A model generated the notes under the pieces. The model did no database searches and had not been told where the DNA came from. It was given only the letters and a program-made list of their open reading frames with translations. 64,000 bases of DNA. Source: Heliopora coerulea (Eukaryota; Cnidaria; Anthozoa; Scleralcyonacea; Helioporidae). Below, in pieces: positions 1 to 64,000 of the stretch (the first letter of the stretch is position 1; every line of letters begins with the position of its first letter). Position numbers and translations under genes: made by a program. The DNA is taken from contig JASJOG010000011.1 in NCBI GenBank assembly GCA_030142905.1, positions 1,984,001-2,048,000 on the forward strand, in the 5' to 3' direction.

Positions 1-434
1 TTTTCGCTCCAAGGATAGGAAGGTTGCATAAAGTGACCTCTGGGAAAATTTTTCAATTTACACTGTAGAAACCTCAAAATGTATTTTCTAGCTGAAATTT
101 GAAAATCTACATGATTTTCATGAAAAACTATGCAATGTCTAGCTGGGATGAACGTTTGTCCCACCAATCAAAGGTAATAATTGTCCTCATTGACCCTAGT
201 TGGTGCCCCTTGGTTGCTCCATTACAAATTTCATGGTACTTTTGCTTGCTGCTGACCAGGTGGGCCACAGTTTACAAGAAAAGAAAGGATAAATGAAGAT
301 TTCTTAAATACTTCAAGTTTAGGTTTATAAAGATATATATTATTTGTTTGCTTTGTGTATGTAAGTTGGAGATCCCATTGGAATATCATAATTAGATATT
401 TTAACAGTTTATATTATTTTTATCTGTTGTACAG
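1..434 (+). other. Intron (or upstream part) of the DIPK1-like gene
   Basis: No coding segment is recognisable here. The stretch ends in a polypyrimidine-rich tract and an acag acceptor at 431-434, directly before the kinase exon, so it reads as the 3' part of an intron whose donor lies outside the window. Confidence 0.6.
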
Positions 435-2975
435 TTGAGTTGAATCAAAATTTAACTGCACTTCAGGAGACTTTCTTATCTGTTGTTCAAGACCATGTCA
501 TCTTACAGCTGATTGATTTCAAGAATATAACAAATCACCCATTGAAAAGACTTTCTTCAAGAAAACTGCTTGCCCAGTTATGGTTTAATGCCTCAACAGT
601 TGACTTGAACCTAAAGGAAATGCAAAGTTTGTGGTCTTTGCTTCAACAAGATGAATACTTTGTATTTAAACTCTTGCAGGACTTACGACACATTCCTCGT
701 ATTTATGGCACATGTGGGCAATTCTATGCTGTAGAGCAAGTAAGAACTCTAGATGAATACATTGGGCCAGTCCTACTTCACAAATCAGTAACCTGGAGGA
801 TACGTGTGAAGATTGCAATACAAATTATAGACCTTGTATGGGAATTGAGTTCAAAAACTGTTTATGGGTCATGGTATCATTGTGATATTCAACCCAGTAA
901 TTTTGGTTTGGATAGCAATGGTGTTGTCAAGTCAACTGATGTGGACCTAATGTTTACCAGTGAAAAGATTTTAGAAATGTTGAGCCAGCAAGATAACAAT
1001 TGCATTGAAGACAAGGATTGTGAATTCTTTGACTGTGCATCACAATGTAACCTCCAAAACAAGAAGTGCACCTCAAAACTGATCACAAACAACTTACAGG
1101 TAATGCTGGTTGTAATTGTTATGATAAACTGTCTTCTTTTCATTACTTTACTAAGTCAAAATTGCTTAGTCATATAAAAATAAAAAAATAAAGAAAAATA
1201 AAATATAGAAATATAAAAATAAATATAAAAATATAAAATCAAAAATAAAATAAAAATTTGGCATAAAAAAATTATAAAAAATATCATATAAAAATAAAAT
1301 TGATCTTTGTTTTAATTTAATTTTATTTGTTGTTGAATAATCCTTGAGACAAAGTCTCAGGGAATATTAAATAATATTTGTTGCACTTAAGGCAAATAAT
1401 TTAAAATAAAATAAAAATAAAATGAAATCCCAATAACCTCCTAGAACTGGCTGATATGGGGTTCCAAGAATAAAATAAAATTGATTTGATCAAATTGTGA
1501 TCTCATAGAAAAATTTTCCTGGGTAGGAGACAAATTGGGGGATTAGAAAGCGGTTATAGATTCTTGTCAGAATTGAATTAGTCATTTCAGAGCTTAAATG
1601 ATAGATTTTCACCTCAAATTTTTAGTATTTGTGGTATTTTTTCCATGATTTTCTCTTGGTGCAAAATGTGACACAAATTAACAAGGGGCACCAAACAGGG
1701 GCAAAATGTTTTTCACTGCATAAAAGTAGACTGATTCAATTATTTTTCCAAAAGATTAGCATTAAACCCATCATTTTGCTCCTTATCTCCAAATTTTTAA
1801 GGGGAAGGACCAAGGAGGGACAAACTGGATCAAGGGACACCAACACTGACCATGTGCCTGAGTGTCAAAACCTTCACAGTGCACTTGTTTTCACCCCAGT
1901 TACCCTGAGTATCATAATTTGTTTGGTACATGTATGTTTGTGTTGGATAGTTCTTTAGTCATCCTTTCAAAATTCTTTAACTTGTTGTAGTCAATCTGTG
2001 AAGGAGAACCAGACCACAATGTTATTAGTCAATGATAGTAACGAGCAGCAGCACACCTGGAATTTTTGTAAGAGAGGGTTAGAATGTGTCAAACTAGCCG
2101 CTGCTAAGGGGCTCAGAAGGCGTTGTCCTCCAGGAATAATTTATATTTTAAAGTCTGTACAATGACAATTCCAGTATATCAATTGACAGTTCTTTTACAG
2201 ATCACATTTGTAAGATGACTGAAAAATCATGGCATTTCACTATCATCTTTCAGAAGCATTTCACTATCATACCCTCTACATTGTTTGCTTTTACTTTGAA
2301 GTTATGTTTTATATTACTGTTTTGGTGGGCACAAATAGAAATCATTTTTGTGGCTGCTAAGGGAGGAGCTTAAGCCCCCAAGCCCCCCTTGGTTGTACTA
2401 CTGGTAACAAGTAAATAATGCATGATCAACAAAGTTTAACTCAGGCTGAAATAAAATCTAATATCAAGGGTGTTAATTAATACTTGCTAGTTTCTGATAG
2501 TGTTGAATATCTTAAGGTCTGATGTGGCAGTAAGTTCAGTGATTAAAAATGCAGTGCTTCAAACAGTGGAGTCGTTAAACTACAATTTGGGTGTTTTGGT
2601 ATTGAAAAATTTACCAAAAACAGAAGGTATCCTTAACACTGCACACCTACCCTGAAATTTGTTTGGGAATATTATTTCACATTTGCTTTAGAAACACTAA
2701 AAACAAAAATACATTAATTTTCTATTTTTACTTTGGAATTATACTTAAAATACTTTCTTCTATCATCACAGATAGTTTGCAGAGATCTGTTCCTGTCCAA
2801 ATGGATTGAAAATGGATTATTGTCTGATATCCCTTCCAAGAGCAAAATTAAATTTGATAAGATATTGAAGGAATGCTCTGCACCATCAAGTAGACCTTGG
2901 ACAAAACACAAATACAAAAGAATATTGGACACTCTTAATGGTTATCTGACAGAGGAGCTTAGAAGCTTCAACTGA
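435..2975 (+). CDS. DIPK1/FAM69-like divergent protein kinase, last two exons
   Basis: Two exons are visible: 435-1099 (acceptor acag, donor gtaatg) and 2772-2975 (acceptor cacag, stop tga). They join in phase, codon for codon, at 1099/2772. The first carries the divergent kinase lobe: WSLLQQDEYFVFKLLQ, then IPRIYGTCGQFYAVEQV, a catalytic-loop-like HCDIQPSNFG and a DFG-equivalent DVD. It then runs into the cysteine-rich tail typical of the family (CIEDKDCEFFDCASQC). The second exon gives the C-terminal helices. FAM69/DIPK1 proteins are ER or secretory-pathway, cysteine-rich putative kinases; the substrate is unknown. The N-terminal exons, with any signal anchor, lie upstream of the window. 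Which paralogue (A, B or C) it is cannot be told. The last exon is cut by the outer break of the large palindrome, but this left copy is intact. Confidence 0.87.
1100..2771 (+). other. Intron of the DIPK1-like gene
   Basis: A 1.67-kb intron between the two readable exons. It begins with an A/T low-complexity stretch (about 1175-1320, ataaaa-like units, and again 1395-1420). Stretches near 1640-1960 read like degenerate dispersed repeats. I see no convincing exon inside. Confidence 0.7.
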
Positions 2976-3254
2976 ATTGGATAGCTTAATAGCTTGACTT
3001 GTCTTTTTAACCCATGAAGGGGCAACAATCTGCTTTAGAACTTTATACTGGTTAAAAACCAAATGATTTTGTTCAGCATAGTGGGGCACCTTCCCCTTGG
3101 TGGGTTAACTGCAAACTTGGTTAACCTATATAAGAGGCAAGGGTGCATTTTGGAATTTTATTTTCCCTAACTCCTGATGGTTTTATTCTGAGTAACACCA
3201 GATGATTTTATGTGGCATAATGGGGCACCCCCCATATTGGGTTAATCTTGCAAT

Positions 3255-3260
3255 AATAAA
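3255..3260 (+). terminator. Possible polyadenylation signal (AATAAA) of the DIPK1-like gene
   Basis: AATAAA lies 280 bases after the stop codon. The 2976-3660 stretch around it holds short dispersed repeats (ttaaccc... blocks spaced by ggggcacc) that also occur elsewhere in the window. Cleavage position is inferred only. Confidence 0.35.
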
Positions 3261-3660
3261 ATCAAAATGTTTTTCTCACTGAGCATTTTGATTGTTGTTC
3301 ATTCACCCTTTCATTTCCAATGATGTTTATTCTGGGTAGTAATGGACAATTTTGTGCAATGAAGACAGGGATTTGGGGACAACAAGATTCAACCTTAATT
3401 TCCACCACCACCCTGCTGGTATAGTTTAGATACAATCTATCTAGTTACAGCCCAAATTCATTTGACAGTTGAGCAGGGCAACAAATTTAATTGTGCATGT
3501 TTAGTTGAACTAATTCTTGGACAAGAGAGGTCAGGTTTTACATTTCTATTCCAGCTAATGCCAAGTGATTTTACTCATCAGAGACAAGAATCTTATATGA
3601 AAATAAGCATATTAAAAGTTTGCTTTTTTATTGGAGCTGCTCTACAGGGGTTCTAAAGAA

Positions 3661-6600
3661 AATGTCTGCTGCCAGTGCCTCCAGAAATATTCCACATTGT
3701 GACATAATGAAGACCAAATACTAAAACTGTCATGTAATTATTTCTGTTAAGTGTCATTATTTCATTTAGAGTGCAAGTTGTTTAGCCCAATGATAAAAAG
3801 TGACAGACTTAATATATAACAAGCAACTACTGACTGTGTTCATACAGATGAATCACCAAATTATCTCTGAAGTAGGGCTAAATCCTTTGAAATATTGTAT
3901 ACAGTGACTTTCAAGGGGACTTCTGACCTGAAGCTTCTTTTGCTGACCAACCAAGCCTGTTTCACCAACCAACATAATTATTTTTACTTCTTCCCATCTG
4001 TTCATTTCACTGATTTACCTAAAAGTTAGAGTGTATGTCACACACAAAAGGTATACTTTGAGTCTCTGTGTGCGAAACAATGAAAATATCTGATAAAATC
4101 ATGTGAATCTCTTCATGCCAATGTTGTGGATGCACTATCAACCAGTGAGACCACATATCAACCCAGTAAGTTTCCATTGTGCATCAGGTTTCTGAACCAT
4201 CTTGAGGAGATGGAAAAGGCTACATATGATTGGGGCAATCCAGGGAGTTTAGGGAACTTAACCTATTAACTTTTAGATGCTGTTAAAAGGCTGGGACAAT
4301 GGTTCATATCTTGCTTAAATGAAATTATTTATGCAAGCTGTTGGTTTGGTCGAGATAACATATGTATACACGTCATATTATCACTAAAAATACCGGTATG
4401 AACATTTATTGGTTCGGTTCGTTTTGCACACCAAGATTTTCAGGTCAGGGTATTAATATCTGACTTCTATTTTGAAAGACTGCAACAACATAAATCTGGA
4501 ACAAATAAAAAATGAAAGAGACTGTGGATTATGTTTTTTTGTACTGGGTACACTGTACGGAGCAAGCCCAACGCATCCGTGTAAAATATTTTAAAAAGAA
4601 AGTCGAACAAAAAGGGATTTCCTGGTAAATATCGTATTCAACTCCCAACTCGCAACTTATTCCCTACCCAACTTGCCTTTGAATTGCTTATTTGGTATAA
4701 ATCACCAGATTTTAGAACTTGACAGATACGAGCTTGGCAATACGTTTGAGTATTTGTCTTCTGTTTTCAAACTGAAATCTCTGTGTTATTTTCTGTCATT
4801 ACAAGTAATTATTCCTATTTTGGCGTTTTCATAGACATGCTTCATGGCGGTCCAAAGAGCGTTGAGTTTCAAAATTAACAGTACGAAAATATTAATAAGC
4901 GGGTGCAGCTTATTAGTTAATACGAAAAAAACAAAACAAATAAAGTGTTTCAACGAATAAGTTGTCAATCTGTTCACGACGAAATTACAAGAGCTTCGGT
5001 TTGCCAACGTAAAGTACCCAGGTATGGAACTGTGAATGCTCGTCTAAAACCAACTGCTAATAATATTATTTGGCGAAGGTAGTCACAACTTGGAAAAAAA
5101 GACACGCTCAAATGAAGTAGTCATTGTAATGTTTTTCGTTGTAATTAGGAAGCAGAAGCGATTTTATGAATAAGCCTAAAAGCAAAGCGGCAAACTACAC
5201 GGTTCAGTGGTTTTTGCTTGCGCAAGGCGAAGATGTTTTTCAAAACAGCATTTCCCAAGGGAATAAGTTTCAATGTTTTTCCAATCAGAGGTGTCTTGAG
5301 AAGAGGTCAGCCAATACGAAGAGCCCGAGATAATATTCCACCAGTAATATTTCTTCATTTGAAAGTCCATTCCCCAAGGGTAACTTTTTCAACAGATTGG
5401 CAAGAGCACTTGGTCTCTTTTTCGTGCTTCTTCTCATGACACGTGGAGTGGTTTTATTTCGTAAGCTAAATGTTTTCTCTTAAAAGAAGCCCAAGCCCGT
5501 GCCAAATTATAACAACTGTCCAAGAACGCTGCCTCATTTGCGAAAACAAGACAACAAAAAGGTAAGCTGTAGTTCTAGAGCTTGAATGTTTGCGAAGGAA
5601 CGAATTGCTTGAGGGGGATGTTTTCCGGCTTCTCGAAAGTGTAAGGTCGTTCCCCTTCTCGTGCTAGAAAACGAAAGCCAAATTAGTTTTGGTTATGGCA
5701 AAAAACTTAATTCTAGACCATCTGGTTGAGGTAGGTCGCTTTTCGAACCGTTGGCTTTCAGAGCATTGAACGCATTTTAAAATAAAGCAACACGGTCGAG
5801 TCAGTGCATTCTTCTTGGTTCAGTGATTCGAAACGAAGGAGATTCTCAGGTGATTCTTAACAGGACATTCAATCCAATGGCGAATTGCGGACGTAGTTAT
5901 CAGGTTTGTTTGTTTTTTCGTTAGTCTCCATTCGAGATTAGAACGAATGCATTCAGTTTGAAATTAGCCTTGATATTTTAGGCAAAAGTGGGTCGTGACA
6001 ACTATAGGCTCATGGCCGAAGGAACCACACGTGAGGATTGTGCTACAGAAATGACCCAGACGATATTCTTGCCGTTGCCTTTTCATGAATTGTAATATAA
6101 AGTAATTCAAACAAATTCATAAAATTATTTTATAGTGCTTTGGTCGCCATTCTAGGAGATTTCCAGCTAATTCACCAATCGTTTTCATGTCATCTTGCAA
6201 CGGTTTAACACATTCGCACAGTACAACTCTTTCATCTTTTATGCAACAAAACTGGTACATATGGGTTAGTGAATACGTTTTCTAAAGAAAGTTTTACCAA
6301 GGAATCCCGGTTCTTTGCTTTTTGAGCGAAAACTCCGTGATTTTGAAGCGGAGAAATTTTTCCCTCCATTTTCTTTTTAAAAATCCAGCTCACAATATTC
6401 GCGGTCAAATTCTTGAAGATGCGTTAGTGCCCTCATCCCTGTCTCTGTTATCTTAAAGTTTTTTTAACTTAACTATAATTCTTGTTCAGTAAAGGAAAGA
6501 TTTGACAGAAAAGGGATTTCAGCGAACCTCGAAACGAGAAAAATAATTTATCTTTGAAAAAATCTGTAGACAAGGTAAAATGGATTGCGAGAAGAGCCCC

Positions 6601-7099
6601 CACATAACCGGAGTGAAATAAACATTCGCTGTTGGTTGACTCGAACGTACTCGTGAAAAATGCAAATTGAAGTAGAAAAAAATCTATTTTTCTCAGCACT
6701 AGGACGAACAGAAAAACAAACTTGTATTAGACTGAGAAGATGAATCAAAAGATTTCTATCTTTTCGAATCCACTCTTCCCACGTTCTTCATTTTTTTTTA
6801 TCAGTTCCAAGTATTTGGAAAAGGAAGAAACTTAACAGTAACTCGGGAATAAAAATGAAAACGTAATTGAAATAATTTAAATAAAATAATCCTAATCCTG
6901 GAACTCTTTTATTCATTTCTTGGCAAGGTAACTTGAAAAGGCCAAGTGGTAAATTAAACATTTCACTACACACGGAGAGGATCTTTTCCATTCAAGTCGT
7001 CCATTTCTCAACGCAGCCCAACAGGATCAACATTGGAACTGCACAAGCAGCAAGAAAACTGGATGTTTCGTCAGGTTGGAGTAGACGGATGTGGACTTC
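3661..7099. other. Non-coding part of the left arm
   Basis: No recognisable gene. The part from about 4560 to 6400 is less AT-rich and has more CpG than its surroundings, and carries GT-AG-like signals (for example a gtaagc donor near 5562 and a short ATG segment ending in a gtttgt donor near 5878-5904). It could hold a promoter or non-coding first exon. The short open frames present in both arms carry indels, so I do not call them genes. Confidence 0.4.
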
Positions 7100-7850
7100 A
7101 TAAATGCAGTTAGGTTATGGGCTTTTTCAAATGGTTCCTTACTGGCACCTACAGCCCATATAGGTTAAGGAAGGGAAAAACTAAAACAATGATTTCAGAA
7201 TCCTAAAACCTCGGCATTTTCTGTATTGTTGTCGTTTAGTTTTTCTCAAGGTGTTTCACAAGTACAAATCTAAGGTACTTGACACCATAGGTATGTAGAG
7301 TAGTTAAGAAAGGGAAGTTAAAACCAGTTAATAAATGAACAATAAAGGTATTTCAATGTTTGTTTAGAGCTGGATTTAATTTTCCTTGGACATTCGAAAT
7401 GTGCACATAATGCACTTTGGATTGTCCTTAAGTTAGGTGAAGAAGAAGCTCCCAACAGAGAAGGTACGTAAGGGTTGCGACAGGAAAATTGCGACGCCCC
7501 CATGATGGCATTTTTGTTAGTGCGCCCTAGTGTTAGGCTAACTAATAATAGTTATGGTAGTTAACATTAGTCTTTAGTGCAGTCTTTACAGAAACAAAGT
7601 TCTAGTTTAAGGAAGGAAAAGCTAGCGTCAATGGACCTGGATGGCAATGTTGTCCAAGTTCTATTGAGATTCTTGGCATTTCTTGTTAAAAGTCCACATC
7701 ATTTAACTCAAATTTATTCTGAAATAAAACAGTTTGAGAGGCTAATTTTACTTTGTAAAGTTTACAAAGAAAATTTAGAATTATTTCACATTGAGAACTT
7801 GATCATAGAAAACATCTGCAATGTTTTCTGTGATTATTTTTTGTGAAGGG
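7100..7850 (+). repeat. ~750-bp dispersed repeat, copy 1 (left arm, outer)
   Basis: This block starts with gttatgggctttttc and ends after an AT-rich stretch near 7850. Related copies lie at 15790-16520 (same strand) and, inverted, at 46320-47055 and 42020-42560. An 89-codon open frame at 7577-7846 is disrupted in the other copies and matches nothing I know, so the block is called a repeat, not a gene. Confidence 0.75.
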
Positions 7851-7924
7851 CAGCTCTCCAGCTGTGTCACTTCTCCAGCTTAAAGTCATTTAAGACCTTA
7901 ACGTTTTTTAATTCAGCATTACTA

Positions 7925-8150
7925 CAGTGGTGCAACTTTTCTCCGGCTCGACAACTTTTCTCCATCCACAACATTTAACAATTGTTCTCTGGTCTTATAA
8001 TAAATATTTTTTTACGGTTGTACAACTTATCACTGGCTTTTTGACTTATAATACCTCTGGCGTCACAACTTTTCTCCAGTGGTGCAACATTTTTCAGCTG
8101 GTAGCTGTACAAGTTTTCTTTAGCCTTTAGTTTTTCTTCAGCGTGCAATC
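7925..8150 (+). repeat. Degenerate 'acaacttttctccggc' minisatellite
   Basis: Imperfect units of about 19-30 bases built on caacttttctccggc. The same motif is found at 11150-11420, 16560-16660, 41740-41890 and 46035-46245, and in near-perfect form as the 19-bp array at 10742-11174. Confidence 0.7.
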
Positions 8151-9399
8151 TCTTGCCTGGCTTGGCATTATCTTTGTTGACATTTTGTCATCATGTGGAT
8201 GTTTGTTTTGTATTACACTGGCTTGTCCAATGGTACAGCATTCCATGACCCTGAAACAAGTGGTTTTTTAGTGATTTTGGTGTATTCTTCAAATTCCTGG
8301 TATGTGACATCAAGCATCGTGCAGACTGAATGACATCACATGAAAATATTGTCTCGATAAATGAAATTGCTTTGAATCTCTAGATGAAAGGATTTAACAG
8401 TTCTCTTTCATAAATTAATCATGATCACCTTTACAATGACATAAAGATTGTAATAGTATATTAATCATTTTCCTACAATAATTGTCATGTAAATATTATG
8501 TTCAGTATATTTTAGTATAAAATATTAATTTAATAGATAAAATGCATGTCCCAGGATGCTTTGCAATACTTGATCGATAGTCAAAAGTAAAAGGAATAAA
8601 CAAAAAATATAATGTATTGAAGAAAAAATTGTCCACAATACACTATCAATCAAGTGTTCTTGCATTAATATATGGTCCATGCAGTGAAAAATTACTTCTT
8701 GATGATAATTTGTGCAATATAAAACAATTAGTATAACCTTGCTTTGGGGGTAGACTACTTTTTTACAAACAAAAATGTGTAAACATAGAAAAAAGTTTTA
8801 GTTGTGGTAAATTTTTTTGCATTAATTCTGTATGAAAATTAATATGGAAATGTAAGAACTTAGTAATAAAGTAAAAATTTAGTCTACCTCAATCATAGCA
8901 GGTTTGCAGGAATCAGGCTTTGTTAGCCTGATTAAGTCAAATTACATTTTGAAGTTTCAGAGTCATACATTTGAAGACATAACTGTGAAAAGTTGCAAAA
9001 AATGCTACCCTAGGCCTTCCATACTGGAATCCCAAACAATTGGCAATTCAAATTGAACTTACAATGCAAATAACCACATATTCATTTCAAAGAAAACTTA
9101 TTAATATGCAGCTTCCCAACTGTTGCTGATCTTTTGATCTTATGGATGTTGACCCATTGTGGTCCAATTTACCTGTGTGGGTGTCCAACTCAACAAAATT
9201 TGCATGCACTACTTCTTGAGTTTCCTGGAAATTGAAAGCTTTGATTGGTGTTAAACCTAACATTGGTATGAATGGCCTTCACTCGAAACGTTAGAGAACT
9301 ACTCTCACGTTTTGGCAGTACTCAAACCTTTCTGATTATTTCACTTTGATTTCCACACTGCTTACGCTGCACTTCATTTTTATAACATTGGTATGCACT
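8151..9399. repeat. Arm segment, module copy A (non-coding)
   Basis: AT-rich, with no coding potential seen. It is repeated in more diverged form in the same orientation at about 11420-12590 (copy B), and inverted at about 44960-46030. The right-arm copy resembles A much more than B. Confidence 0.7.
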
Positions 9400-10735
9400 G
9401 CCAACTGAGCTACCTTTGTGTTGGGAGCTTAAATTATGTCCAGCCCCATAAGATTGGGACCCTCTGTTAACTGAGCAAGTTAGGAAGTTGGATTGGAACC
9501 TAACCCTGTGGCATTATGCTCTACTAACTGAGCTGGGAGCAAGTTGGAAACTTGCTTTGTTTTTCAAACCTACAATATTTTCTACTGATTGATTTTAATA
9601 CCTGCAAGTTAGGAACATGCATTGTTGTCCAACCCTACAACATTGTTATGCTAAACTGAGCTATGAGTAAGTTGGGAACTTGCATTAGGACGCAACCCTA
9701 CAACATAATTATGCTTAAGCAGTTTGATCAGAAGGTTGCGGGTTCGATCCCCGTCTGGGGCTCAGAAATCATTTTCTGAGTATCGAGCTTGAAGATCATT
9801 CATCTACCATAATTATGCTCACTAATTTAGCTACCTACAGGTTGAGAACTTGGATTGGGAACTAACCGACAACCTTATTGTGCTCTGCCAATTAAGCATC
9901 TTGTAAGTTGGGAACTTGCATTGGTATCAAACCCTCCAACACTATTATGTTCTACTAACTGGGTTACCTGCGATTTCAGAAGCTTGCATTTCTGTCCAAC
10001 GCTCCATTACGCTCTACTAACTGAGCTAGCAGCAAGTTGGAAAATTGTGCTAGAACCCCACCCAACAATATTACCTCGACCAACTGAGGTACCTGCAAGT
10101 CAAGAGCTTGCATTCAAAGAACATTAGAACATTATTTATGCTCTACTAATTTTACTAGTAGCAAGTTGGGAACTTGCACGGGGACGCAACTGAGTGACTT
10201 TGGTATTTTCTAGGAAATCAGGCGCATTCAAACGTGGAACTTTTCATGGGCCGAATCTAATGTTAATGAGCAAAATCCTTTGTTCAAACTGATTTGCATT
10301 TGATTAGGCATATGAAAAGTTCGACGTTTGAATTGGGCCTAAGTAACCTGCGAGTCGAGAATTACTTGCATTGGTATCCAACCCTACGACATAATGCTCT
10401 GCTAACTGAACGACCTGCAAGTTGGTAGTTTGCATTAGTACTGAACTGTGCTACATTCATATGCTCTACTAACCAAGCTATATCAGCAAGCCTGGAGCTG
10501 GAATTGGTGCTCCACGTAACAACGTTGAGCGATTGCTTGTTGGGAACTTGTATTGGTACCCAACCCACCAACAATGGTATGTTCTACCGATGGGCTACTT
10601 GCTAGTCGGGAACTTGCATTGGTATCCTGCCAAGCAACCTTGGTCAGCTAGTTCAACTCAGCGGTATGTAAGTTGGAAGCTTGCATTTGTGTTCATCCCA
10701 TCAACATTGGTATCTGAGCCACCTACATCCCCACT
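9400..10735 (-). repeat. Tandem array of ~62-68-bp tRNA-like units (array A)
   Basis: Read on the minus strand, each unit contains a tRNA-type D-arm/A-box (tagctcagttagtagagca), a short spacer, and a B-box-like ggttggacacc or ggtttgatacc. It is bounded by aacttgc at its start and gcaagtt at its end, which can pair as a 7-bp acceptor-like stem. No anticodon arm is present: only about 10 bases separate the D arm from the B-box-like part. Units are diverged, roughly 15-20 in this array. The inverted counterpart is at 43640-44960. Confidence 0.7.
9716..9807 (+). mobile_element. 5'-truncated tRNA-derived SINE inserted after the duplication
   Basis: A 92-bp insert with a B-box (ggttcgatcc) and the tail ctgagtatcgagcttgaaga, which is shared with the SINE at 59697-59896. 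It is flanked by a perfect 12-bp direct repeat, cataattatgct, at 9704-9715 and 9808-9819. The right arm has the empty site, with cataattatg once, near 44490. Confidence 0.88.
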
Positions 10736-10741
10736 AATTCT

Positions 10742-11174
10742 TTCTGGCTTTGCAACTTCTCTCCGGCTTTGCAACTTCTCTCCGGCTTTGCAACTTCTCT
10801 CCGGCTTTGCAACTTCTCTCCGGCTTTGCAACTTCTCTCCGGCTTTGCAACTTCTCTCCGGCTTTGCAACTTCTCTCCGGCTTTGCAACTTCTCTCCGGC
10901 TTTGCAACTTCTCTCCGGCTTTGCAACTTCTCTCCGGCTTTGCAACTTCTCTCCGGCTTTGCAACTTCTCTCCGGCTTTGCAACTTCTCTCCGGCTTTGC
11001 AACTTCTCTCCGGCTTTGCAACTTCTCTCCGGCTTTGCAACTTCTCTCCGGCTTTGCAACTTCTCTCCGGCTTTGCAACTTCTCTCCGGCTTTGCAACTT
11101 CTCTCCGGCTTTGCAACTTCTCTCCGGCTTTGCAACTTCTCTCCGGCTTTGCAACTTTTCTCCGGCTTTGCAAT
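10742..11174 (+). repeat. 19-bp minisatellite, about 22 near-perfect copies
   Basis: The unit is ctccggctttgcaacttct. Copies are almost identical, so the array is young or recently homogenised. Because 19 is not a multiple of 3 and the unit has no stop in any frame on either strand, long open frames run through it in several frames; these are artefacts. The right arm has only a few degenerate units at the matching place. Confidence 0.97.
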
Positions 11175-12589
11175 ATCACTCCAGCTCAAGAACTTTCCTC
11201 CGTGCACGACATTTAACAATTGTTCTCTGGTCTTATAATATTTATTTTTCCGGTTATATAACTTATCTCCAGCTTTATTGTTTATCTCAGACTTTACAAT
11301 CAGTCTACAGCTTTACAACTTATCTCAGGCTTTTTGACTTATAATTATCTTCGGGTTCACAACTTTTCTTCCGTTCGTCAACTTTTCTTAAGTCATTTGG
11401 TGGCCGTGTAACATTTCTCTGGTATTGAAAATTTTCGTACAGTTTCCAAACTATTGCCTGGTTTCACATTACCAAGGTCCTTCAGACTTTTGCTTTACGT
11501 GGAGACTTTTTTTTTTAAATTACATTGGCTAGTCTAATGGTAAAACATTTCATGACCCTGAAACAACAGATGTTTCGGTGACTTTTGTGTATTCTTCAAA
11601 TTCATTGTGTGCAACATCAAATATTGAACAGACTGGATGACATCAAGTGAAAATAATGAATCTATAAATGAAATGAAAGGCTTCTAAGCACTAGATGAAA
11701 GGATTTTGACGGTGTTTTTTGGATTAATATGATCATTTTCATTATGGCTCAATAAAGATTGAAATATAATGGTAATATTTCTCATGATTGTCGTGTAAAT
11801 ATTATATCAATCGGTTATTTGAATATAAACTATTTTAGTAGACAAAATGCATGTTCCATGGTACATTGAAATACTTGGTTGATAGTCGAAAAGTGGCGCA
11901 AGGTGAATAAGTGAGAAATTTAATATATTAAAGAAAAACAATATTGTTAACACAATATACTATCAATCAAGCGTTTTGTGCATTAATTTATGGTCATGCC
12001 GCGAGAAATTATGCTTTAATAATGATTCTTGCATTATAAAAGAAAAAGGATATGACCTTGCTTTGGAGGTAGACTTCTTTTTTACAAAAGGAAATGTGTA
12101 AAAATAGGAAATATTTGAGAATGTATTAAATTTTTTTTTGCTTGATTTTGTACCAAATATGGAAGAGTAATTAAGAAAGTAGTAATGAAGTAAACATTTA
12201 GTCTACCTAAATCAAAGCAGGTTAGCAACTGGAATCAACCTTTTTAGCCCGATTAAGCAAAAGCAAATTTTGAGGTTTAATGGTCATACATTCTACGACC
12301 TAACTGCGACAAGTTGAAAAAAAAAGATTGCAACTGTAGGCCTTCAAGATCGGAATTTCAAACAACTGGCTTTTTAAATTGAACTTACAAATAACCATAA
12401 AATTTCATTTCCTATCAAGACAGACTATTTTATAGCATTTATGGCGCTTCCTCGTGGATGCTGATATTTCGATCTTACATTGATTGACTCATTGTCGTCC
12501 AACTTACCTGGAACTTTCACTTTGTTAGATTGCACCATACGAACTTCATACAAGTCGACAGCTTGCATGGGAGTTGATGTCCAGATCGG

Positions 12590-14335
12590 CAACATTAGTA
12601 TGCACTGCCTATTAAACTACCTGGGAATGGGAACCTTTGATTGGGGCTTTCCCGAAAACATTGGTATGCTCTTTAAACTGAGCTACCCACACTTTGTGAG
12701 CCTATGTTATGACCAGCCCCGTAAAAACCGGTACGCTCTTGTAAGTGAGCTACTAACAAGGAGTTGCAATGGTGCCCAACCCAACAACGTTAGTACCAAA
12801 TGAGCTACTTGCAAGTCGGGAACTTGAATTGGTTTCCTAACAATCGTGATATGCTCTACCCACTTGGAAACCAGCAAGTTTGGAACTGGCATTAGATCCC
12901 GCCCCAACAACATTAGCATGCTCTACCAACCGACCTATCTGCAAGTCGGGAACTAGCTTTAATGTCTCACACTACAACAATTTTATGTTGAAAGTGAGTT
13001 GCCTGGATGATGGGAGCTTGCTTTACTGTCCAGCCAAACAATGGTTTGCTCTACCGGTTAAGCTACCTGCAAATCGGGAGTTTGCATTGGTATCCCACGC
13101 TACAACGTTATCATGCTCCACCAACTGACCAACCTGCAAGTCAGGAACTTGCACCGGTGTCAAACCCTGCAGCATCATGCTCCACTATGTGAGCTACAAG
13201 AGTTAGAAACCTGCATTGGGACCCAACCTAATGAGATTGGTATGAGCTCTGTCAATTGAGCTGCCAGCAAGTTTGGAACTTACATTGGTGTCCAACCTCA
13301 CGATATCATGCTCTACTATCTGAGCTACCTGCAAGTTGGGAACTTGGATTGGGACTGAACCCTACAACAATATTACGGAAAAGATTGATGACTTGCGGTC
13401 AGGATTAATCATAGTGAGAAAAAGATAATTGTATTTTCTGACCAAAAATGTTTGACCCGTTGAAGGCTACAGACTGGTAGCCGAAAGCTCGTTAACAAAA
13501 ATCATTTTTGGTCAGAGAACACTTGTTTATCTTTTTCACACTAACGTTATTATCCTCTACTATCTGAGCTACCTGGAATTCTTGAGCTTGTATTGGTGTC
13601 AAAACATATAACATTATGCTCTAGCTGCTGAGCTAGTAGCAAGTCAGGAACTTGGATTATGACCCAACACTTACAACATTTATTATTATGCTCTACTAAT
13701 TGAGCTACCAGCAAGTCGGGAGCTTGCATTAGGGTCGAACTCCAAAACATGTTCCTCTGAGCAACCTGCAAGTGGGAAACTGCACTATGACCAAACCCTG
13801 CAACATTATGTTCTACTGACTGAGCTACCTGCAAGTCGGAATCTTGCATTCGTGTCCAAGCCTGTAACATCATACTTTGCAAATTGAGCTACCCGCAAGT
13901 AGGGAACTTGTATTCGTGCCTAAACCTACGACAATATGCTCCTAACTGAACTACCTGCAAGTTGCAAGCTTGCCTTGGTGTCCAACTCCACAACATTGGT
14001 GTGCTCTGCTAAATAATCTACCTGTTAGCCGGGAACTTGCATTAGTACCAAACCCAACCGCACTATGATCTACTAACTCAGCTATTTGCAAGTCATGAAG
14101 TTGTAGTGGTAGCCAACGCAGCAATCTTGATATGCTCGATTTAACCAGCTACCTGCTAGTCGGGAACTTGCATTGGTATCCGGCCAAACAACATTGGTGT
14201 GCTTTCTCAACTCGGCTGTATATAAGTTGGAAGCTTGCAATCTGTTTATCCCGTCAACATTGATATCTGCATCACAACTAATGTAGGAGCTACACGCAAG
14301 TAACGAGTTTGCATTGGTGTCCAATCCAACATGGT
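12590..14335 (-). repeat. Tandem array of ~62-68-bp tRNA-like units (array B)
   Basis: Same unit as array A: on the minus strand, tagctcaattagtagagca followed by a B-box-like segment such as agttcgacccta near 13725-13740. There are roughly 20-25 units, interrupted by a MITE at 13413-13542. Confidence 0.68.
13413..13542. mobile_element. 130-bp MITE with ~38-bp imperfect terminal inverted repeats
   Basis: It begins agtgagaaaaagata and ends tatctttttcacact. The inner ends ctgaccaaaaatg and catttttggtcag are also complementary. It interrupts the tRNA-like array B. No clear target duplication was found and no coding capacity exists. Confidence 0.7.
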
Positions 14336-14340
14336 TTACG

Positions 14341-15789
14341 AGACCTTGATGATTTCATCAAATAGATAACTTATCCTGGACAGTTAGTTTTCAGGTGGTG
14401 TGGAGAAATAGGGGAGAAAGCCTGTCTGGTTAAAAAATTCCTTTTGAAGTGTAAGTATTTTATTGATTAAGGAGATTCTAAAGTAATGTCAGGAGAATAA
14501 CAATACCAGGAGTTCTGAAACTGCAGGAACTGCAGCACTTCCCATATATCTTACTTGAATACCATTCACTCTCACAATTTTCTGCCGTATAGTTTTTGGA
14601 TTGAGATGCTCAGGGTCTGTTCTATAAAGGCCCAAGTACAACGGCTTCACTCGGACACTTCTAGCGGGGATGGTCGATTGAGTCTTTAAATTTTTTCGTA
14701 AATTTTTCGCAAATTTGTCGGGATTGCATTGGGTGAAGATTACAGAACTCTTTAACAAAGTTTCAAGTGCGTGTTTTTCCTCACTCCACAAGAAACCATG
14801 CAGTTTCCAATCAATAACATAAATGAAAATATTAACACAGTGCCAAAAAAAAGTAATTCAGACTGGTAACCTGAAGAGGGTTTAGACATCGCGATATAAT
14901 TCCGTCGATGTTTTATCCGTTATTGTTATAGCACAAAATCAAGCTTGCAGTTTCACTTGTGTTTTTTAGAAAACAATTATTCACCTCAATGTCGGTGGAT
15001 ATATTGGTTAAGTACCCACCAATATTGGCTTCCATCTCATTTGATAATCCCTAAATATTCCTAGTCAGTTAGAGCAAAGAATGAAGGACGTCCTGAAACC
15101 TAGAATGTGGTACTTTACGTTTTGGTATGTTTCCTGTCAATCAACATTGGAGGAATTTATGGACTTGGCTGTAATGTAAGTGTTGCTTACCTAGGAAATA
15201 AGAGCACCTGGTTTTGTGATGTAATAATTCTGAATATGTCATATGTACGAGAGAACACCTCTACAGTGAGGTAAGAATCACGAAACGTCCTCGAAAACCA
15301 TGTTTCAAAAACAGTTCCTTATAGTCCGTATCTTATATATTGAGCTTCCCATTTAGTCTTCTGTGAGGCCTTGCTACACTCCTGGTAGAAGCTAATTTAT
15401 CGGTAACAAGAAATTCTTATTTATTTTTTAATTTTATTTCATTTTCATTTTTAATCAGGTTTAAAGAGAGGGTTCAAAGTACGCAGGGATTTAGCCCTGT
15501 ATGTTTTACTTTGTCAGCTGGTGGTTATCATGGCCAGACCTTATGTTCGGCAATATAAGTCTTCCTTACGAGGAACATTCAAATGAGATTAAACACTACA
15601 GGGATCCATTAATTAATTTTGATGTTTTTTCAATTACGTATAGGTTGAGCAAAGAATAAAGCAACCTCTAATTCAAGGAAAGTTGACGTTGAGCATCTTA
15701 ATTTGTCATCCACAACCAGCCTGTACGTCCTAAGATGTTGTTCTGGCGATGGTATATAACATGTTGGTAAGGTTAGAAAGATGTGGTGC
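14341..15789. other. Arm segment without recognised genes
   Basis: Matches the right arm at about 42590-43560 in reverse complement, with indels. A 100-codon minus-strand frame at 14489-14791 has a partial, frame-broken counterpart on the right and no family I recognise. I treat it as non-coding. Confidence 0.5.
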
Positions 15790-16520
15790 TCATTAGATGG
15801 TGTTAGGTTATGGGCTTTTTAAGATGGTTCCTTAAATGGCACCTGCAGCCCATATAGGTTAAGGAAAGGAAAAACTGAAGCAACGATTTCGGAATCCTAA
15901 AACCTCGGCATTTTTTGTATTGTTGTCGTTTAGTTTTTTCCACGCTGCCTGAGAATTAGAAGTCTAAGGTTCTTGACACGATAGGTGTGCAGAGTAGCTA
16001 AGTAAAGGAAATTAAAACCATTTAATTTGTGAATTATTAAGATATTTCAATGTTTGTTTAGAGCTGGATTTAATTTTCCTTGGACATTCCAAGTGTGCAC
16101 ATAATGCATTTTGGAATGTCCTTAAGTTAGGTGAAGAAGAAGCTCCCAACAGAGAAGGTACGTAAGGGTTGCGACAGGAAAATTGCGACGCCCTTATGAT
16201 GGCATTTTTGTTAGTGCGCCCTAGTGTTAGGCTAATTAATAATAGTTATGGTAGTTAACATTAGTCTTTAGTGCAGTCTTTAAACAAACAAAGTTCTAGT
16301 TTAGTGAAAGAAAGCCAAAGTCAATGTACCTGGATGGTAAAGTTGCCCAAATTCTGTTGACATTCTTGGCATTTCTTGTTGAAAGTGCACATCAATTAAC
16401 TTTAATTTATTCTGAAATGTGTTTGAGGGGCTAATTTTACTTTGTAAAGTTTACAAACAACATTTAGTTTTATTTTATGTTGCGAACATAATCATAGAAA
16501 ACATCTATAATGCTTTCTGT
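15790..16520 (+). repeat. ~750-bp dispersed repeat, copy 2 (left arm, inner)
   Basis: Same sequence family as 7100-7850, with more substitutions and small deletions. It is followed by a short 'tctccggct' stretch. Its inverted partner is 42020-42560. Confidence 0.75.
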
Positions 16521-17682
16521 GATTTTTTTTATGGTCATTCTTTGGCTATCATGTGTAACTTCTCCAGCTACAGGCCGTTTAAGACTTCATAACATTTTTT
16601 CCTCATTATTCGGCTTTGAAAATTTTGTCAGCCAGGGTCAAATTTCTCCGGCTATATGTCTTGGATGTGAGAGAAAGACGATGGAAGAGTCGACGGAAGA
16701 ACGACAAATTTTAAGAAAAGCCTGGAAAAATACCTAAGTGGAAAAATGAAAAGGACAATATTTGCTTGTGATCCGATTTCCATCAGACCATTTGATTTCA
16801 CGGTATAAAAACTGGCATATTGCTTTTCATCTCTTCTTGCTGTAGCCATGAGGTATTTTGATCGAAAATCGAAATTTAAATCAGTCGCCCTGCATCATGC
16901 AATTCGCTTTTATGCCGTTTGGCCCAAATAATTATCTTTTATAATCACTGATCCTAGTCAAATCCCAAATTATTCTCTCTCCACATTGTATCAATGATTT
17001 TCACTCCCCTTTCTATTGTTGAGTACGAAAGTCAATGAATCAAGTTTTCGTTTACTAAACCTACTGTAACCGCGTCTGACTGGCTTTCTAAAGAATCTGT
17101 TAGTACTGATCTTTCTATTGAATTGAACAAACCTTGCGCTAAATTTACATATTTAAATTATGCATCTAAACCACCGAAGCGTTATAATTTTATTCACTTT
17201 CCAAACGACAGCTAATTTGGCCGTGTTCAGTTGAAATCCAAGCAAGAATGGCTTGCAATAAAGTTCAGACATTACTTTTAAAAAGTAAGCTTGACTCATA
17301 TCTTGGGTTTAAAAGATGATGTTACTTGGAATTTGATTTATTTCGGAAACCTCGGCTTTCTTTGGTCATTGGCAGCCCCAAGCAGTTCGGTAATCTCAAA
17401 CGTCTCTACACATGGCTTGGGGGCAGCGTCTCGGTGTTTATTCAGTCTGCATGTCTTAGCTTGCTTCATCATTCAGAGTTATTTCAGCTAAGAAGTCACC
17501 ATGATGCATGGAATGCACGAAAAATGACCGTGAGTTAAACTTACTTTGTTTGAATCAAACTGAACTGAAATTTGACTTGTGATGTGTTGCACGAATGCAC
17601 GTGTTTGGTGAGCGGTATAATTTGACAAAGTTCCTAAACATTTTGTTTGACGTCTTTGTCGTGTTGTCATACACTGTTGTGC
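16521..17682. other. Highly conserved inner arm segment
   Basis: From about 16670 to 17560 this is nearly identical to 40480-41370 in reverse complement. Open frames of 66-70 codons at 17291-17538 survive in both arms in two overlapping frames. That fits high nucleotide identity better than coding constraint. No known protein is recognised. Confidence 0.5.
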
Positions 17683-18496
17683 GGCGCTAATGCAGTTTCG
17701 CACCTCAACCATATAAATGCAAGTAAATTATATATCATTCGACAGTTTATTATCTGGAAATTACAGTGATACCATGATACCAACCATTCATTGCAAACAT
17801 AATGCATTATAGCCTTAAAGAACAGCCCTGTTACTTAGCGTCATGTTTGAATGTTTCTTTGTACTTCTTCGAAAATGTGTATAAACCCAAAGGTTAGATT
17901 AGGGTTAGCGTTAGGGTTAGGATTTGAGTTTATAAACATTTTCGGGGCTTTTACAGAGCGAGGAAACAATGGAGAGGGACTGTACTAAAATTGTAGATAA
18001 ATCCATCAACTTTACGGTCTTGAGCCCTCGGTTCACTGTTGACGCTCAAGAACTTCAGTGTGTCTGTTTTTTTGGCTATAATGCCTTATGTTTGGAGTGA
18101 ATTCTTGAAATTGCTGTTTCACTGTAATCTACAGGTAAGAAGCTGTCGACTGATATGTGATTTACCTATGTTACTTGTACTTAAAGTAAATGGTTTGAAC
18201 CTGGGAGAATCGTGACATGTTTGAGGAAGTTGATCGTCCAGGTTAGTGTAGTCTTGAGAAAGACTGTTGGTTGAAGTGACTGACGTTTTGACAGCCTTAG
18301 CGGCGGTCATCTTGACTCTGAAGATGACCGCCGCTAAGGCTGTCGAAACGTCAGTCACTTCAACCAACAGTCTTTCTCAAGACTACACTAACCTGGACGA
18401 TCAACTTCCTCAAACATGTCACGATTCTCCCAGGTTCAAACCATTTACTTTATTACTTGTACTTATATGGTTGAGGTGCGAAACTGCATTAGCGCC
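17683..18496. mobile_element. 814-bp MITE-like element with perfect 32-bp terminal inverted repeats
   Basis: The ends at 17683-17714 and 18465-18496 are exact reverse complements (ggcgctaatgcagtttcgca... outward). The right arm lacks the element: its continuous site is near 40330-40355. The flanks share ttgtgc, a possible target duplication. It contains a TTAGGG-like run (about 17893-17928) and a nested foldback (18183-18450). No transposase is present, so it is non-autonomous. Confidence 0.85.
18183..18450. repeat. Nested foldback, ~130-bp arms
   Basis: Two nearly perfect ~130-bp complementary arms meet around an 8-base loop at 18313-18320. The inner stem is gcggcggtcatctt / aagatgaccgccgc. 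The right arm ends near a B-box-like ggttcaaacc. I see about one mismatch between the arms. Confidence 0.9.
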
Positions 18497-19277
18497 TACT
18501 TGTGCATTATCTTTCTGACTGCTGTTTGGTCTTGTATTGGGCTTATTGGGCGGATTTATTGCTGCGTGCAAGTGGCATAGTATCAACGGTTTCATTTAGA
18601 GGAAATATTCAATCCAAATCTCAACGAAGAACAGGTACGATCCTTTTTGTTTGCGGAAATCATTGGTGGTAATTCTGAACAATAGCGTTGCTAGGGGTTA
18701 ATTTTTTTATTTTTTTGAGGTGGGGGTGGGGGGGGGGAGCAAAACCTGTGGCATACCCTGAGGTTTTACAGCTTTTTAATGATGAAATCAGTGCTCACCG
18801 CTAAGTAACATCCTTTGGGATCATCAGGTAAATGGTGACGAGTGTTTGTTTGATATCACATGAAGAAAACATTGGTTGTAGAAACAAATGTCGCCGAGAT
18901 CCAGAACACGAGGAAATAATTCAATTGTTCAACTGGTTCAATATACTGGTATGAAATACCCCCAGTTTATGTTTGGGAGGCCCTTGGCCCCCCTCGCAAT
19001 GCCTATGATTCTGAACGTGCTAAAAGTTCGCAGGCTGCAATATTTTAATGATGCAGTGAGTTAACTTAATGGTTTTTAACATTGTAGTTTGCTAATTTAG
19101 TGCCTTCAGGATCATGCTTTGTAAATTCCCTCCTAAAAAAATTACCGTCCTCATTTTACTCGGGTACAAGGATTAGATAGTTCATGGCTGAAATCAATGG
19201 TACATGTACAATGAAGAGAGAGAACAAGTGGGATTTGATGAGGATCAGTAATTGTATGTATGTTATGTACTTTCCTA

Positions 19278-19443
19278 ACCCTAACCTGAAACTTAGGTGA
19301 CACCACATGTTGAATCATAATACAATGGAAGCACAAATAGTGATATATAGCAATAAGGTGAGAATTAGAGTTGGGATTAGAGCTAAACCTAACCCCAGTC
19401 CTAACCCTAACCTGAAACTTAGGTGACACAACATATTGAACAG
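19278..19443 (+). repeat. Telomere-like CCTAACCC segments in two half-MITE copies
   Basis: The segment cctaaccctaacctgaaact, followed by taggtgacaccacatgttga, occurs at 19278-19330 and again in slightly changed form at 19400-19443. It matches one end of the MITE at 36355-36562. It is internal to the window, so it is not a chromosome end. Confidence 0.6.
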
Positions 19444-19706
19444 GGATGGCAGAACAACATTTATTTTGGGGGGCTAATTTTCAGCTAAGCCAAAGAAAAA
19501 TTTTAATTGAGTTTAGGGTATTAGCTATGAAACATTTCTTAATGTGCATCCAAACATAAAAATAATGCCTGGTTGTTTCTTATACATAAAGTCTAAATGG
19601 ATTGTTCTTTGCATTCAGACAATCAATTGTTTTAGTATAATTACTGGTGATTATTTTAAAAAAACACTAGTGAATGACTTGTTTTAAAAATTCCTTGCCC
19701 ACATTT

Positions 19707-19985
19707 ACAAAAGTAGCCACTGTTTCAGGAAAAGTGCCCTCAGGATCTTGCAGGTAAAGATCTTGATAGCATTATCCAGAACCTAATACAACACTCCAAA
19801 TTCACTCGTCACTTCAGTGGACCATTATTCTGAGGTGCTGTTATATTTTATATTTTATTTAGAAGTTTAAAAAGCCAGTTGCTACATTTAATTGGTTACA
19901 TCCAGCATTGGATCTCATGAGAGTTGAAGAAATCAAACGTGTTGAAGAACTCGATACAGAAGGCTTACCTCAACCAAACAAAGCA
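19707..19985 (+). pseudogene. Possible orphan exon fragments in the spacer
   Basis: After an aaaagtag acceptor at about 19713, one frame reads QEKCPQDLAGKDLDSIIQNL up to a stop near 19830. A second stretch, after a tatttag acceptor (about 19862), reads FNWLHPALDLMRVEEIKR and VEELDTEGLPQPNK. Both look like coding sequence of an unrecognised protein. The second has no proper donor before a dispersed repeat (caggggtgcagctag) begins. It could be a captured or broken gene piece. Confidence 0.3.
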
Positions 19986-21009
19986 GGGGTGCAGCTAGAG
20001 GGGGGTCGAAGGGTCACGACCTTGGCCCTTTTTTTGGGAAGTCTTAGCGACAGTTTTATATCCCCATTTCCCCAAGCCATGTTGATCTATTTCACTTGAA
20101 ATGACCACAGTAAAGTTGTCCTGACATTGCCTTGATATTACCCTCCCACCCTTGAAATTCCCTGTTGTGTACCTGCAAAGTAACTTGAAAAAGAATTTAA
20201 CATATATTGAAAATTGGATTTAACTATTTCTTTAAAACAAGCTAATTTAAAAAAAATATACGAAAAAAAGTACTGGTGTAAACCGTGAAGGTTTGCTGAC
20301 AGTGTGTTGTGTGTGGTCTTTTTTGTTTTATTCACAGGAACATGCTTATTGGCCTTGCCTTGACTTTTAGAGATTCAGCTTGAGTGCCTCAAATAGATAG
20401 TAAACTTAGTTCAGAGTCTTCACTTAGAATATCTTGCTGTGGCCAATTTCTGTATCTATTTATATATTTACATAACTATACATCTGACGGTATGTGTATA
20501 CATATCTATATATCAACAAATCTTCAGTCTGTATGGATCCATTGATAACGTAAGCTTCACATTGTTTTTGAATCTCTAATAGAACTTATCAAATTCATTA
20601 AGAATTCATGAAGAAAATTCAAAAGAAATGAATATTTCATGAGCATTTGTAAATGTGGATAAAGCATTGATTAATAAAACAATGTTTTATCAAAGTTAAC
20701 AGACAGAGGTAGCTCAAAATGAGCTATTTCTGCATAAAAATTACGTGTTTTTACCTTCTCTATGACTTCCAAACAAGGTATTCACCATATTGTCTCAGAA
20801 TTTGATAAATAAGTTAAAATATTCGTGATCCATCTTTATGGCAAATAACAATGGCTCACCTTCAGCTTGCCCTTGTATGTCACCATAAAGATCTCCTGCT
20901 CATATTTTAACTATTACTAAAATTTCAGTTTTTGGTCATTTGGGCAGTTTGAGTTGTATACCATGTCTCGTTTAGTAACAGGAATGGACGTTTTTTGGGT
21001 CAAATGTTA
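19986..21009. other. Spacer segment with nothing recognised
   Basis: AT-rich unique sequence. A possible short terminal exon after a ttcacag acceptor at about 20338 is too short to support on its own. Confidence 0.4.
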
Positions 21010-21232
21010 CTGGACCTGGTGTATGTACATATAATTGTATATGAATATGTGTGCATGAATGTGTTAAGTATTTTGTATTTTGTCTTCAAAGGTATCTATG
21101 TATATATATGTATGTATGTGCGTATGTCCGTGTATGTGCATGTACGTATGCCCACGTACGTGCATGTACATACGTCCATGTACGTGCGTGTATATACCAG
21201 TATATGTTATATATGTATATATATAATTACTA
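21010..21232 (+). repeat. Microsatellite (tatg/tgtacg-type) beside the 142-bp satellite
   Basis: Degenerate alternating purine-pyrimidine tetranucleotides (tatg, cgtg, tata). Similar tracts flank the satellite on its other side (24300-24560) and the small satellite at 51772-51800. Confidence 0.9.
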
Positions 21233-21254
21233 CTGGTTGAAATGACATTCATGT

Positions 21255-24245
21255 TTCTATCACAGTTGGTTAATTCCAAGGACAATTTGAATTCCCAATT
21301 GAATTGCATTACACCAAGTAAAAATTGGCCAAAATACCTTTTTTCAGTTGGTGTAATCAATCCCAGGGGAATTCCAATTCCATAGGAAATTAAAGTCAAA
21401 AGTAAAAAATTATTTAATTCCCAGGTGAATTGGAATTCCCATAGGATTTATTACACCAAGTCAAAATCGGCCAAAATGCCATTTTTTAGTAGGTGTAATT
21501 AAGGGAATTATAGTTAAAAGTGAAAATTTGGTTAATTCCCAGAGGAATTGGCATTCCCATGGGATTTACTACACCAAGTCAAAATTGTCCAAAATACCAT
21601 TTTCAAGTTGGTGTATTAAATCCTCATGGGAATTCCAATTCCCAAGGGAATTACAGTCAATAGTGAAAATTTGGTTAATTCCCAATGGAATTGGAATTTC
21701 CAAGGGGATTTATTACAAAGTCAAAATTGGCCAAAATACCATTTTTCAGTTGGTGTAATAAATCCCATGGGAATTCCAATTCCCAAGGAAATTACAGTCA
21801 ATAGTGAAAATTTGGTTAATTCCCAGTGGAATTGGAATTCCCAAGGGGATTTATTACACCAAGTCAAAATCATCCAAAATACCATTTTTCAGTTGGTGTA
21901 ATAAATCCCATGGGAATTCCAATTCCCAAGGGAATTAGAGTCAATAGTGAAAATTTGGTTAATTCCCAGGGGAATTGGAATTTCTAAGGGGATTTATTAC
22001 ACCAAGTCAAAATCATCCAAAATACCATTTTTCAGTTGGTGTAATAAATCCCATGGGAATTCCAATTCCCAAGGAAATTACAGTCAATAGTGAAAATTTG
22101 GTTAATTCCCAGTGGAATTGGAATTCCCAAGGGGATTTATTACACCAAGTCAAAATCGTCCAAAATACCATTTTTCAGTTGGTGTAATAAATCCCATGGG
22201 AATTCCAATTCTGAAGGGAATTAGTCAATAGTAAAAATTTGGTTAATTCCCAGTGGAATTGGAATTCCCAAGGGGATTTATTACACCAAGTCAAAATCAT
22301 TCAAAATACCATTTTTCAGTTGGTGTAATAAATCCCATGGGAATTCCAATTCCCAAGGTAATTAGTCAATAGTAAAAATTTGGTTAATTCCCAGTGGAAT
22401 TGGAATTCCCAAGGGGATTTGTTACACCAAGTCAAAATCGTCCAAAATACCATTTTTCAGTTGGTGTAATAAATCCCATGGGAATTCCAATTCCCAAGGT
22501 AATTAGTCAATAGTGAAAATTTGGTTAATTCCCAGTGGAATTGGAATTCCCAAGGGGATTTATTACAGCAAGTCAAAATCGTCCAAAATGCCATTTTTCA
22601 GTTGGTGTAATAAATCCCATGGGAATTCCAATTCCCAAGGTAATTAGTCAATAGTGAAAATTTGGTTAATTCCCAGTGGAATTGGAATTCCCAAGGGGAT
22701 TTATCACAGCAAGTAAAAATCGTCCAAAATGCCATTTTTCAGTTGGTGTAATAAATCCCATGGGAATTCCAATTCCCAAGGTAATTAGTCAATAGTAAAA
22801 ATTTGGTTAATTCCCAGTGAAATTGGAATTCCCAAGGGGATTTATTACACCAAGTCAAAATCGTCCAAAATACCATTTTTCAGTTGGTGTAATAAATCCC
22901 ATGGGAATTCCAATTCCCAAGGGAATTAGTCAATAGTAAAAATTTGGTTAATTCCCAGTGGAATTGGAATTCCCAAGGGGATTTATTACACCAAGTCAAA
23001 ATCGTCCAAAATACCATTTTTCAGTTGGTGTAATAAATCCCATGGGAATTCCAACTCCCAAGGGAATTAGTCAATAGTAAAAATTTGGTTAATTCCCAGT
23101 GAAATTGGAATTCCCAAGGGGATTTATTACACCAAGTCAAAATCGTCCAAAATACCATTTTTCAGTTGGTGTAATAAATCCCATGGGAATTCCAATTCCC
23201 AAGGAAATTACAGTCAATAGTAAAAATTTGGTTAATTCCCAGGGGAATTGGAATTCCCATGGGATTTATTACACCAAGTCAAAATCATCCTAAATACCAT
23301 TTTTCAGTTGGTGTAATAAATCCCATGGGAATTCCAATTCCCAAGGAAATTACAGTCAATAGTGAAAATTTGGTTAATTCCCAGGGGAATTGGAATTCCC
23401 ATGGGATTTATTACACCAAGTCAAAATCATCCTAAATACCATTTTTCAGTTGGTGTAATAAATCCCATGGGAATTCCAATTCCCAAGGGAATTAGTCAAT
23501 AGTAAAAATTTGGTTAATTCCCAGTGGAATTGGAATTCCCAAGGGGATTTATTACACCAAGTCAAAATCGTCCAAAATACCATTTTTCAGTTGGTGTAAT
23601 AAATCCCATGGGAATTCCAATTCCCAAGGGAATTAGTCAATAGTAAAAATTTGGTTAATTCCCAGTGGAATTGGAATTCCCAAGGGGATTTATTACACCA
23701 AGTCAAAATCATCCTAAATACCATTTTTCAGTTGGTGTAATAAATCCCATGGGAATTCCAATTCCCAAGGGAATTAGTCAATAGTAAAAATTTGGTTAAT
23801 TCCCAGTGGAATTGGAATTCCCAAGGGGATTTATTACACCAAGTCAAAATCGTCCAAAATACCATTTTTCAGTTGGTGTAATAAATCCCATGGGAATTCC
23901 AATTCCCAAGGGAATTAGTCAATAGTAAAAATTTGGTTAATTCCCAGTGGAATTGGAATTCCCAAGGGGATTTATTACACCAAGTCAAAATCTTCCTAAA
24001 TACCATTTTTCAGTTGGTGTAATAAATCCCATGGGAATTCCAATTCCCAAGGGAATTAGTCAATAGTAAAAATTTGGTTAATTCCCAGTGGAATTGGAAT
24101 TCCCAAGGGGATTTATTACACCAAGTCAAAATCACCCAAAATACTATTTTTCAGTTGGTGTAATAAATCCCATGGGAATTCCAATTCCCAAGGAAATTAC
24201 AGTCAATAGTTAAAATTTGGTTAATTCCCAGGGGAATTGGAATTT
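21255..24245 (+). repeat. ~142-bp satellite array, about 21 monomers, self-complementary unit
   Basis: Monomer period is 141-143 bases (ggttaattccc anchors at about 21814, 21957, 22100, 22241, 22382, 22523). Each monomer holds a large inverted repeat: ggaattccca...ggggatttattacacca on one side and tggtgtaataaatcccat...gggaattcc on the other, separated by about 30 bases. The first units, near 21280-21650, are the most diverged. Short open frames here come from the repeat and are not genes. Two to three more monomers lie at 51338-51630. Confidence 0.97.
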
Positions 24246-24299
24246 AAAAAACTTCCAGTTCACGTTTTATCGGATCTAAAACACCCCTGCTTGGTTTTT

Positions 24300-24559
24300 A
24301 AATATTTCATACACAGACACATTTATATACACACACATATATGCAAATATACATAGACGCCTTTAATATATGTATGTATCTAACTATCTATCTATATCTA
24401 TCTATATCTATCTATCTATATCTATTTATATCTATTTATCTATATCTATCTATCTATATATCTATCTATCTATGTATATTTTAAGACACACACACACACA
24501 TATATATATGTATATATGTATGTATATATATATATATATATGCATATATATACGTATAT
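24300..24559 (+). repeat. Microsatellites between the two satellites
   Basis: acacac, tatcta and tatata/tatg tracts join the 142-bp satellite to the 168-bp satellite. Confidence 0.92.
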
Positions 24560-27500
24560 AAATTCGTCGAAAAATGGTCAAAAACCAAAGGTTAATCCAT
24601 TTACTTTTTGGTGAAATTTTTCGACCTCAAAAATTATCTCAAATATTTGTGTAAAGTCCCTCTAATAAAGGTAAAACAATGTTATTCGGCCCAAACTTTC
24701 ATATTTAAGGCTTATTTCGAAAGTTTGAATTTCGACGAAAAATGGTCAAAAACCAAAGGTTAACCCCTTTACTTTTTGGTCAAATATTTATACCTCAAAA
24801 ATTCCGCTTAATTTCGGCCTAAAGTGACCGAAATTCGTGCAAAACTATTTTATTTGGTCTGAACTTATATCTTTTGAGCTTATTTCGAAAGTTTAAAATT
24901 GGTCGAAAAATGGTGAAAAACCAAAGGTTAACCCCTTTACTTTTTGGTGAAATTTTTCGACCGGAAATATTATCTCAAATATTAGTGTAAAGTCCCTCAA
25001 ATAAAGGTAGAACTATTTTATTCGGCCCAAACTTTCATATTTAAGGCTTATTTCGAAAGTTTGAATTTCGACGAAAAATCGTCAAAAACCATGGGTTAAC
25101 GCCTTTAGTTTTTGGTGAAATTTTTCGACCCCAAAAATCATCTCAAATATTAGTGTAAATTCGGTCAAATAAAGGTAAAACTAATCTATTCGACCCAAAT
25201 TTTCATATTTTCGGCTTATTTGGAAAGTTTAAAATTGGTCGAAAAATGGTCAAAAACCAAAGGTTAACCCCTTTACTTTTTGGTGAAATTTTTCGACCCC
25301 AAAAATCATCTCAAATATTAGTGTAAAGTCCCTCAAATAAAGGTAAAACTAATCTATTCGACCCAAACTTTCATATTTTCGGCTTATTTCGAAACTTTAA
25401 AATTTGTCGAAAAATGGTCAAAAACCAAAGGTTAACCCCTTTACTTTTTGGTGAAATTTCTCGACCTCAAAAATTATCTCAAATATTAGTGCAAATTCTC
25501 TCAAATAAAGGTAGAACTATTTTATTCGGCCCAAACTTTCATATTTAAGGCTTATTTCGAAAGTTTGAATTTCGACGAAAAATCGTCAAAAACCAAAGGT
25601 TAACCCCTTTACTTTTTGGTCAAATATTTATACCTCAAAAATTCCGCTTAATTTCGGCCTAAAGTGACCGAAATTCGTGCAAAACTATTTTGTTTGGTCT
25701 GAACTTTCATCCTTTGAGCTGATTTCGAAAGTTTAAAATTTGTCGAAAAATGGTGAAAAACCAAAGGTTAACCCCTTTACTTTTTGGTGAAATTTTTCGA
25801 CCGGAAATATCTCAAATATTAGTGTAAAGTCCCTCAAATAAAGGTAAAACTATGTTATTTGGCCCAAACTTTCATATTTAAGGCTTATTTCGAAAGTTTG
25901 AATTTCGACGAAAAATTGTCAATAACCATGGGTTAACCCCTTTACTTTTTGGTGAAATTTTTCGACCCCAAAAATCATCTCAAATATTAGTGTAAATTCG
26001 GTCAAATAAAGGTAAAACTAATCTATTCGACCCAAACTTTCATATTTTCGGCTTATTTGGAAAGTTTAAAATTGGTCGAAAAATGGTCAAAAACCAAAGG
26101 TTAACCCCTTTACTTTTTGGTGAAATTTCTCGACCTCAAAAATTATCTCAAATATTAGTGCAAATTCTCTCAAATAAAGGTAGAACTATTTTATTCGGCC
26201 CAAACTTTCATATTTAAGGCTTATTTCGAAAGTTTGAATTTCGACGAAAAATGGTCAAAAACCAAAGGTTAACCCCTTTACTTTTTGGTCAAATATTTAC
26301 ACCTCAAAAATTCCGCTTAATTTCGGCCTAAAGTGACCAAAATTCGTGCAAAACTATTTTATTTGGTCTGAACTTTCATCTTTTGAGCTTATTTCGAAAG
26401 TTTAAAATTGGTCGAAAAATGGTGAAAAACTAAAGGTTAACCCCTTTACTTTTTGGTGAAATTTTTCGACCTGAAATATTATCTCAAATATTAGTGTAAA
26501 GTCCCTCAAATAAAGGTAAAACTATGTTATTCGGCCCAAACTTTCATATTTAAGGCTTATTTCGAAAGTTTGAATTTCGACGAAAAATCGTCAAAAACCA
26601 TGGGTTAACCCCTTTACTTTTTGGTGAAATTTTTCGACCCCAAAAATCATCTCAAATATTAGTGCAAATTCTCTCAAATAAAGGTAGAACTATTTTATTC
26701 GGCCCAAACTTTCATATTTAAGGCTTATTTCGAAAGTTTGAATTTCGACGAAAAATCGTCAAAAACCAAAGGTTAACCCCTTTACTTTTTGGTGAAATAT
26801 TTCGACCTGAAATATTATCTCAAATATTAGTGTAAAGTCCCTCAAATAAAGGTAAAACTATGTTATTCGGCCCAAACTTTCATATTTAAGGCTTATTTCG
26901 AAAGTTTGAATTTCGAAGAAAAATCGTCAAAAACCATGGGTTAACCCCTTTACTTTTTGGTGAAATTTTTCGACCTCAAAAATCATCTCAAATATTAGTG
27001 TAAATTCGGTCAAATAAAGGTAAAACTAATCTATTCGACCCAAACTTTCATATTTTCGGCTTATTTGGAAAGTTTAAAATTGGTCGAAAAATGGTCAAAA
27101 ACCAAAGGTTAACCCCTTTACTTTTTGGTGAAATTTTTCGACCCCAAAAATCATCTCAAATATTAGTGTAAATTCGGTCAAATAAAGGTAAAACTAATCT
27201 ATTCGACCCAAACTTTCATATTTTCGGCGTATTTCGAAAGTTTAAAATTGGTCGAAAAATGGTCAAAAACCAAAGGTTAACCCCTTTACTTTTTGGTGAA
27301 ATTTTTCGACCTCAAAAATTATCTCAAATATTAGTGCAAATTCTCTCAAATAAAGGTAGAACTATTTTATTCGGCCCAAACTTTCATATTTAAGGCTTAT
27401 TTCGAAAGTTTGAATTTCGACGAAAAATCGTCAAAAACCATGGGTTAACCCCTTTACTTTTTGGTGAAATTTTTCGACCTCAAAAATCATCTCAAATATT

Positions 27501-30500
27501 AGTGTAAATTCGGTCAAATAAAGGTAAAACTAATCTATTCGACCCAAACTTTCATATTTTCGGCTTATTTGGAAAGTTTAAAATTGGTCGAAAAATGGTC
27601 AAAAACCAAAGGTTAACCCCTTTACTTTTTGGTGAAATTTTTCGACCTCAAAAATCATCTCAAATATTAGTGTAAATTCGGTCAAATAAAGGTAAAACTA
27701 ATCTAGTCGACCCAAACTTTCATATTTTCGGCTTATTTGGAAAGTTTAAAATTGGTCGAAAAATGGTCAAAAACCAAAGGTTAACCCCTTTACTTTTTGG
27801 TGAAATTTTTCGACCCCAAAAATCATCTCAAATATTAGTGTAAATTCGGTCAAATAAAAGTAAAACTAATCTATTCGACCCAAACTTTCATATTTTCGGC
27901 GTATTTGGAAAGTTTAAAATTGGTCGAAAAATGGTCAAAAACCAAAGGTTAACCCCTTTACTTTTTGGTGAAATTTTTCGACCTCAAAAATTATCTCAAA
28001 TATTAGTGCAAATTCTCTCAAATAAAGGTAGAACTATTTTATTCGGCCCAAACTTTCATATTTAAGGCTTATTTCGAAAGTTTGAATTTCGACGAAAAAT
28101 CGTCAAAAACCAAAGGTTAACCCCTTTACTTTTTGGTCAAATATTTACACCTCAAAAATTCCGCTTAATTTCGGCCTAAAGTGACCGAAATTCGTGCAAA
28201 ACTATTTTATTTGGTCTGAACTTTCATCTTTTGAGCTTATTTCGAAAGTTTAAAATTGGTCGAAAAATGGTGAAAAACCAAAGGTTAACCCCTTTACTTT
28301 TTGGTGAAATTTTTCGACCTGAAATATTATCTCAAATATTAGTGTAAAGTCCCTCAAATAAAGGTAAAACTATGTTATTCGGCCCAAACTTTCATATTTA
28401 AGGCTTATTTCGAAAGTTTGAATTTCGACGAAAAATCGTCAAAAACCAAAGGTTAACCCCTTTACTTTTTGGTGAAATTTTTCGACCTGAAATATTATCT
28501 CAAATATTAGTGTAAAGTCCCTCAAATAAAGGTAAAACTATGTTATTCGGCCCAAACTTTCATATTTAAGGCTTATTTCGAAAGTTTGAATTTCGACGAA
28601 AAATCGTAAAAAACCAAAGGTTAACCCCTTTACTTTTTGGTGAAATTTTTCGACCTGAAATATTATCTCAAATATTAGTGTAAAGTCCCTCAAATAAAGG
28701 TAAAACTATGTTATTCGGCCCAAACTTTCATATTTAAGCATTATTTCGAAAGTTTGAATTTCGACGAAAAATCGTCAAAAACCATGGGTTAACCCCTTTA
28801 CTTTTTGGTGAAATTTTTCGACCTCAAAAATCATCTCAAATATTAGTGTAAATTCGGTCAAATAAAGGTAAAACTAATCTATTCGACCCAAACTTTCATA
28901 TTTTCGGCTTATTTGGAAAGTTTAAAATTGGTCGAAAAATGGTCAAAAACCAAAGGTTAACCCCTTTACTTTTTGGTGAAATTTTTCGACCCCAAAAATC
29001 ATCTCAAATATTAGTGTAAATTCGATCAAATAAAGGTAAAACTAATCTATTCGGCCCAAACTTTCATATTTTCGGCTTATTTGGAAAGTTTAAAATTGGT
29101 CGAAAAATGGTCAAAAACCAAAGGTTAACCCCTTTACTTTTTGGTGAAATTTCTCGACCTCAAAAATTATCTCAAATATTAGTGCAAATTCTCTCAAATA
29201 AAGGTAGAACTATTTTATTCGGCCCAAACTTTCATATTTAAGGCTTATTTCGAAAGTTTGAATTTCGACGAAAAATCGTCAAAAACCAAAGGTTAACCCC
29301 TTTACTTTTTGGTCAAATATTTACACCTCAAAAATTCCGCTTAATTTCGGCCTAAAGTGACCGAAATTCGTGCAAAACTATTTTATTTGGTCTGAACTTT
29401 CATCTTTTGAGCTTATTTCGAAAGTTTAAAATTGGTCGAAAAATGGTGAAAAACCAAAGGTTAACCCCTTTACTTTTTGGTGAAATTTTTCGACCTGAAA
29501 TATTCTCAAATATTAGTGTAAAGTCCCTCAAATAAAGGTAAAACTATGTTATTCGGCCCAAACTTTCATATTTAAGGCTTATTTCGAAAGTTTGAATTTC
29601 GACGAAAAATCGTCAAAAACCAAAGGTTAACCCCTTTACTTTTTGGTGAAATTTTTCGACCTGAAATATTATCTCAAATATTAGTGTAAAGTCCCTCAAA
29701 TAAAGGTAAAACTATGTTATTCGGCCCAAACTTTCATATTTAAGGCTTATTTCGAAAGTTTGAATTTCGAAGAAAAATCGTCAAAAACCATGGGTTAACC
29801 CCTTTACTTTTTGGTGAAATTTTTCGACCTCAAAAATCATCTCAAATATTAGTGTAAATTCGGTCAAATAAAGGTAAAACTAATCTATTCGACCCAAACT
29901 TTCATATTTTCGGCTTATTTGGAAAGTTTAAAATTGGTCGAAAAATGGTCAAAAACCAAAGGTTAACCCCTTTACTTTTTGGTGAAATTTTTCGACCCCA
30001 AAAATCATCTCAAATATTAGTGTAAATTCGGTCAAATAAAGGTAAAACTAATCTATTCGACCCAAACTTTCATATTTTCGGCTTATTTGGAAGGTTTAAA
30101 ATTGGTCGAAAAATGGTCAAAAACCAAAGGTTAACCCCTTTACTTTTTGGTGAAATTTCTCGACCTCAAAAATTATCTCAAATATTAGTGCAAATTCTCT
30201 CAAATAAAGGTAGAACTAATCTATTCGGCCCAAACTTTCATATTTAAGGCTTATTTGGAAAGTTTCAATTTCGACTAAAAATCGTCAAAAACCATAGGTT
30301 AACCCCTTTACTTTTTGGTGAAATTTTTCGACCCCAAAAATCATCTCAAATATTAGTGTAAATTCGGTCAAATAAAGGTAAAACTAATCTATTCGACCCA
30401 AACTTTCATATTTTCGGCTTATTTGGAAAGTTTAAAATTGGTCGAAAAATGGTCAAAACCCAAAGGTTAACCCCTTTACTTTTTGGTGAAATTTCTCGAC

Positions 30501-31770
30501 CTCAAAAATTATCTCAAATATTAGTGCAAATTCTCTCAAATAAAGGTAGAACTATTTTATTCGGCCCAAAATTTCATATTTAAGGCTTATTTCGAAAGTT
30601 TGAATTTCGACGAAAAATCGTCAAAAACCAAAGGTTAACCCCTATTACTTTTTGGTCAAATATTTACTCCTCAAAAATTCCGCTTAATTTCGGCCTAAAC
30701 TGCCCGAAATTCGTGCAAAACTATTTTATTTGGTCTGAACTTTCATCTTTTGAGCTTATTTCGAAAGTTTAAAATTGGTCGAAAAATGGTCAAAAACCAA
30801 AGGTTAACCCCTTTACTTTTTGGTGAAATTTTTCGACCTGATATTTCGACCTGAAATTTCGATATTATCTCAAATATTAGTGTAAAGTCCCTCAAATAAA
30901 GGTAAAACTATGTTATTCGGCCCAAACTTTCATATTTAAGGCTTATTTGGAAAGTTTCAATTTCGACTAAAAATCATCAAAAACCATAGGTTAACCCCTT
31001 TACTTTTTAGTGAAATTTTTCGACCCCAAAAATCATCTCAAATGTTAATGTAAATTGGCTCAAATAAAGGTAAGACTAATTTATTCGGCCCAAACTTTCA
31101 TATTTAAGGCTTATTTCGAAAGTTTGAATTTTGACGAAAAATGGTCAAAAACCAAAGGTTAACCCCTTTACTTTTTTGTCAAATATTTACACATCAAAAT
31201 TTCCGCTTAATTTCGGCCTAACGTGTCCGAAATTGCTGCAAAACTATTTTATTTGTCGTGAAGTTTCATATTTTCGACTTATTTGGAAAGTTTAAAATAC
31301 GTCGAAAAATGGTCAAAAACCAAAGTTTAACCGCTTTACTTTTTGGTCAAATATTTACACCTCAAAATTTCAGCTTAATTTCGACCTAAAATGCCCGAAA
31401 TTCGTGCAAAACTATTTTATTTTGTCTGATCTTTCATATGTTGTGCTTATTTTGAAAGTTTAAAATTGGTCGAAAAATGGTCAAAAACAATGGGTTAACC
31501 CCGTTACTTTTTGGTGAAATTTTTCGACCTCAAAAATTCTCAAATATTAGTGTAAAGTCCCTCAAATAAAGATAAAACTGTTATTCGGACGAAACTTTCA
31601 TATTGACGGCTTATTTGGAAAGTTTGAAATTGGTCGAAAAATCGTCAAAAACCATGGGTTAACCCCTTTACTTTTTGGTGAAATTTTCGACCTCAAAAAT
31701 TATCTCAAATATTAGTGCAAATTCACTCAAATAAAGGTAGAACTATGTTATTCGGACCAAACTCTCTGGC
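24560..31770 (+). repeat. 168-bp satellite array, about 43 monomers with higher-order structure
   Basis: The accaaaggttaa(c)ccc anchors fall every 168 bases (24584, 24752, 24920, 25088, 25256). At least three monomer types alternate: one with gtgtaaagtccctc, one with gtgtaaattcggtc, one with ccgcttaatttcggcc. The third type recurs near 24804, 25644, 26313, 28161, 29337 and 30680, at gaps of 5, 4, 11, 7 and 8 monomers. Identity is high in the middle and falls after about 30650, where indels appear. No coding potential exists. Confidence 0.97.
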
Positions 31771-32690
31771 TAGAATTACTATTAGTAATTATTACCACCT
31801 CGTGCAATAAAATTTGTCTGTTTGTAACGCTTTAGTAGATTCTACAATCAAAAATACAGGTTGTACAATGCCTCCTTGGAAAAACACTCCAGTTATTACC
31901 ACAGTATCTCAGGCTCAGATAAAAAGCGTTCGTTCAGATAACTAACCCATGCAGCTGTTGTATTGTAAATTTCAATAATTATCTGTAAGTATTCGTATTT
32001 GATCTGCAAAGAAACACAGGCCCTAAAGTGTTTGCCGTTAGCAACATCATTTCATCATTTTATTCACCTGTCATTTCATGAAAATGATCGATGTCTTATA
32101 AAAGCGATCTTCGGTTTTCGATCATGAGGTCAGCCACAGAATCCGTAAATATCGTCAAAGGGTATGTCTTCCGTGGCTCACATAATGGGAAAAATATTTA
32201 TCTAGCCCCACGAATTCGACAAATGATGTTCAGAGCAGATTAGTCATTTTGTTATTAAGACAGATGTTACATGGAATCTCTGGTCATCAGGAGGTTGCGG
32301 ATTTGATCCATCTGGGGCTTGAGATATGGGCTTGGCGAAGGTTTATATACCGTAATTAACTGTAATAAACTCTTTTTCAGACAATAGAATCTCCCCAGAA
32401 TTTAACTCTGGCTAACGCCTGACGATTTTCTTCGTCAATGAGAGACCTACTCGCAGAAAAGGGTTAGTGAAAGCCGACTACCAGCCAGTAGGTTTGCAAA
32501 AGAATTTCATTTTGAACTACAGGGACAGGAATACGCGACATCAAACCCTTTTTAAGTTAAACCTTTCGAGATAGTGACAACCTTTCAGTATTTTACTCTC
32601 GCTAACGCCAGATGATTATTTACACGTCAATGAGAGACCTATCACGAGAAAAGGTTTAACCCTTTCTTGGCAGGATGTCTCCGCTTGACG
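31771..32690. other. Spacer segment with dispersed short repeats
   Basis: No gene. It holds a tRNA-derived SINE remnant near 32270-32330 (gtcatcaggaggttgcggat) and two or three copies of the motif ctaacgcc(t/a)gacgattttc, each followed by atgagagacct (about 32408-32455, 32600-32645). The same motif appears near 3560, 36605-36635 and 54350-54375. Confidence 0.55.
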
Positions 32691-32965
32691 AGTAAAATCG
32701 TCTGACGTTAGCCACAGTAAAATTGTCTGACGTTAGCCACAGTAAAATTGTCTGATGTTAGCCGGAGTAAAATTGTCTGACGTGAGCCACAGTAAAATTG
32801 TCTGATGTGAACCACAGTAAAATTGTCTGATGTGAACCACAGTAAAATTGTCTGATGTGAACCACAGTAAAATTGTCTGGTGTTAGCAAGAGTAAAATTG
32901 TCTGACGTTAGCCACAGTAAAATTGTCTGACGTTAGCCAGAGTAAAATTGTCTGACGTTCATGGT
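32691..32965 (+). repeat. 25-bp minisatellite, about 11 copies
   Basis: The unit is close to agtaaaattgtctgacgtta plus gccac, with variants (gtgaacc for gttagcc). It is an amplified form of the dispersed motif found next to it. Confidence 0.95.
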
Positions 32966-33533
32966 TGGCCAGAGTAGAAAACCTGAACAAATGAAATACT
33001 TGGTGTTAGACGAAAATAAAGCCATGTTGATATTTTAAAACTACGATTGAGTATAGTCCAGTGAGCTGATAAAGGAAAAGACGATTATCTGTTGTATGTC
33101 TTCAGTATTCATGCAACTCTACCACGCAATCGACAACATTTCAGGAATTTCCCTTCCAAAAATTTCACGTCATTTCACGTGCAAATCAGATATATGTCAT
33201 AGTGAAAATTATCTATTCCACATCCAAAAAAAAAATCATATGTAAAATTAATTTTCATATGTAAATGTTTGATTTGATTTGTGAATTGCGTGTTTGGTAT
33301 AGTCAGGTTTCTCATGAAAAATAAACAAGGGTATTAAACAAACAAGGATAATAAACATTATATACTTGCGTGACTGCGTGAGTGTTACGGGCGAAGGGTG
33401 CGTGCGTACATGCTTACGTGATTGCTTATTTGCATAAACTGTTATAAGACCATCATTAAAGATTCCCTTTTGGACACGCAAACACATTTTCATCCTTGTA
33501 AATAGCCTAAAATCTCGTACGACAACAAAAATG

Positions 33534-33729
33534 CTGTCCAGAAAAAAGGGAAGTGACCACGATGGCGCTAACCGTCCGACTTTTGGCTTCTCAAACAATT
33601 TTACAAAATGCATTGTTAGGCATTTATCTAAAGTGAGTGGTTTGTCCAGTAAAAATGGTTACATCATCATGTTACGCCACCTTCAGCATTTTCACAATGA
33701 TACGGAGCTTCACAGATTTCTAACTCCGT
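33534..33729 (+). other. Candidate first exon, unrecognised
   Basis: An ATG at 33531-33533 opens a frame starting MLSRKKGSDHDGANRP that stays open to a consensus gtaagt donor at about 33730. In another frame an ATG in good context at about 33560 gives MALTVRLLASQTILQN up to a gtgagt donor at about 33632. The two readings compete and neither matches a family I know. The stretch is less AT-rich than its surroundings. Confidence 0.22.
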
Positions 33730-33730
33730 A

Positions 33731-34674
33731 AGTATTTCGCTGAGTTTCTAGTTTTATCCAAACTTCATCAGAAGTTTCTAACGTGTTTCAACCTCTTCCG
33801 CTCTCCCTGACAAAACACATCACCAACGTACAAAAATTACAGCAATACGTCACAGGCCGTCATGCAACAAATCAGTTGTAGACATACACCCTTTGTAATC
33901 TTTGATGGCTTGGAGCCAAGGCGTTCCGGGTTCGAGTATTTAGGAAACACAGACTTTCTTGAGGTCACCACATGAAACAGTTCATCATTCGTAATGGTTT
34001 TCGCACTCAAATGCCGATCGATATGGCTGGACTACCACGGATATGGCTCAGTTCTGCCGATTCACTTGAATTTAGTACCCTCTACAGTCAAGCAAAACCG
34101 AGAGATTATACTTCAAAAGCGATTAACTGTCTGCCAGACTGTGCTAAGAATTGTACTAACTTCGCTACCATTAAAAGGCTTTGCTCAATCCATCCGAATT
34201 CTAACTTGACACCGAGGCTGCCTATGTCACGTTAAGTCATATATGTTCATATTTAACTGGGATATTCTTTCCGACGTTAATTGCCTCATCTGGAACTTGA
34301 CAGACTCACAAAAATTTGCTTTTTCAGCCTGTTAGTGTTGGAGCCAGGTTAGAAAATTTTGGCGTCGTATTAAAAATATCTTTTGGTCGAAGCCGAACAA
34401 GCATTTTTTTAAGTAAAGTCCTGATAATTTTGTTCTAACTTCAATTTCCCATTTCTATTCATATCTACATATTGCGGGTAATCTTGTTAAAGATTTTATC
34501 ATTGCAGAGCATATATTGATAAATACATTGATAACGATGTCACGTTAATCAAATGCAATTAAACTAAACGGAACCAGACTAAACTAAACATATAAACTTG
34601 TTTCATCTTACGTAGTTCAGTTGATCAGGAAGTGCAGTTTGAAGAATGTAGTGAGGAAATAGTTATTAATAACG
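33731..34674. other. Spacer segment with unrecognised open frames
   Basis: Two overlapping frames (33972-34235 and 33994-34209) are open for 71-87 codons. Neither resembles a known domain and no splice context ties them to 33534-33729. The rest is AT-rich unique sequence. Confidence 0.3.
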
Positions 34675-35030
34675 TTATAATATCATTATGATTATTATCA
34701 TTGTTATTATTATCATTATCATTATATGATTATACAGTTTCATTATGCATACATACATAAATATAGTTACATACACACATACACGTATACATACACGCAT
34801 GTGTACATACATGCATGCGTGCATGTACGCATGAATGCACACATATTCACATGAAGACATGACGAGAAGGGAGGAGAAAGAGAGACAGAGAGAGACTGAG
34901 AAACAGAGAGGGATAGACAGAGAGAGAAAGACAGACAGAGAGAGTCAGAGAGACAGAGAGACACACACTGACAGACAGACAGAGAGACACAGACAGACAG
35001 ACCGACCGAGAAACAGAGAGACAGAGATTT
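34675..35030 (+). repeat. Compound microsatellite cluster
   Basis: In order: (att/atc)n at 34675-34735, (catacata)n at 34743-34855, and a (gaga/gaca)n purine tract at 34865-35030. Open frames across these are low complexity. Confidence 0.95.
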
Positions 35031-35169
35031 AAATTCGGATATCTTCCAGTTAAAAAAACAAATTGCTTTACAAAGAGCCGCGTTTAAAAATATTTAAAAT
35101 TAGTACATCTGTATCTCTATTTCTATTTCTATATACCCTTTAATCCGATGGAGGAAGCGATGATTTCAG

Positions 35170-35740
35170 ATATCGTTTAAAGCTATTCAAATTTTACAAG
35201 ATCTAGCATTCTCTGGGATATCATTCCAAATTTTCACTCCTTTATGTGCAAAACTTTTCTTAAGAAATTCAGTCAGTGGTTTTGGAAGAAGGACTGTCAT
35301 TTCTCTCCTTCTTAGTGAATGTTACTTGTGTTGGAGATTTTGAAATGGTCTCGTAGGTATGAAGGGGCCATATTCAATATTTTGTGCACCATTATTAGCA
35401 TATGTTCCCTTCGATATTCAGTAAGGGATTTCCAGTTTGTTTCCTTACTTCGCTGGATCTGTTTTCATAACCTTTTCCAGTTATAGCTCTGGCAGTACGA
35501 TTCTGTAGCTTTTGCAACCTAGTGGCAATGCTAGAAGACACATTGCCCAATACAACATCACAATAATCGAATAAAGATTTTATTAAAGAATTGTGTATGG
35601 TTACGGATGTTTTCTCTCGGACAAAACGTATAACTTGACGTAGGCTAGCTGTAGCAACACGTTTTTCTGGTGGTAGTATCAATATGACCAAACCACGAGA
35701 GCCTTAATCGATCAATACCCCTAAAGACTTCGTTACCAGA
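35170..35740 (-). pseudogene. Degenerate non-LTR (LINE) reverse-transcriptase C-terminal fragment
   Basis: On the minus strand, frame pieces read HNSLIKSLFDYCDVVLGN, LQKLQNRTARAITG and NRSSEVRKQTG. These are hallmarks of the thumb and post-RT region of Jockey/CR1/RTE-type elements (typically 'YNALIxPHFDYCSxVW', 'LQKLQNRAARxI'). Downstream in other frames come MVHKILNMAPSYLRDHF and FAHKGVKIWNDIP, which shows at least two frameshifts. Upstream, 'SLGVLID' is separated by a stop. The fragment is dead and truncated at both ends. Confidence 0.88.
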
Positions 35741-35749
35741 ACTCTGTCT

Positions 35750-35800
35750 ATGAGAGAGAGAAAGAGAGAGAGAGAGAAAGAGAGAGAAAGAGAGAGAAAG

Positions 35801-35831
<31 letters not shown>

Positions 35832-35837
35832 GAGAGA
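35750..35837 (+). repeat. GA-rich microsatellite
   Basis: gagagaaa tract of about 88 bases, directly upstream of the LINE fragment on its own strand. Confidence 0.95.
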
Positions 35838-36185
35838 CAGACCTATATTTAAACACGGAATTTTATCAATTTCCATTGCTTTTCATGAAAGCCGTGATAA
35901 TAGTTAAATAATTATTTACATAATTGTGGTGGAGAGACTTCAATATTATTTCGAAAACTTCTTAATGAATAAATATTTCTTTGATCGGAACTCAAGGAGC
36001 TCCATGCTTTCACTCCTTGATAAATAAATGTTTCTTATTTCGTAGGTTATAATGGGTAGTATCCATTACCATGAAAGAGCTGAAAATAGCATAAAATAGC
36101 ATGAAAGAGCTGACTTCAGTTAGTTCAGATTAGATAATTGGCAGGTCATGATAAGACTTAACTACTCTAAAACCAAAAAAATCAC

Positions 36186-36186
<1 letters not shown>

Positions 36187-36221
<35 letters not shown>

Positions 36222-36294
36222 CAAAAAATCGCCCGGAAAAGGTTAAGAATACCTTAAGTTAAGGTATTCTTAACCTTTTCCGGACGATTTTTTT
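36187..36294 (+). repeat. A33 homopolymer followed by a perfect 24-bp hairpin
   Basis: A run of about 33 A precedes ccggaaaaggttaagaatac, whose full 24-base arm (36233-36256) is repeated in reverse complement to 36283 around a 3-base loop. The flanks aaaaaatcg and cgattttttt extend the symmetry. The oligo-A may be a retroposon tail. Confidence 0.9.
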
Positions 36295-36354
36295 ACGTCC
36301 ACTTCCTGATGGCGGATACTTACCGCGAGAGCCTGAGAAGCATTCGCGCTCTGG

Positions 36355-36562
36355 TTATATTATAATTCAACATGTCGTGTCACCTAAGTTTCAGGTTAGG
36401 GTTTGGGATTAGCTCTAATCCTAATCCTAACTCTAATCCTAATTCTAACTCTAACTCTAACTCTAACTCTAAGTCTAACTCTAATCTCAACTCTAATCTC
36501 AACTCTAATCCTCACCCTAACCTAAATCTTCGGTGAGAGGACATGTTGAATTATAATATAAC
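36355..36562. mobile_element. ~208-bp MITE with telomere-like interior
   Basis: The ends are inverted repeats of about 50 bases: gttatattataattcaacat reads inward from both sides. Inside is a (ctctaa/cctaac)n tract resembling a degenerate TTAGGG repeat. Half copies occur at 19278-19443. Confidence 0.75.
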
Positions 36563-37385
36563 GCGAAAAAAAGTCGCTCTTTCCGGTCCGAATCTCCACC
36601 TTTTGACTAGTAAAATCGTCTGGCGTTAGCCGTAGAAAAAATAAAAAAAGTGGGTTATGAATAGAAAACAGTTGAGGAGGTTTCACTTGATTTCGTCAGG
36701 AACATCCACTGCGTTGAGCATGATAGATTTGAGCCTAGCTGTGGTTAAGAAAAGCTTTGGCTCAACTGAAAAGCTAAAAGGGTAAGGGACATGCAGAAAC
36801 TTGAGAGGAATATCCTTAACGTTTTACTCCGACAAAAGGCCTCCGATCGAAACATCAGTATATTCCTTTCTTAAGTTTCAGCAGTTTCCTCACCTTTTTG
36901 GCTTTTCAAACACGTTGTTCACCACAGCGGACGCTGCACTTTACTTTAGTTCAACTTCCTCTTTGGGTTTTCATGTAGGAATCCCACTTAAGGAGTGTTT
37001 ACAGCACATCTTTTTCTTCGAAGTGAATTTTGTTGCTAGAAATAAAACGGTTCTTAGTTGCTCACCGTATCATTGAAGAGTTTACACGATCTGTGCGAAC
37101 ATGGTAAATCCCTGAGCTATATTTGCATGGTTACAAACAAATAAGGTGCTGTCAATTGTTAAAAACAGGGCATGATATAACAGAACAAAGTGATGTTCCA
37201 ACACCGACAGACATAAACATACCATGCAAATATAGATGACCAGTTAAAATAGTTTAGTTTCATTTACGAAAGTATTTCAATAAATACGTAAGAAAAGCCA
37301 AGTTGAATCAAGCAGTTAAATCCATCCTCCTCGATGGAATTGACAACAAAACCCACCTTAAAGTACCCGATATCTTTAACTACCT
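36563..37385. other. Spacer segment with repeat remnants
   Basis: Holds one copy of the dispersed motif (gtaaaatcgtctggcgttag near 36611). A 36801-37076 open frame lies in a stretch whose wording (tccgac...aggcctccgatcgaaac) also recalls a dispersed coral-type repeat. No gene is supported. Confidence 0.4.
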
Positions 37386-38031
37386 TCAACAAACCTCACC
37401 GCGACCCTTCAATACCATCCCAGTGGGATCCACTTCATTTTTCAAGAACATGACATCTCGAATATATCTCCTGGTACGAATGACGTCATGGGGCACGAAC
37501 TTAGCGTAGCAACGCCCAGTATTGGAACTTTTCATGGGTCGTTGGAAATTTACGATCCCTTCGCTGTCACCTGCGGGTGCCAAACTTTCACGATATTTCT
37601 TCGCTCATCAACGACTTCTTGCTCAAAAGGCCACTTCATTAAAGCATCGTGTTCGCCCTTAAGGAGTTGAATGTAGGCAGAAATATGAGAACCCTTTGCT
37701 TTTGCGTCGCCATTTAGATAGACCAGTGATCGGAATTTGTAACCGTAAAGACCGCTGGTGGATGACCTGCTGTGAAGTACTGGCTCAATTCCATTCACGG
37801 CTTGACAGAAACGGACCTCGAAGTTGTCGATAGGCCAAGACCAGGATTCCATCTCCGGTGATGTTGCATGCGAGTTCACCGGATAAGAGGTTGAGTTTCA
37901 CGGAAAACTGGGTACGCTGGAGAGTTTTTTTCCTGTAAGTCGAAGTCCATGTCGCGTATTTTGTCACATGCATACTCCAAGTGTTTCTGGACATTTCGAT
38001 CGAGATGGTCTTTCATTTGATGACGAAGTAT
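37386..38031 (-). pseudogene. Frameshifted TRAF-domain (MATH/TRAF-C) exon
   Basis: An acatatag acceptor opens the exon at 38031. The first frame reads HQMKDHLDRNVQKHLEYACD, as in a TRAF coiled coil. The MATH core follows in another frame: SWPIDNFEVRF, YGYKFRSLVYLNGDAKAKG and KGEHDALMKWPFEQEV, matching the family's 'YGYK..LYLNGDG.GKGTHLS' and 'GEYDALLPWPF'. After a stop near 37550 the end continues in a third frame: FQRPMKSSNTGRCYAKFVPH and YIRDVMFLKNEVDPTG. An extra T in the gtcttggcc stretch (near 37846-37854) explains one shift. TRAFs are adaptors of TNF-receptor/TLR signalling; this copy cannot encode a full domain. Confidence 0.85.
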
Positions 38032-39307
38032 CTATATGAGAGAAAACATAGTTGGATCATTATGTTACAGAAAGTCGAAAATGTTTTCGAATGAGCACAG
38101 AAACCAACAACAGACAAGAACCAAGTAGCAAGTATACAAAGTGTGCAAATGTAATTAGAGGAACAAGTCAAATAAGTGTAATACGTGTAATAAGTGTATA
38201 ACAGGAATAACAAATGTTATATTTCAGAATCATCCTCACGGTAACACGAACAGAATATTTCACGTATTGACCTACACTACTCAAGTCAACTATAAAAGTT
38301 GACTAGCGCGGGATTCAAGTTCGCATCTTCGGGTTACCGGACAGCTGCTCTACCCTGAGGATGTTTATAAAATAGAATCAAAACACTGCACATCCTCACG
38401 GATATCGAGCGTTAAGTTGTCGCGAGAATCTCTCTTGCACTTAAATTGGATGAAACGAGCATACTGTTCCCAGTTGACTCGATGGCTCAAAATTTCCGTG
38501 GAACTGTGCTACGCTCCGATGAACTGGAAATCCTGTTTGTATTCAAAGAATCCCGTCAAATAGAAAATGATGGGAGATATGACAGTGATCAAAAACAAGT
38601 GTGACAAGTATGTCTTGTATAACAACTGTAAGTACAGGAAATAGAATAGTTTGGAGTGCGAATTTCGGGGGGGGAAATGCACTAGAAAGCTTTCCAAAGA
38701 ATATCAATCTAGCAAGAGTCCGAAGAAAGCGTGCTATTTGATGTCATTGAAAAACTTACCAATGAAATTGCACTGCTCCAAACCAATCAGAGTTGCAGAA
38801 ACTTTTTCAATTAAATTATTAAATGAGTAGCTAAGGAAACAAGGGCAGCAAGGGTAGCATGGGTAACAAGCGCGACAACGTATAACCAGCATAACAAGCA
38901 TGACAAGTACAAGTGTAGTGTAAGTATAACAAGTGTAACGAAACTAAAACGTAACAAGTATAACAACTGCAGCAAATTTAACACTTGTAACAGTTACAAA
39001 AACGATAAAACAAGCATAACAAGCATGGCAACCACAACAAAATGCATAACTGCTGTAACAATTACAAGTATAACAAATATTCAGTGGACAGTCACTTTCA
39101 ATGTGTTTCTTCATATGCAACAAATAGAAGCTTTTGATCAACCTCAATCCAGTTCATGACGAGGGGTCGAAAAATTAAATATCAGAAATTATGGACTTTT
39201 TTGAGATTGACAGTGCTCAGAGATCAATGATATATATAATGCAGAAACCGCTGTCAAACTAACCTACATACATTGATATTATTAAATGTGGTAACTTGGT
39301 AGTTATA
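38032..39307. other. Spacer segment with degenerate 'aacaagtgtaac' repeats
   Basis: Loose arrays of acaagtgtaac/agtataac units occupy about 38100-38215 and 38840-39075. The intervening sequence contains a tRNA-like remnant (38285-38355) and AT-rich unique DNA. No gene is recognised. Confidence 0.5.
38285..38355 (-). mobile_element. tRNA-derived SINE remnant
   Basis: The minus strand reads agggtagagcagctgtccgg ... gaacttgaatcccgcg, that is a D-arm-like piece and a B-box-like piece at about tRNA spacing. Sequence decay and the lack of a clear acceptor stem argue against a working tRNA. Confidence 0.5.
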
Positions 39308-39592
39308 TGATGTACTTTATACGCCCTTAAGCTGTTCTACTCCGAAAAACTTTCCGAGTCCCTGAATTATTAGCACTAAAATAAACAGATGACATATCGA
39401 GACTTGCAGACTGGCAGTACATATGTCTACCATCATACAAACCAGTACATAAATGTAATCTTCGCTCACCATCTTAGTCCATGTAGCTCAATGGTTAGAG
39501 CATTTCACCGGCGATCAGAAGGTTACGGGTTCGATTCCTGTCAGGGACTCAAAGTTTTTCTCAGTAGAATAGCTTGAGAGCGTATAAAGTAC
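39308..39592. mobile_element. Foldback element containing a tRNA-like head, at the inner edge of the right arm
   Basis: The ends gtactttatacgc and gcgtataaagtac face each other, and about 65 bases inward are complementary (gagtccctga / tcagggactc). The + strand at 39478-39550 is tRNA-like: gtagctcaatggttagagca, then ggttcgattcctg, with 6 of 7 acceptor pairs. The anticodon loop is poor and lacks U33. I read it as a SINE pair in inverted orientation, not a tRNA gene. Confidence 0.65.
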
Positions 39593-41364
39593 ATAACATA
39601 CATAAAATTACTGATCCTCATCAAATCCCATTATTCTCTCTCTCCATTATACTATTGATTTCAGCCATGAGCTATCTAATCCTTGTACCTGAGTAAAACG
39701 AGGACGGTAATTTTTTTTGGGAGGGAATTTACAAAGCGTGATCCTGAAGGTACTAAATCAGCACACTACAATGTTAAAAACCATTAAGTTAACTCACTGC
39801 ATCATTAAAATATTGCAGCCTGCGACTTTTAGCATGTTTAGAATCATAGGCATCGCAAAGGGGGCCAAGGGGGGCATGGGCTCCCCAAACATAAATTGGA
39901 GGTATTTCATACCAGTATATTGAACCAGTTGAACAAATTATTGCCTCGTGTTCTGGATCTCGGCAACATTCGTTTCTAAAACCAAGGTTTTCTTCGTGCG
40001 ATATCGAACAAACACTCGTCGCCATTTACCCGATGATCCCAAAGGATATTACTTAGTGGTGAGCATTGATTTCATCATTAAAAAGCTGTAAAACTTCAGG
40101 GTATGCCCCAATTTTGTCCCAACCCTCAAAAAAACAAAAAAATTAACCCTAGCAACGCCACTGTTCAGAATTACTGCTAATGATTTCCGCAAACAAAAAG
40201 GATCGTACCTGTTCTTCGTTGAGATTTGGATTGAATATTTCCTCTAAATGAAACCGTTGTTATAAATGTCACTTGCACGCAACAATAAATCCGCCCAATA
40301 AGCCCAATACAAGGCCAAACAGCAGTCAGAAAGACAATGTACGACAATGTATGACAACACAGCAAAGACGTCAAACTAAGTGTTTAGGAACTTTGTCAAA
40401 CTATTCTGCTCACCAAACACGTGCATTCGTGCAACACATTACAAGTCAAATTTCAGTTTTTCACTTGATTCAAACAAAGTAAGTTTAACTCACGGTCATT
40501 TTTCGTGCATTCCATGCATCATGGTGACTTCTTAGCTGAAATAACTCTGAATGATGAAGCAAGCTAAGACATGCAGACTGAATAAACACCGAGACGCTGC
40601 CCCCAAGCCATGTGTAGAGACGTCTGAGATTACCGAACTGCTTGGGGCTGCCAATGACCGAAGAAAGCCGAGGTTTCCGAAATAAATCAAATTCCAAGTA
40701 ACATCATCTTTTAAACCCAAGATATGAGTCAAGCTTACTTTTTAAAAGTAATGTCTGAACTTTATTGCAAGCCATTCTTGCTTGGATTTCAACTGAACAC
40801 GACCAAATTAGCTGCCGTTTGGAAAGTGAATAAAATTATAACGCTTCGGTGGTTTAGATGCATAATTTAAATATGTAAATTTAGCGCAAGGTTTGTTCAA
40901 TTCAATAGAAAGATCAGTACTAACAGATTCTTTAGAAAGCCAGTCAGACGCGGTTACAGTAGGTTTAGTAAACGAAAACTTGATTCATTGACTTTCGTAC
41001 TCAACAATAGAAAGGGGAGTGAAAATCATTGATACAATGTGGAGAGAGAATAATTTGGGATTTGACTAGGATCAGTGATTATAAAAGATAATTATTTGGG
41101 CCAAACGGCATAAAAGCGAATTGCATGATGCAGGGCGACTGATTTAAATTTCGATTTTCGATCAAAATACCTCATGGCTACAGCAAGAAGAGATGAAAAG
41201 CAATATGCCAGTTTTTATACCGTGAAATCAATGGTCTGATGATGGAAATCGGATCACAAGCAAATATTGTCCTTTTTCATTTTTCCACTTAGGTATTTTT
41301 CCAGGCTTTTCTTAAAATTTGTCGTTCTTCCGTCGACTCTTCCATCGTCTTTCTCTCACATCCA

Positions 41365-41885
41365 AGATTCTGGTGTAAGTAACGAGCAAATTATTTTTAA
41401 CATTTAACTTATAGCCAACCCGGAGAGACGGAGAGAAAAAAGGACGGCCGGACAAGGAGACTGTAATTGAAGATAGATAAATTGACAGATAGAAAAAACA
41501 AAGCAAAAAAAAACCAAACCACTAATACACCAAAGCGAGGAACTTAATTCTTTTTTACAAATTGCATATTTATCTTCACAGAAATCACAAACGACAACAC
41601 GCCAAAGGCAATCGTTTTTCAAGTAATTTTCAAGACGACTGTGTAGAAGAGTTGTATTACAATTTGGATCAGGACATCTGATGTCCTTGGGAGAAGCGTC
41701 ACAGAGCCGGAGAAGCGTCGCAGAGCCCAAGAGGAACTGCAGTACAGGAAAAAAGTAGCATTACGGCAGAAATTTCGCGAAGCCGAAGAAGGGTTACATT
41801 GCCGGAGAAATCTCACGTTGTCGGAGAAATGTGAGGGACCCGGACAAAAACTGTAGCACCTTAAAATAGCTGCATAGCCGGAGAA
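41365..41885 (-). other. Right-arm-only segment (TRAF fragment plus 'gccggagaaa' units)
   Basis: Relative to the left arm at about 16660-16670, the right arm has about 500 extra bases. They contain a TRAF zinc-finger exon remnant (41550-41685) and, at 41740-41890, several units of the minisatellite motif (gccggagaaa on the + strand). It is either an insertion on the right or a deletion on the left. Confidence 0.75.
41550..41685 (-). pseudogene. TRAF-type zinc-finger exon remnant
   Basis: After a cccaag acceptor at 41686-41691 the minus strand reads IRCPDPNCNTTLLHSR, LENYLKNDCLWRVVVCDFC and EDKYAICKK. This is the zf-TRAF pattern (CPxxxC, LENHLxxDC, WRxVxCxFC). The usual zinc-ligand histidine in LENH is Tyr here, and no GT donor follows, so it looks dead. 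The TRAF MATH exon at 37386-38031 lies downstream on the same strand in the expected order, 3.5 kb away. They may be parts of one broken gene. Confidence 0.85.
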
Positions 41886-42019
41886 ATTCAACACCGGCTG
41901 ACAAAATTTTCAAAGCAGAATAATGGAAAAAAATGTTATAAAGTCTTAAAAAGCCTGAAGCTGGAAAACTTACTCATGAAAGCCAAAGAATAATCATAAA
42001 AAAATCTCAAAGCATTATA

Positions 42020-42560
42020 GATGTTTTCTATGATTATGTTCGCAATACAAAATAAAACTAAATGTTGTTTGTAAACTTTACAAAGTAAAATTAGCCTTTC
42101 AAACATATTTCAGAATAAATTAAAGTTAATTGATTTGCACTTTCAACAAGAAATGCCAAGAATGTCAACAGAACTTGGGCAACTTTAACATCCAGGTCCA
42201 CTGACTTTGGCTTTCTTTCACTAAACTAGAACTTTGTTTCTGTAAAGACTGCACTAAAGACTAATGTTAACTACCATAACTATTGTTAATTAACCTAACA
42301 CTAGGGCGTACTAACAAAAATGCCATCCTGGGGGCGTCGCAATTTTCCTGTCGCAACCCTTACGTACGTTCTTTGTTGGAAGCTTCTTCTTCACCTAAAC
42401 TTAAGGACATTCCAAAATGCATTACATACACTCAGAATGTCTTGGGAAAATTAAATCCAACTCTAAACAAACACTGAAATACCTTTATGATTCATTTATT
42501 AGTTGGGTTTTAATTTCCCTTACCTGGCTATTCCACAAACCTATGGTGTCAAATACATTA
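42020..42560 (-). repeat. ~750-bp dispersed repeat, copy 3 (right arm, inner)
   Basis: Inverted partner of 15790-16520, shortened at its 5' side. It shares the block gggggcgtcgcaattttcct with copy 4 at 46320-47055. Confidence 0.72.
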
Positions 42561-43639
42561 TACACCATCTCCAGAACAACTGGCTTGGACGTAAAAGCTG
42601 GTTGTGGATGACAAATTAAGATGCTCAACACCAACTTTCCTTGAATTACAGGTTGCTTAATTCTTTTCCATTACCTAAATATAATTAAAAAACATCAAAA
42701 TGAATCAATAGATCACTACAATGGTTAATCTTATTTGACTGTTCAAGGTTACAAACCCTTACATTGTTGCTGGATCATTACAGCACTGTAATGGTGTTTC
42801 CTTGTTCGTTGTAACGTTGCATCTATAGATGACAGCATGGTTTTGAATGCAATTTGGAGAAAAACATCTGCAAGTGACTTTTTCAACCACTGTCAATCAT
42901 GCCACAGAACAATGACTATTGTTCTACAGTACGATGGCACAGTGGCCAGTCCTGTGTCAACATAGCATGACTCTGAAGAATGAGTGCTATTTGAGGTCTT
43001 AAAAAGCTCAAAATTCATTATTTTACCAAATTACACAAGAAACCATGTTATTATCAATTAGTAATATCCATGAAGAAAGTAATACAGTGCTGAAAAAGTA
43101 ATTCAGTACAAATTACTGATATCTTTTTCTGGACAGTGTTATCATCAAGTTGCTTCCCTAACAGCCAGTCAGAATTGATTAATTCTTTTAGGTGTTATGA
43201 GTTATATAAAGAGTTGTTTAATCTGTACCATATGTTGCCCCCCCCTACATTTACAAAGACCAAATCAAAGACCCCCTTGAAATGTCAGAGTAATGTAATT
43301 GTACCGAAGCAATGTAGAACAGACTCTGAGCATCTCAATCTAAAATTTATTAGGACAGAAAACTGTGAGAGCCAATAGTATCAACCTAAAATACATCGAG
43401 CAGTTTCAGTTTTCCTGACGTTATTTTTATTTTCCCTTTCCCTACATTATTTAAGAATCTTCTAAGTCATTAAAACACTTACACTTCGGGAAGACTTTCG
43501 TTGATCAGACAGGCGCAGTATTTCTCAAGACCACTCGAAAACTAACTTTCCAGGGTAAGTTATCCACTGAATCAAAGCACCAAGCTCTCATAAGCCATGT
43601 TGGGTTGGACACCAAAGAAAACTCGGTATTACTTGCATG

Positions 43640-44960
43640 TAGCTCGTACATTAGTGGGGATGTAGGTGGCTCAGATACCAACGTTGATGGGATGAACACG
43701 ATTGTATTGTAAGCTTCCAACTTACATACAGCTGAGTTGACAAAGCACACCAAGGTTGCGTGGTAGGATACCAATGCAAGCTCCTGACTAGCAAGTAGCC
43801 CATCAGGAGGACATACCAGTGTGGGTGGGTTGGGTACCAGTACGAGTTCCCAACAAGCAATCGCTCAACGTTGTTGTGTGGAGCACCAATGCAAGCTCCA
43901 GACTTGCTGATAGCTTGGTTAGTAGAGCATATGAATGTAGCACAGTTCGCAACCAATGCAAACTACTAACTTGCAGGTCGTTCGGTTAGCAGAGCATTAC
44001 GTCGTAGGGTTGAATACCAATGCAAGTAATTCTCTACTTGCAGGTTGCTTAGGCCCAGTTCAAACGTCGAACTTTTCATGTGCCGAATCAAATGCAAATC
44101 AGTTTGAAAGTCACTCAGTTGCGTCCCAGTGGAAGTTCTCAACTTGCTACTAGCAAAATTAGTAGTGCATAAATAATGTTGTAGGGTTGGACTAGAATGC
44201 AAGCTCCTGACTTGCAAGTACCTCAGTTGGTCGAGGTAACATTGTGGGGTTGGGTTCTAGCACAATTTTCCAACTTGCTGCTAGCTCAGTTAGTAGAGCG
44301 TAATGGAGTGTTGGACACAAATGCAAGCTTCCGAACTTGCAGGTAGCCCAGTTAGTAGAACATGATTGTGTTGCAGGGTTTGATACCAATGCAAGTTCCT
44401 AACTTGCAGGATGCTCAATTAGCAGAGCACAATAATGTTGTCAGTTGGTTCCCAATCCAAGTTGACAACCTCCGGGTAGCTAAATTAGAAAGCATAATTA
44501 TGTTGTAGGGTTGGGTCCTAATGCAAGTTCCCAACTTACTCATAGCTCAGTTTAGCATGACAGTGTTGTAGGGTTGGACATGAATGCAAGTTCCTCACTT
44601 ACAGGTAGCATTATGTTGTAGGGTTGGACAACAATGCATGTTCCTAACTAACTTGCAGGTATTAAAATCAGTCAGTAGAGAATATTGTAGGTTTGAAAAA
44701 CAAAGCAAGTTTCCAACTTGCTCCCAGCTCAATTAGTAGAGCATAATGCCACAGGGTTAGGTCCCAATCCAACTTCCTATCTTGCTCAATTAACAGAGGG
44801 TCCCAGTTTTGTGAGGCTGGACATAATTTAAGCTCCCAACACAAAGGTAGCTCAGTAGGCAGTGCATACCAATGTTAGGTTTAACACCAATCAAAGCTTT
44901 CAATTTCCAGGAAACTCAAGAAGTAGTGCATGCAAATTTTGTTGAGTTGGACACCCACAT
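43640..44960 (+). repeat. Tandem array of ~62-68-bp tRNA-like units (array C)
   Basis: Inverted copy of array A, readable on the + strand. Typical unit: ttgcaggtagctcagttagt, agagca, about 10 bases, gggttggacacc, aatgcaagttcccaac. One unit near 44340-44400 has ggtttgatacc, one base off the Pol III B-box core. D-stem pairing gctc/gagc is kept in many units, as is the gcaagtt/aacttgc complementarity. The 3' end of the array is fused to the end of array B (near 43630-43660). Confidence 0.72.
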
Positions 44961-46034
44961 AGGTAAATTGGACCACAATGGGTCAACACCCATAAGATTG
45001 AAAGATCAGCAACAGTGGGGAAGCTGCATATTAATAAGTTTTCTTTGAAATGAATATGTGGTTATTTGCATTGTAAGTTCAATTTGAATTGCCAATTGTT
45101 TGGGATTCCAGTATGGAAGGCCTAGGGTAGCATTTTTTGCAACTTTTCACAGTTAGGTCTTCAAACGTATGACTCTGAAACTTCAAAATGCAATTTGACT
45201 TAATCAGGCTAACAAAGCCTGATTCCTGCAAACCTGCTATGATTGAGGTAGACCAAATTTTTACTTTATTACTAAGTTCTTACTCTTCCATATTAATTTT
45301 CATACAGAATTAATGCAAAAGAATTTACCACAACTAAAACTTTTTCTATGTTTACACATTTTTTTTTGTAAAAAAATAGTCTACCCCCAAAGCAAGGTTA
45401 TACTAATTGTTTTATATTGCACAAATTACTATCAAGAAGTAATTTTTCACTGCATGACCATAAATTAATGCAAGAACACTTGATTGATAGTGTATTGTGG
45501 ACAATTTTTTCTTCTATACATTATATTTTTTGTTTATTCCTTTTACTTTTGACTATCAATCAAGTATTGCAAAGCATCCTGGGACATGCATTTTATCTAT
45601 TAAATTAATATTTTATACTAAAATATACTGAGCATAATACTTACGGTACATGACAATTATCATAGGAAAATGATTAATACTATTACAATCTTTATAATGT
45701 CATTGTAAAGGTGATCATGACTAATTTATGAAAGAGAACTGTTAAATCCTTTCATCTAGTGATTCAAAGATATTTCATTTATTGAGTCAATATTTTCATG
45801 TGATATCATTCAGTCTGTACGATGCTTGATGTCACATACCAGGAATTTGAAGAATACACAACAATCACTAAAAAGACCACTTGTTTCAGGGTCATGAAAT
45901 GCTGTACCATTGGACAAGCCAGTGTAATACAAAACAAACATCCACATGATGACAAAATGTCAACAAACATAATGCCAAGCCAGGCAAGAGATTGTAAACT
46001 GAAGAAAAACTAAAAGCCAAGGAAAACTTGTACA

Positions 46035-46245
46035 GCTACCAGCTGGAAAATGTTGCACCACTGAAGAAAAGTTGTGAAGCCAGAGGCATTATAAGTCAAA
46101 AAGCCAGAGGTAACTTGTACAACCATAAAAAAATGTTTATTATAAGACCAGAGAACAATTGTTAAATGTCGTGAGCCGGAGTAAAGTTGTTGGGCCGGAG
46201 TAAAGTTGTTGGGCCGGAGTAAAGTTGCACTGCTGGAGTAATGCT
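46035..46245 (-). repeat. Short 'ctccggc' minisatellite, right arm
   Basis: Three near-identical ggccggagtaaagttgttg units at 46172-46225, with degenerate neighbours. Counterpart of 7925-8150. Confidence 0.8.
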
Positions 46246-46319
46246 GAATTAAAAAACGTTATGAGGTCTTAAATGACTTTAAGCTGGAGAAGTGACACAG
46301 CTGGAGAGCTGCCCTTCAC

Positions 46320-47055
46320 AAAAAATAATCACAGAAAACGTTGCAGATGTTTTCTATGATTAAGTTCTCAATGTGAAATAAATCTAAATTTTCTTTGTAA
46401 ACTTTACAAAGTAAAATTAGCCTCTCAAACTCTTTTATTTCAGAATAAATTTAAGTTAAATGATGTGGACTTTTAACAAGAAATGCCAAGAATCTCAATA
46501 GAACTTGGACAACATTGCCATCCAGGTCCATTGACGCTAGCTTTTCCTTCCCTAAACTAGAACTTTGTTTCTGTAAAGACTGCACTAAAGACTAATGTTA
46601 ACTACCATAACTATTATTAGTTAGCCTAACACTAGGGCGCACTAACAAAAATGGTATCATGGGGGCGTCGCAATTTTCCTGTCGCAACCCTTACGTACCT
46701 TGTCTGTTGGGAGCTTCTTCTTCACCTAACTTAAGGACAATCCAAAGTGCATTATGTGCACATTTCGAATGTCCTAGGAAAATTAAATCCAGCTCTAAAC
46801 AAACATTGAAATACCTTTATTGTTCATTTATTAACTGGTTTTAACTTCCCTTTCTTAACTACTCTACATACCTATGGTGTCAAGTATCTTAGATTTGTAC
46901 TTGTGAAACACCTTGAGAAAAACTAAACGACAACAATACAGAAAATGCCAAGATTTTAGGATTCTGAAATCATTGTTTTAGTTTTTCCCTTAACCTATGT
47001 GGGCTGTAGGTGCCAGTAAGGAACCATTTGAAAAAGCCCATAACCTAACTGCATT
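46320..47055 (-). repeat. ~750-bp dispersed repeat, copy 4 (right arm, outer)
   Basis: Inverted partner of 7100-7850. The stretch 46659-46844 differs from 7318-7503 by very few bases. Confidence 0.8.
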
Positions 47056-50000
47056 TATGAAGTCCACATCTCTACTCCAACCTGACGAAACATCCAGTTT
47101 TCTTGCTGCTTGTGCAGTTCCAATGTTGATCCTGTTGGGTTGCGTTGAGAAATGGACGACTTGAATGGAAAAGATCCTCTCCGTGTGTAGTGAAATGTTT
47201 AATTTACCACTTGGCCTTTTCAAATTACCTTGCCAAGAAATGAATAAAGGAGTTCTAGGATTAGGATTATTTTATTTAAATTATTTCAATTACGTTTTCA
47301 TTTTTTTTCCCGAGTTACTGTTAAGTTTCTTCCTTTTCCAAATACTTGGAACTGATAAAAAAAAATGAAGAACGTGGGAAGAGTGGATTCGAAAAGATAG
47401 AAATGTTTTGATTCATCTTCTCAGTCAAATACAAGTCTGTTTTTTGTTCGTCCTAGTGCTGAGAAAAATAGATTTTTTTCTGCTTCGATTTGCATTTTTA
47501 ACGAGTACGTTCGAGTCAACCAACAGCGAAGGTTTATTTCACCCCCCGGCTATGTAGGGGCTCTTCCCACAATCCATTTTACCTTGTCTACAGATTTTTT
47601 CAAAGATAAATTATTTTTTCTCATTTCAAGGTTTGCTGAAATCCCTTTTCTGTGAAATCTTTCCTTTCTTGAATAAGAATTATAGTTAAGTTAAGAAAAC
47701 TTTAAGATTTCAGAGACAGGAAGAGGGCACTAACGCGTCTTCAAGAATTTAACTGCGAATATCGTGAGCTGGATTCTTAAAAAGAAAATGGAGGGAAAAA
47801 TTTCTCCTCTTCAAAATCACGGAGTTTTCGCTCATAAAGCAAAGAACTGGAATTCCTTGGTAAAACTTTCTTTGGAAAACGTATTCACTAACCCAAATGT
47901 ATCAGTTCTGTTGCATAAAACATAAACGAAAGAGTTGTACTGTGCGAATGTGTTAAACCGTTGCAAGATGATGTAAAAACGATTGATGAATTAGCTGGAA
48001 ATCTCCTAGAATGGCGACCAAAGCACTATAAAATAATAATTTTATGAATTTGTTTGAATTAGTTTATATCACAATTCATGAAAAGAAAACGGCAAGAATA
48101 TCGTCTAGGTCATTTCTGTAGCACAATCCTTACGTGTGGTTCCTTCGGCCATGAGCCTATAGTTGTCACGACCCACTTTTGCCTAAAATATCAAGGCTAA
48201 TTTCAAACTGAATACATTCGTTCTAATCTCGAATGGAGACCAACGAAAAAACAAACCTGATAACTACGTTCGCAATTCGCCATTGGATTGAATGTCCTGT
48301 TAAGAATCACCTGAGAATCTCCGTTTCGAATCACTGAACCAAGAAGAATAATGCACTCGACCGTGTTGCTTTATTTTAAAATGCGTTCAATGCTCTGAAA
48401 GCCAACGGTTCGAAAAGCGACCTACCTCAACCAGATGGTCTAGAATTAAGTTTGTTGCCATAACCAAAACTAATTTGGCTTTCGTTTTCTAGCACGAGAG
48501 GGAACGACCTTACACTTTGGAGAAGCCGGAAAACATCCCTCTCAAGGAATTTGTTCCTTCGCAAACATTCAAGCTCTAGAACTACAGTTTACCTTTTTGT
48601 TGTCTTGTTTTCGCAACTGAGGCAGCGTTCTTGGACAGTTGTTATAATTTGGCACGGGCTTGGGTTTCTTTTAAGAGAAAACATTTAGCTTATGAACTAA
48701 AACCACTCCACGTGTCATGAGAAGTAGCACGAAAAAGAGACAATCCGTTAAAGTTACCCTTGGGGAATGGACTTTCAAATGAAGAAATATTACTCGTGGA
48801 ATATTATCTCGGGCTCTTCGTATTGGCTGATCTCTTTTCGAGGCGCCTCTGATTGGAAAAACATTATTGAAACTTATTCCCTTGGGAAATGCTGTTTTTA
48901 AAAACATCTTCGCCCTGCGCGAACAAACCCGGCACTGAACCGTGTAGTTTGTCGCTTTGCTCTTGGGCTTATTCGTAAAATCGCTTCTGCTTCCTAATTA
49001 CAACGAAAAACATTAGAATGACTACTTCATTTGAGCGTGTCTTTTTTTCCAAGTTATGACTACCTTCGCCAAATAATATTATTAGCAGCTGGTTTTAGAC
49101 GAGCATTCACAGTTCCATACCTGGGTACTTTACGTTGGCAAACCGAAGCTCTTGTAATTTCGTCGTGAACAGATTGACAACTTATTGGTTGAAACACTTT
49201 ATTTGTTTTGTTTTTTCATATTAATTAATAAGCCGCACCCACCTAATATTTTCGTACTGTTAATTTTGAAACTTAACACTATTTGGACCGCCAAGAAGCA
49301 TGTCTATGAAAATGCCAAAATAGGAATAATTACTTGTAATGACAGAAAATAACACAGAGATTTCGGTTTGAAAACAGAAGACAAATACTCAAACGTATTG
49401 CCAAGCTCGTATCTGTCAAGTTCTAAAATCTGGTGATTTATACCAAATAAGCAATTCAAAGGCAAGTTGGATAGGGAATAAGTTGCGAGTTGGGAGTTGA
49501 ATACGATATTTACCAGGAAATCCCTTTTTGTTCGACTTTCTTTTTAAAAAATTTTACACGGATGCGTTGGGCTTGGAACGTACAGTGTACCCAGTACAAA
49601 AAAACTTAATCCACAGTCTCTTTCGTTGTTATTTGTTCCAGCTTTATGGTGTCCCAGTCTTTCAAAATAGAAGTCAGATATTAATACTCTGACCTAAAAA
49701 TTTTGGTGTGCAAAACGAACCGAACCAATAAATGTTCATACTGGTATTTTTAGTGATAATATGACGTATATACATATGTTATCTCGACCAAACCAACAGC
49801 TTTCACGAATAATTTCATTTAAGCAAGATATGAACCAATGTCCCAGCCTTTTAACAGCATCTGAAAGCTAATTGGTTAAGTTCCCTAAGCCTTCTGGATT
49901 GCCCCAATCATATGTAGCCCTTTCCATCTCCTTAATATGGTTCAGAAACCTGATGCACAATGGAAACTTACAGGGTTGATATGTAGTCTCACTGGTTGAT

Positions 50001-51180
50001 AGTGCATCCACGACATTGGCATGAAGAGATTCGCATAATTTTATCAGATATTTTCATTGTTTCACCCAAGGAGACTCAGAGTATACCTTTTGGGTGTGAC
50101 ATACACTACAACTTTTTGGTAAATCAGTGAAATGAACAGTTCGTAGGAAATTCCCTGGCTTCATGGGAAGAAGTAAAAATAATTGTGTCGGTTGGTGAAA
50201 CAGGCTTGGTTGGTCAGCAAAAGAAGCTTCAGGTCAGAAGTTCCCTTGAAAGTCACTGTATACAATGTTTCAAAGGATTTAGTCCTACTTCAGAGATAAT
50301 TTGGTGATTCATCTGGATGAACAAGGTCAGTAGTTGCTTGTTATATATTAAGTCTGTTGGTTTTTATCATTGGGCTAAACAACTTGCACTCTAAATGAAA
50401 TAATAACATTTAACAGAAATAATCACATGACAGTTTTAGTATTTGGTCTTCATTGTCACAACATGGAGTATTTCTGGAGGCATTGGCAGCAGGCATTTTC
50501 TTTAGAACCCCTGTGGAGCAGCTCCAATAAGAAAGCAAACTTTTAATATGCTTATTTTCATATAAGATTTTTGTCTCTGACGAGTAAAATCACTTGGCAT
50601 TATAGCTGGAATAGAAATGTAAAACCTGACCCTCGTTGTCTAAGAATTAGTTCAACTAAACATGCACAATTAAATTTGTTGCCCTGCTCAACTGTCAGAT
50701 GAATTTGGGCTGTAACTGGATAGATTGTATCAAAACTATATCAGTATGGTGGTGGTGGAAATTAAGGTTGAATCCTCTTGTCCCCAAATTCCTTTCTTCA
50801 TTTCACAAAATTACCCAATAATACCCAGAATAAACATCACTGGAAATGAAAGGGTGAACAAACAACAATCAAAATGCCCAGAGAGAAAAACGTTTTTATT
50901 TTATTATTGCAAGATTAACCTAATATGGGGGGTGCCCCACTCTGCCAAATAAAATAATTTGGTGTTAGAATAAAATAATCAGGAGTTAGGGAAAATAAAA
51001 TTCCAAAGTGCACCCTTGCCTTTTATATAGGTTAACCAAGTTTGCAGTTAACCCACCACGGGGAAGGTGCCCCACTATGCTGAACAAAATCATTTGGCTT
51101 TTGGCCTGTATAAAGTTCTAAAGTACAATGTTGCCCCTTCATGGGTTAAAAAGACAAGTCAAGCTATTAAGCTATCCAAT

Positions 51181-51337
51181 TCAGATGAAGCTTCTAAGCT
51201 CCTCTGTCAGATAACCATTAAGAGTGTCAAATATTCTGTTGTACTTGTGTTTTGTCAAAGGTCTACTTAATGGTGCAGCGCATTCCTTCAATATCTTACC
51301 AAATTTAATTTTGCTCTTGAACAGGATATCAGACAAT
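51181..51337 (-). pseudogene. Truncated duplicate of the last DIPK1 exon
   Basis: The minus strand reproduces the DIPK1 exon from its 48th base to the stop (51181-51183). The frame is still open (KILKECAAPLSRP, NGYLTEELRSF) with about 11 base changes from 2819-2975. Homology ends abruptly at 51337, where satellite-like aatcccagg follows. With no acceptor and no kinase lobe it cannot be functional. It shows that the duplication was copied from the left side. Confidence 0.92.
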
Positions 51338-51630
51338 CCCAGGAAAAATTTAAAATGTAAATTGGTTAATTCTCAGGGGAATTCAAATTCCCATTGGATT
51401 TATTACACCAAGTCAAAATTGTCCAAAATGTCATTTTTTCAGTTGGTGTAATAAATCCCAGGGGAATTCCAATTCTCATAGAATTTCAATTCAAAAGTGA
51501 AACACTGGTTAATTCCCAGGGGAATTTGATTTCCCATGGGATTTATTATACCAAGTCAAATCAGTCAAAATGCCATTTTTCAGTTGGTGTAATAAATCCC
51601 AGGGGAATTTCCCATTTTTAAGTAAATTAA
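51338..51630 (+). repeat. Small array of the 142-bp satellite at the outer breakpoint
   Basis: About two monomers (attggttaattctcagggga..., ttggtgtaataaatcccagg) diverged from the main array at 21255-24245. It directly adjoins the end of the right arm. Confidence 0.92.
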
Positions 51631-51771
51631 TTCCCAGATGACAACCAGAAAAATACCAGAAAACACTCTGCTACACCTTGTGTTTTCACTAGGCATTTTT
51701 CTATTTGAAATGATGTCGTTCATGTTTCTATCACAACACAAAGACACTCAAGCAATTTTCTATTTGTTAAA

Positions 51772-51800
51772 TATATATGTGTATATATATATATATATAT
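51772..51800 (+). repeat. TA microsatellite
   Basis: Alternating ta/gt tract. Together with the upstream ttcatgtttctatcaca (51719-51735), which also occurs at about 21250, it repeats the flank of the main 142-bp satellite. Confidence 0.85.
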
Positions 51801-51971
51801 GCATTATATGTTACATAGTTGTCAGTTTTATGCAATAAAAAACTAACTATATAAACATTAAAACTTCATAAAAAGTTTTTGGTATACTAGTTCTCTATGG
51901 TATTTTGAAATATGCATCAAAAATGAACCTAAAATCAACTTGATACTTGAATTTGTTATGACATCTTGTTC

Positions 51972-54900
51972 CTAATTAATCTCCTTAGATTTCAACTGTT
52001 CAATCAGATTATTGATGTTGACATTTTTTTTCAGTTTGACATAAGGACATTTCCTAACGTACATGATAGACAACCATTCAGGAGCCAGCTCTGATAATAA
52101 CTTCAAATGCTTCTCGACTTGCACTGTAAGAGCAAAAATGTATCCAGTTAACTTTTGTAAATTTTTCAGAAGAAACAATTTTCAAGCTGGCCAAAAAAAG
52201 AGAAAAATTTACAAGCTGAAGAGTATAACAAGCAAGGACATGGCAGACAAACATGTAAAATGTACATTAATTTAACAGTACTGTTATGAGATAAAGGGCA
52301 TAAGGTAATCTTCCTGAAGACCATAATAAACAAACTGCATATTCCTGGACAACTGTACATGCTGCCAATAAGTGGGTGTTTGTCAAGCTCATATTATCAG
52401 AAAAAAGATTTCTAAGCCCATGATGGCAATTCAACCAGCAACTTTTTGACTCCCATCTCGGCTCAAAAATAATTTTTCAGAATAGTCTATGTTCAGGATT
52501 CTTACCTGAAGATAAAGATGATGTGTAGCTTTCTGCCAATTTGTTGCTTGCATCTTCTAATGGAATTGCTGCTTTGCGCTCACTGACAAAATATCTTTGG
52601 CATAAACACAAGACAAAGTAAAGGGAGAAATCAACTTTTACTGCGTAACTGATAACTGATAAGTGAACAAAAAAGTGTTGTTTTAATGAGCACCACATAC
52701 GTTTTCAGAATCCGGCACAACTCTGGAAGCCTCTGCATCATGATGTTCTTTTGTACAAGCAGGGGGTCAGCTGTCAATGATTCTTGAATTTTCTTTTCCT
52801 CCTTCTGTCGAATCTACCATATTACAAAGGATGTAGGATCCAATATTGATGAAATATATAAATGGATTGGAATCAATAAAACCAACATGAGCATAACAAC
52901 TCTTGACATTTTGATTTCAAAACCAAGCAATTGCTGTAAGTTTAAATCGCACCTTTTCAATTAATGATTGGGAAATTCCTTTCAGAGATGGATTCTGGAT
53001 TTCAAATGGTAAATCTTTCTTTGATGGAATGCCTTTTTCACCCACTGCATTACTTTCCTTAGACTTCTTTGCCACAAGATTTAGTGATTTTTCCACCTAG
53101 AAAGAAAAAGTTTCTCATAACTGTTAGTTAATGATCTCGCTGACTTTATGTAATGAATAACAAACCCCTAAAATTGTATTGTGGTAAAAAGAATAGTCAT
53201 ACAGTAATACACTCCCTTTTGTTAAAGTTAAGACTTCTGAAGTTCCAAAGGGTGGCAAGCAAAATTATGCACAAATCATGAATCACTTCAAACTGTTTGG
53301 AAAGGGAAATATTTAAATGACTTTGACAGGTCCAGGGAAACTTAAAGTTTTTATGGTAAGAAATTTCAAAGGTTGGTGACTGATCTGAGCAGAACACGTT
53401 TCTTTTGCTGACAAAGGGCCTTTGATCAAAATGTTGGAATTCTTTGAGATTAATCATAGCAGTTACCAACCTTTGAACTTTGTATCTTATTTACTGAACA
53501 GTATTTTGTTTTTATATCATTTCAGTATGGAAACAAATTAAAATACTTACCCTTGGTGCCATGTTTTGGCAAGCCTTGTCCAAAACATCTTGAGCAGTGG
53601 TGTAAGACTCTACCTGTGGGGGTTCTGGCAGTGGTGATACGATAACATCTGGTACCTCATCAAGACGAAAGCATGGATGCCACCTCACAACAGCTGCATT
53701 ATCCAAGGACAACGTTGGGTGACTCTTGACCAAGTAATTATGGTGGTGACGTTTGGTGATTTCTAACAACTCTTTTTTGAAGTGTTTTTGCCTTGCAATC
53801 AGTACAGAACTCTCAATAAAACGATGACCTTTCTTTTGATCTGTTTCAAAGTTAGTCAGGTTAAAATCAACTGTCAACTGGAACTCAGATTTCTTTCTCC
53901 CATGAAAACCACTCTGTTGTCGAAAAACAAAAGCTGTTGGATATACAGTCTTCATCTGGGCCAAGTGCTTCCTTTCAAACTTCCTGTTGATGTAGATAAC
54001 AATAATTCAGAAATTTATATTTACTTACATTTTATTTATACCAACTCATTTTAATGAATTTATCTTGCAAATAGTTAAATTTATATAGGTTGAAAAACTA
54101 CTATGTACATACTAGCTCACTAAATAAATATCTTATGTCCTATCTTTCATATTTAAAATCTTTTTAAAAAATCCCCTGTTTTGTATTACTTGAACAAACC
54201 AAAATGAAAAGGAAATGTATAACTTCTTAAGGTTTTGAAATTCTACAGAATTGTGGCCTGAAGTTCCCTAAGTACTTTAATTTTAAGTAGGTACTGTAAG
54301 TAAGCAAGCAAAATCATTACTTAACCCATTAAGGGTCACTTTAATATTCTACTCTAGCTAAGGCCAGATGATTCGTTGAAGGGACAAGCCCAGCCATTAA
54401 TGAGTTTAAGATAGTACAATATTGAATAGCTATAAACCTGTAATAATAGCTATAGAGCTGCATGATGTTATCTGTGACTAGTTTAAATTATGACCTGAAT
54501 TCATTTGTGGTTACCATAAGTACTTACTTTCGACACATTTCTTGTACAGATTCTTTCAGTTTATCAAATGTACATGTTTCATATCTTTTTTGCTTGAGGC
54601 TGAGAACAACATCGACACACCGGAACATCTCTTCCAGCACCTTATAGTGATAAGGCAGGGGAAGACTTTGAGTGATGCCAGGTGCTTTTGGTTCCTTCGC
54701 TTCGAGAAGGTAACTGAACCGTTTGTGTGCTGGTAATTTCAATCCACTGAAATAAAAAGAATTATAAAATACATTAACCAAAACATTCATGATACACTTA
54801 TAATGGTTCAGGGTTTGAGTTAAATATGTTCAAATACAGTGTACATCAAGGATCAAATCTAAAATATTTGGTCCAAAGACAAAAATGTCCTAGGATGTTG

Positions 54901-56838
54901 TCTTGAAATTTTGTTACCCCTACTATTTTTGTTTTACCTAGGCCAAACTTTTGCAGTCGTAAAGAGTAGGTATTTGAACATTTCTAACATATAAAATTGG
55001 AGAGTTAGAATTGTTCTTTATGTAACAAACACAGAATTGGGCAGCAAAACGGAGTTCTTTCATAATCATCTAATGCCAAAGTGCACAACCTATCTGGTTC
55101 TGTGCATGAAATTTCTGGCTTAGAATAGTTGGCAGGCCACCACTTCTTGCTTTTGCCTTCCATAAGATCTATTGCAGAGATGCTGTTCTAATAACCTGAC
55201 AACCTAATAGAGAGCAAGAAGATTAATGAAGAGCTCTGAGTTAAGATAATTAAGATGCAAAAATTGTTCTTGGAAAAGTTTGATTCAGACTTTTATTACC
55301 ACTAAAAGTTTCTAATTTTTAGTATAAAAAGTATTTTTCAACTTGTAAGTCTCTGTGGGCCACATAAATGACTCTAGCAAGCTGCATGTTTGCACAACTA
55401 AGATCTAATAAGTTGGGCTTGGCATCCTAAATTTATTAAACACAGTGTTTTTTTGGTTTTTTTAGTTGGGAAATCACATCTTTGGTGTGTACAGATGGAC
55501 ACTTGGTGTACTTCCATCATGAGGTTCACATGGAATGCTGTCTCAAGGGCACAACTCCTGCTGTTGACTTAATTAATAAAGAAAAGTGTCCTTATTTATA
55601 CTGGATAACTCTATCAGGTACTTGAATTGGTGTCCCTAGAGGTCCAGTAAGGGTCACCCTTCATGGGTCCAGTGTAACTACAGGAAGAAACCAGAGTAGC
55701 TACAAAAAACCTGTGATGCTTGATATAGTCAAACTGGGCAACACTCTTCTCACTTGTCACCAAGGTAACTTTAATCAGATAACTGCACAGGGCTGGAATC
55801 AAGCCCTAGTCAGTGGTGAGATACATGCACTACCACTGTGCCACCACCAGCATCCCTAATGTATCAATACATCCAGGAGACCCTACTGATTTATTGGATA
55901 CATCACAATAAACAATTGTATATGACAACTGCATTATGCAAATGGATCCTTAGACTGCAAATAAGTTATTCTAGTTAAGTACAGGTATGATATGGAAACC
56001 CATTGGAGCTACCTTAAAACTAAAGAGGATACCTTTCTTCCATGCCAAATGACAGTTTTTGACTAGGAGCAGAAATTCCTTCATGTAGTCTGGGAATGCT
56101 TGCTTTTGGTTTATTAACTGAACCCACTGATCTCCCTGACATCGACATCTCCTTCGGCTGTGGTTTTGCAATGCTCTTCTTGGTAGGGCTATCTTTCAAC
56201 TGATTACGTTCAAAGCTTTTCTTTAGGACTCGCTTTCCCCGGCTTGCCAGCACCTCAGTAGCTTGCTCGGATATCCAAGAATTGACTTTCAAACCTGTTC
56301 TTTGTTGACCGCCGATGATATTTGGTCTTTGGCTGAGATCTGCAGACACCTTATCACTAGAACCAATGTCTCGTTCACCAGAATTCACCACCTCGTTCTT
56401 TTCTCTCTGGTTCACCTGACCTTGGCTTCTGCTTGGAACGCTACTCGAGGAAGGTCCCTGTTTCCTCGACCTTTCAAGTTTGTGATCGTCTGTGATCGAT
56501 GTTGTTTCACAACTCACTACTTCATCAAGATCTCTCGCTGGCACAATGTTTCTCCTTGTTCTGCTGTTCCGTGAATTTCGCGTCTTTCTCGTCCTAACGC
56601 AGTCCTTCGTTCTCTGGAAGAATGCTGACAGCTTCGTCTTGCCATCTGGTTTGTTTGGGATAGGAGTCGCATTCAAATGCTTACTAGACCCGTTTTGAAG
56701 TGAAGTGCCTCTCTCAGTTACAATCTTTCTTCGCTTTGCAGCTTGAAATCTTTGGCTGGATTTAGCCACACTGAAATAATCGGTCAAAATTGTTTGATCG
56801 TTCATCTTTACCGTTCTACTATCACTTCGCTTATACAT
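51972..56838 (-). CDS. CDT1: CDT1 replication licensing factor, 7 exons
   Basis: Exons: 56838-56033, 54746-54528, 53983-53551, 53096-52953, 52813-52701, 52594-52506 and 52123-51972. All have GT-AG borders and matching phases, giving 651 codons plus stop. CDT1 loads the MCM helicase at origins with ORC and CDC6. Near the N-terminus, QTILTDYFSVAK is a PIP degron (Q..L.DYF with TD and a basic residue at +4). A basic KRRK and a long disordered part follow. Exon 2 holds the geminin-binding winged helix (LPLPYHYKVLEEMFRCVD). Exon 3 continues it (HLAQMKTVYPTAFVFRQ; RWHPCFRLDEVPD). Exons 4-7 hold the MCM-binding C-terminal winged helix (LPELCRILK, YFVSERKAAIPLEDA, LLSELAPEWLSI). Two ATGs compete: 56838, and 56805, which gives MNDQTILTDYF and puts the degron at the very start as in other CDT1s. 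I favour 56805. It is divergent from CYBA. Confidence 0.96.
55660..55855 (-). mobile_element. tRNA-derived SINE in CDT1 intron 1
   Basis: The minus strand has an A-box tggcacagtggtagtgc and, 38 bases on, a B-box-like ggcttgattcc, the spacing of a real tRNA promoter. A non-tRNA body follows (ttaaagttaccttggtgaca). It is a different family from the SINE at 59697-59896. Confidence 0.65.
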
Positions 56839-57292
56839 GCCTAATTATGTACCACGGCGCGAATTCGTATCCACGTGTGTCCACGTGATGTTTATTCTCA
56901 TTTGAGCGTGTGGCCCGCGCATTCAGCAATCCAATGAAACTCTCTGGAAACAATTTTCTAATAAGTCTAATTTTGGTGGATATCAAATTGGCCTTTAAGG
57001 AGAAAAACCCAGCGCCCAGTTGTTGAAAAGATGATCAGAAAATTCCTGACAGGAATAACCATTTTTAAAGTACTGATCAGTTGCAAACGGTAAATCAATG
57101 ACTCGATTAGGGCGTATTGATGGTCGTAAGCGATATAAGGGGACAATTGGGTTAATTTTCTGTTATGCCACATTAATCCTCAAGGTACCCAAACCGCTCA
57201 TAATTCACCTTTAATTACCAATTACACAAAAAGAATAGTTATACGATTAAAAGATTGTTGAAAATAGATGTTGTGTGAATATTTGTGGTGAC
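56839..57292. promoter_or_regulatory. Shared CDT1/CYBA divergent promoter region
   Basis: At most 454 bases separate the two start codons. ggcgcgaat at 56856-56864 matches the E2F consensus (SGCGCSAAA) at 8 of 9 positions; CDT1 is a known E2F target in animals. Two CACGTG E-boxes lie at 56872-56877 and 56882-56887, exactly 10 bases apart. A CCAAT is at 56931-56935. All are on the CDT1 side. The sites are visible; their use is inferred. Confidence 0.6.
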
Positions 57293-59138
57293 ATGGGAAA
57301 AATTGAATGGGCTATGTGGGCAAATGAACAAGCTGTAGCAAGCAGCATTGGTAGGAAATATTTTTAGATGTATTTTGAAAGCATTCACAAGGGTGTAGTT
57401 TGTATCTGAGCATTTCATGATTTTCTCAGATTCTTTGAACAATCGTACTGTAAATGTGACCATGATGTGACAGATGCTTGTCAAAACTCAAGTCACATAT
57501 TTCAGATATTCACGAATCATTATGTTGAAGTAAGGTACTCATTTTCGTGTAAACATCCCAAATGTCAACAGGACTAAAGCAAGGACCAAGGACTAAAGCA
57601 AGATCCAACCAAATATTATTTTACCCTTCACCTGATTTCGTTCTGTTTTCTTTGGTAGTTGTCATTATTGGTGGTATTTTGAGCTGGATTGGAATGTTCA
57701 AAAGATGGCAGATAGCTATATATGCAGTGTATCCTTAAAAAAAACTGTTCATGTCAATCCCAGATACATTCCATGTAAATCAAGTGTTGTGACTATAGTA
57801 CCACACAAATATTTTCAGGTGTCGTTATTCCCAGAGATTTCTGACATAGAGTACATGGCATGCAGTTTTTAACATCCATTAAAAATTTTTCATTGGGAAG
57901 ATAGTGGTACCCAAAACTGGTAGGAAATATGGAATAGAAATAGAATGCTGTGCAGAAGTAATGTGCACATTAGGTTGCAATCTGAGTCTCAGTAGCACAA
58001 TGGTTGGTCAGCATCTTACCAGTCATCAGAAAGTTTTGACCAAATTAATCATAGGTTTAAGCATTGAGTTAGAGTCACTGTATTTCGCTTGTAAACCGTT
58101 TGAAAATGATTAATTTTTTTCCATGTTCTGCATCTCATTTTATTTTTGCTTGTAATGTTAGCTCTTTAATTTCTATTACAAAGCATTGTTGGTGTTCTTA
58201 TTTTTATTACTGAGTATCCAAGAGGCAAAAGACAGAAAGGAAGAACAAAGGAAAGAATGTGAGATATTTGTAATAAATTATTGTAATCTGCAGGATAATT
58301 ATAAAGTGAAATTGTGTATGTTTGATTACCTCACAGCCTGGTCAACCTAGGCTTATTATTTTGTCATAAATTCATCCTTTTTGTAACAAACCAACACAAA
58401 CAATTTTCACAACTTAAAATGAAAGTTTACAGTGGATGAAAATCCAGCATTTTACCAAAATTCTAACAGAATTTAGGTATCTGGTATTCAGGTTTTAGAC
58501 AGTAATGATGGGGAAAAGCTGCAAGTTTTAGAATGTAGAATCTAGAAAATAAAAAAGTTTAGGAATAGGCAAGGATTTGAAATCAAATGCTTTATCTAAT
58601 TACTGTACATTTTAGATGTCAACGATTTTTCACTCCAGTGGTACAATGTCTTGGATTTTTTGGAAGAAACTATTTTGTGCGATTTGTATTGTATTTGGGG
58701 TAAGCAAAATGTAAGGATTTACATAAAGAAAAGTACTTTCTTTTACAGAAAATCACAAAGAAATGGTTTGCATGATGTTGTGACCTTGTACTCATTTCCA
58801 TCTGTTTGCTGTTTAATAATCTGAGCTCTACAGAGCATGTTAAAGACAACCAATCCCTTGGTGATTATAAACTTTAAGAATGTATTATGTTTAGATTTTC
58901 CATTCCCTGTGGATTTCTTCTTTCAACTCTTCTTGGTGGTGCTTGTTTGTGCATCTCAAGCATAATCTATCTGGTAGCTGCAATGGCTGGAGAAGAATGG
59001 AAGCCATGTATAGTGACATATGAAGCTAGTCAAGAAAATGCTTCATCAATACCAGAAGCCCCAAACCAACCACCACCAAGACTGCATCAAGTTACTCGAA
59101 GTACTGCAAACTTGTATGAGAATGCTCAGGACAGTTAA
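57293..59138 (+). CDS. CYBA: CYBA, p22phox subunit of NADPH oxidase, 5 exons
   Basis: Exons: 57293-57350, 57659-57728, 58184-58258, 58616-58699 and 58895-59138, all GT-AG and in phase; 176 codons plus stop (vertebrate protein about 195). The N-terminus [17 protein letters not shown] is almost the vertebrate p22phox start. [28 protein letters not shown] and [17 protein letters not shown] follow in family order. p22phox is the membrane partner that stabilises NOX1-4 and anchors the organiser subunit for superoxide production. The SH3-binding proline region is kept in short form (PNQPPPRL, residues 152-159). The residue matching human His94 is Tyr. Intron 2 carries a SINE remnant. Exon 2 uses a weaker gtatcc donor, but only this choice keeps phase and homology. 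Confidence 0.96.
57975..58050 (+). mobile_element. Decayed tRNA-derived SINE in CYBA intron 2
   Basis: gagtctcagtagcacaatgg, then ccagtcatcagaaagttttg, parallels the head of the SINE at 59697-59896. A 69-codon open frame across it is not part of CYBA. Confidence 0.5.
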
Positions 59139-59320
59139 GTCATAGATCACACAATGAAAATGCAACAATTGATGCTGTGTCAGACAATTCTAAATAATTA
59201 TAATTCAAGTTTTATTAGAACTAATATGCTTGATAAGTTGTAAAATATTTTTTTTAATGCTTTCTTTACCACAATTAGATATGCATGTCAACTGATCCCT
59301 TTATAGAAAAACAGACTTTA

Positions 59321-59326
59321 AATAAA
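59321..59326 (+). terminator. Likely CYBA polyadenylation signal
   Basis: AATAAA 183 bases after the CYBA stop codon, in an AT-rich 3' region. Confidence 0.5.
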
Positions 59327-59696
59327 ATCCTGTGGGCAAACAAAAGGTTAATTTAAGTTCTGGTATATTAAATTAAGTTAATATGATCTGCTAGTTTTAA
59401 AGTAAACCTGAGTAACAAGACATTAATACTCTATTTTTACTCTAAATTTTTCTCCAGAATAACATTTTTCTTGCAGTTATGTTCAAGCATTATTAATTTA
59501 AAAGCTAAGTTTAAAATAGAAAAAAATAATCCGAAATTAATTTTGACATCTTGGGATTTGATATTAAAGGAAATTAAAGAATAAACAACTGTGGTAATAA
59601 ATTACAACTTTTTTATGTTGATTGTCAATCATGTTTGTTCTGCATCTTAGTTTCAAATTTCTTTACCAAAGCATACATAAGGAAGTTAATTTCAAG

Positions 59697-59896
59697 ATAG
59701 ATGAATGATCTTCAAGCTCGATACTCAGAAAATGATTTCTGAGTCCCAGATGGGGATTGAACCTGCAACCTTCTGATGACCGGTTAGACACTCTAACCAT
59801 TGAGCTACCGAGACTCAGATGGTGAGCTAAGTTGCAAATTCGATATATATGTGTGACCTAAGCGGAAGCCACTATATATTTATAATGATTGAAGCT
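59697..59896 (-). mobile_element. tRNA-derived SINE
   Basis: The minus strand reads gtctcggtagctcaatggtt (A-box) and ggttcaatccccatctggga (B-box), with all seven acceptor pairs possible if G-T is allowed. A tail then runs agaaatcattttctgagtat to catctatctt. The tail family recurs at 9716-9807 and 59897-60075. The tRNA part has a poor anticodon loop, so it is a SINE, not a tRNA gene. Confidence 0.75.
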
Positions 59897-60075
59897 GTTT
59901 GATGTTCGAGGAAACGTGAGAGCTTGGATATATTAAGATAGATGAATGATCTTCAAGCTCGATACTCAGAAAATGATTTCTGAGCCTCAGAAATCATTTT
60001 CTGAGTATTGAGCTTGAAGATCATTCATCTATCTTAATATATCCAAGCTCTCACGTTTCCTTGAACATCAAACAG
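59897..60075. repeat. Near-perfect 179-bp palindrome of SINE tail sequence
   Basis: It starts ctgtttgatgttcg and ends cgtttccttgaacatcaaacag-like sequence. The arms are about 88 bases with very few mismatches and meet at gatttctgag/cctcagaaatc near 59984. It consists of two head-to-head copies of SINE end sequence. Confidence 0.88.
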
Positions 60076-60504
60076 AAGTTAATTTCCACAGATAATTATC
60101 TGGAGCTTTCAAGAGAATAATTATTTGTTCAGACATGAGTTTTCAGGATTGGTGATAAGGTTCAATAAAACCTGAAAGAATTACCAGTAATAACCAAATG
60201 TGTAGATGGTTCAACACCAGGATTCAAACTAAACACTTAAGTAATGAAAACAGTCTTCAGTTCATAAGTCATCTGATAAGCATCCTGAATCAATGTCATC
60301 TTTAAGTTAGCTAATGGAAGGTAGACCATAGGTACTCCAAATCAGCTGCACCAAGACATGGTCAGCCATCATCAAAAGATGATCCAGAAAGAGTCAATCT
60401 GCAGTCCCAGTTAGTTATAGTATACAGTACTTGCAAACCTTGTTTAAGACATGGTCAGCCATCATCAAAACACTTATGAGAGAAAGTCAGAATAAACACC
60501 AAAA

Positions 60505-61375
60505 AGAAGGATTTGGGAGCCTGTGGCCTTTCCTGACATGATCAGGGAAGTTTTGAAGGGTTGTAGAAACCTCATTTTGCAAAGTGGGGGGAGCCACATG
60601 GCTCATGTGATCCCACCTTTGCTATTGTGCCGAATTTCGACGTGTGGATATCTCTGGCAAATTGAGTGCCAAACAATTGGAATCAACACCAAACAGCAGA
60701 ATTTGGAAGCATCTGGCCTTTCCTGACATGATCAGGGAAGTTTCAAAGAGTTCCAAAAACCTCATTTTGCAGAGGGGACCACATAAGCCATGTGGTCCCC
60801 TCTTTGCTATTGGGCCAAATTTCGACGTGTAGACATCTCTGGAAAATTGAGTGCCAAACCATCGGAATGAATGCTAAACACCAGGATTTGGTGTCCCCAG
60901 GCAGGCCTGGCCAGAGAAAGGGGGTCAACTGGGGCAGTTTGCCCTGGGCCCCAACTTCAACAGGGGCCCCAGGCCTTAAGTGCAAGGGGGGGTGGGCACC
61001 ATGCTGATAAATCTATTTCATTTGTTTCAAATGAAAATGAAATAACTGAATAAGTATCCCTACTTTTATCAAATCAATGCTGTTTATTTATTCATTGAAC
61101 ACTGAGCCAGGGCAGGACATGCATGTCTTCACCCAAATAGTTATCTTCAGGCTCTTCTGTAAAGAACTGGATGAAGATGTTATTGTCAGTCACAATATCA
61201 ACCAAAATAATTTTTGTAAGGGGCCCTCCAAATTTCTATTTTGCCCTAGGCCCCACCCAGAATCTGGGTAGGCTTGCCCCCAGGCCTTTCCTGACATTAT
61301 CAGAGTAGTTTTGAAGAGTTACAAAAACCTCATTTTGTAAAGGGGGGAGCACACGGGACATGTGGTCCCAGTAAA
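60505..61375 (+). repeat. ~190-bp tandem repeat, about three units
   Basis: Units start near 60508, 60700 and 60885. They share cctttcctgacatgatcagg, aacctcattttgca and aatttcgacgtgt. Unit 2 contains the inverted repeat ggggaccacat/atgtggtcccc. The third unit is split by the hAT-like element at 60902-61276. Confidence 0.85.
60902..61276. mobile_element. 375-bp non-autonomous hAT-like element
   Basis: The ends CAGGCCTGGCCAGA and, inverted, CAAGCCTACCCAGA agree at 11 of 14. They are flanked by 8-base direct repeats tccccagg (60894-60901) and cccccagg (61277-61284), 7 of 8 equal. Removing the element restores a continuous tandem-repeat unit. An 8-bp target duplication and CAGG-type ends fit hAT elements. 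No transposase is present. Confidence 0.78.
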
Positions 61376-61725
61376 ATGAAGTGTTTGATTTAATTCTGTT
61401 CAAAGTTTGGTTCAAGATTTAAGAAGACTAAATGCTGTTAATTCCAATTATCCTTTAATACTTGAATACAACTGTTCTTTCCACACAGTTACTTTATGTT
61501 ATTTAAGGTAAACCTAAGCTAAGTTTTGTTTGCAAAATATTGTAATCTATACAAGCACTTATTATATAACTGTTAGGGTGCTTTTGAATTGTGCTTTAAA
61601 CACTGTTATCTTGTTATATTTTATACATAATTATTGCTATAAATTGTGGAAACTCACAGTTCATACTGGCATGTTATGCCTGTGGGACTTTCAATGAGGC
61701 AAAATTGGAAGGTTTTGTACATTTT

Positions 61726-63237
61726 TCACACTATGATATCACCAGGGGTAATGTGGTCTTGCTGGCTTTTATTCTTGTGAACCAGATTATGATGCCATGC
61801 CCTCCAGTCTTTCAATGATTCATTTATGGTGTTCATCCATGTTATCTTATCAGCTTTAGTGTCTGCAGACAGCATGTACCTGAAACAATTAGAGAACAAT
61901 TTTTACCATGTTGGTGTAAAAATATTGGGCTGAAAATTATCATAAACATGTTAATAGTTATTGAACTTACTTGATGAGCATTTTGCCTCCAGAGTTCACA
62001 GCTATCAGGGTTTCTTTGTCAGAAGGTGTAACTGGTTTTTCTAATACAAGCTGCATAGTATGTGGACGAGCACAAATATCCCTTGGAACAACTGTGACAG
62101 AGTCACTTATGGAATATCCTAAGTCAATTGACCCAATAGGGGGCTAAAACAGCAAGGAAAATGTGATATTAATTTCATAGTTTTTGGTATTTGATGCATG
62201 TGGCAGGCACCTGACAATGAAAATTTCTAAAACTTTATCCAGTATAAGAACATACAACCACTTTCATTATTATTGTTTACAATCATTTAATTAATGATTA
62301 AAAAGGTCATAAGACACTGCCCCAGTCTTCTGCAAATATACTGTAGCTTCAAAGCCTTATGCAATTAGTGCCCTGAAAATCACTACTGGTATTCTAAACA
62401 AGCATGCTGCAACACTTTCATTGTAAAGTACATGGTAAGCACAAAGCATACTGTAGTTAATATTATCATGCTTCACCTTTCTATCATCACCTTACCTTTA
62501 TAATTTCTTCATCAGGATACTTCCAATAGTGCAAAATATTCCCATCCAATATGCACCAGTACCTAAGCCAGTCTCCAAGGCCACCAACATCTTCAAAGAT
62601 GGTCTAAAACAGCAAACATATAGAGGCTTCACTTTAAAAACAATGCAGCAATTCCTTGGAATTATGATTAATCATTAATAATGTAGTGACCAAATAAAAT
62701 CACAATATTTAAAACCTTTAAAGACAAATTATGAAATTTGGTACCATACTTACAAGAAAGCCTTTGGCTTGATTAAAATATTCAGGGTTACAGGTTACTT
62801 CTACTTGAATATCTCCAGTCAGAAGAGATTTTTGTTCAACCTTATTGGGAAATAATGATGTATTAAAACCATGAAGCTTTGAACTAATTATCTGAAGTGC
62901 TTCAAAAACATTGCATGACTGGATACCTGACTCATTGTGTGTTTTCCTTCATGGACATTTCCCAGGTCAATGTGACAGGTGCCAGCAAGAGTGAAACCAC
63001 TTGTACGGAATACTGGACCTTGAGTTGTCCCTGGGGTAACAGCTGAATGACAGAAGAACTTCATGTTTTCAAATGTGAGGAGGATTTGAACACAAAAAGA
63101 CATCATTAGCATTGAATGAACTCCTTTCAAAATTGTTTTTGTAATGGTAGATTATCTTCACTTTTTTATTGACAAACTAAGTCATAATTTTATGCTTTAA
63201 CTTACAAACCTTGTGAAGCACCATCACTTGCCTTTTT
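61726..63237 (-). CDS. ANLN: Anillin-like protein, last six exons (PH domain)
   Basis: Exons: 63237-63206, 63042-62927, 62840-62754, 62603-62496, 62143-61971 and 61879-61726, all GT-AG and in phase to a TGA at 61726-61728. The visible part covers the end of the anillin homology region ([31 protein letters not shown]) and the whole PH domain: [47 protein letters not shown] and [20 protein letters not shown], close to human anillin 'FLTIFEDVxGFGAWHRRWCVLSG' and 'WLSADTKEERDLWMQKLN'. Anillin scaffolds actin, myosin, septins and RhoA at the cytokinetic ring; the PH domain binds septins and PI(4,5)P2. The N-terminal exons lie beyond the window. A second anillin paralogue cannot be excluded. Confidence 0.92.
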
Positions 63238-63535
63238 CTGAGTAAAAACAAAAAACATAAAAATAGTAAATTGGGGAAGGACTTGCACTAGATGTATATT
63301 TAATGAAATATTAAATTAGATTATATTTGTAAAGTTCCAACAATAGTTGAGTAATGCCAATTGTGACAGGCTCAACACCTTCCAAAGCCTACCCAGAGAG
63401 TAAAATCAAATATGCTGTAGCATTAGCCTGAGTAACTGTCTTTTTAACTTAGTGAAGTGCAACATAGGGGTGTTGAGATGCTTAAAATTTGCATGCTCTC
63501 ACTCTGCTTACACTGACACATCTTTTTCAGGGTTT

Positions 63536-63590
63536 CTTTGATTGCATTTGGTAGAGTTGTCTTAGACAGCCCTACCAAATGCAATCAAAG
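63536..63590. repeat. Perfect 19-bp inverted repeat (hairpin)
   Basis: ctttgattgcatttggtag at 63536-63554 is the exact reverse complement of 63572-63590, with a 17-base loop. Confidence 0.93.
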
Positions 63591-63790
63591 AATGATGCTA
63601 AAATACAGGACATATTCATTAAGAATTGTAGATTGGTAGCATGTACACCATCACTTAAAACCACGAGCTCATTTGCAACCTTTGCTGTACCACCCGAGTC
63701 TGTTAAGCTCATTAATGGTTTCAGCATCCCACAAGCAAGATTCAAGGATATAATTCAGTCCACACCAAGGGCTTGGAAACAATGTTATCA
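63562..63790 (+). other. Candidate exon of an unrecognised + strand gene
   Basis: After a tgtcttag acceptor-like end near 63564, one frame stays open through DIFIKNCRLVACTPSLKT, ATFAVPPESVKLINGFS and FKDIIQSTPRAWKQCY to a gtaagaa donor at about 63791. It lies antisense to the expected upstream region of the anillin gene. No family is recognised, and the start overlaps the hairpin at 63536-63590. Confidence 0.28.
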
Positions 63791-64000
63791 AGTAAGAACT
63801 GTGATTCATGTTCATTTCATTATTTATGTATGTCACACTCTAAAAATTTTACTGGTACTACAGATTATAAACAAATGGAATTATTCCATAAGTTCACTCT
63901 TAGTTGCTGTTGCAGAAGTTCAAGATGTACTTTTTTATCATTTAGCACACTTGAAGTTTACCTACCCCACTGCTCATGATTTGTTTAATTTTCGGGGAAT
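63791..64000. other. Window end, nothing assigned
   Basis: AT-rich sequence with one 68-codon open frame of no recognisable content. Confidence 0.4.

Follow-up and report, generated by a model that had tools for sequence, protein, structure and literature searches.

Inverted duplications described in other genomes

In Drosophila, inverted duplications at inversion breakpoints are attributed to staggered breaks (PMC5080602, PMC3355041, PMC7584159), one of two routes considered below for this locus. The duplicates occupy both ends of the inverted segment in D. mojavensis (PMC3355041) and in D. subobscura O4 and O8 (PMC5080602), and they carry partial gene copies, of which one is kept and one decays (PMC3355041, PMC5080602). 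Deletions made the two copies at Drosophila 2h unequal (7.1 kb vs 2.7 kb; PMC3355041). Inversions of the Atlantic herring are flanked by inverted duplications of 8-60 kb, ascribed to ectopic recombination (PMC11499932). In the flip/flop region of Saccharomyces 24 kb lie between 4-kb inverted repeats, which are homogenised and between which the segment has been re-inverted (PMC9731477). Human fold-back inverted duplications enclose spacers that are mostly a few kb and reach 70 kb (PMC3907307). Long inverted arms and gene conversion are also described for sex-chromosome palindromes of mammals and willows.

The locus analysed here, within a 64,000-nucleotide stretch of DNA (the window), resembles these systems to different degrees. 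As in the flies, it has an inverted duplicate at both ends of a segment (copy number counted within the window), partial gene copies of which one is decaying, and arms of unequal length. The Drosophila duplications for which the source states a size do not exceed 7.1 kb (PMC3355041), whereas the arms reach 16.5 kb here, around a 20-kb segment. Unlike in the flies, this segment contains satellite DNA and its inversion is deduced from a single sequence. The size of the herring duplications and the identity of their copies (85-99%) are comparable to those of the arms (PMC11499932). The yeast region likewise has inverted repeats around a segment on the 20-kb scale, but its repeats are near-identical and both orientations are observed (PMC9731477), while the arms described here are 88-98% identical, depending on the block, and one orientation is known. 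In contrast to the sex-chromosome palindromes, the arms are not homogenised to above 99% and no complete duplicated gene was found in them.

The structure is most likely a further case of a known chromosome change, local inversion, and not a new kind of structure. A preliminary description had called palindromes of this size unusual in animal autosomes; this is unsupported, as inverted duplications of one to tens of kb have been published at inversion breakpoints (PMC11499932, PMC5080602, PMC3355041). The literature matches listed included no genome-wide survey of autosomal inverted duplications. Among the matches listed for inversions in octocoral genomes (12 of 16) and for inverted duplications or inversion breakpoints in cnidarians (10 of 63), no title pointed to a similar case. 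The locus would add a cnidarian-like case to a class described, in the literature found, mainly in flies and fish.

Extent and reality of the inverted duplication

Self-BLAST of the window revealed that a left arm is repeated, inverted and collinear, beyond a 20.3-kb spacer:

2819-19273, plus strand: left arm of the inverted duplication
39586-51337, minus strand: right arm, collinear with the left and inverted

The left arm spans 16,455 bp, of which 14,366 bp fall in matched blocks if paralogous modules are counted; the right arm spans 11,752 bp, of which 10,760 bp are matched according to the block ends. Five blocks were distinguished and aligned, identity being calculated from substitutions only:

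Outer block: self-BLAST 2819-9278 with 51337-44857; alignment over the same limits, 95.2% identity (309 of 6410 sites differ)
C block: self-BLAST 9383-10738 with 44877-43650, in pieces; alignment of 9279-10738 with 44856-43650, 88.6% (136 of 1196)
Block A': self-BLAST 15573-16655 with 42744-41874, in two pieces; alignment of 15551-16655 with 42766-41874, 87.9% (108 of 890)
Block E: self-BLAST 16659-17680 with 41367-40341; alignment of 16656-17680 with 41370-40341, 97.5% (26 of 1025)
Block F: self-BLAST and alignment of 18502-19273 with 40342-39586, 92.2% (58 of 746)

The highest-scoring inverted block reached 9844 bits. Among 20 shuffles of the whole window, which permuted single-base letters and not dinucleotides, 19 contained no inverted match at E<=1e-3 and one contained a match of 42.8 bits. 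The large inverted repeat with conserved order, as first reported, was thus borne out. So was its interpretation as a real, aged inverted duplication, which is well supported because four of the five blocks have diverged by 4.8-12.1%, each arm has its own insertions and deletions, and different genes lie at the ends. The term palindrome, used in the preliminary description, overstates the likeness of the arms, which are unequal in length, not homogenised overall and 20 kb apart.

The outer ends: a FAM69/DIPK-like gene and CDT1

The left arm begins inside a gene. The sequences at the two outer ends are as follows:

392-1174, plus strand: kinase exon of a FAM69/DIPK-like gene, as an open stretch (PF12260, E 2.1e-40; relatives 55-65% identical)
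2769-2975, plus strand: last exon of the same gene, translated to the stop codon (tblastn of P0003, 69% over 68 aa, E 2e-27)
51181-51336, minus strand: truncated, decayed copy of this last exon, where the right arm has its outer end (tblastn with P0003 matches no more than aa 345-394)
51340-51629, plus strand: about two 141-bp satellite units, abutting the broken exon copy (their start placed roughly, by eye)
53515-54829, minus strand: two CDT1 exons beyond the right arm and the satellite (PF08839, E 1.3e-26 and 4e-14)

The arm boundary at 2819 falls within the last exon, and the related protein P0003 aligns through 2769-2972, past this boundary. Both exons present in the window are open. Residues 1-103 of P0003 found no match within the window by tblastn, so only the 3' part of the gene is seen here. 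Its six database matches include the octocoral Dendronephthya gigantea (55%) and the window's own protein.

Over 52 codons, the stop codon counted, the left and right copies of the last exon show nine nonsynonymous differences and one synonymous difference; the stop codon is kept in both. The right copy has lost a P and a W that are present in the left copy and in both outgroup proteins, and two further left residues come closer to those of the outgroups (D with N; S with T). A single site, L/F, goes the other way, with the outgroup residue retained on the right. The left copy thus fits the outgroups better at four of the nine nonsynonymous sites and the right copy at one, the other four being split, uninformative or covered by one outgroup residue.

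At the outer junction about 3 bp of sequence are shared, as judged by eye. Positions 51359-51629 match the satellite array of the spacer (21266-24244) directly in self-BLAST. The exon at 53.5 kb had been taken by eye for a glycosyltransferase, a guess that was discarded when Pfam identified CDT1.

The inner ends: a decayed TRAF5-like gene

Pieces of a second gene, TRAF5-like, cross the inner end of the right arm in the right order on the minus strand (41.69-41.55 kb in the arm, a weak piece at 39.1 kb, and 38.03-37.42 kb in the spacer):

41545-41688, minus strand: zinc-finger exon of the TRAF5-like gene, within the right arm (P0007 aa 127-174 by tblastn, 60%, E 7.6e-19)
39076-39114, minus strand: possible further TRAF5-like zinc-finger piece in the spacer (13 aa, 61.5%; weak)
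37422-38031, minus strand: frameshifted TRAF5-like MATH-domain exon in the spacer (TRAF-mep_MATH, E 1.1e-15; TRAF2 of PDB, E 1.6e-15)

The zf-TRAF profile also matches the first of these exons (E 6.5e-4), below its curated cut-off. The short piece at 39114-39076 gave E 0.15 with the full protein and 0.003 with a 61-aa piece of it. Residues 226-439 of P0007 match 38031-37422 in three frames with a ten-residue gap, so the gene is dead. Its RING part (aa 1-126) found nothing in the window at E<1, laxer settings of tblastn giving matches at chance level; the gene was thus already partial or has lost its 5' part. Of its two database matches, one is from D. gigantea (62%). This octocoral is the one named source among the matches of either gene, and the window is accordingly taken to be cnidarian and probably octocoral.

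Blocks E and F of the right arm sit between the TRAF5-like pieces and are therefore taken to be an intron of this gene. In the left arm the same blocks stop at 19273 beside a repeat, with no TRAF continuation; no TRAF piece was detected in or beside this arm by tblastn at E<1, and the segment that bears the zinc-finger exon in the right arm is absent from it. The repeat at the left inner junction (19274-19338) resembles half an element, a fuller copy of which lies at 36342-36561. The other half is not present at 51338.

A proposed local inversion and its alternatives

The gene ends, overlooked in the preliminary description, place the apparent ancestral continuations crosswise: the FAM69/DIPK-like gene reaches its last exon at the outer end of the left arm, and the TRAF5-like pieces run across the inner end of the right arm. 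Since each arm appears to keep its ancestral continuation on one side and to be broken on the opposite side, the arrangement is what would be expected had the spacer been inverted and a breakpoint duplicated. Plain copying and pasting does not give this pattern, for it should leave two broken ends on the copy and none on the source. Judging from one sequence, we lean, with no great confidence, towards the view that the arms and spacer are the scar of such a local inversion.

The ancestral order would have been the FAM69/DIPK-like gene, a single copy of the arm (within which lay the zinc-finger portion of the TRAF5-like gene), the rest of the TRAF gene with the remaining spacer, and CDT1. The spacer would then have flipped, leaving the arm on both of its sides in opposite orientations. 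One route starts from breaks staggered by about 16 kb at a single end of the segment, which were filled in and rejoined, in which case the inversion and the duplication would be one event. Alternatively, an inverted copy of the arm may have arisen first and a crossover between the arms may have flipped the spacer later. Both routes lead to one and the same present map, which cannot separate them. Afterwards the truncated gene copies would have decayed, while the left arm probably acquired both a minisatellite and an element with terminal inverted repeats (TIR element), the TRAF exon disappearing from it. The arms may also have exchanged sequence at least once, in block E.

Several observations complicate the inversion reading. 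Because the half element at 19274 lacks a counterpart at 51338, two clean breaks do not suffice and some further small loss must be assumed. The absence of the 5' part of the TRAF5-like gene from the window and the unequal divergence of the blocks, treated below, also speak against it. In D. gigantea the FAM69 and TRAF5-like matches, putative orthologues, lie on separate long contigs (4.04 and 2.87 Mb), so ancestral linkage of the two genes is not supported there.

A rather less probable account, though one to be taken seriously, is a plain inverted segmental duplication by copying and pasting, for example by template switching, in which no inversion occurred and the TRAF continuation on the left was lost later by deletion and by insertion of repeats and satellite. 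The left arm does lack the segment of about 0.5 kb with the TRAF exon that is kept on the right, it has insertions of its own, repetitive sequence adjoins 19273, and about 3 bp are shared at the outer junction (by eye); loss of the TRAF end on the left through a later deletion would likewise produce the asymmetry of the ends. This account, however, requires a second event exactly at the inner end of the arm, and it must treat as coincidence that the inner gene is kept by the right copy and not by the source.

A fold-back inverted duplication with the spacer as its loop (a disomic spacer) is highly unlikely. Inverted copies, a single-copy spacer and short junction homology resemble the human cases, but the events described in humans end in terminal deletions, translocations or rings (PMC3907307), and the site found here is internal. 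From the model one would expect, moreover, that the spacer is continuous with the original (left) arm, whereas the TRAF5-like gene runs into it from the right arm, the bearer of the broken FAM69 exon. Only a later flip of the spacer could rescue this explanation.

Uncollapsed haplotypes can occur in animal assemblies, and a read that folds back on itself, or a head-to-head join of two haplotigs, might in principle mimic an inverted duplication. Such an artefact is very improbable in view of the 4.8-12.1% divergence with insertions and deletions in four of the five blocks and of a window that has no N; in addition, the right arm exits the FAM69 exon at a satellite junction and continues to CDT1, a breakpoint that a simple misjoin does not make. 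The TIR element, SINE pieces and minisatellites of the arms would suit a large transposable element inserted twice, once in each orientation, but this is scarcely credible and was set aside once the arm boundary had been mapped inside the last exon of the host FAM69/DIPK gene. The right arm also holds a TRAF exon, and none of six arm open stretches scanned with Pfam matches an element family.

If the inversion reading is right, gene pieces at the ends of repeats can indicate inversion over plain duplication from a single sequence, with no outgroup. It also suggests a possible route by which a gene such as FAM69/DIPK survives a breakpoint in its last exon, the break itself duplicating the exon.

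Divergence between the arms and a candidate exchange tract

Over the five blocks together 637 of 10,267 aligned sites differ, so identity along the arms is below the 99% exceeded in homogenised palindromes of the sex-chromosome type. Identity in each of blocks A', E and F departs from that of the outer block (Fisher p 2e-15, 6e-4 and 1e-3, respectively), and divergence is uneven within the outer block itself (chi-square 83.9, 20 d.f., 21 windows). This spread is wider than one clock allows, and dating of the duplication by a single clock was therefore abandoned. The unequal divergence of the blocks (2.5-12.1%) also means that a single event is insufficient unless rates differed locally, conversion took place or repeat modules were misaligned.

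The most similar block lies near the inner ends of the arms:

16656-17680, plus strand: block E of the left arm, with the candidate gene-conversion tract 16792-17558 (block alignment)
40341-41370, minus strand: block E of the right arm (self-BLAST and block alignment)

Within the tract, whose limits were chosen post hoc with the differences already seen, four of 767 sites differ, against 5 of 133 in one flank and 14 of 122 in the other. Across the five blocks the arms are identical for up to 416 bp without a break, compared with at most 233 bp in 2000 shuffles of 637 differences over 10,267 sites. In the outer block the longest run (140 bp) is ordinary (null median 124), though the rate varies between windows. 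These values suggest block E as a candidate for gene conversion between the arms, perhaps tied to the crossover by which the spacer turned round. The tract could also be due to purifying selection or to both copies having been collapsed during assembly.

It would go further to regard the arms as a working flip-flop pair, still recombining, with block E (16792-17558) as the last exchange and the satellite-bearing 20-kb spacer segregating in both orientations among living individuals of the population. We consider this improbable; if true, FAM69 and CDT1 would stand beside alternating neighbours, in a cnidarian counterpart of the yeast flip/flop region.

Spacer satellites and arm-specific sequences

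Two satellite arrays occupy part of the spacer:

21266-24244, plus strand: 141-bp satellite array (self-BLAST and tandem-repeat analysis)
24560-31763, plus strand: 168-bp satellite array (42.8 copies)

A higher-order repeat was considered for the 168-bp array, where BLAST identity is greater at certain multiples of the unit than at one unit, but an ungapped check gave no clear confirmation. A search of viral contigs with the satellite pattern gave 0 matches (records from the window's own genome were possibly left out of this search).

The arms contain a TIR element, SINE pieces and minisatellites. Three features are confined to the left arm:

10738-11173, plus strand: 19-bp minisatellite, expanded to 22.9 copies (99% matches)
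11306-14687, plus strand: second B-C module, about 72% like the first, with a degenerate tandem array of about 62-66-bp units inside
17683-18496, plus strand: insertion with 44-bp terminal inverted repeats, absent from the right arm at the matching site

The arm-specific insertions and substitutions noted in the preliminary description hold, but its reading of the left tandem copy as a datable event after the duplication does not. The second B-C module is only about 72% like its neighbour, against a divergence of about 5% in the outer block, and hence did not originate in the left arm later than the duplication; it either predates the arms or has another origin, and the C tail of the right arm is 73% like it. 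By eye, the unit of about 62-66 bp in the C modules has a box-A-like stretch. A tRNA array was considered for these modules and rejected, Rfam at E<=1 over 9000-15000 giving one match, to a miRNA family (E 0.54).

Confined to the right arm is about 0.5 kb between A' and E, consisting of decayed 19-bp units followed by the TRAF exon. Since 19-bp-like units, as seen by eye, follow block A in both arms, this difference is read as a probable deletion from the left arm. The terminal inverted repeats of the left-only insertion, 44 bp each, are at 17683-17726 and 18453-18496, and nested between them is a near-perfect palindrome of 271 bp (18182-18452).

Repeated sequences within the arms

Block A (7000-7900 in the left arm, 46251-47071 in the right) shares about 98% identity between the arms, and its paralogue within the arms, block A', is approximately 85% alike to it. 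The high between-arm identity of block A may reflect further gene conversion or constraint.

The arms also carry a degenerate tandem array with a unit of ~62-66 bp, located at:
9184-10686
12581-14314
43708-44951

Altogether, 56 units were counted in the window: the left arm has 39 and the right arm 17. By eye, the unit contains a stretch resembling a tRNA box A; an Rfam search of positions 9000-15000 found no tRNA match.

Interspersed elements and the inner ends of the arms

Four scattered pieces look like members of one putative tRNA-derived short interspersed element family:
39460-39577
59831-59712
9726-9792
57916-58035

One such piece adjoins the right arm on its inner side and lies within a small inverted repeat. 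At the left inner junction, partial copies of an element with a CTAACC-rich centre are present. The following structures were distinguished:
36342-36561, also 19274-19440: CTAACC-rich, telomere-like centre between the inverted ends of an element
18182-18452: near-perfect palindrome (271 bp, 97.4%) nested in a TIR element

Spacer

One open stretch resembles, by eye, the tail of a non-LTR retrotransposon reverse transcriptase; comparison with Pfam found no match in support of this:
35398-35703, minus strand

In the 168-bp satellite (24560-31763), there is a hint of higher-order repeats, on which an ungapped check gave no clear answer. It arises because BLAST self-identity is greater at some multiples of the unit than at one unit, e.g. 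90% at 1845 bp versus 85%.
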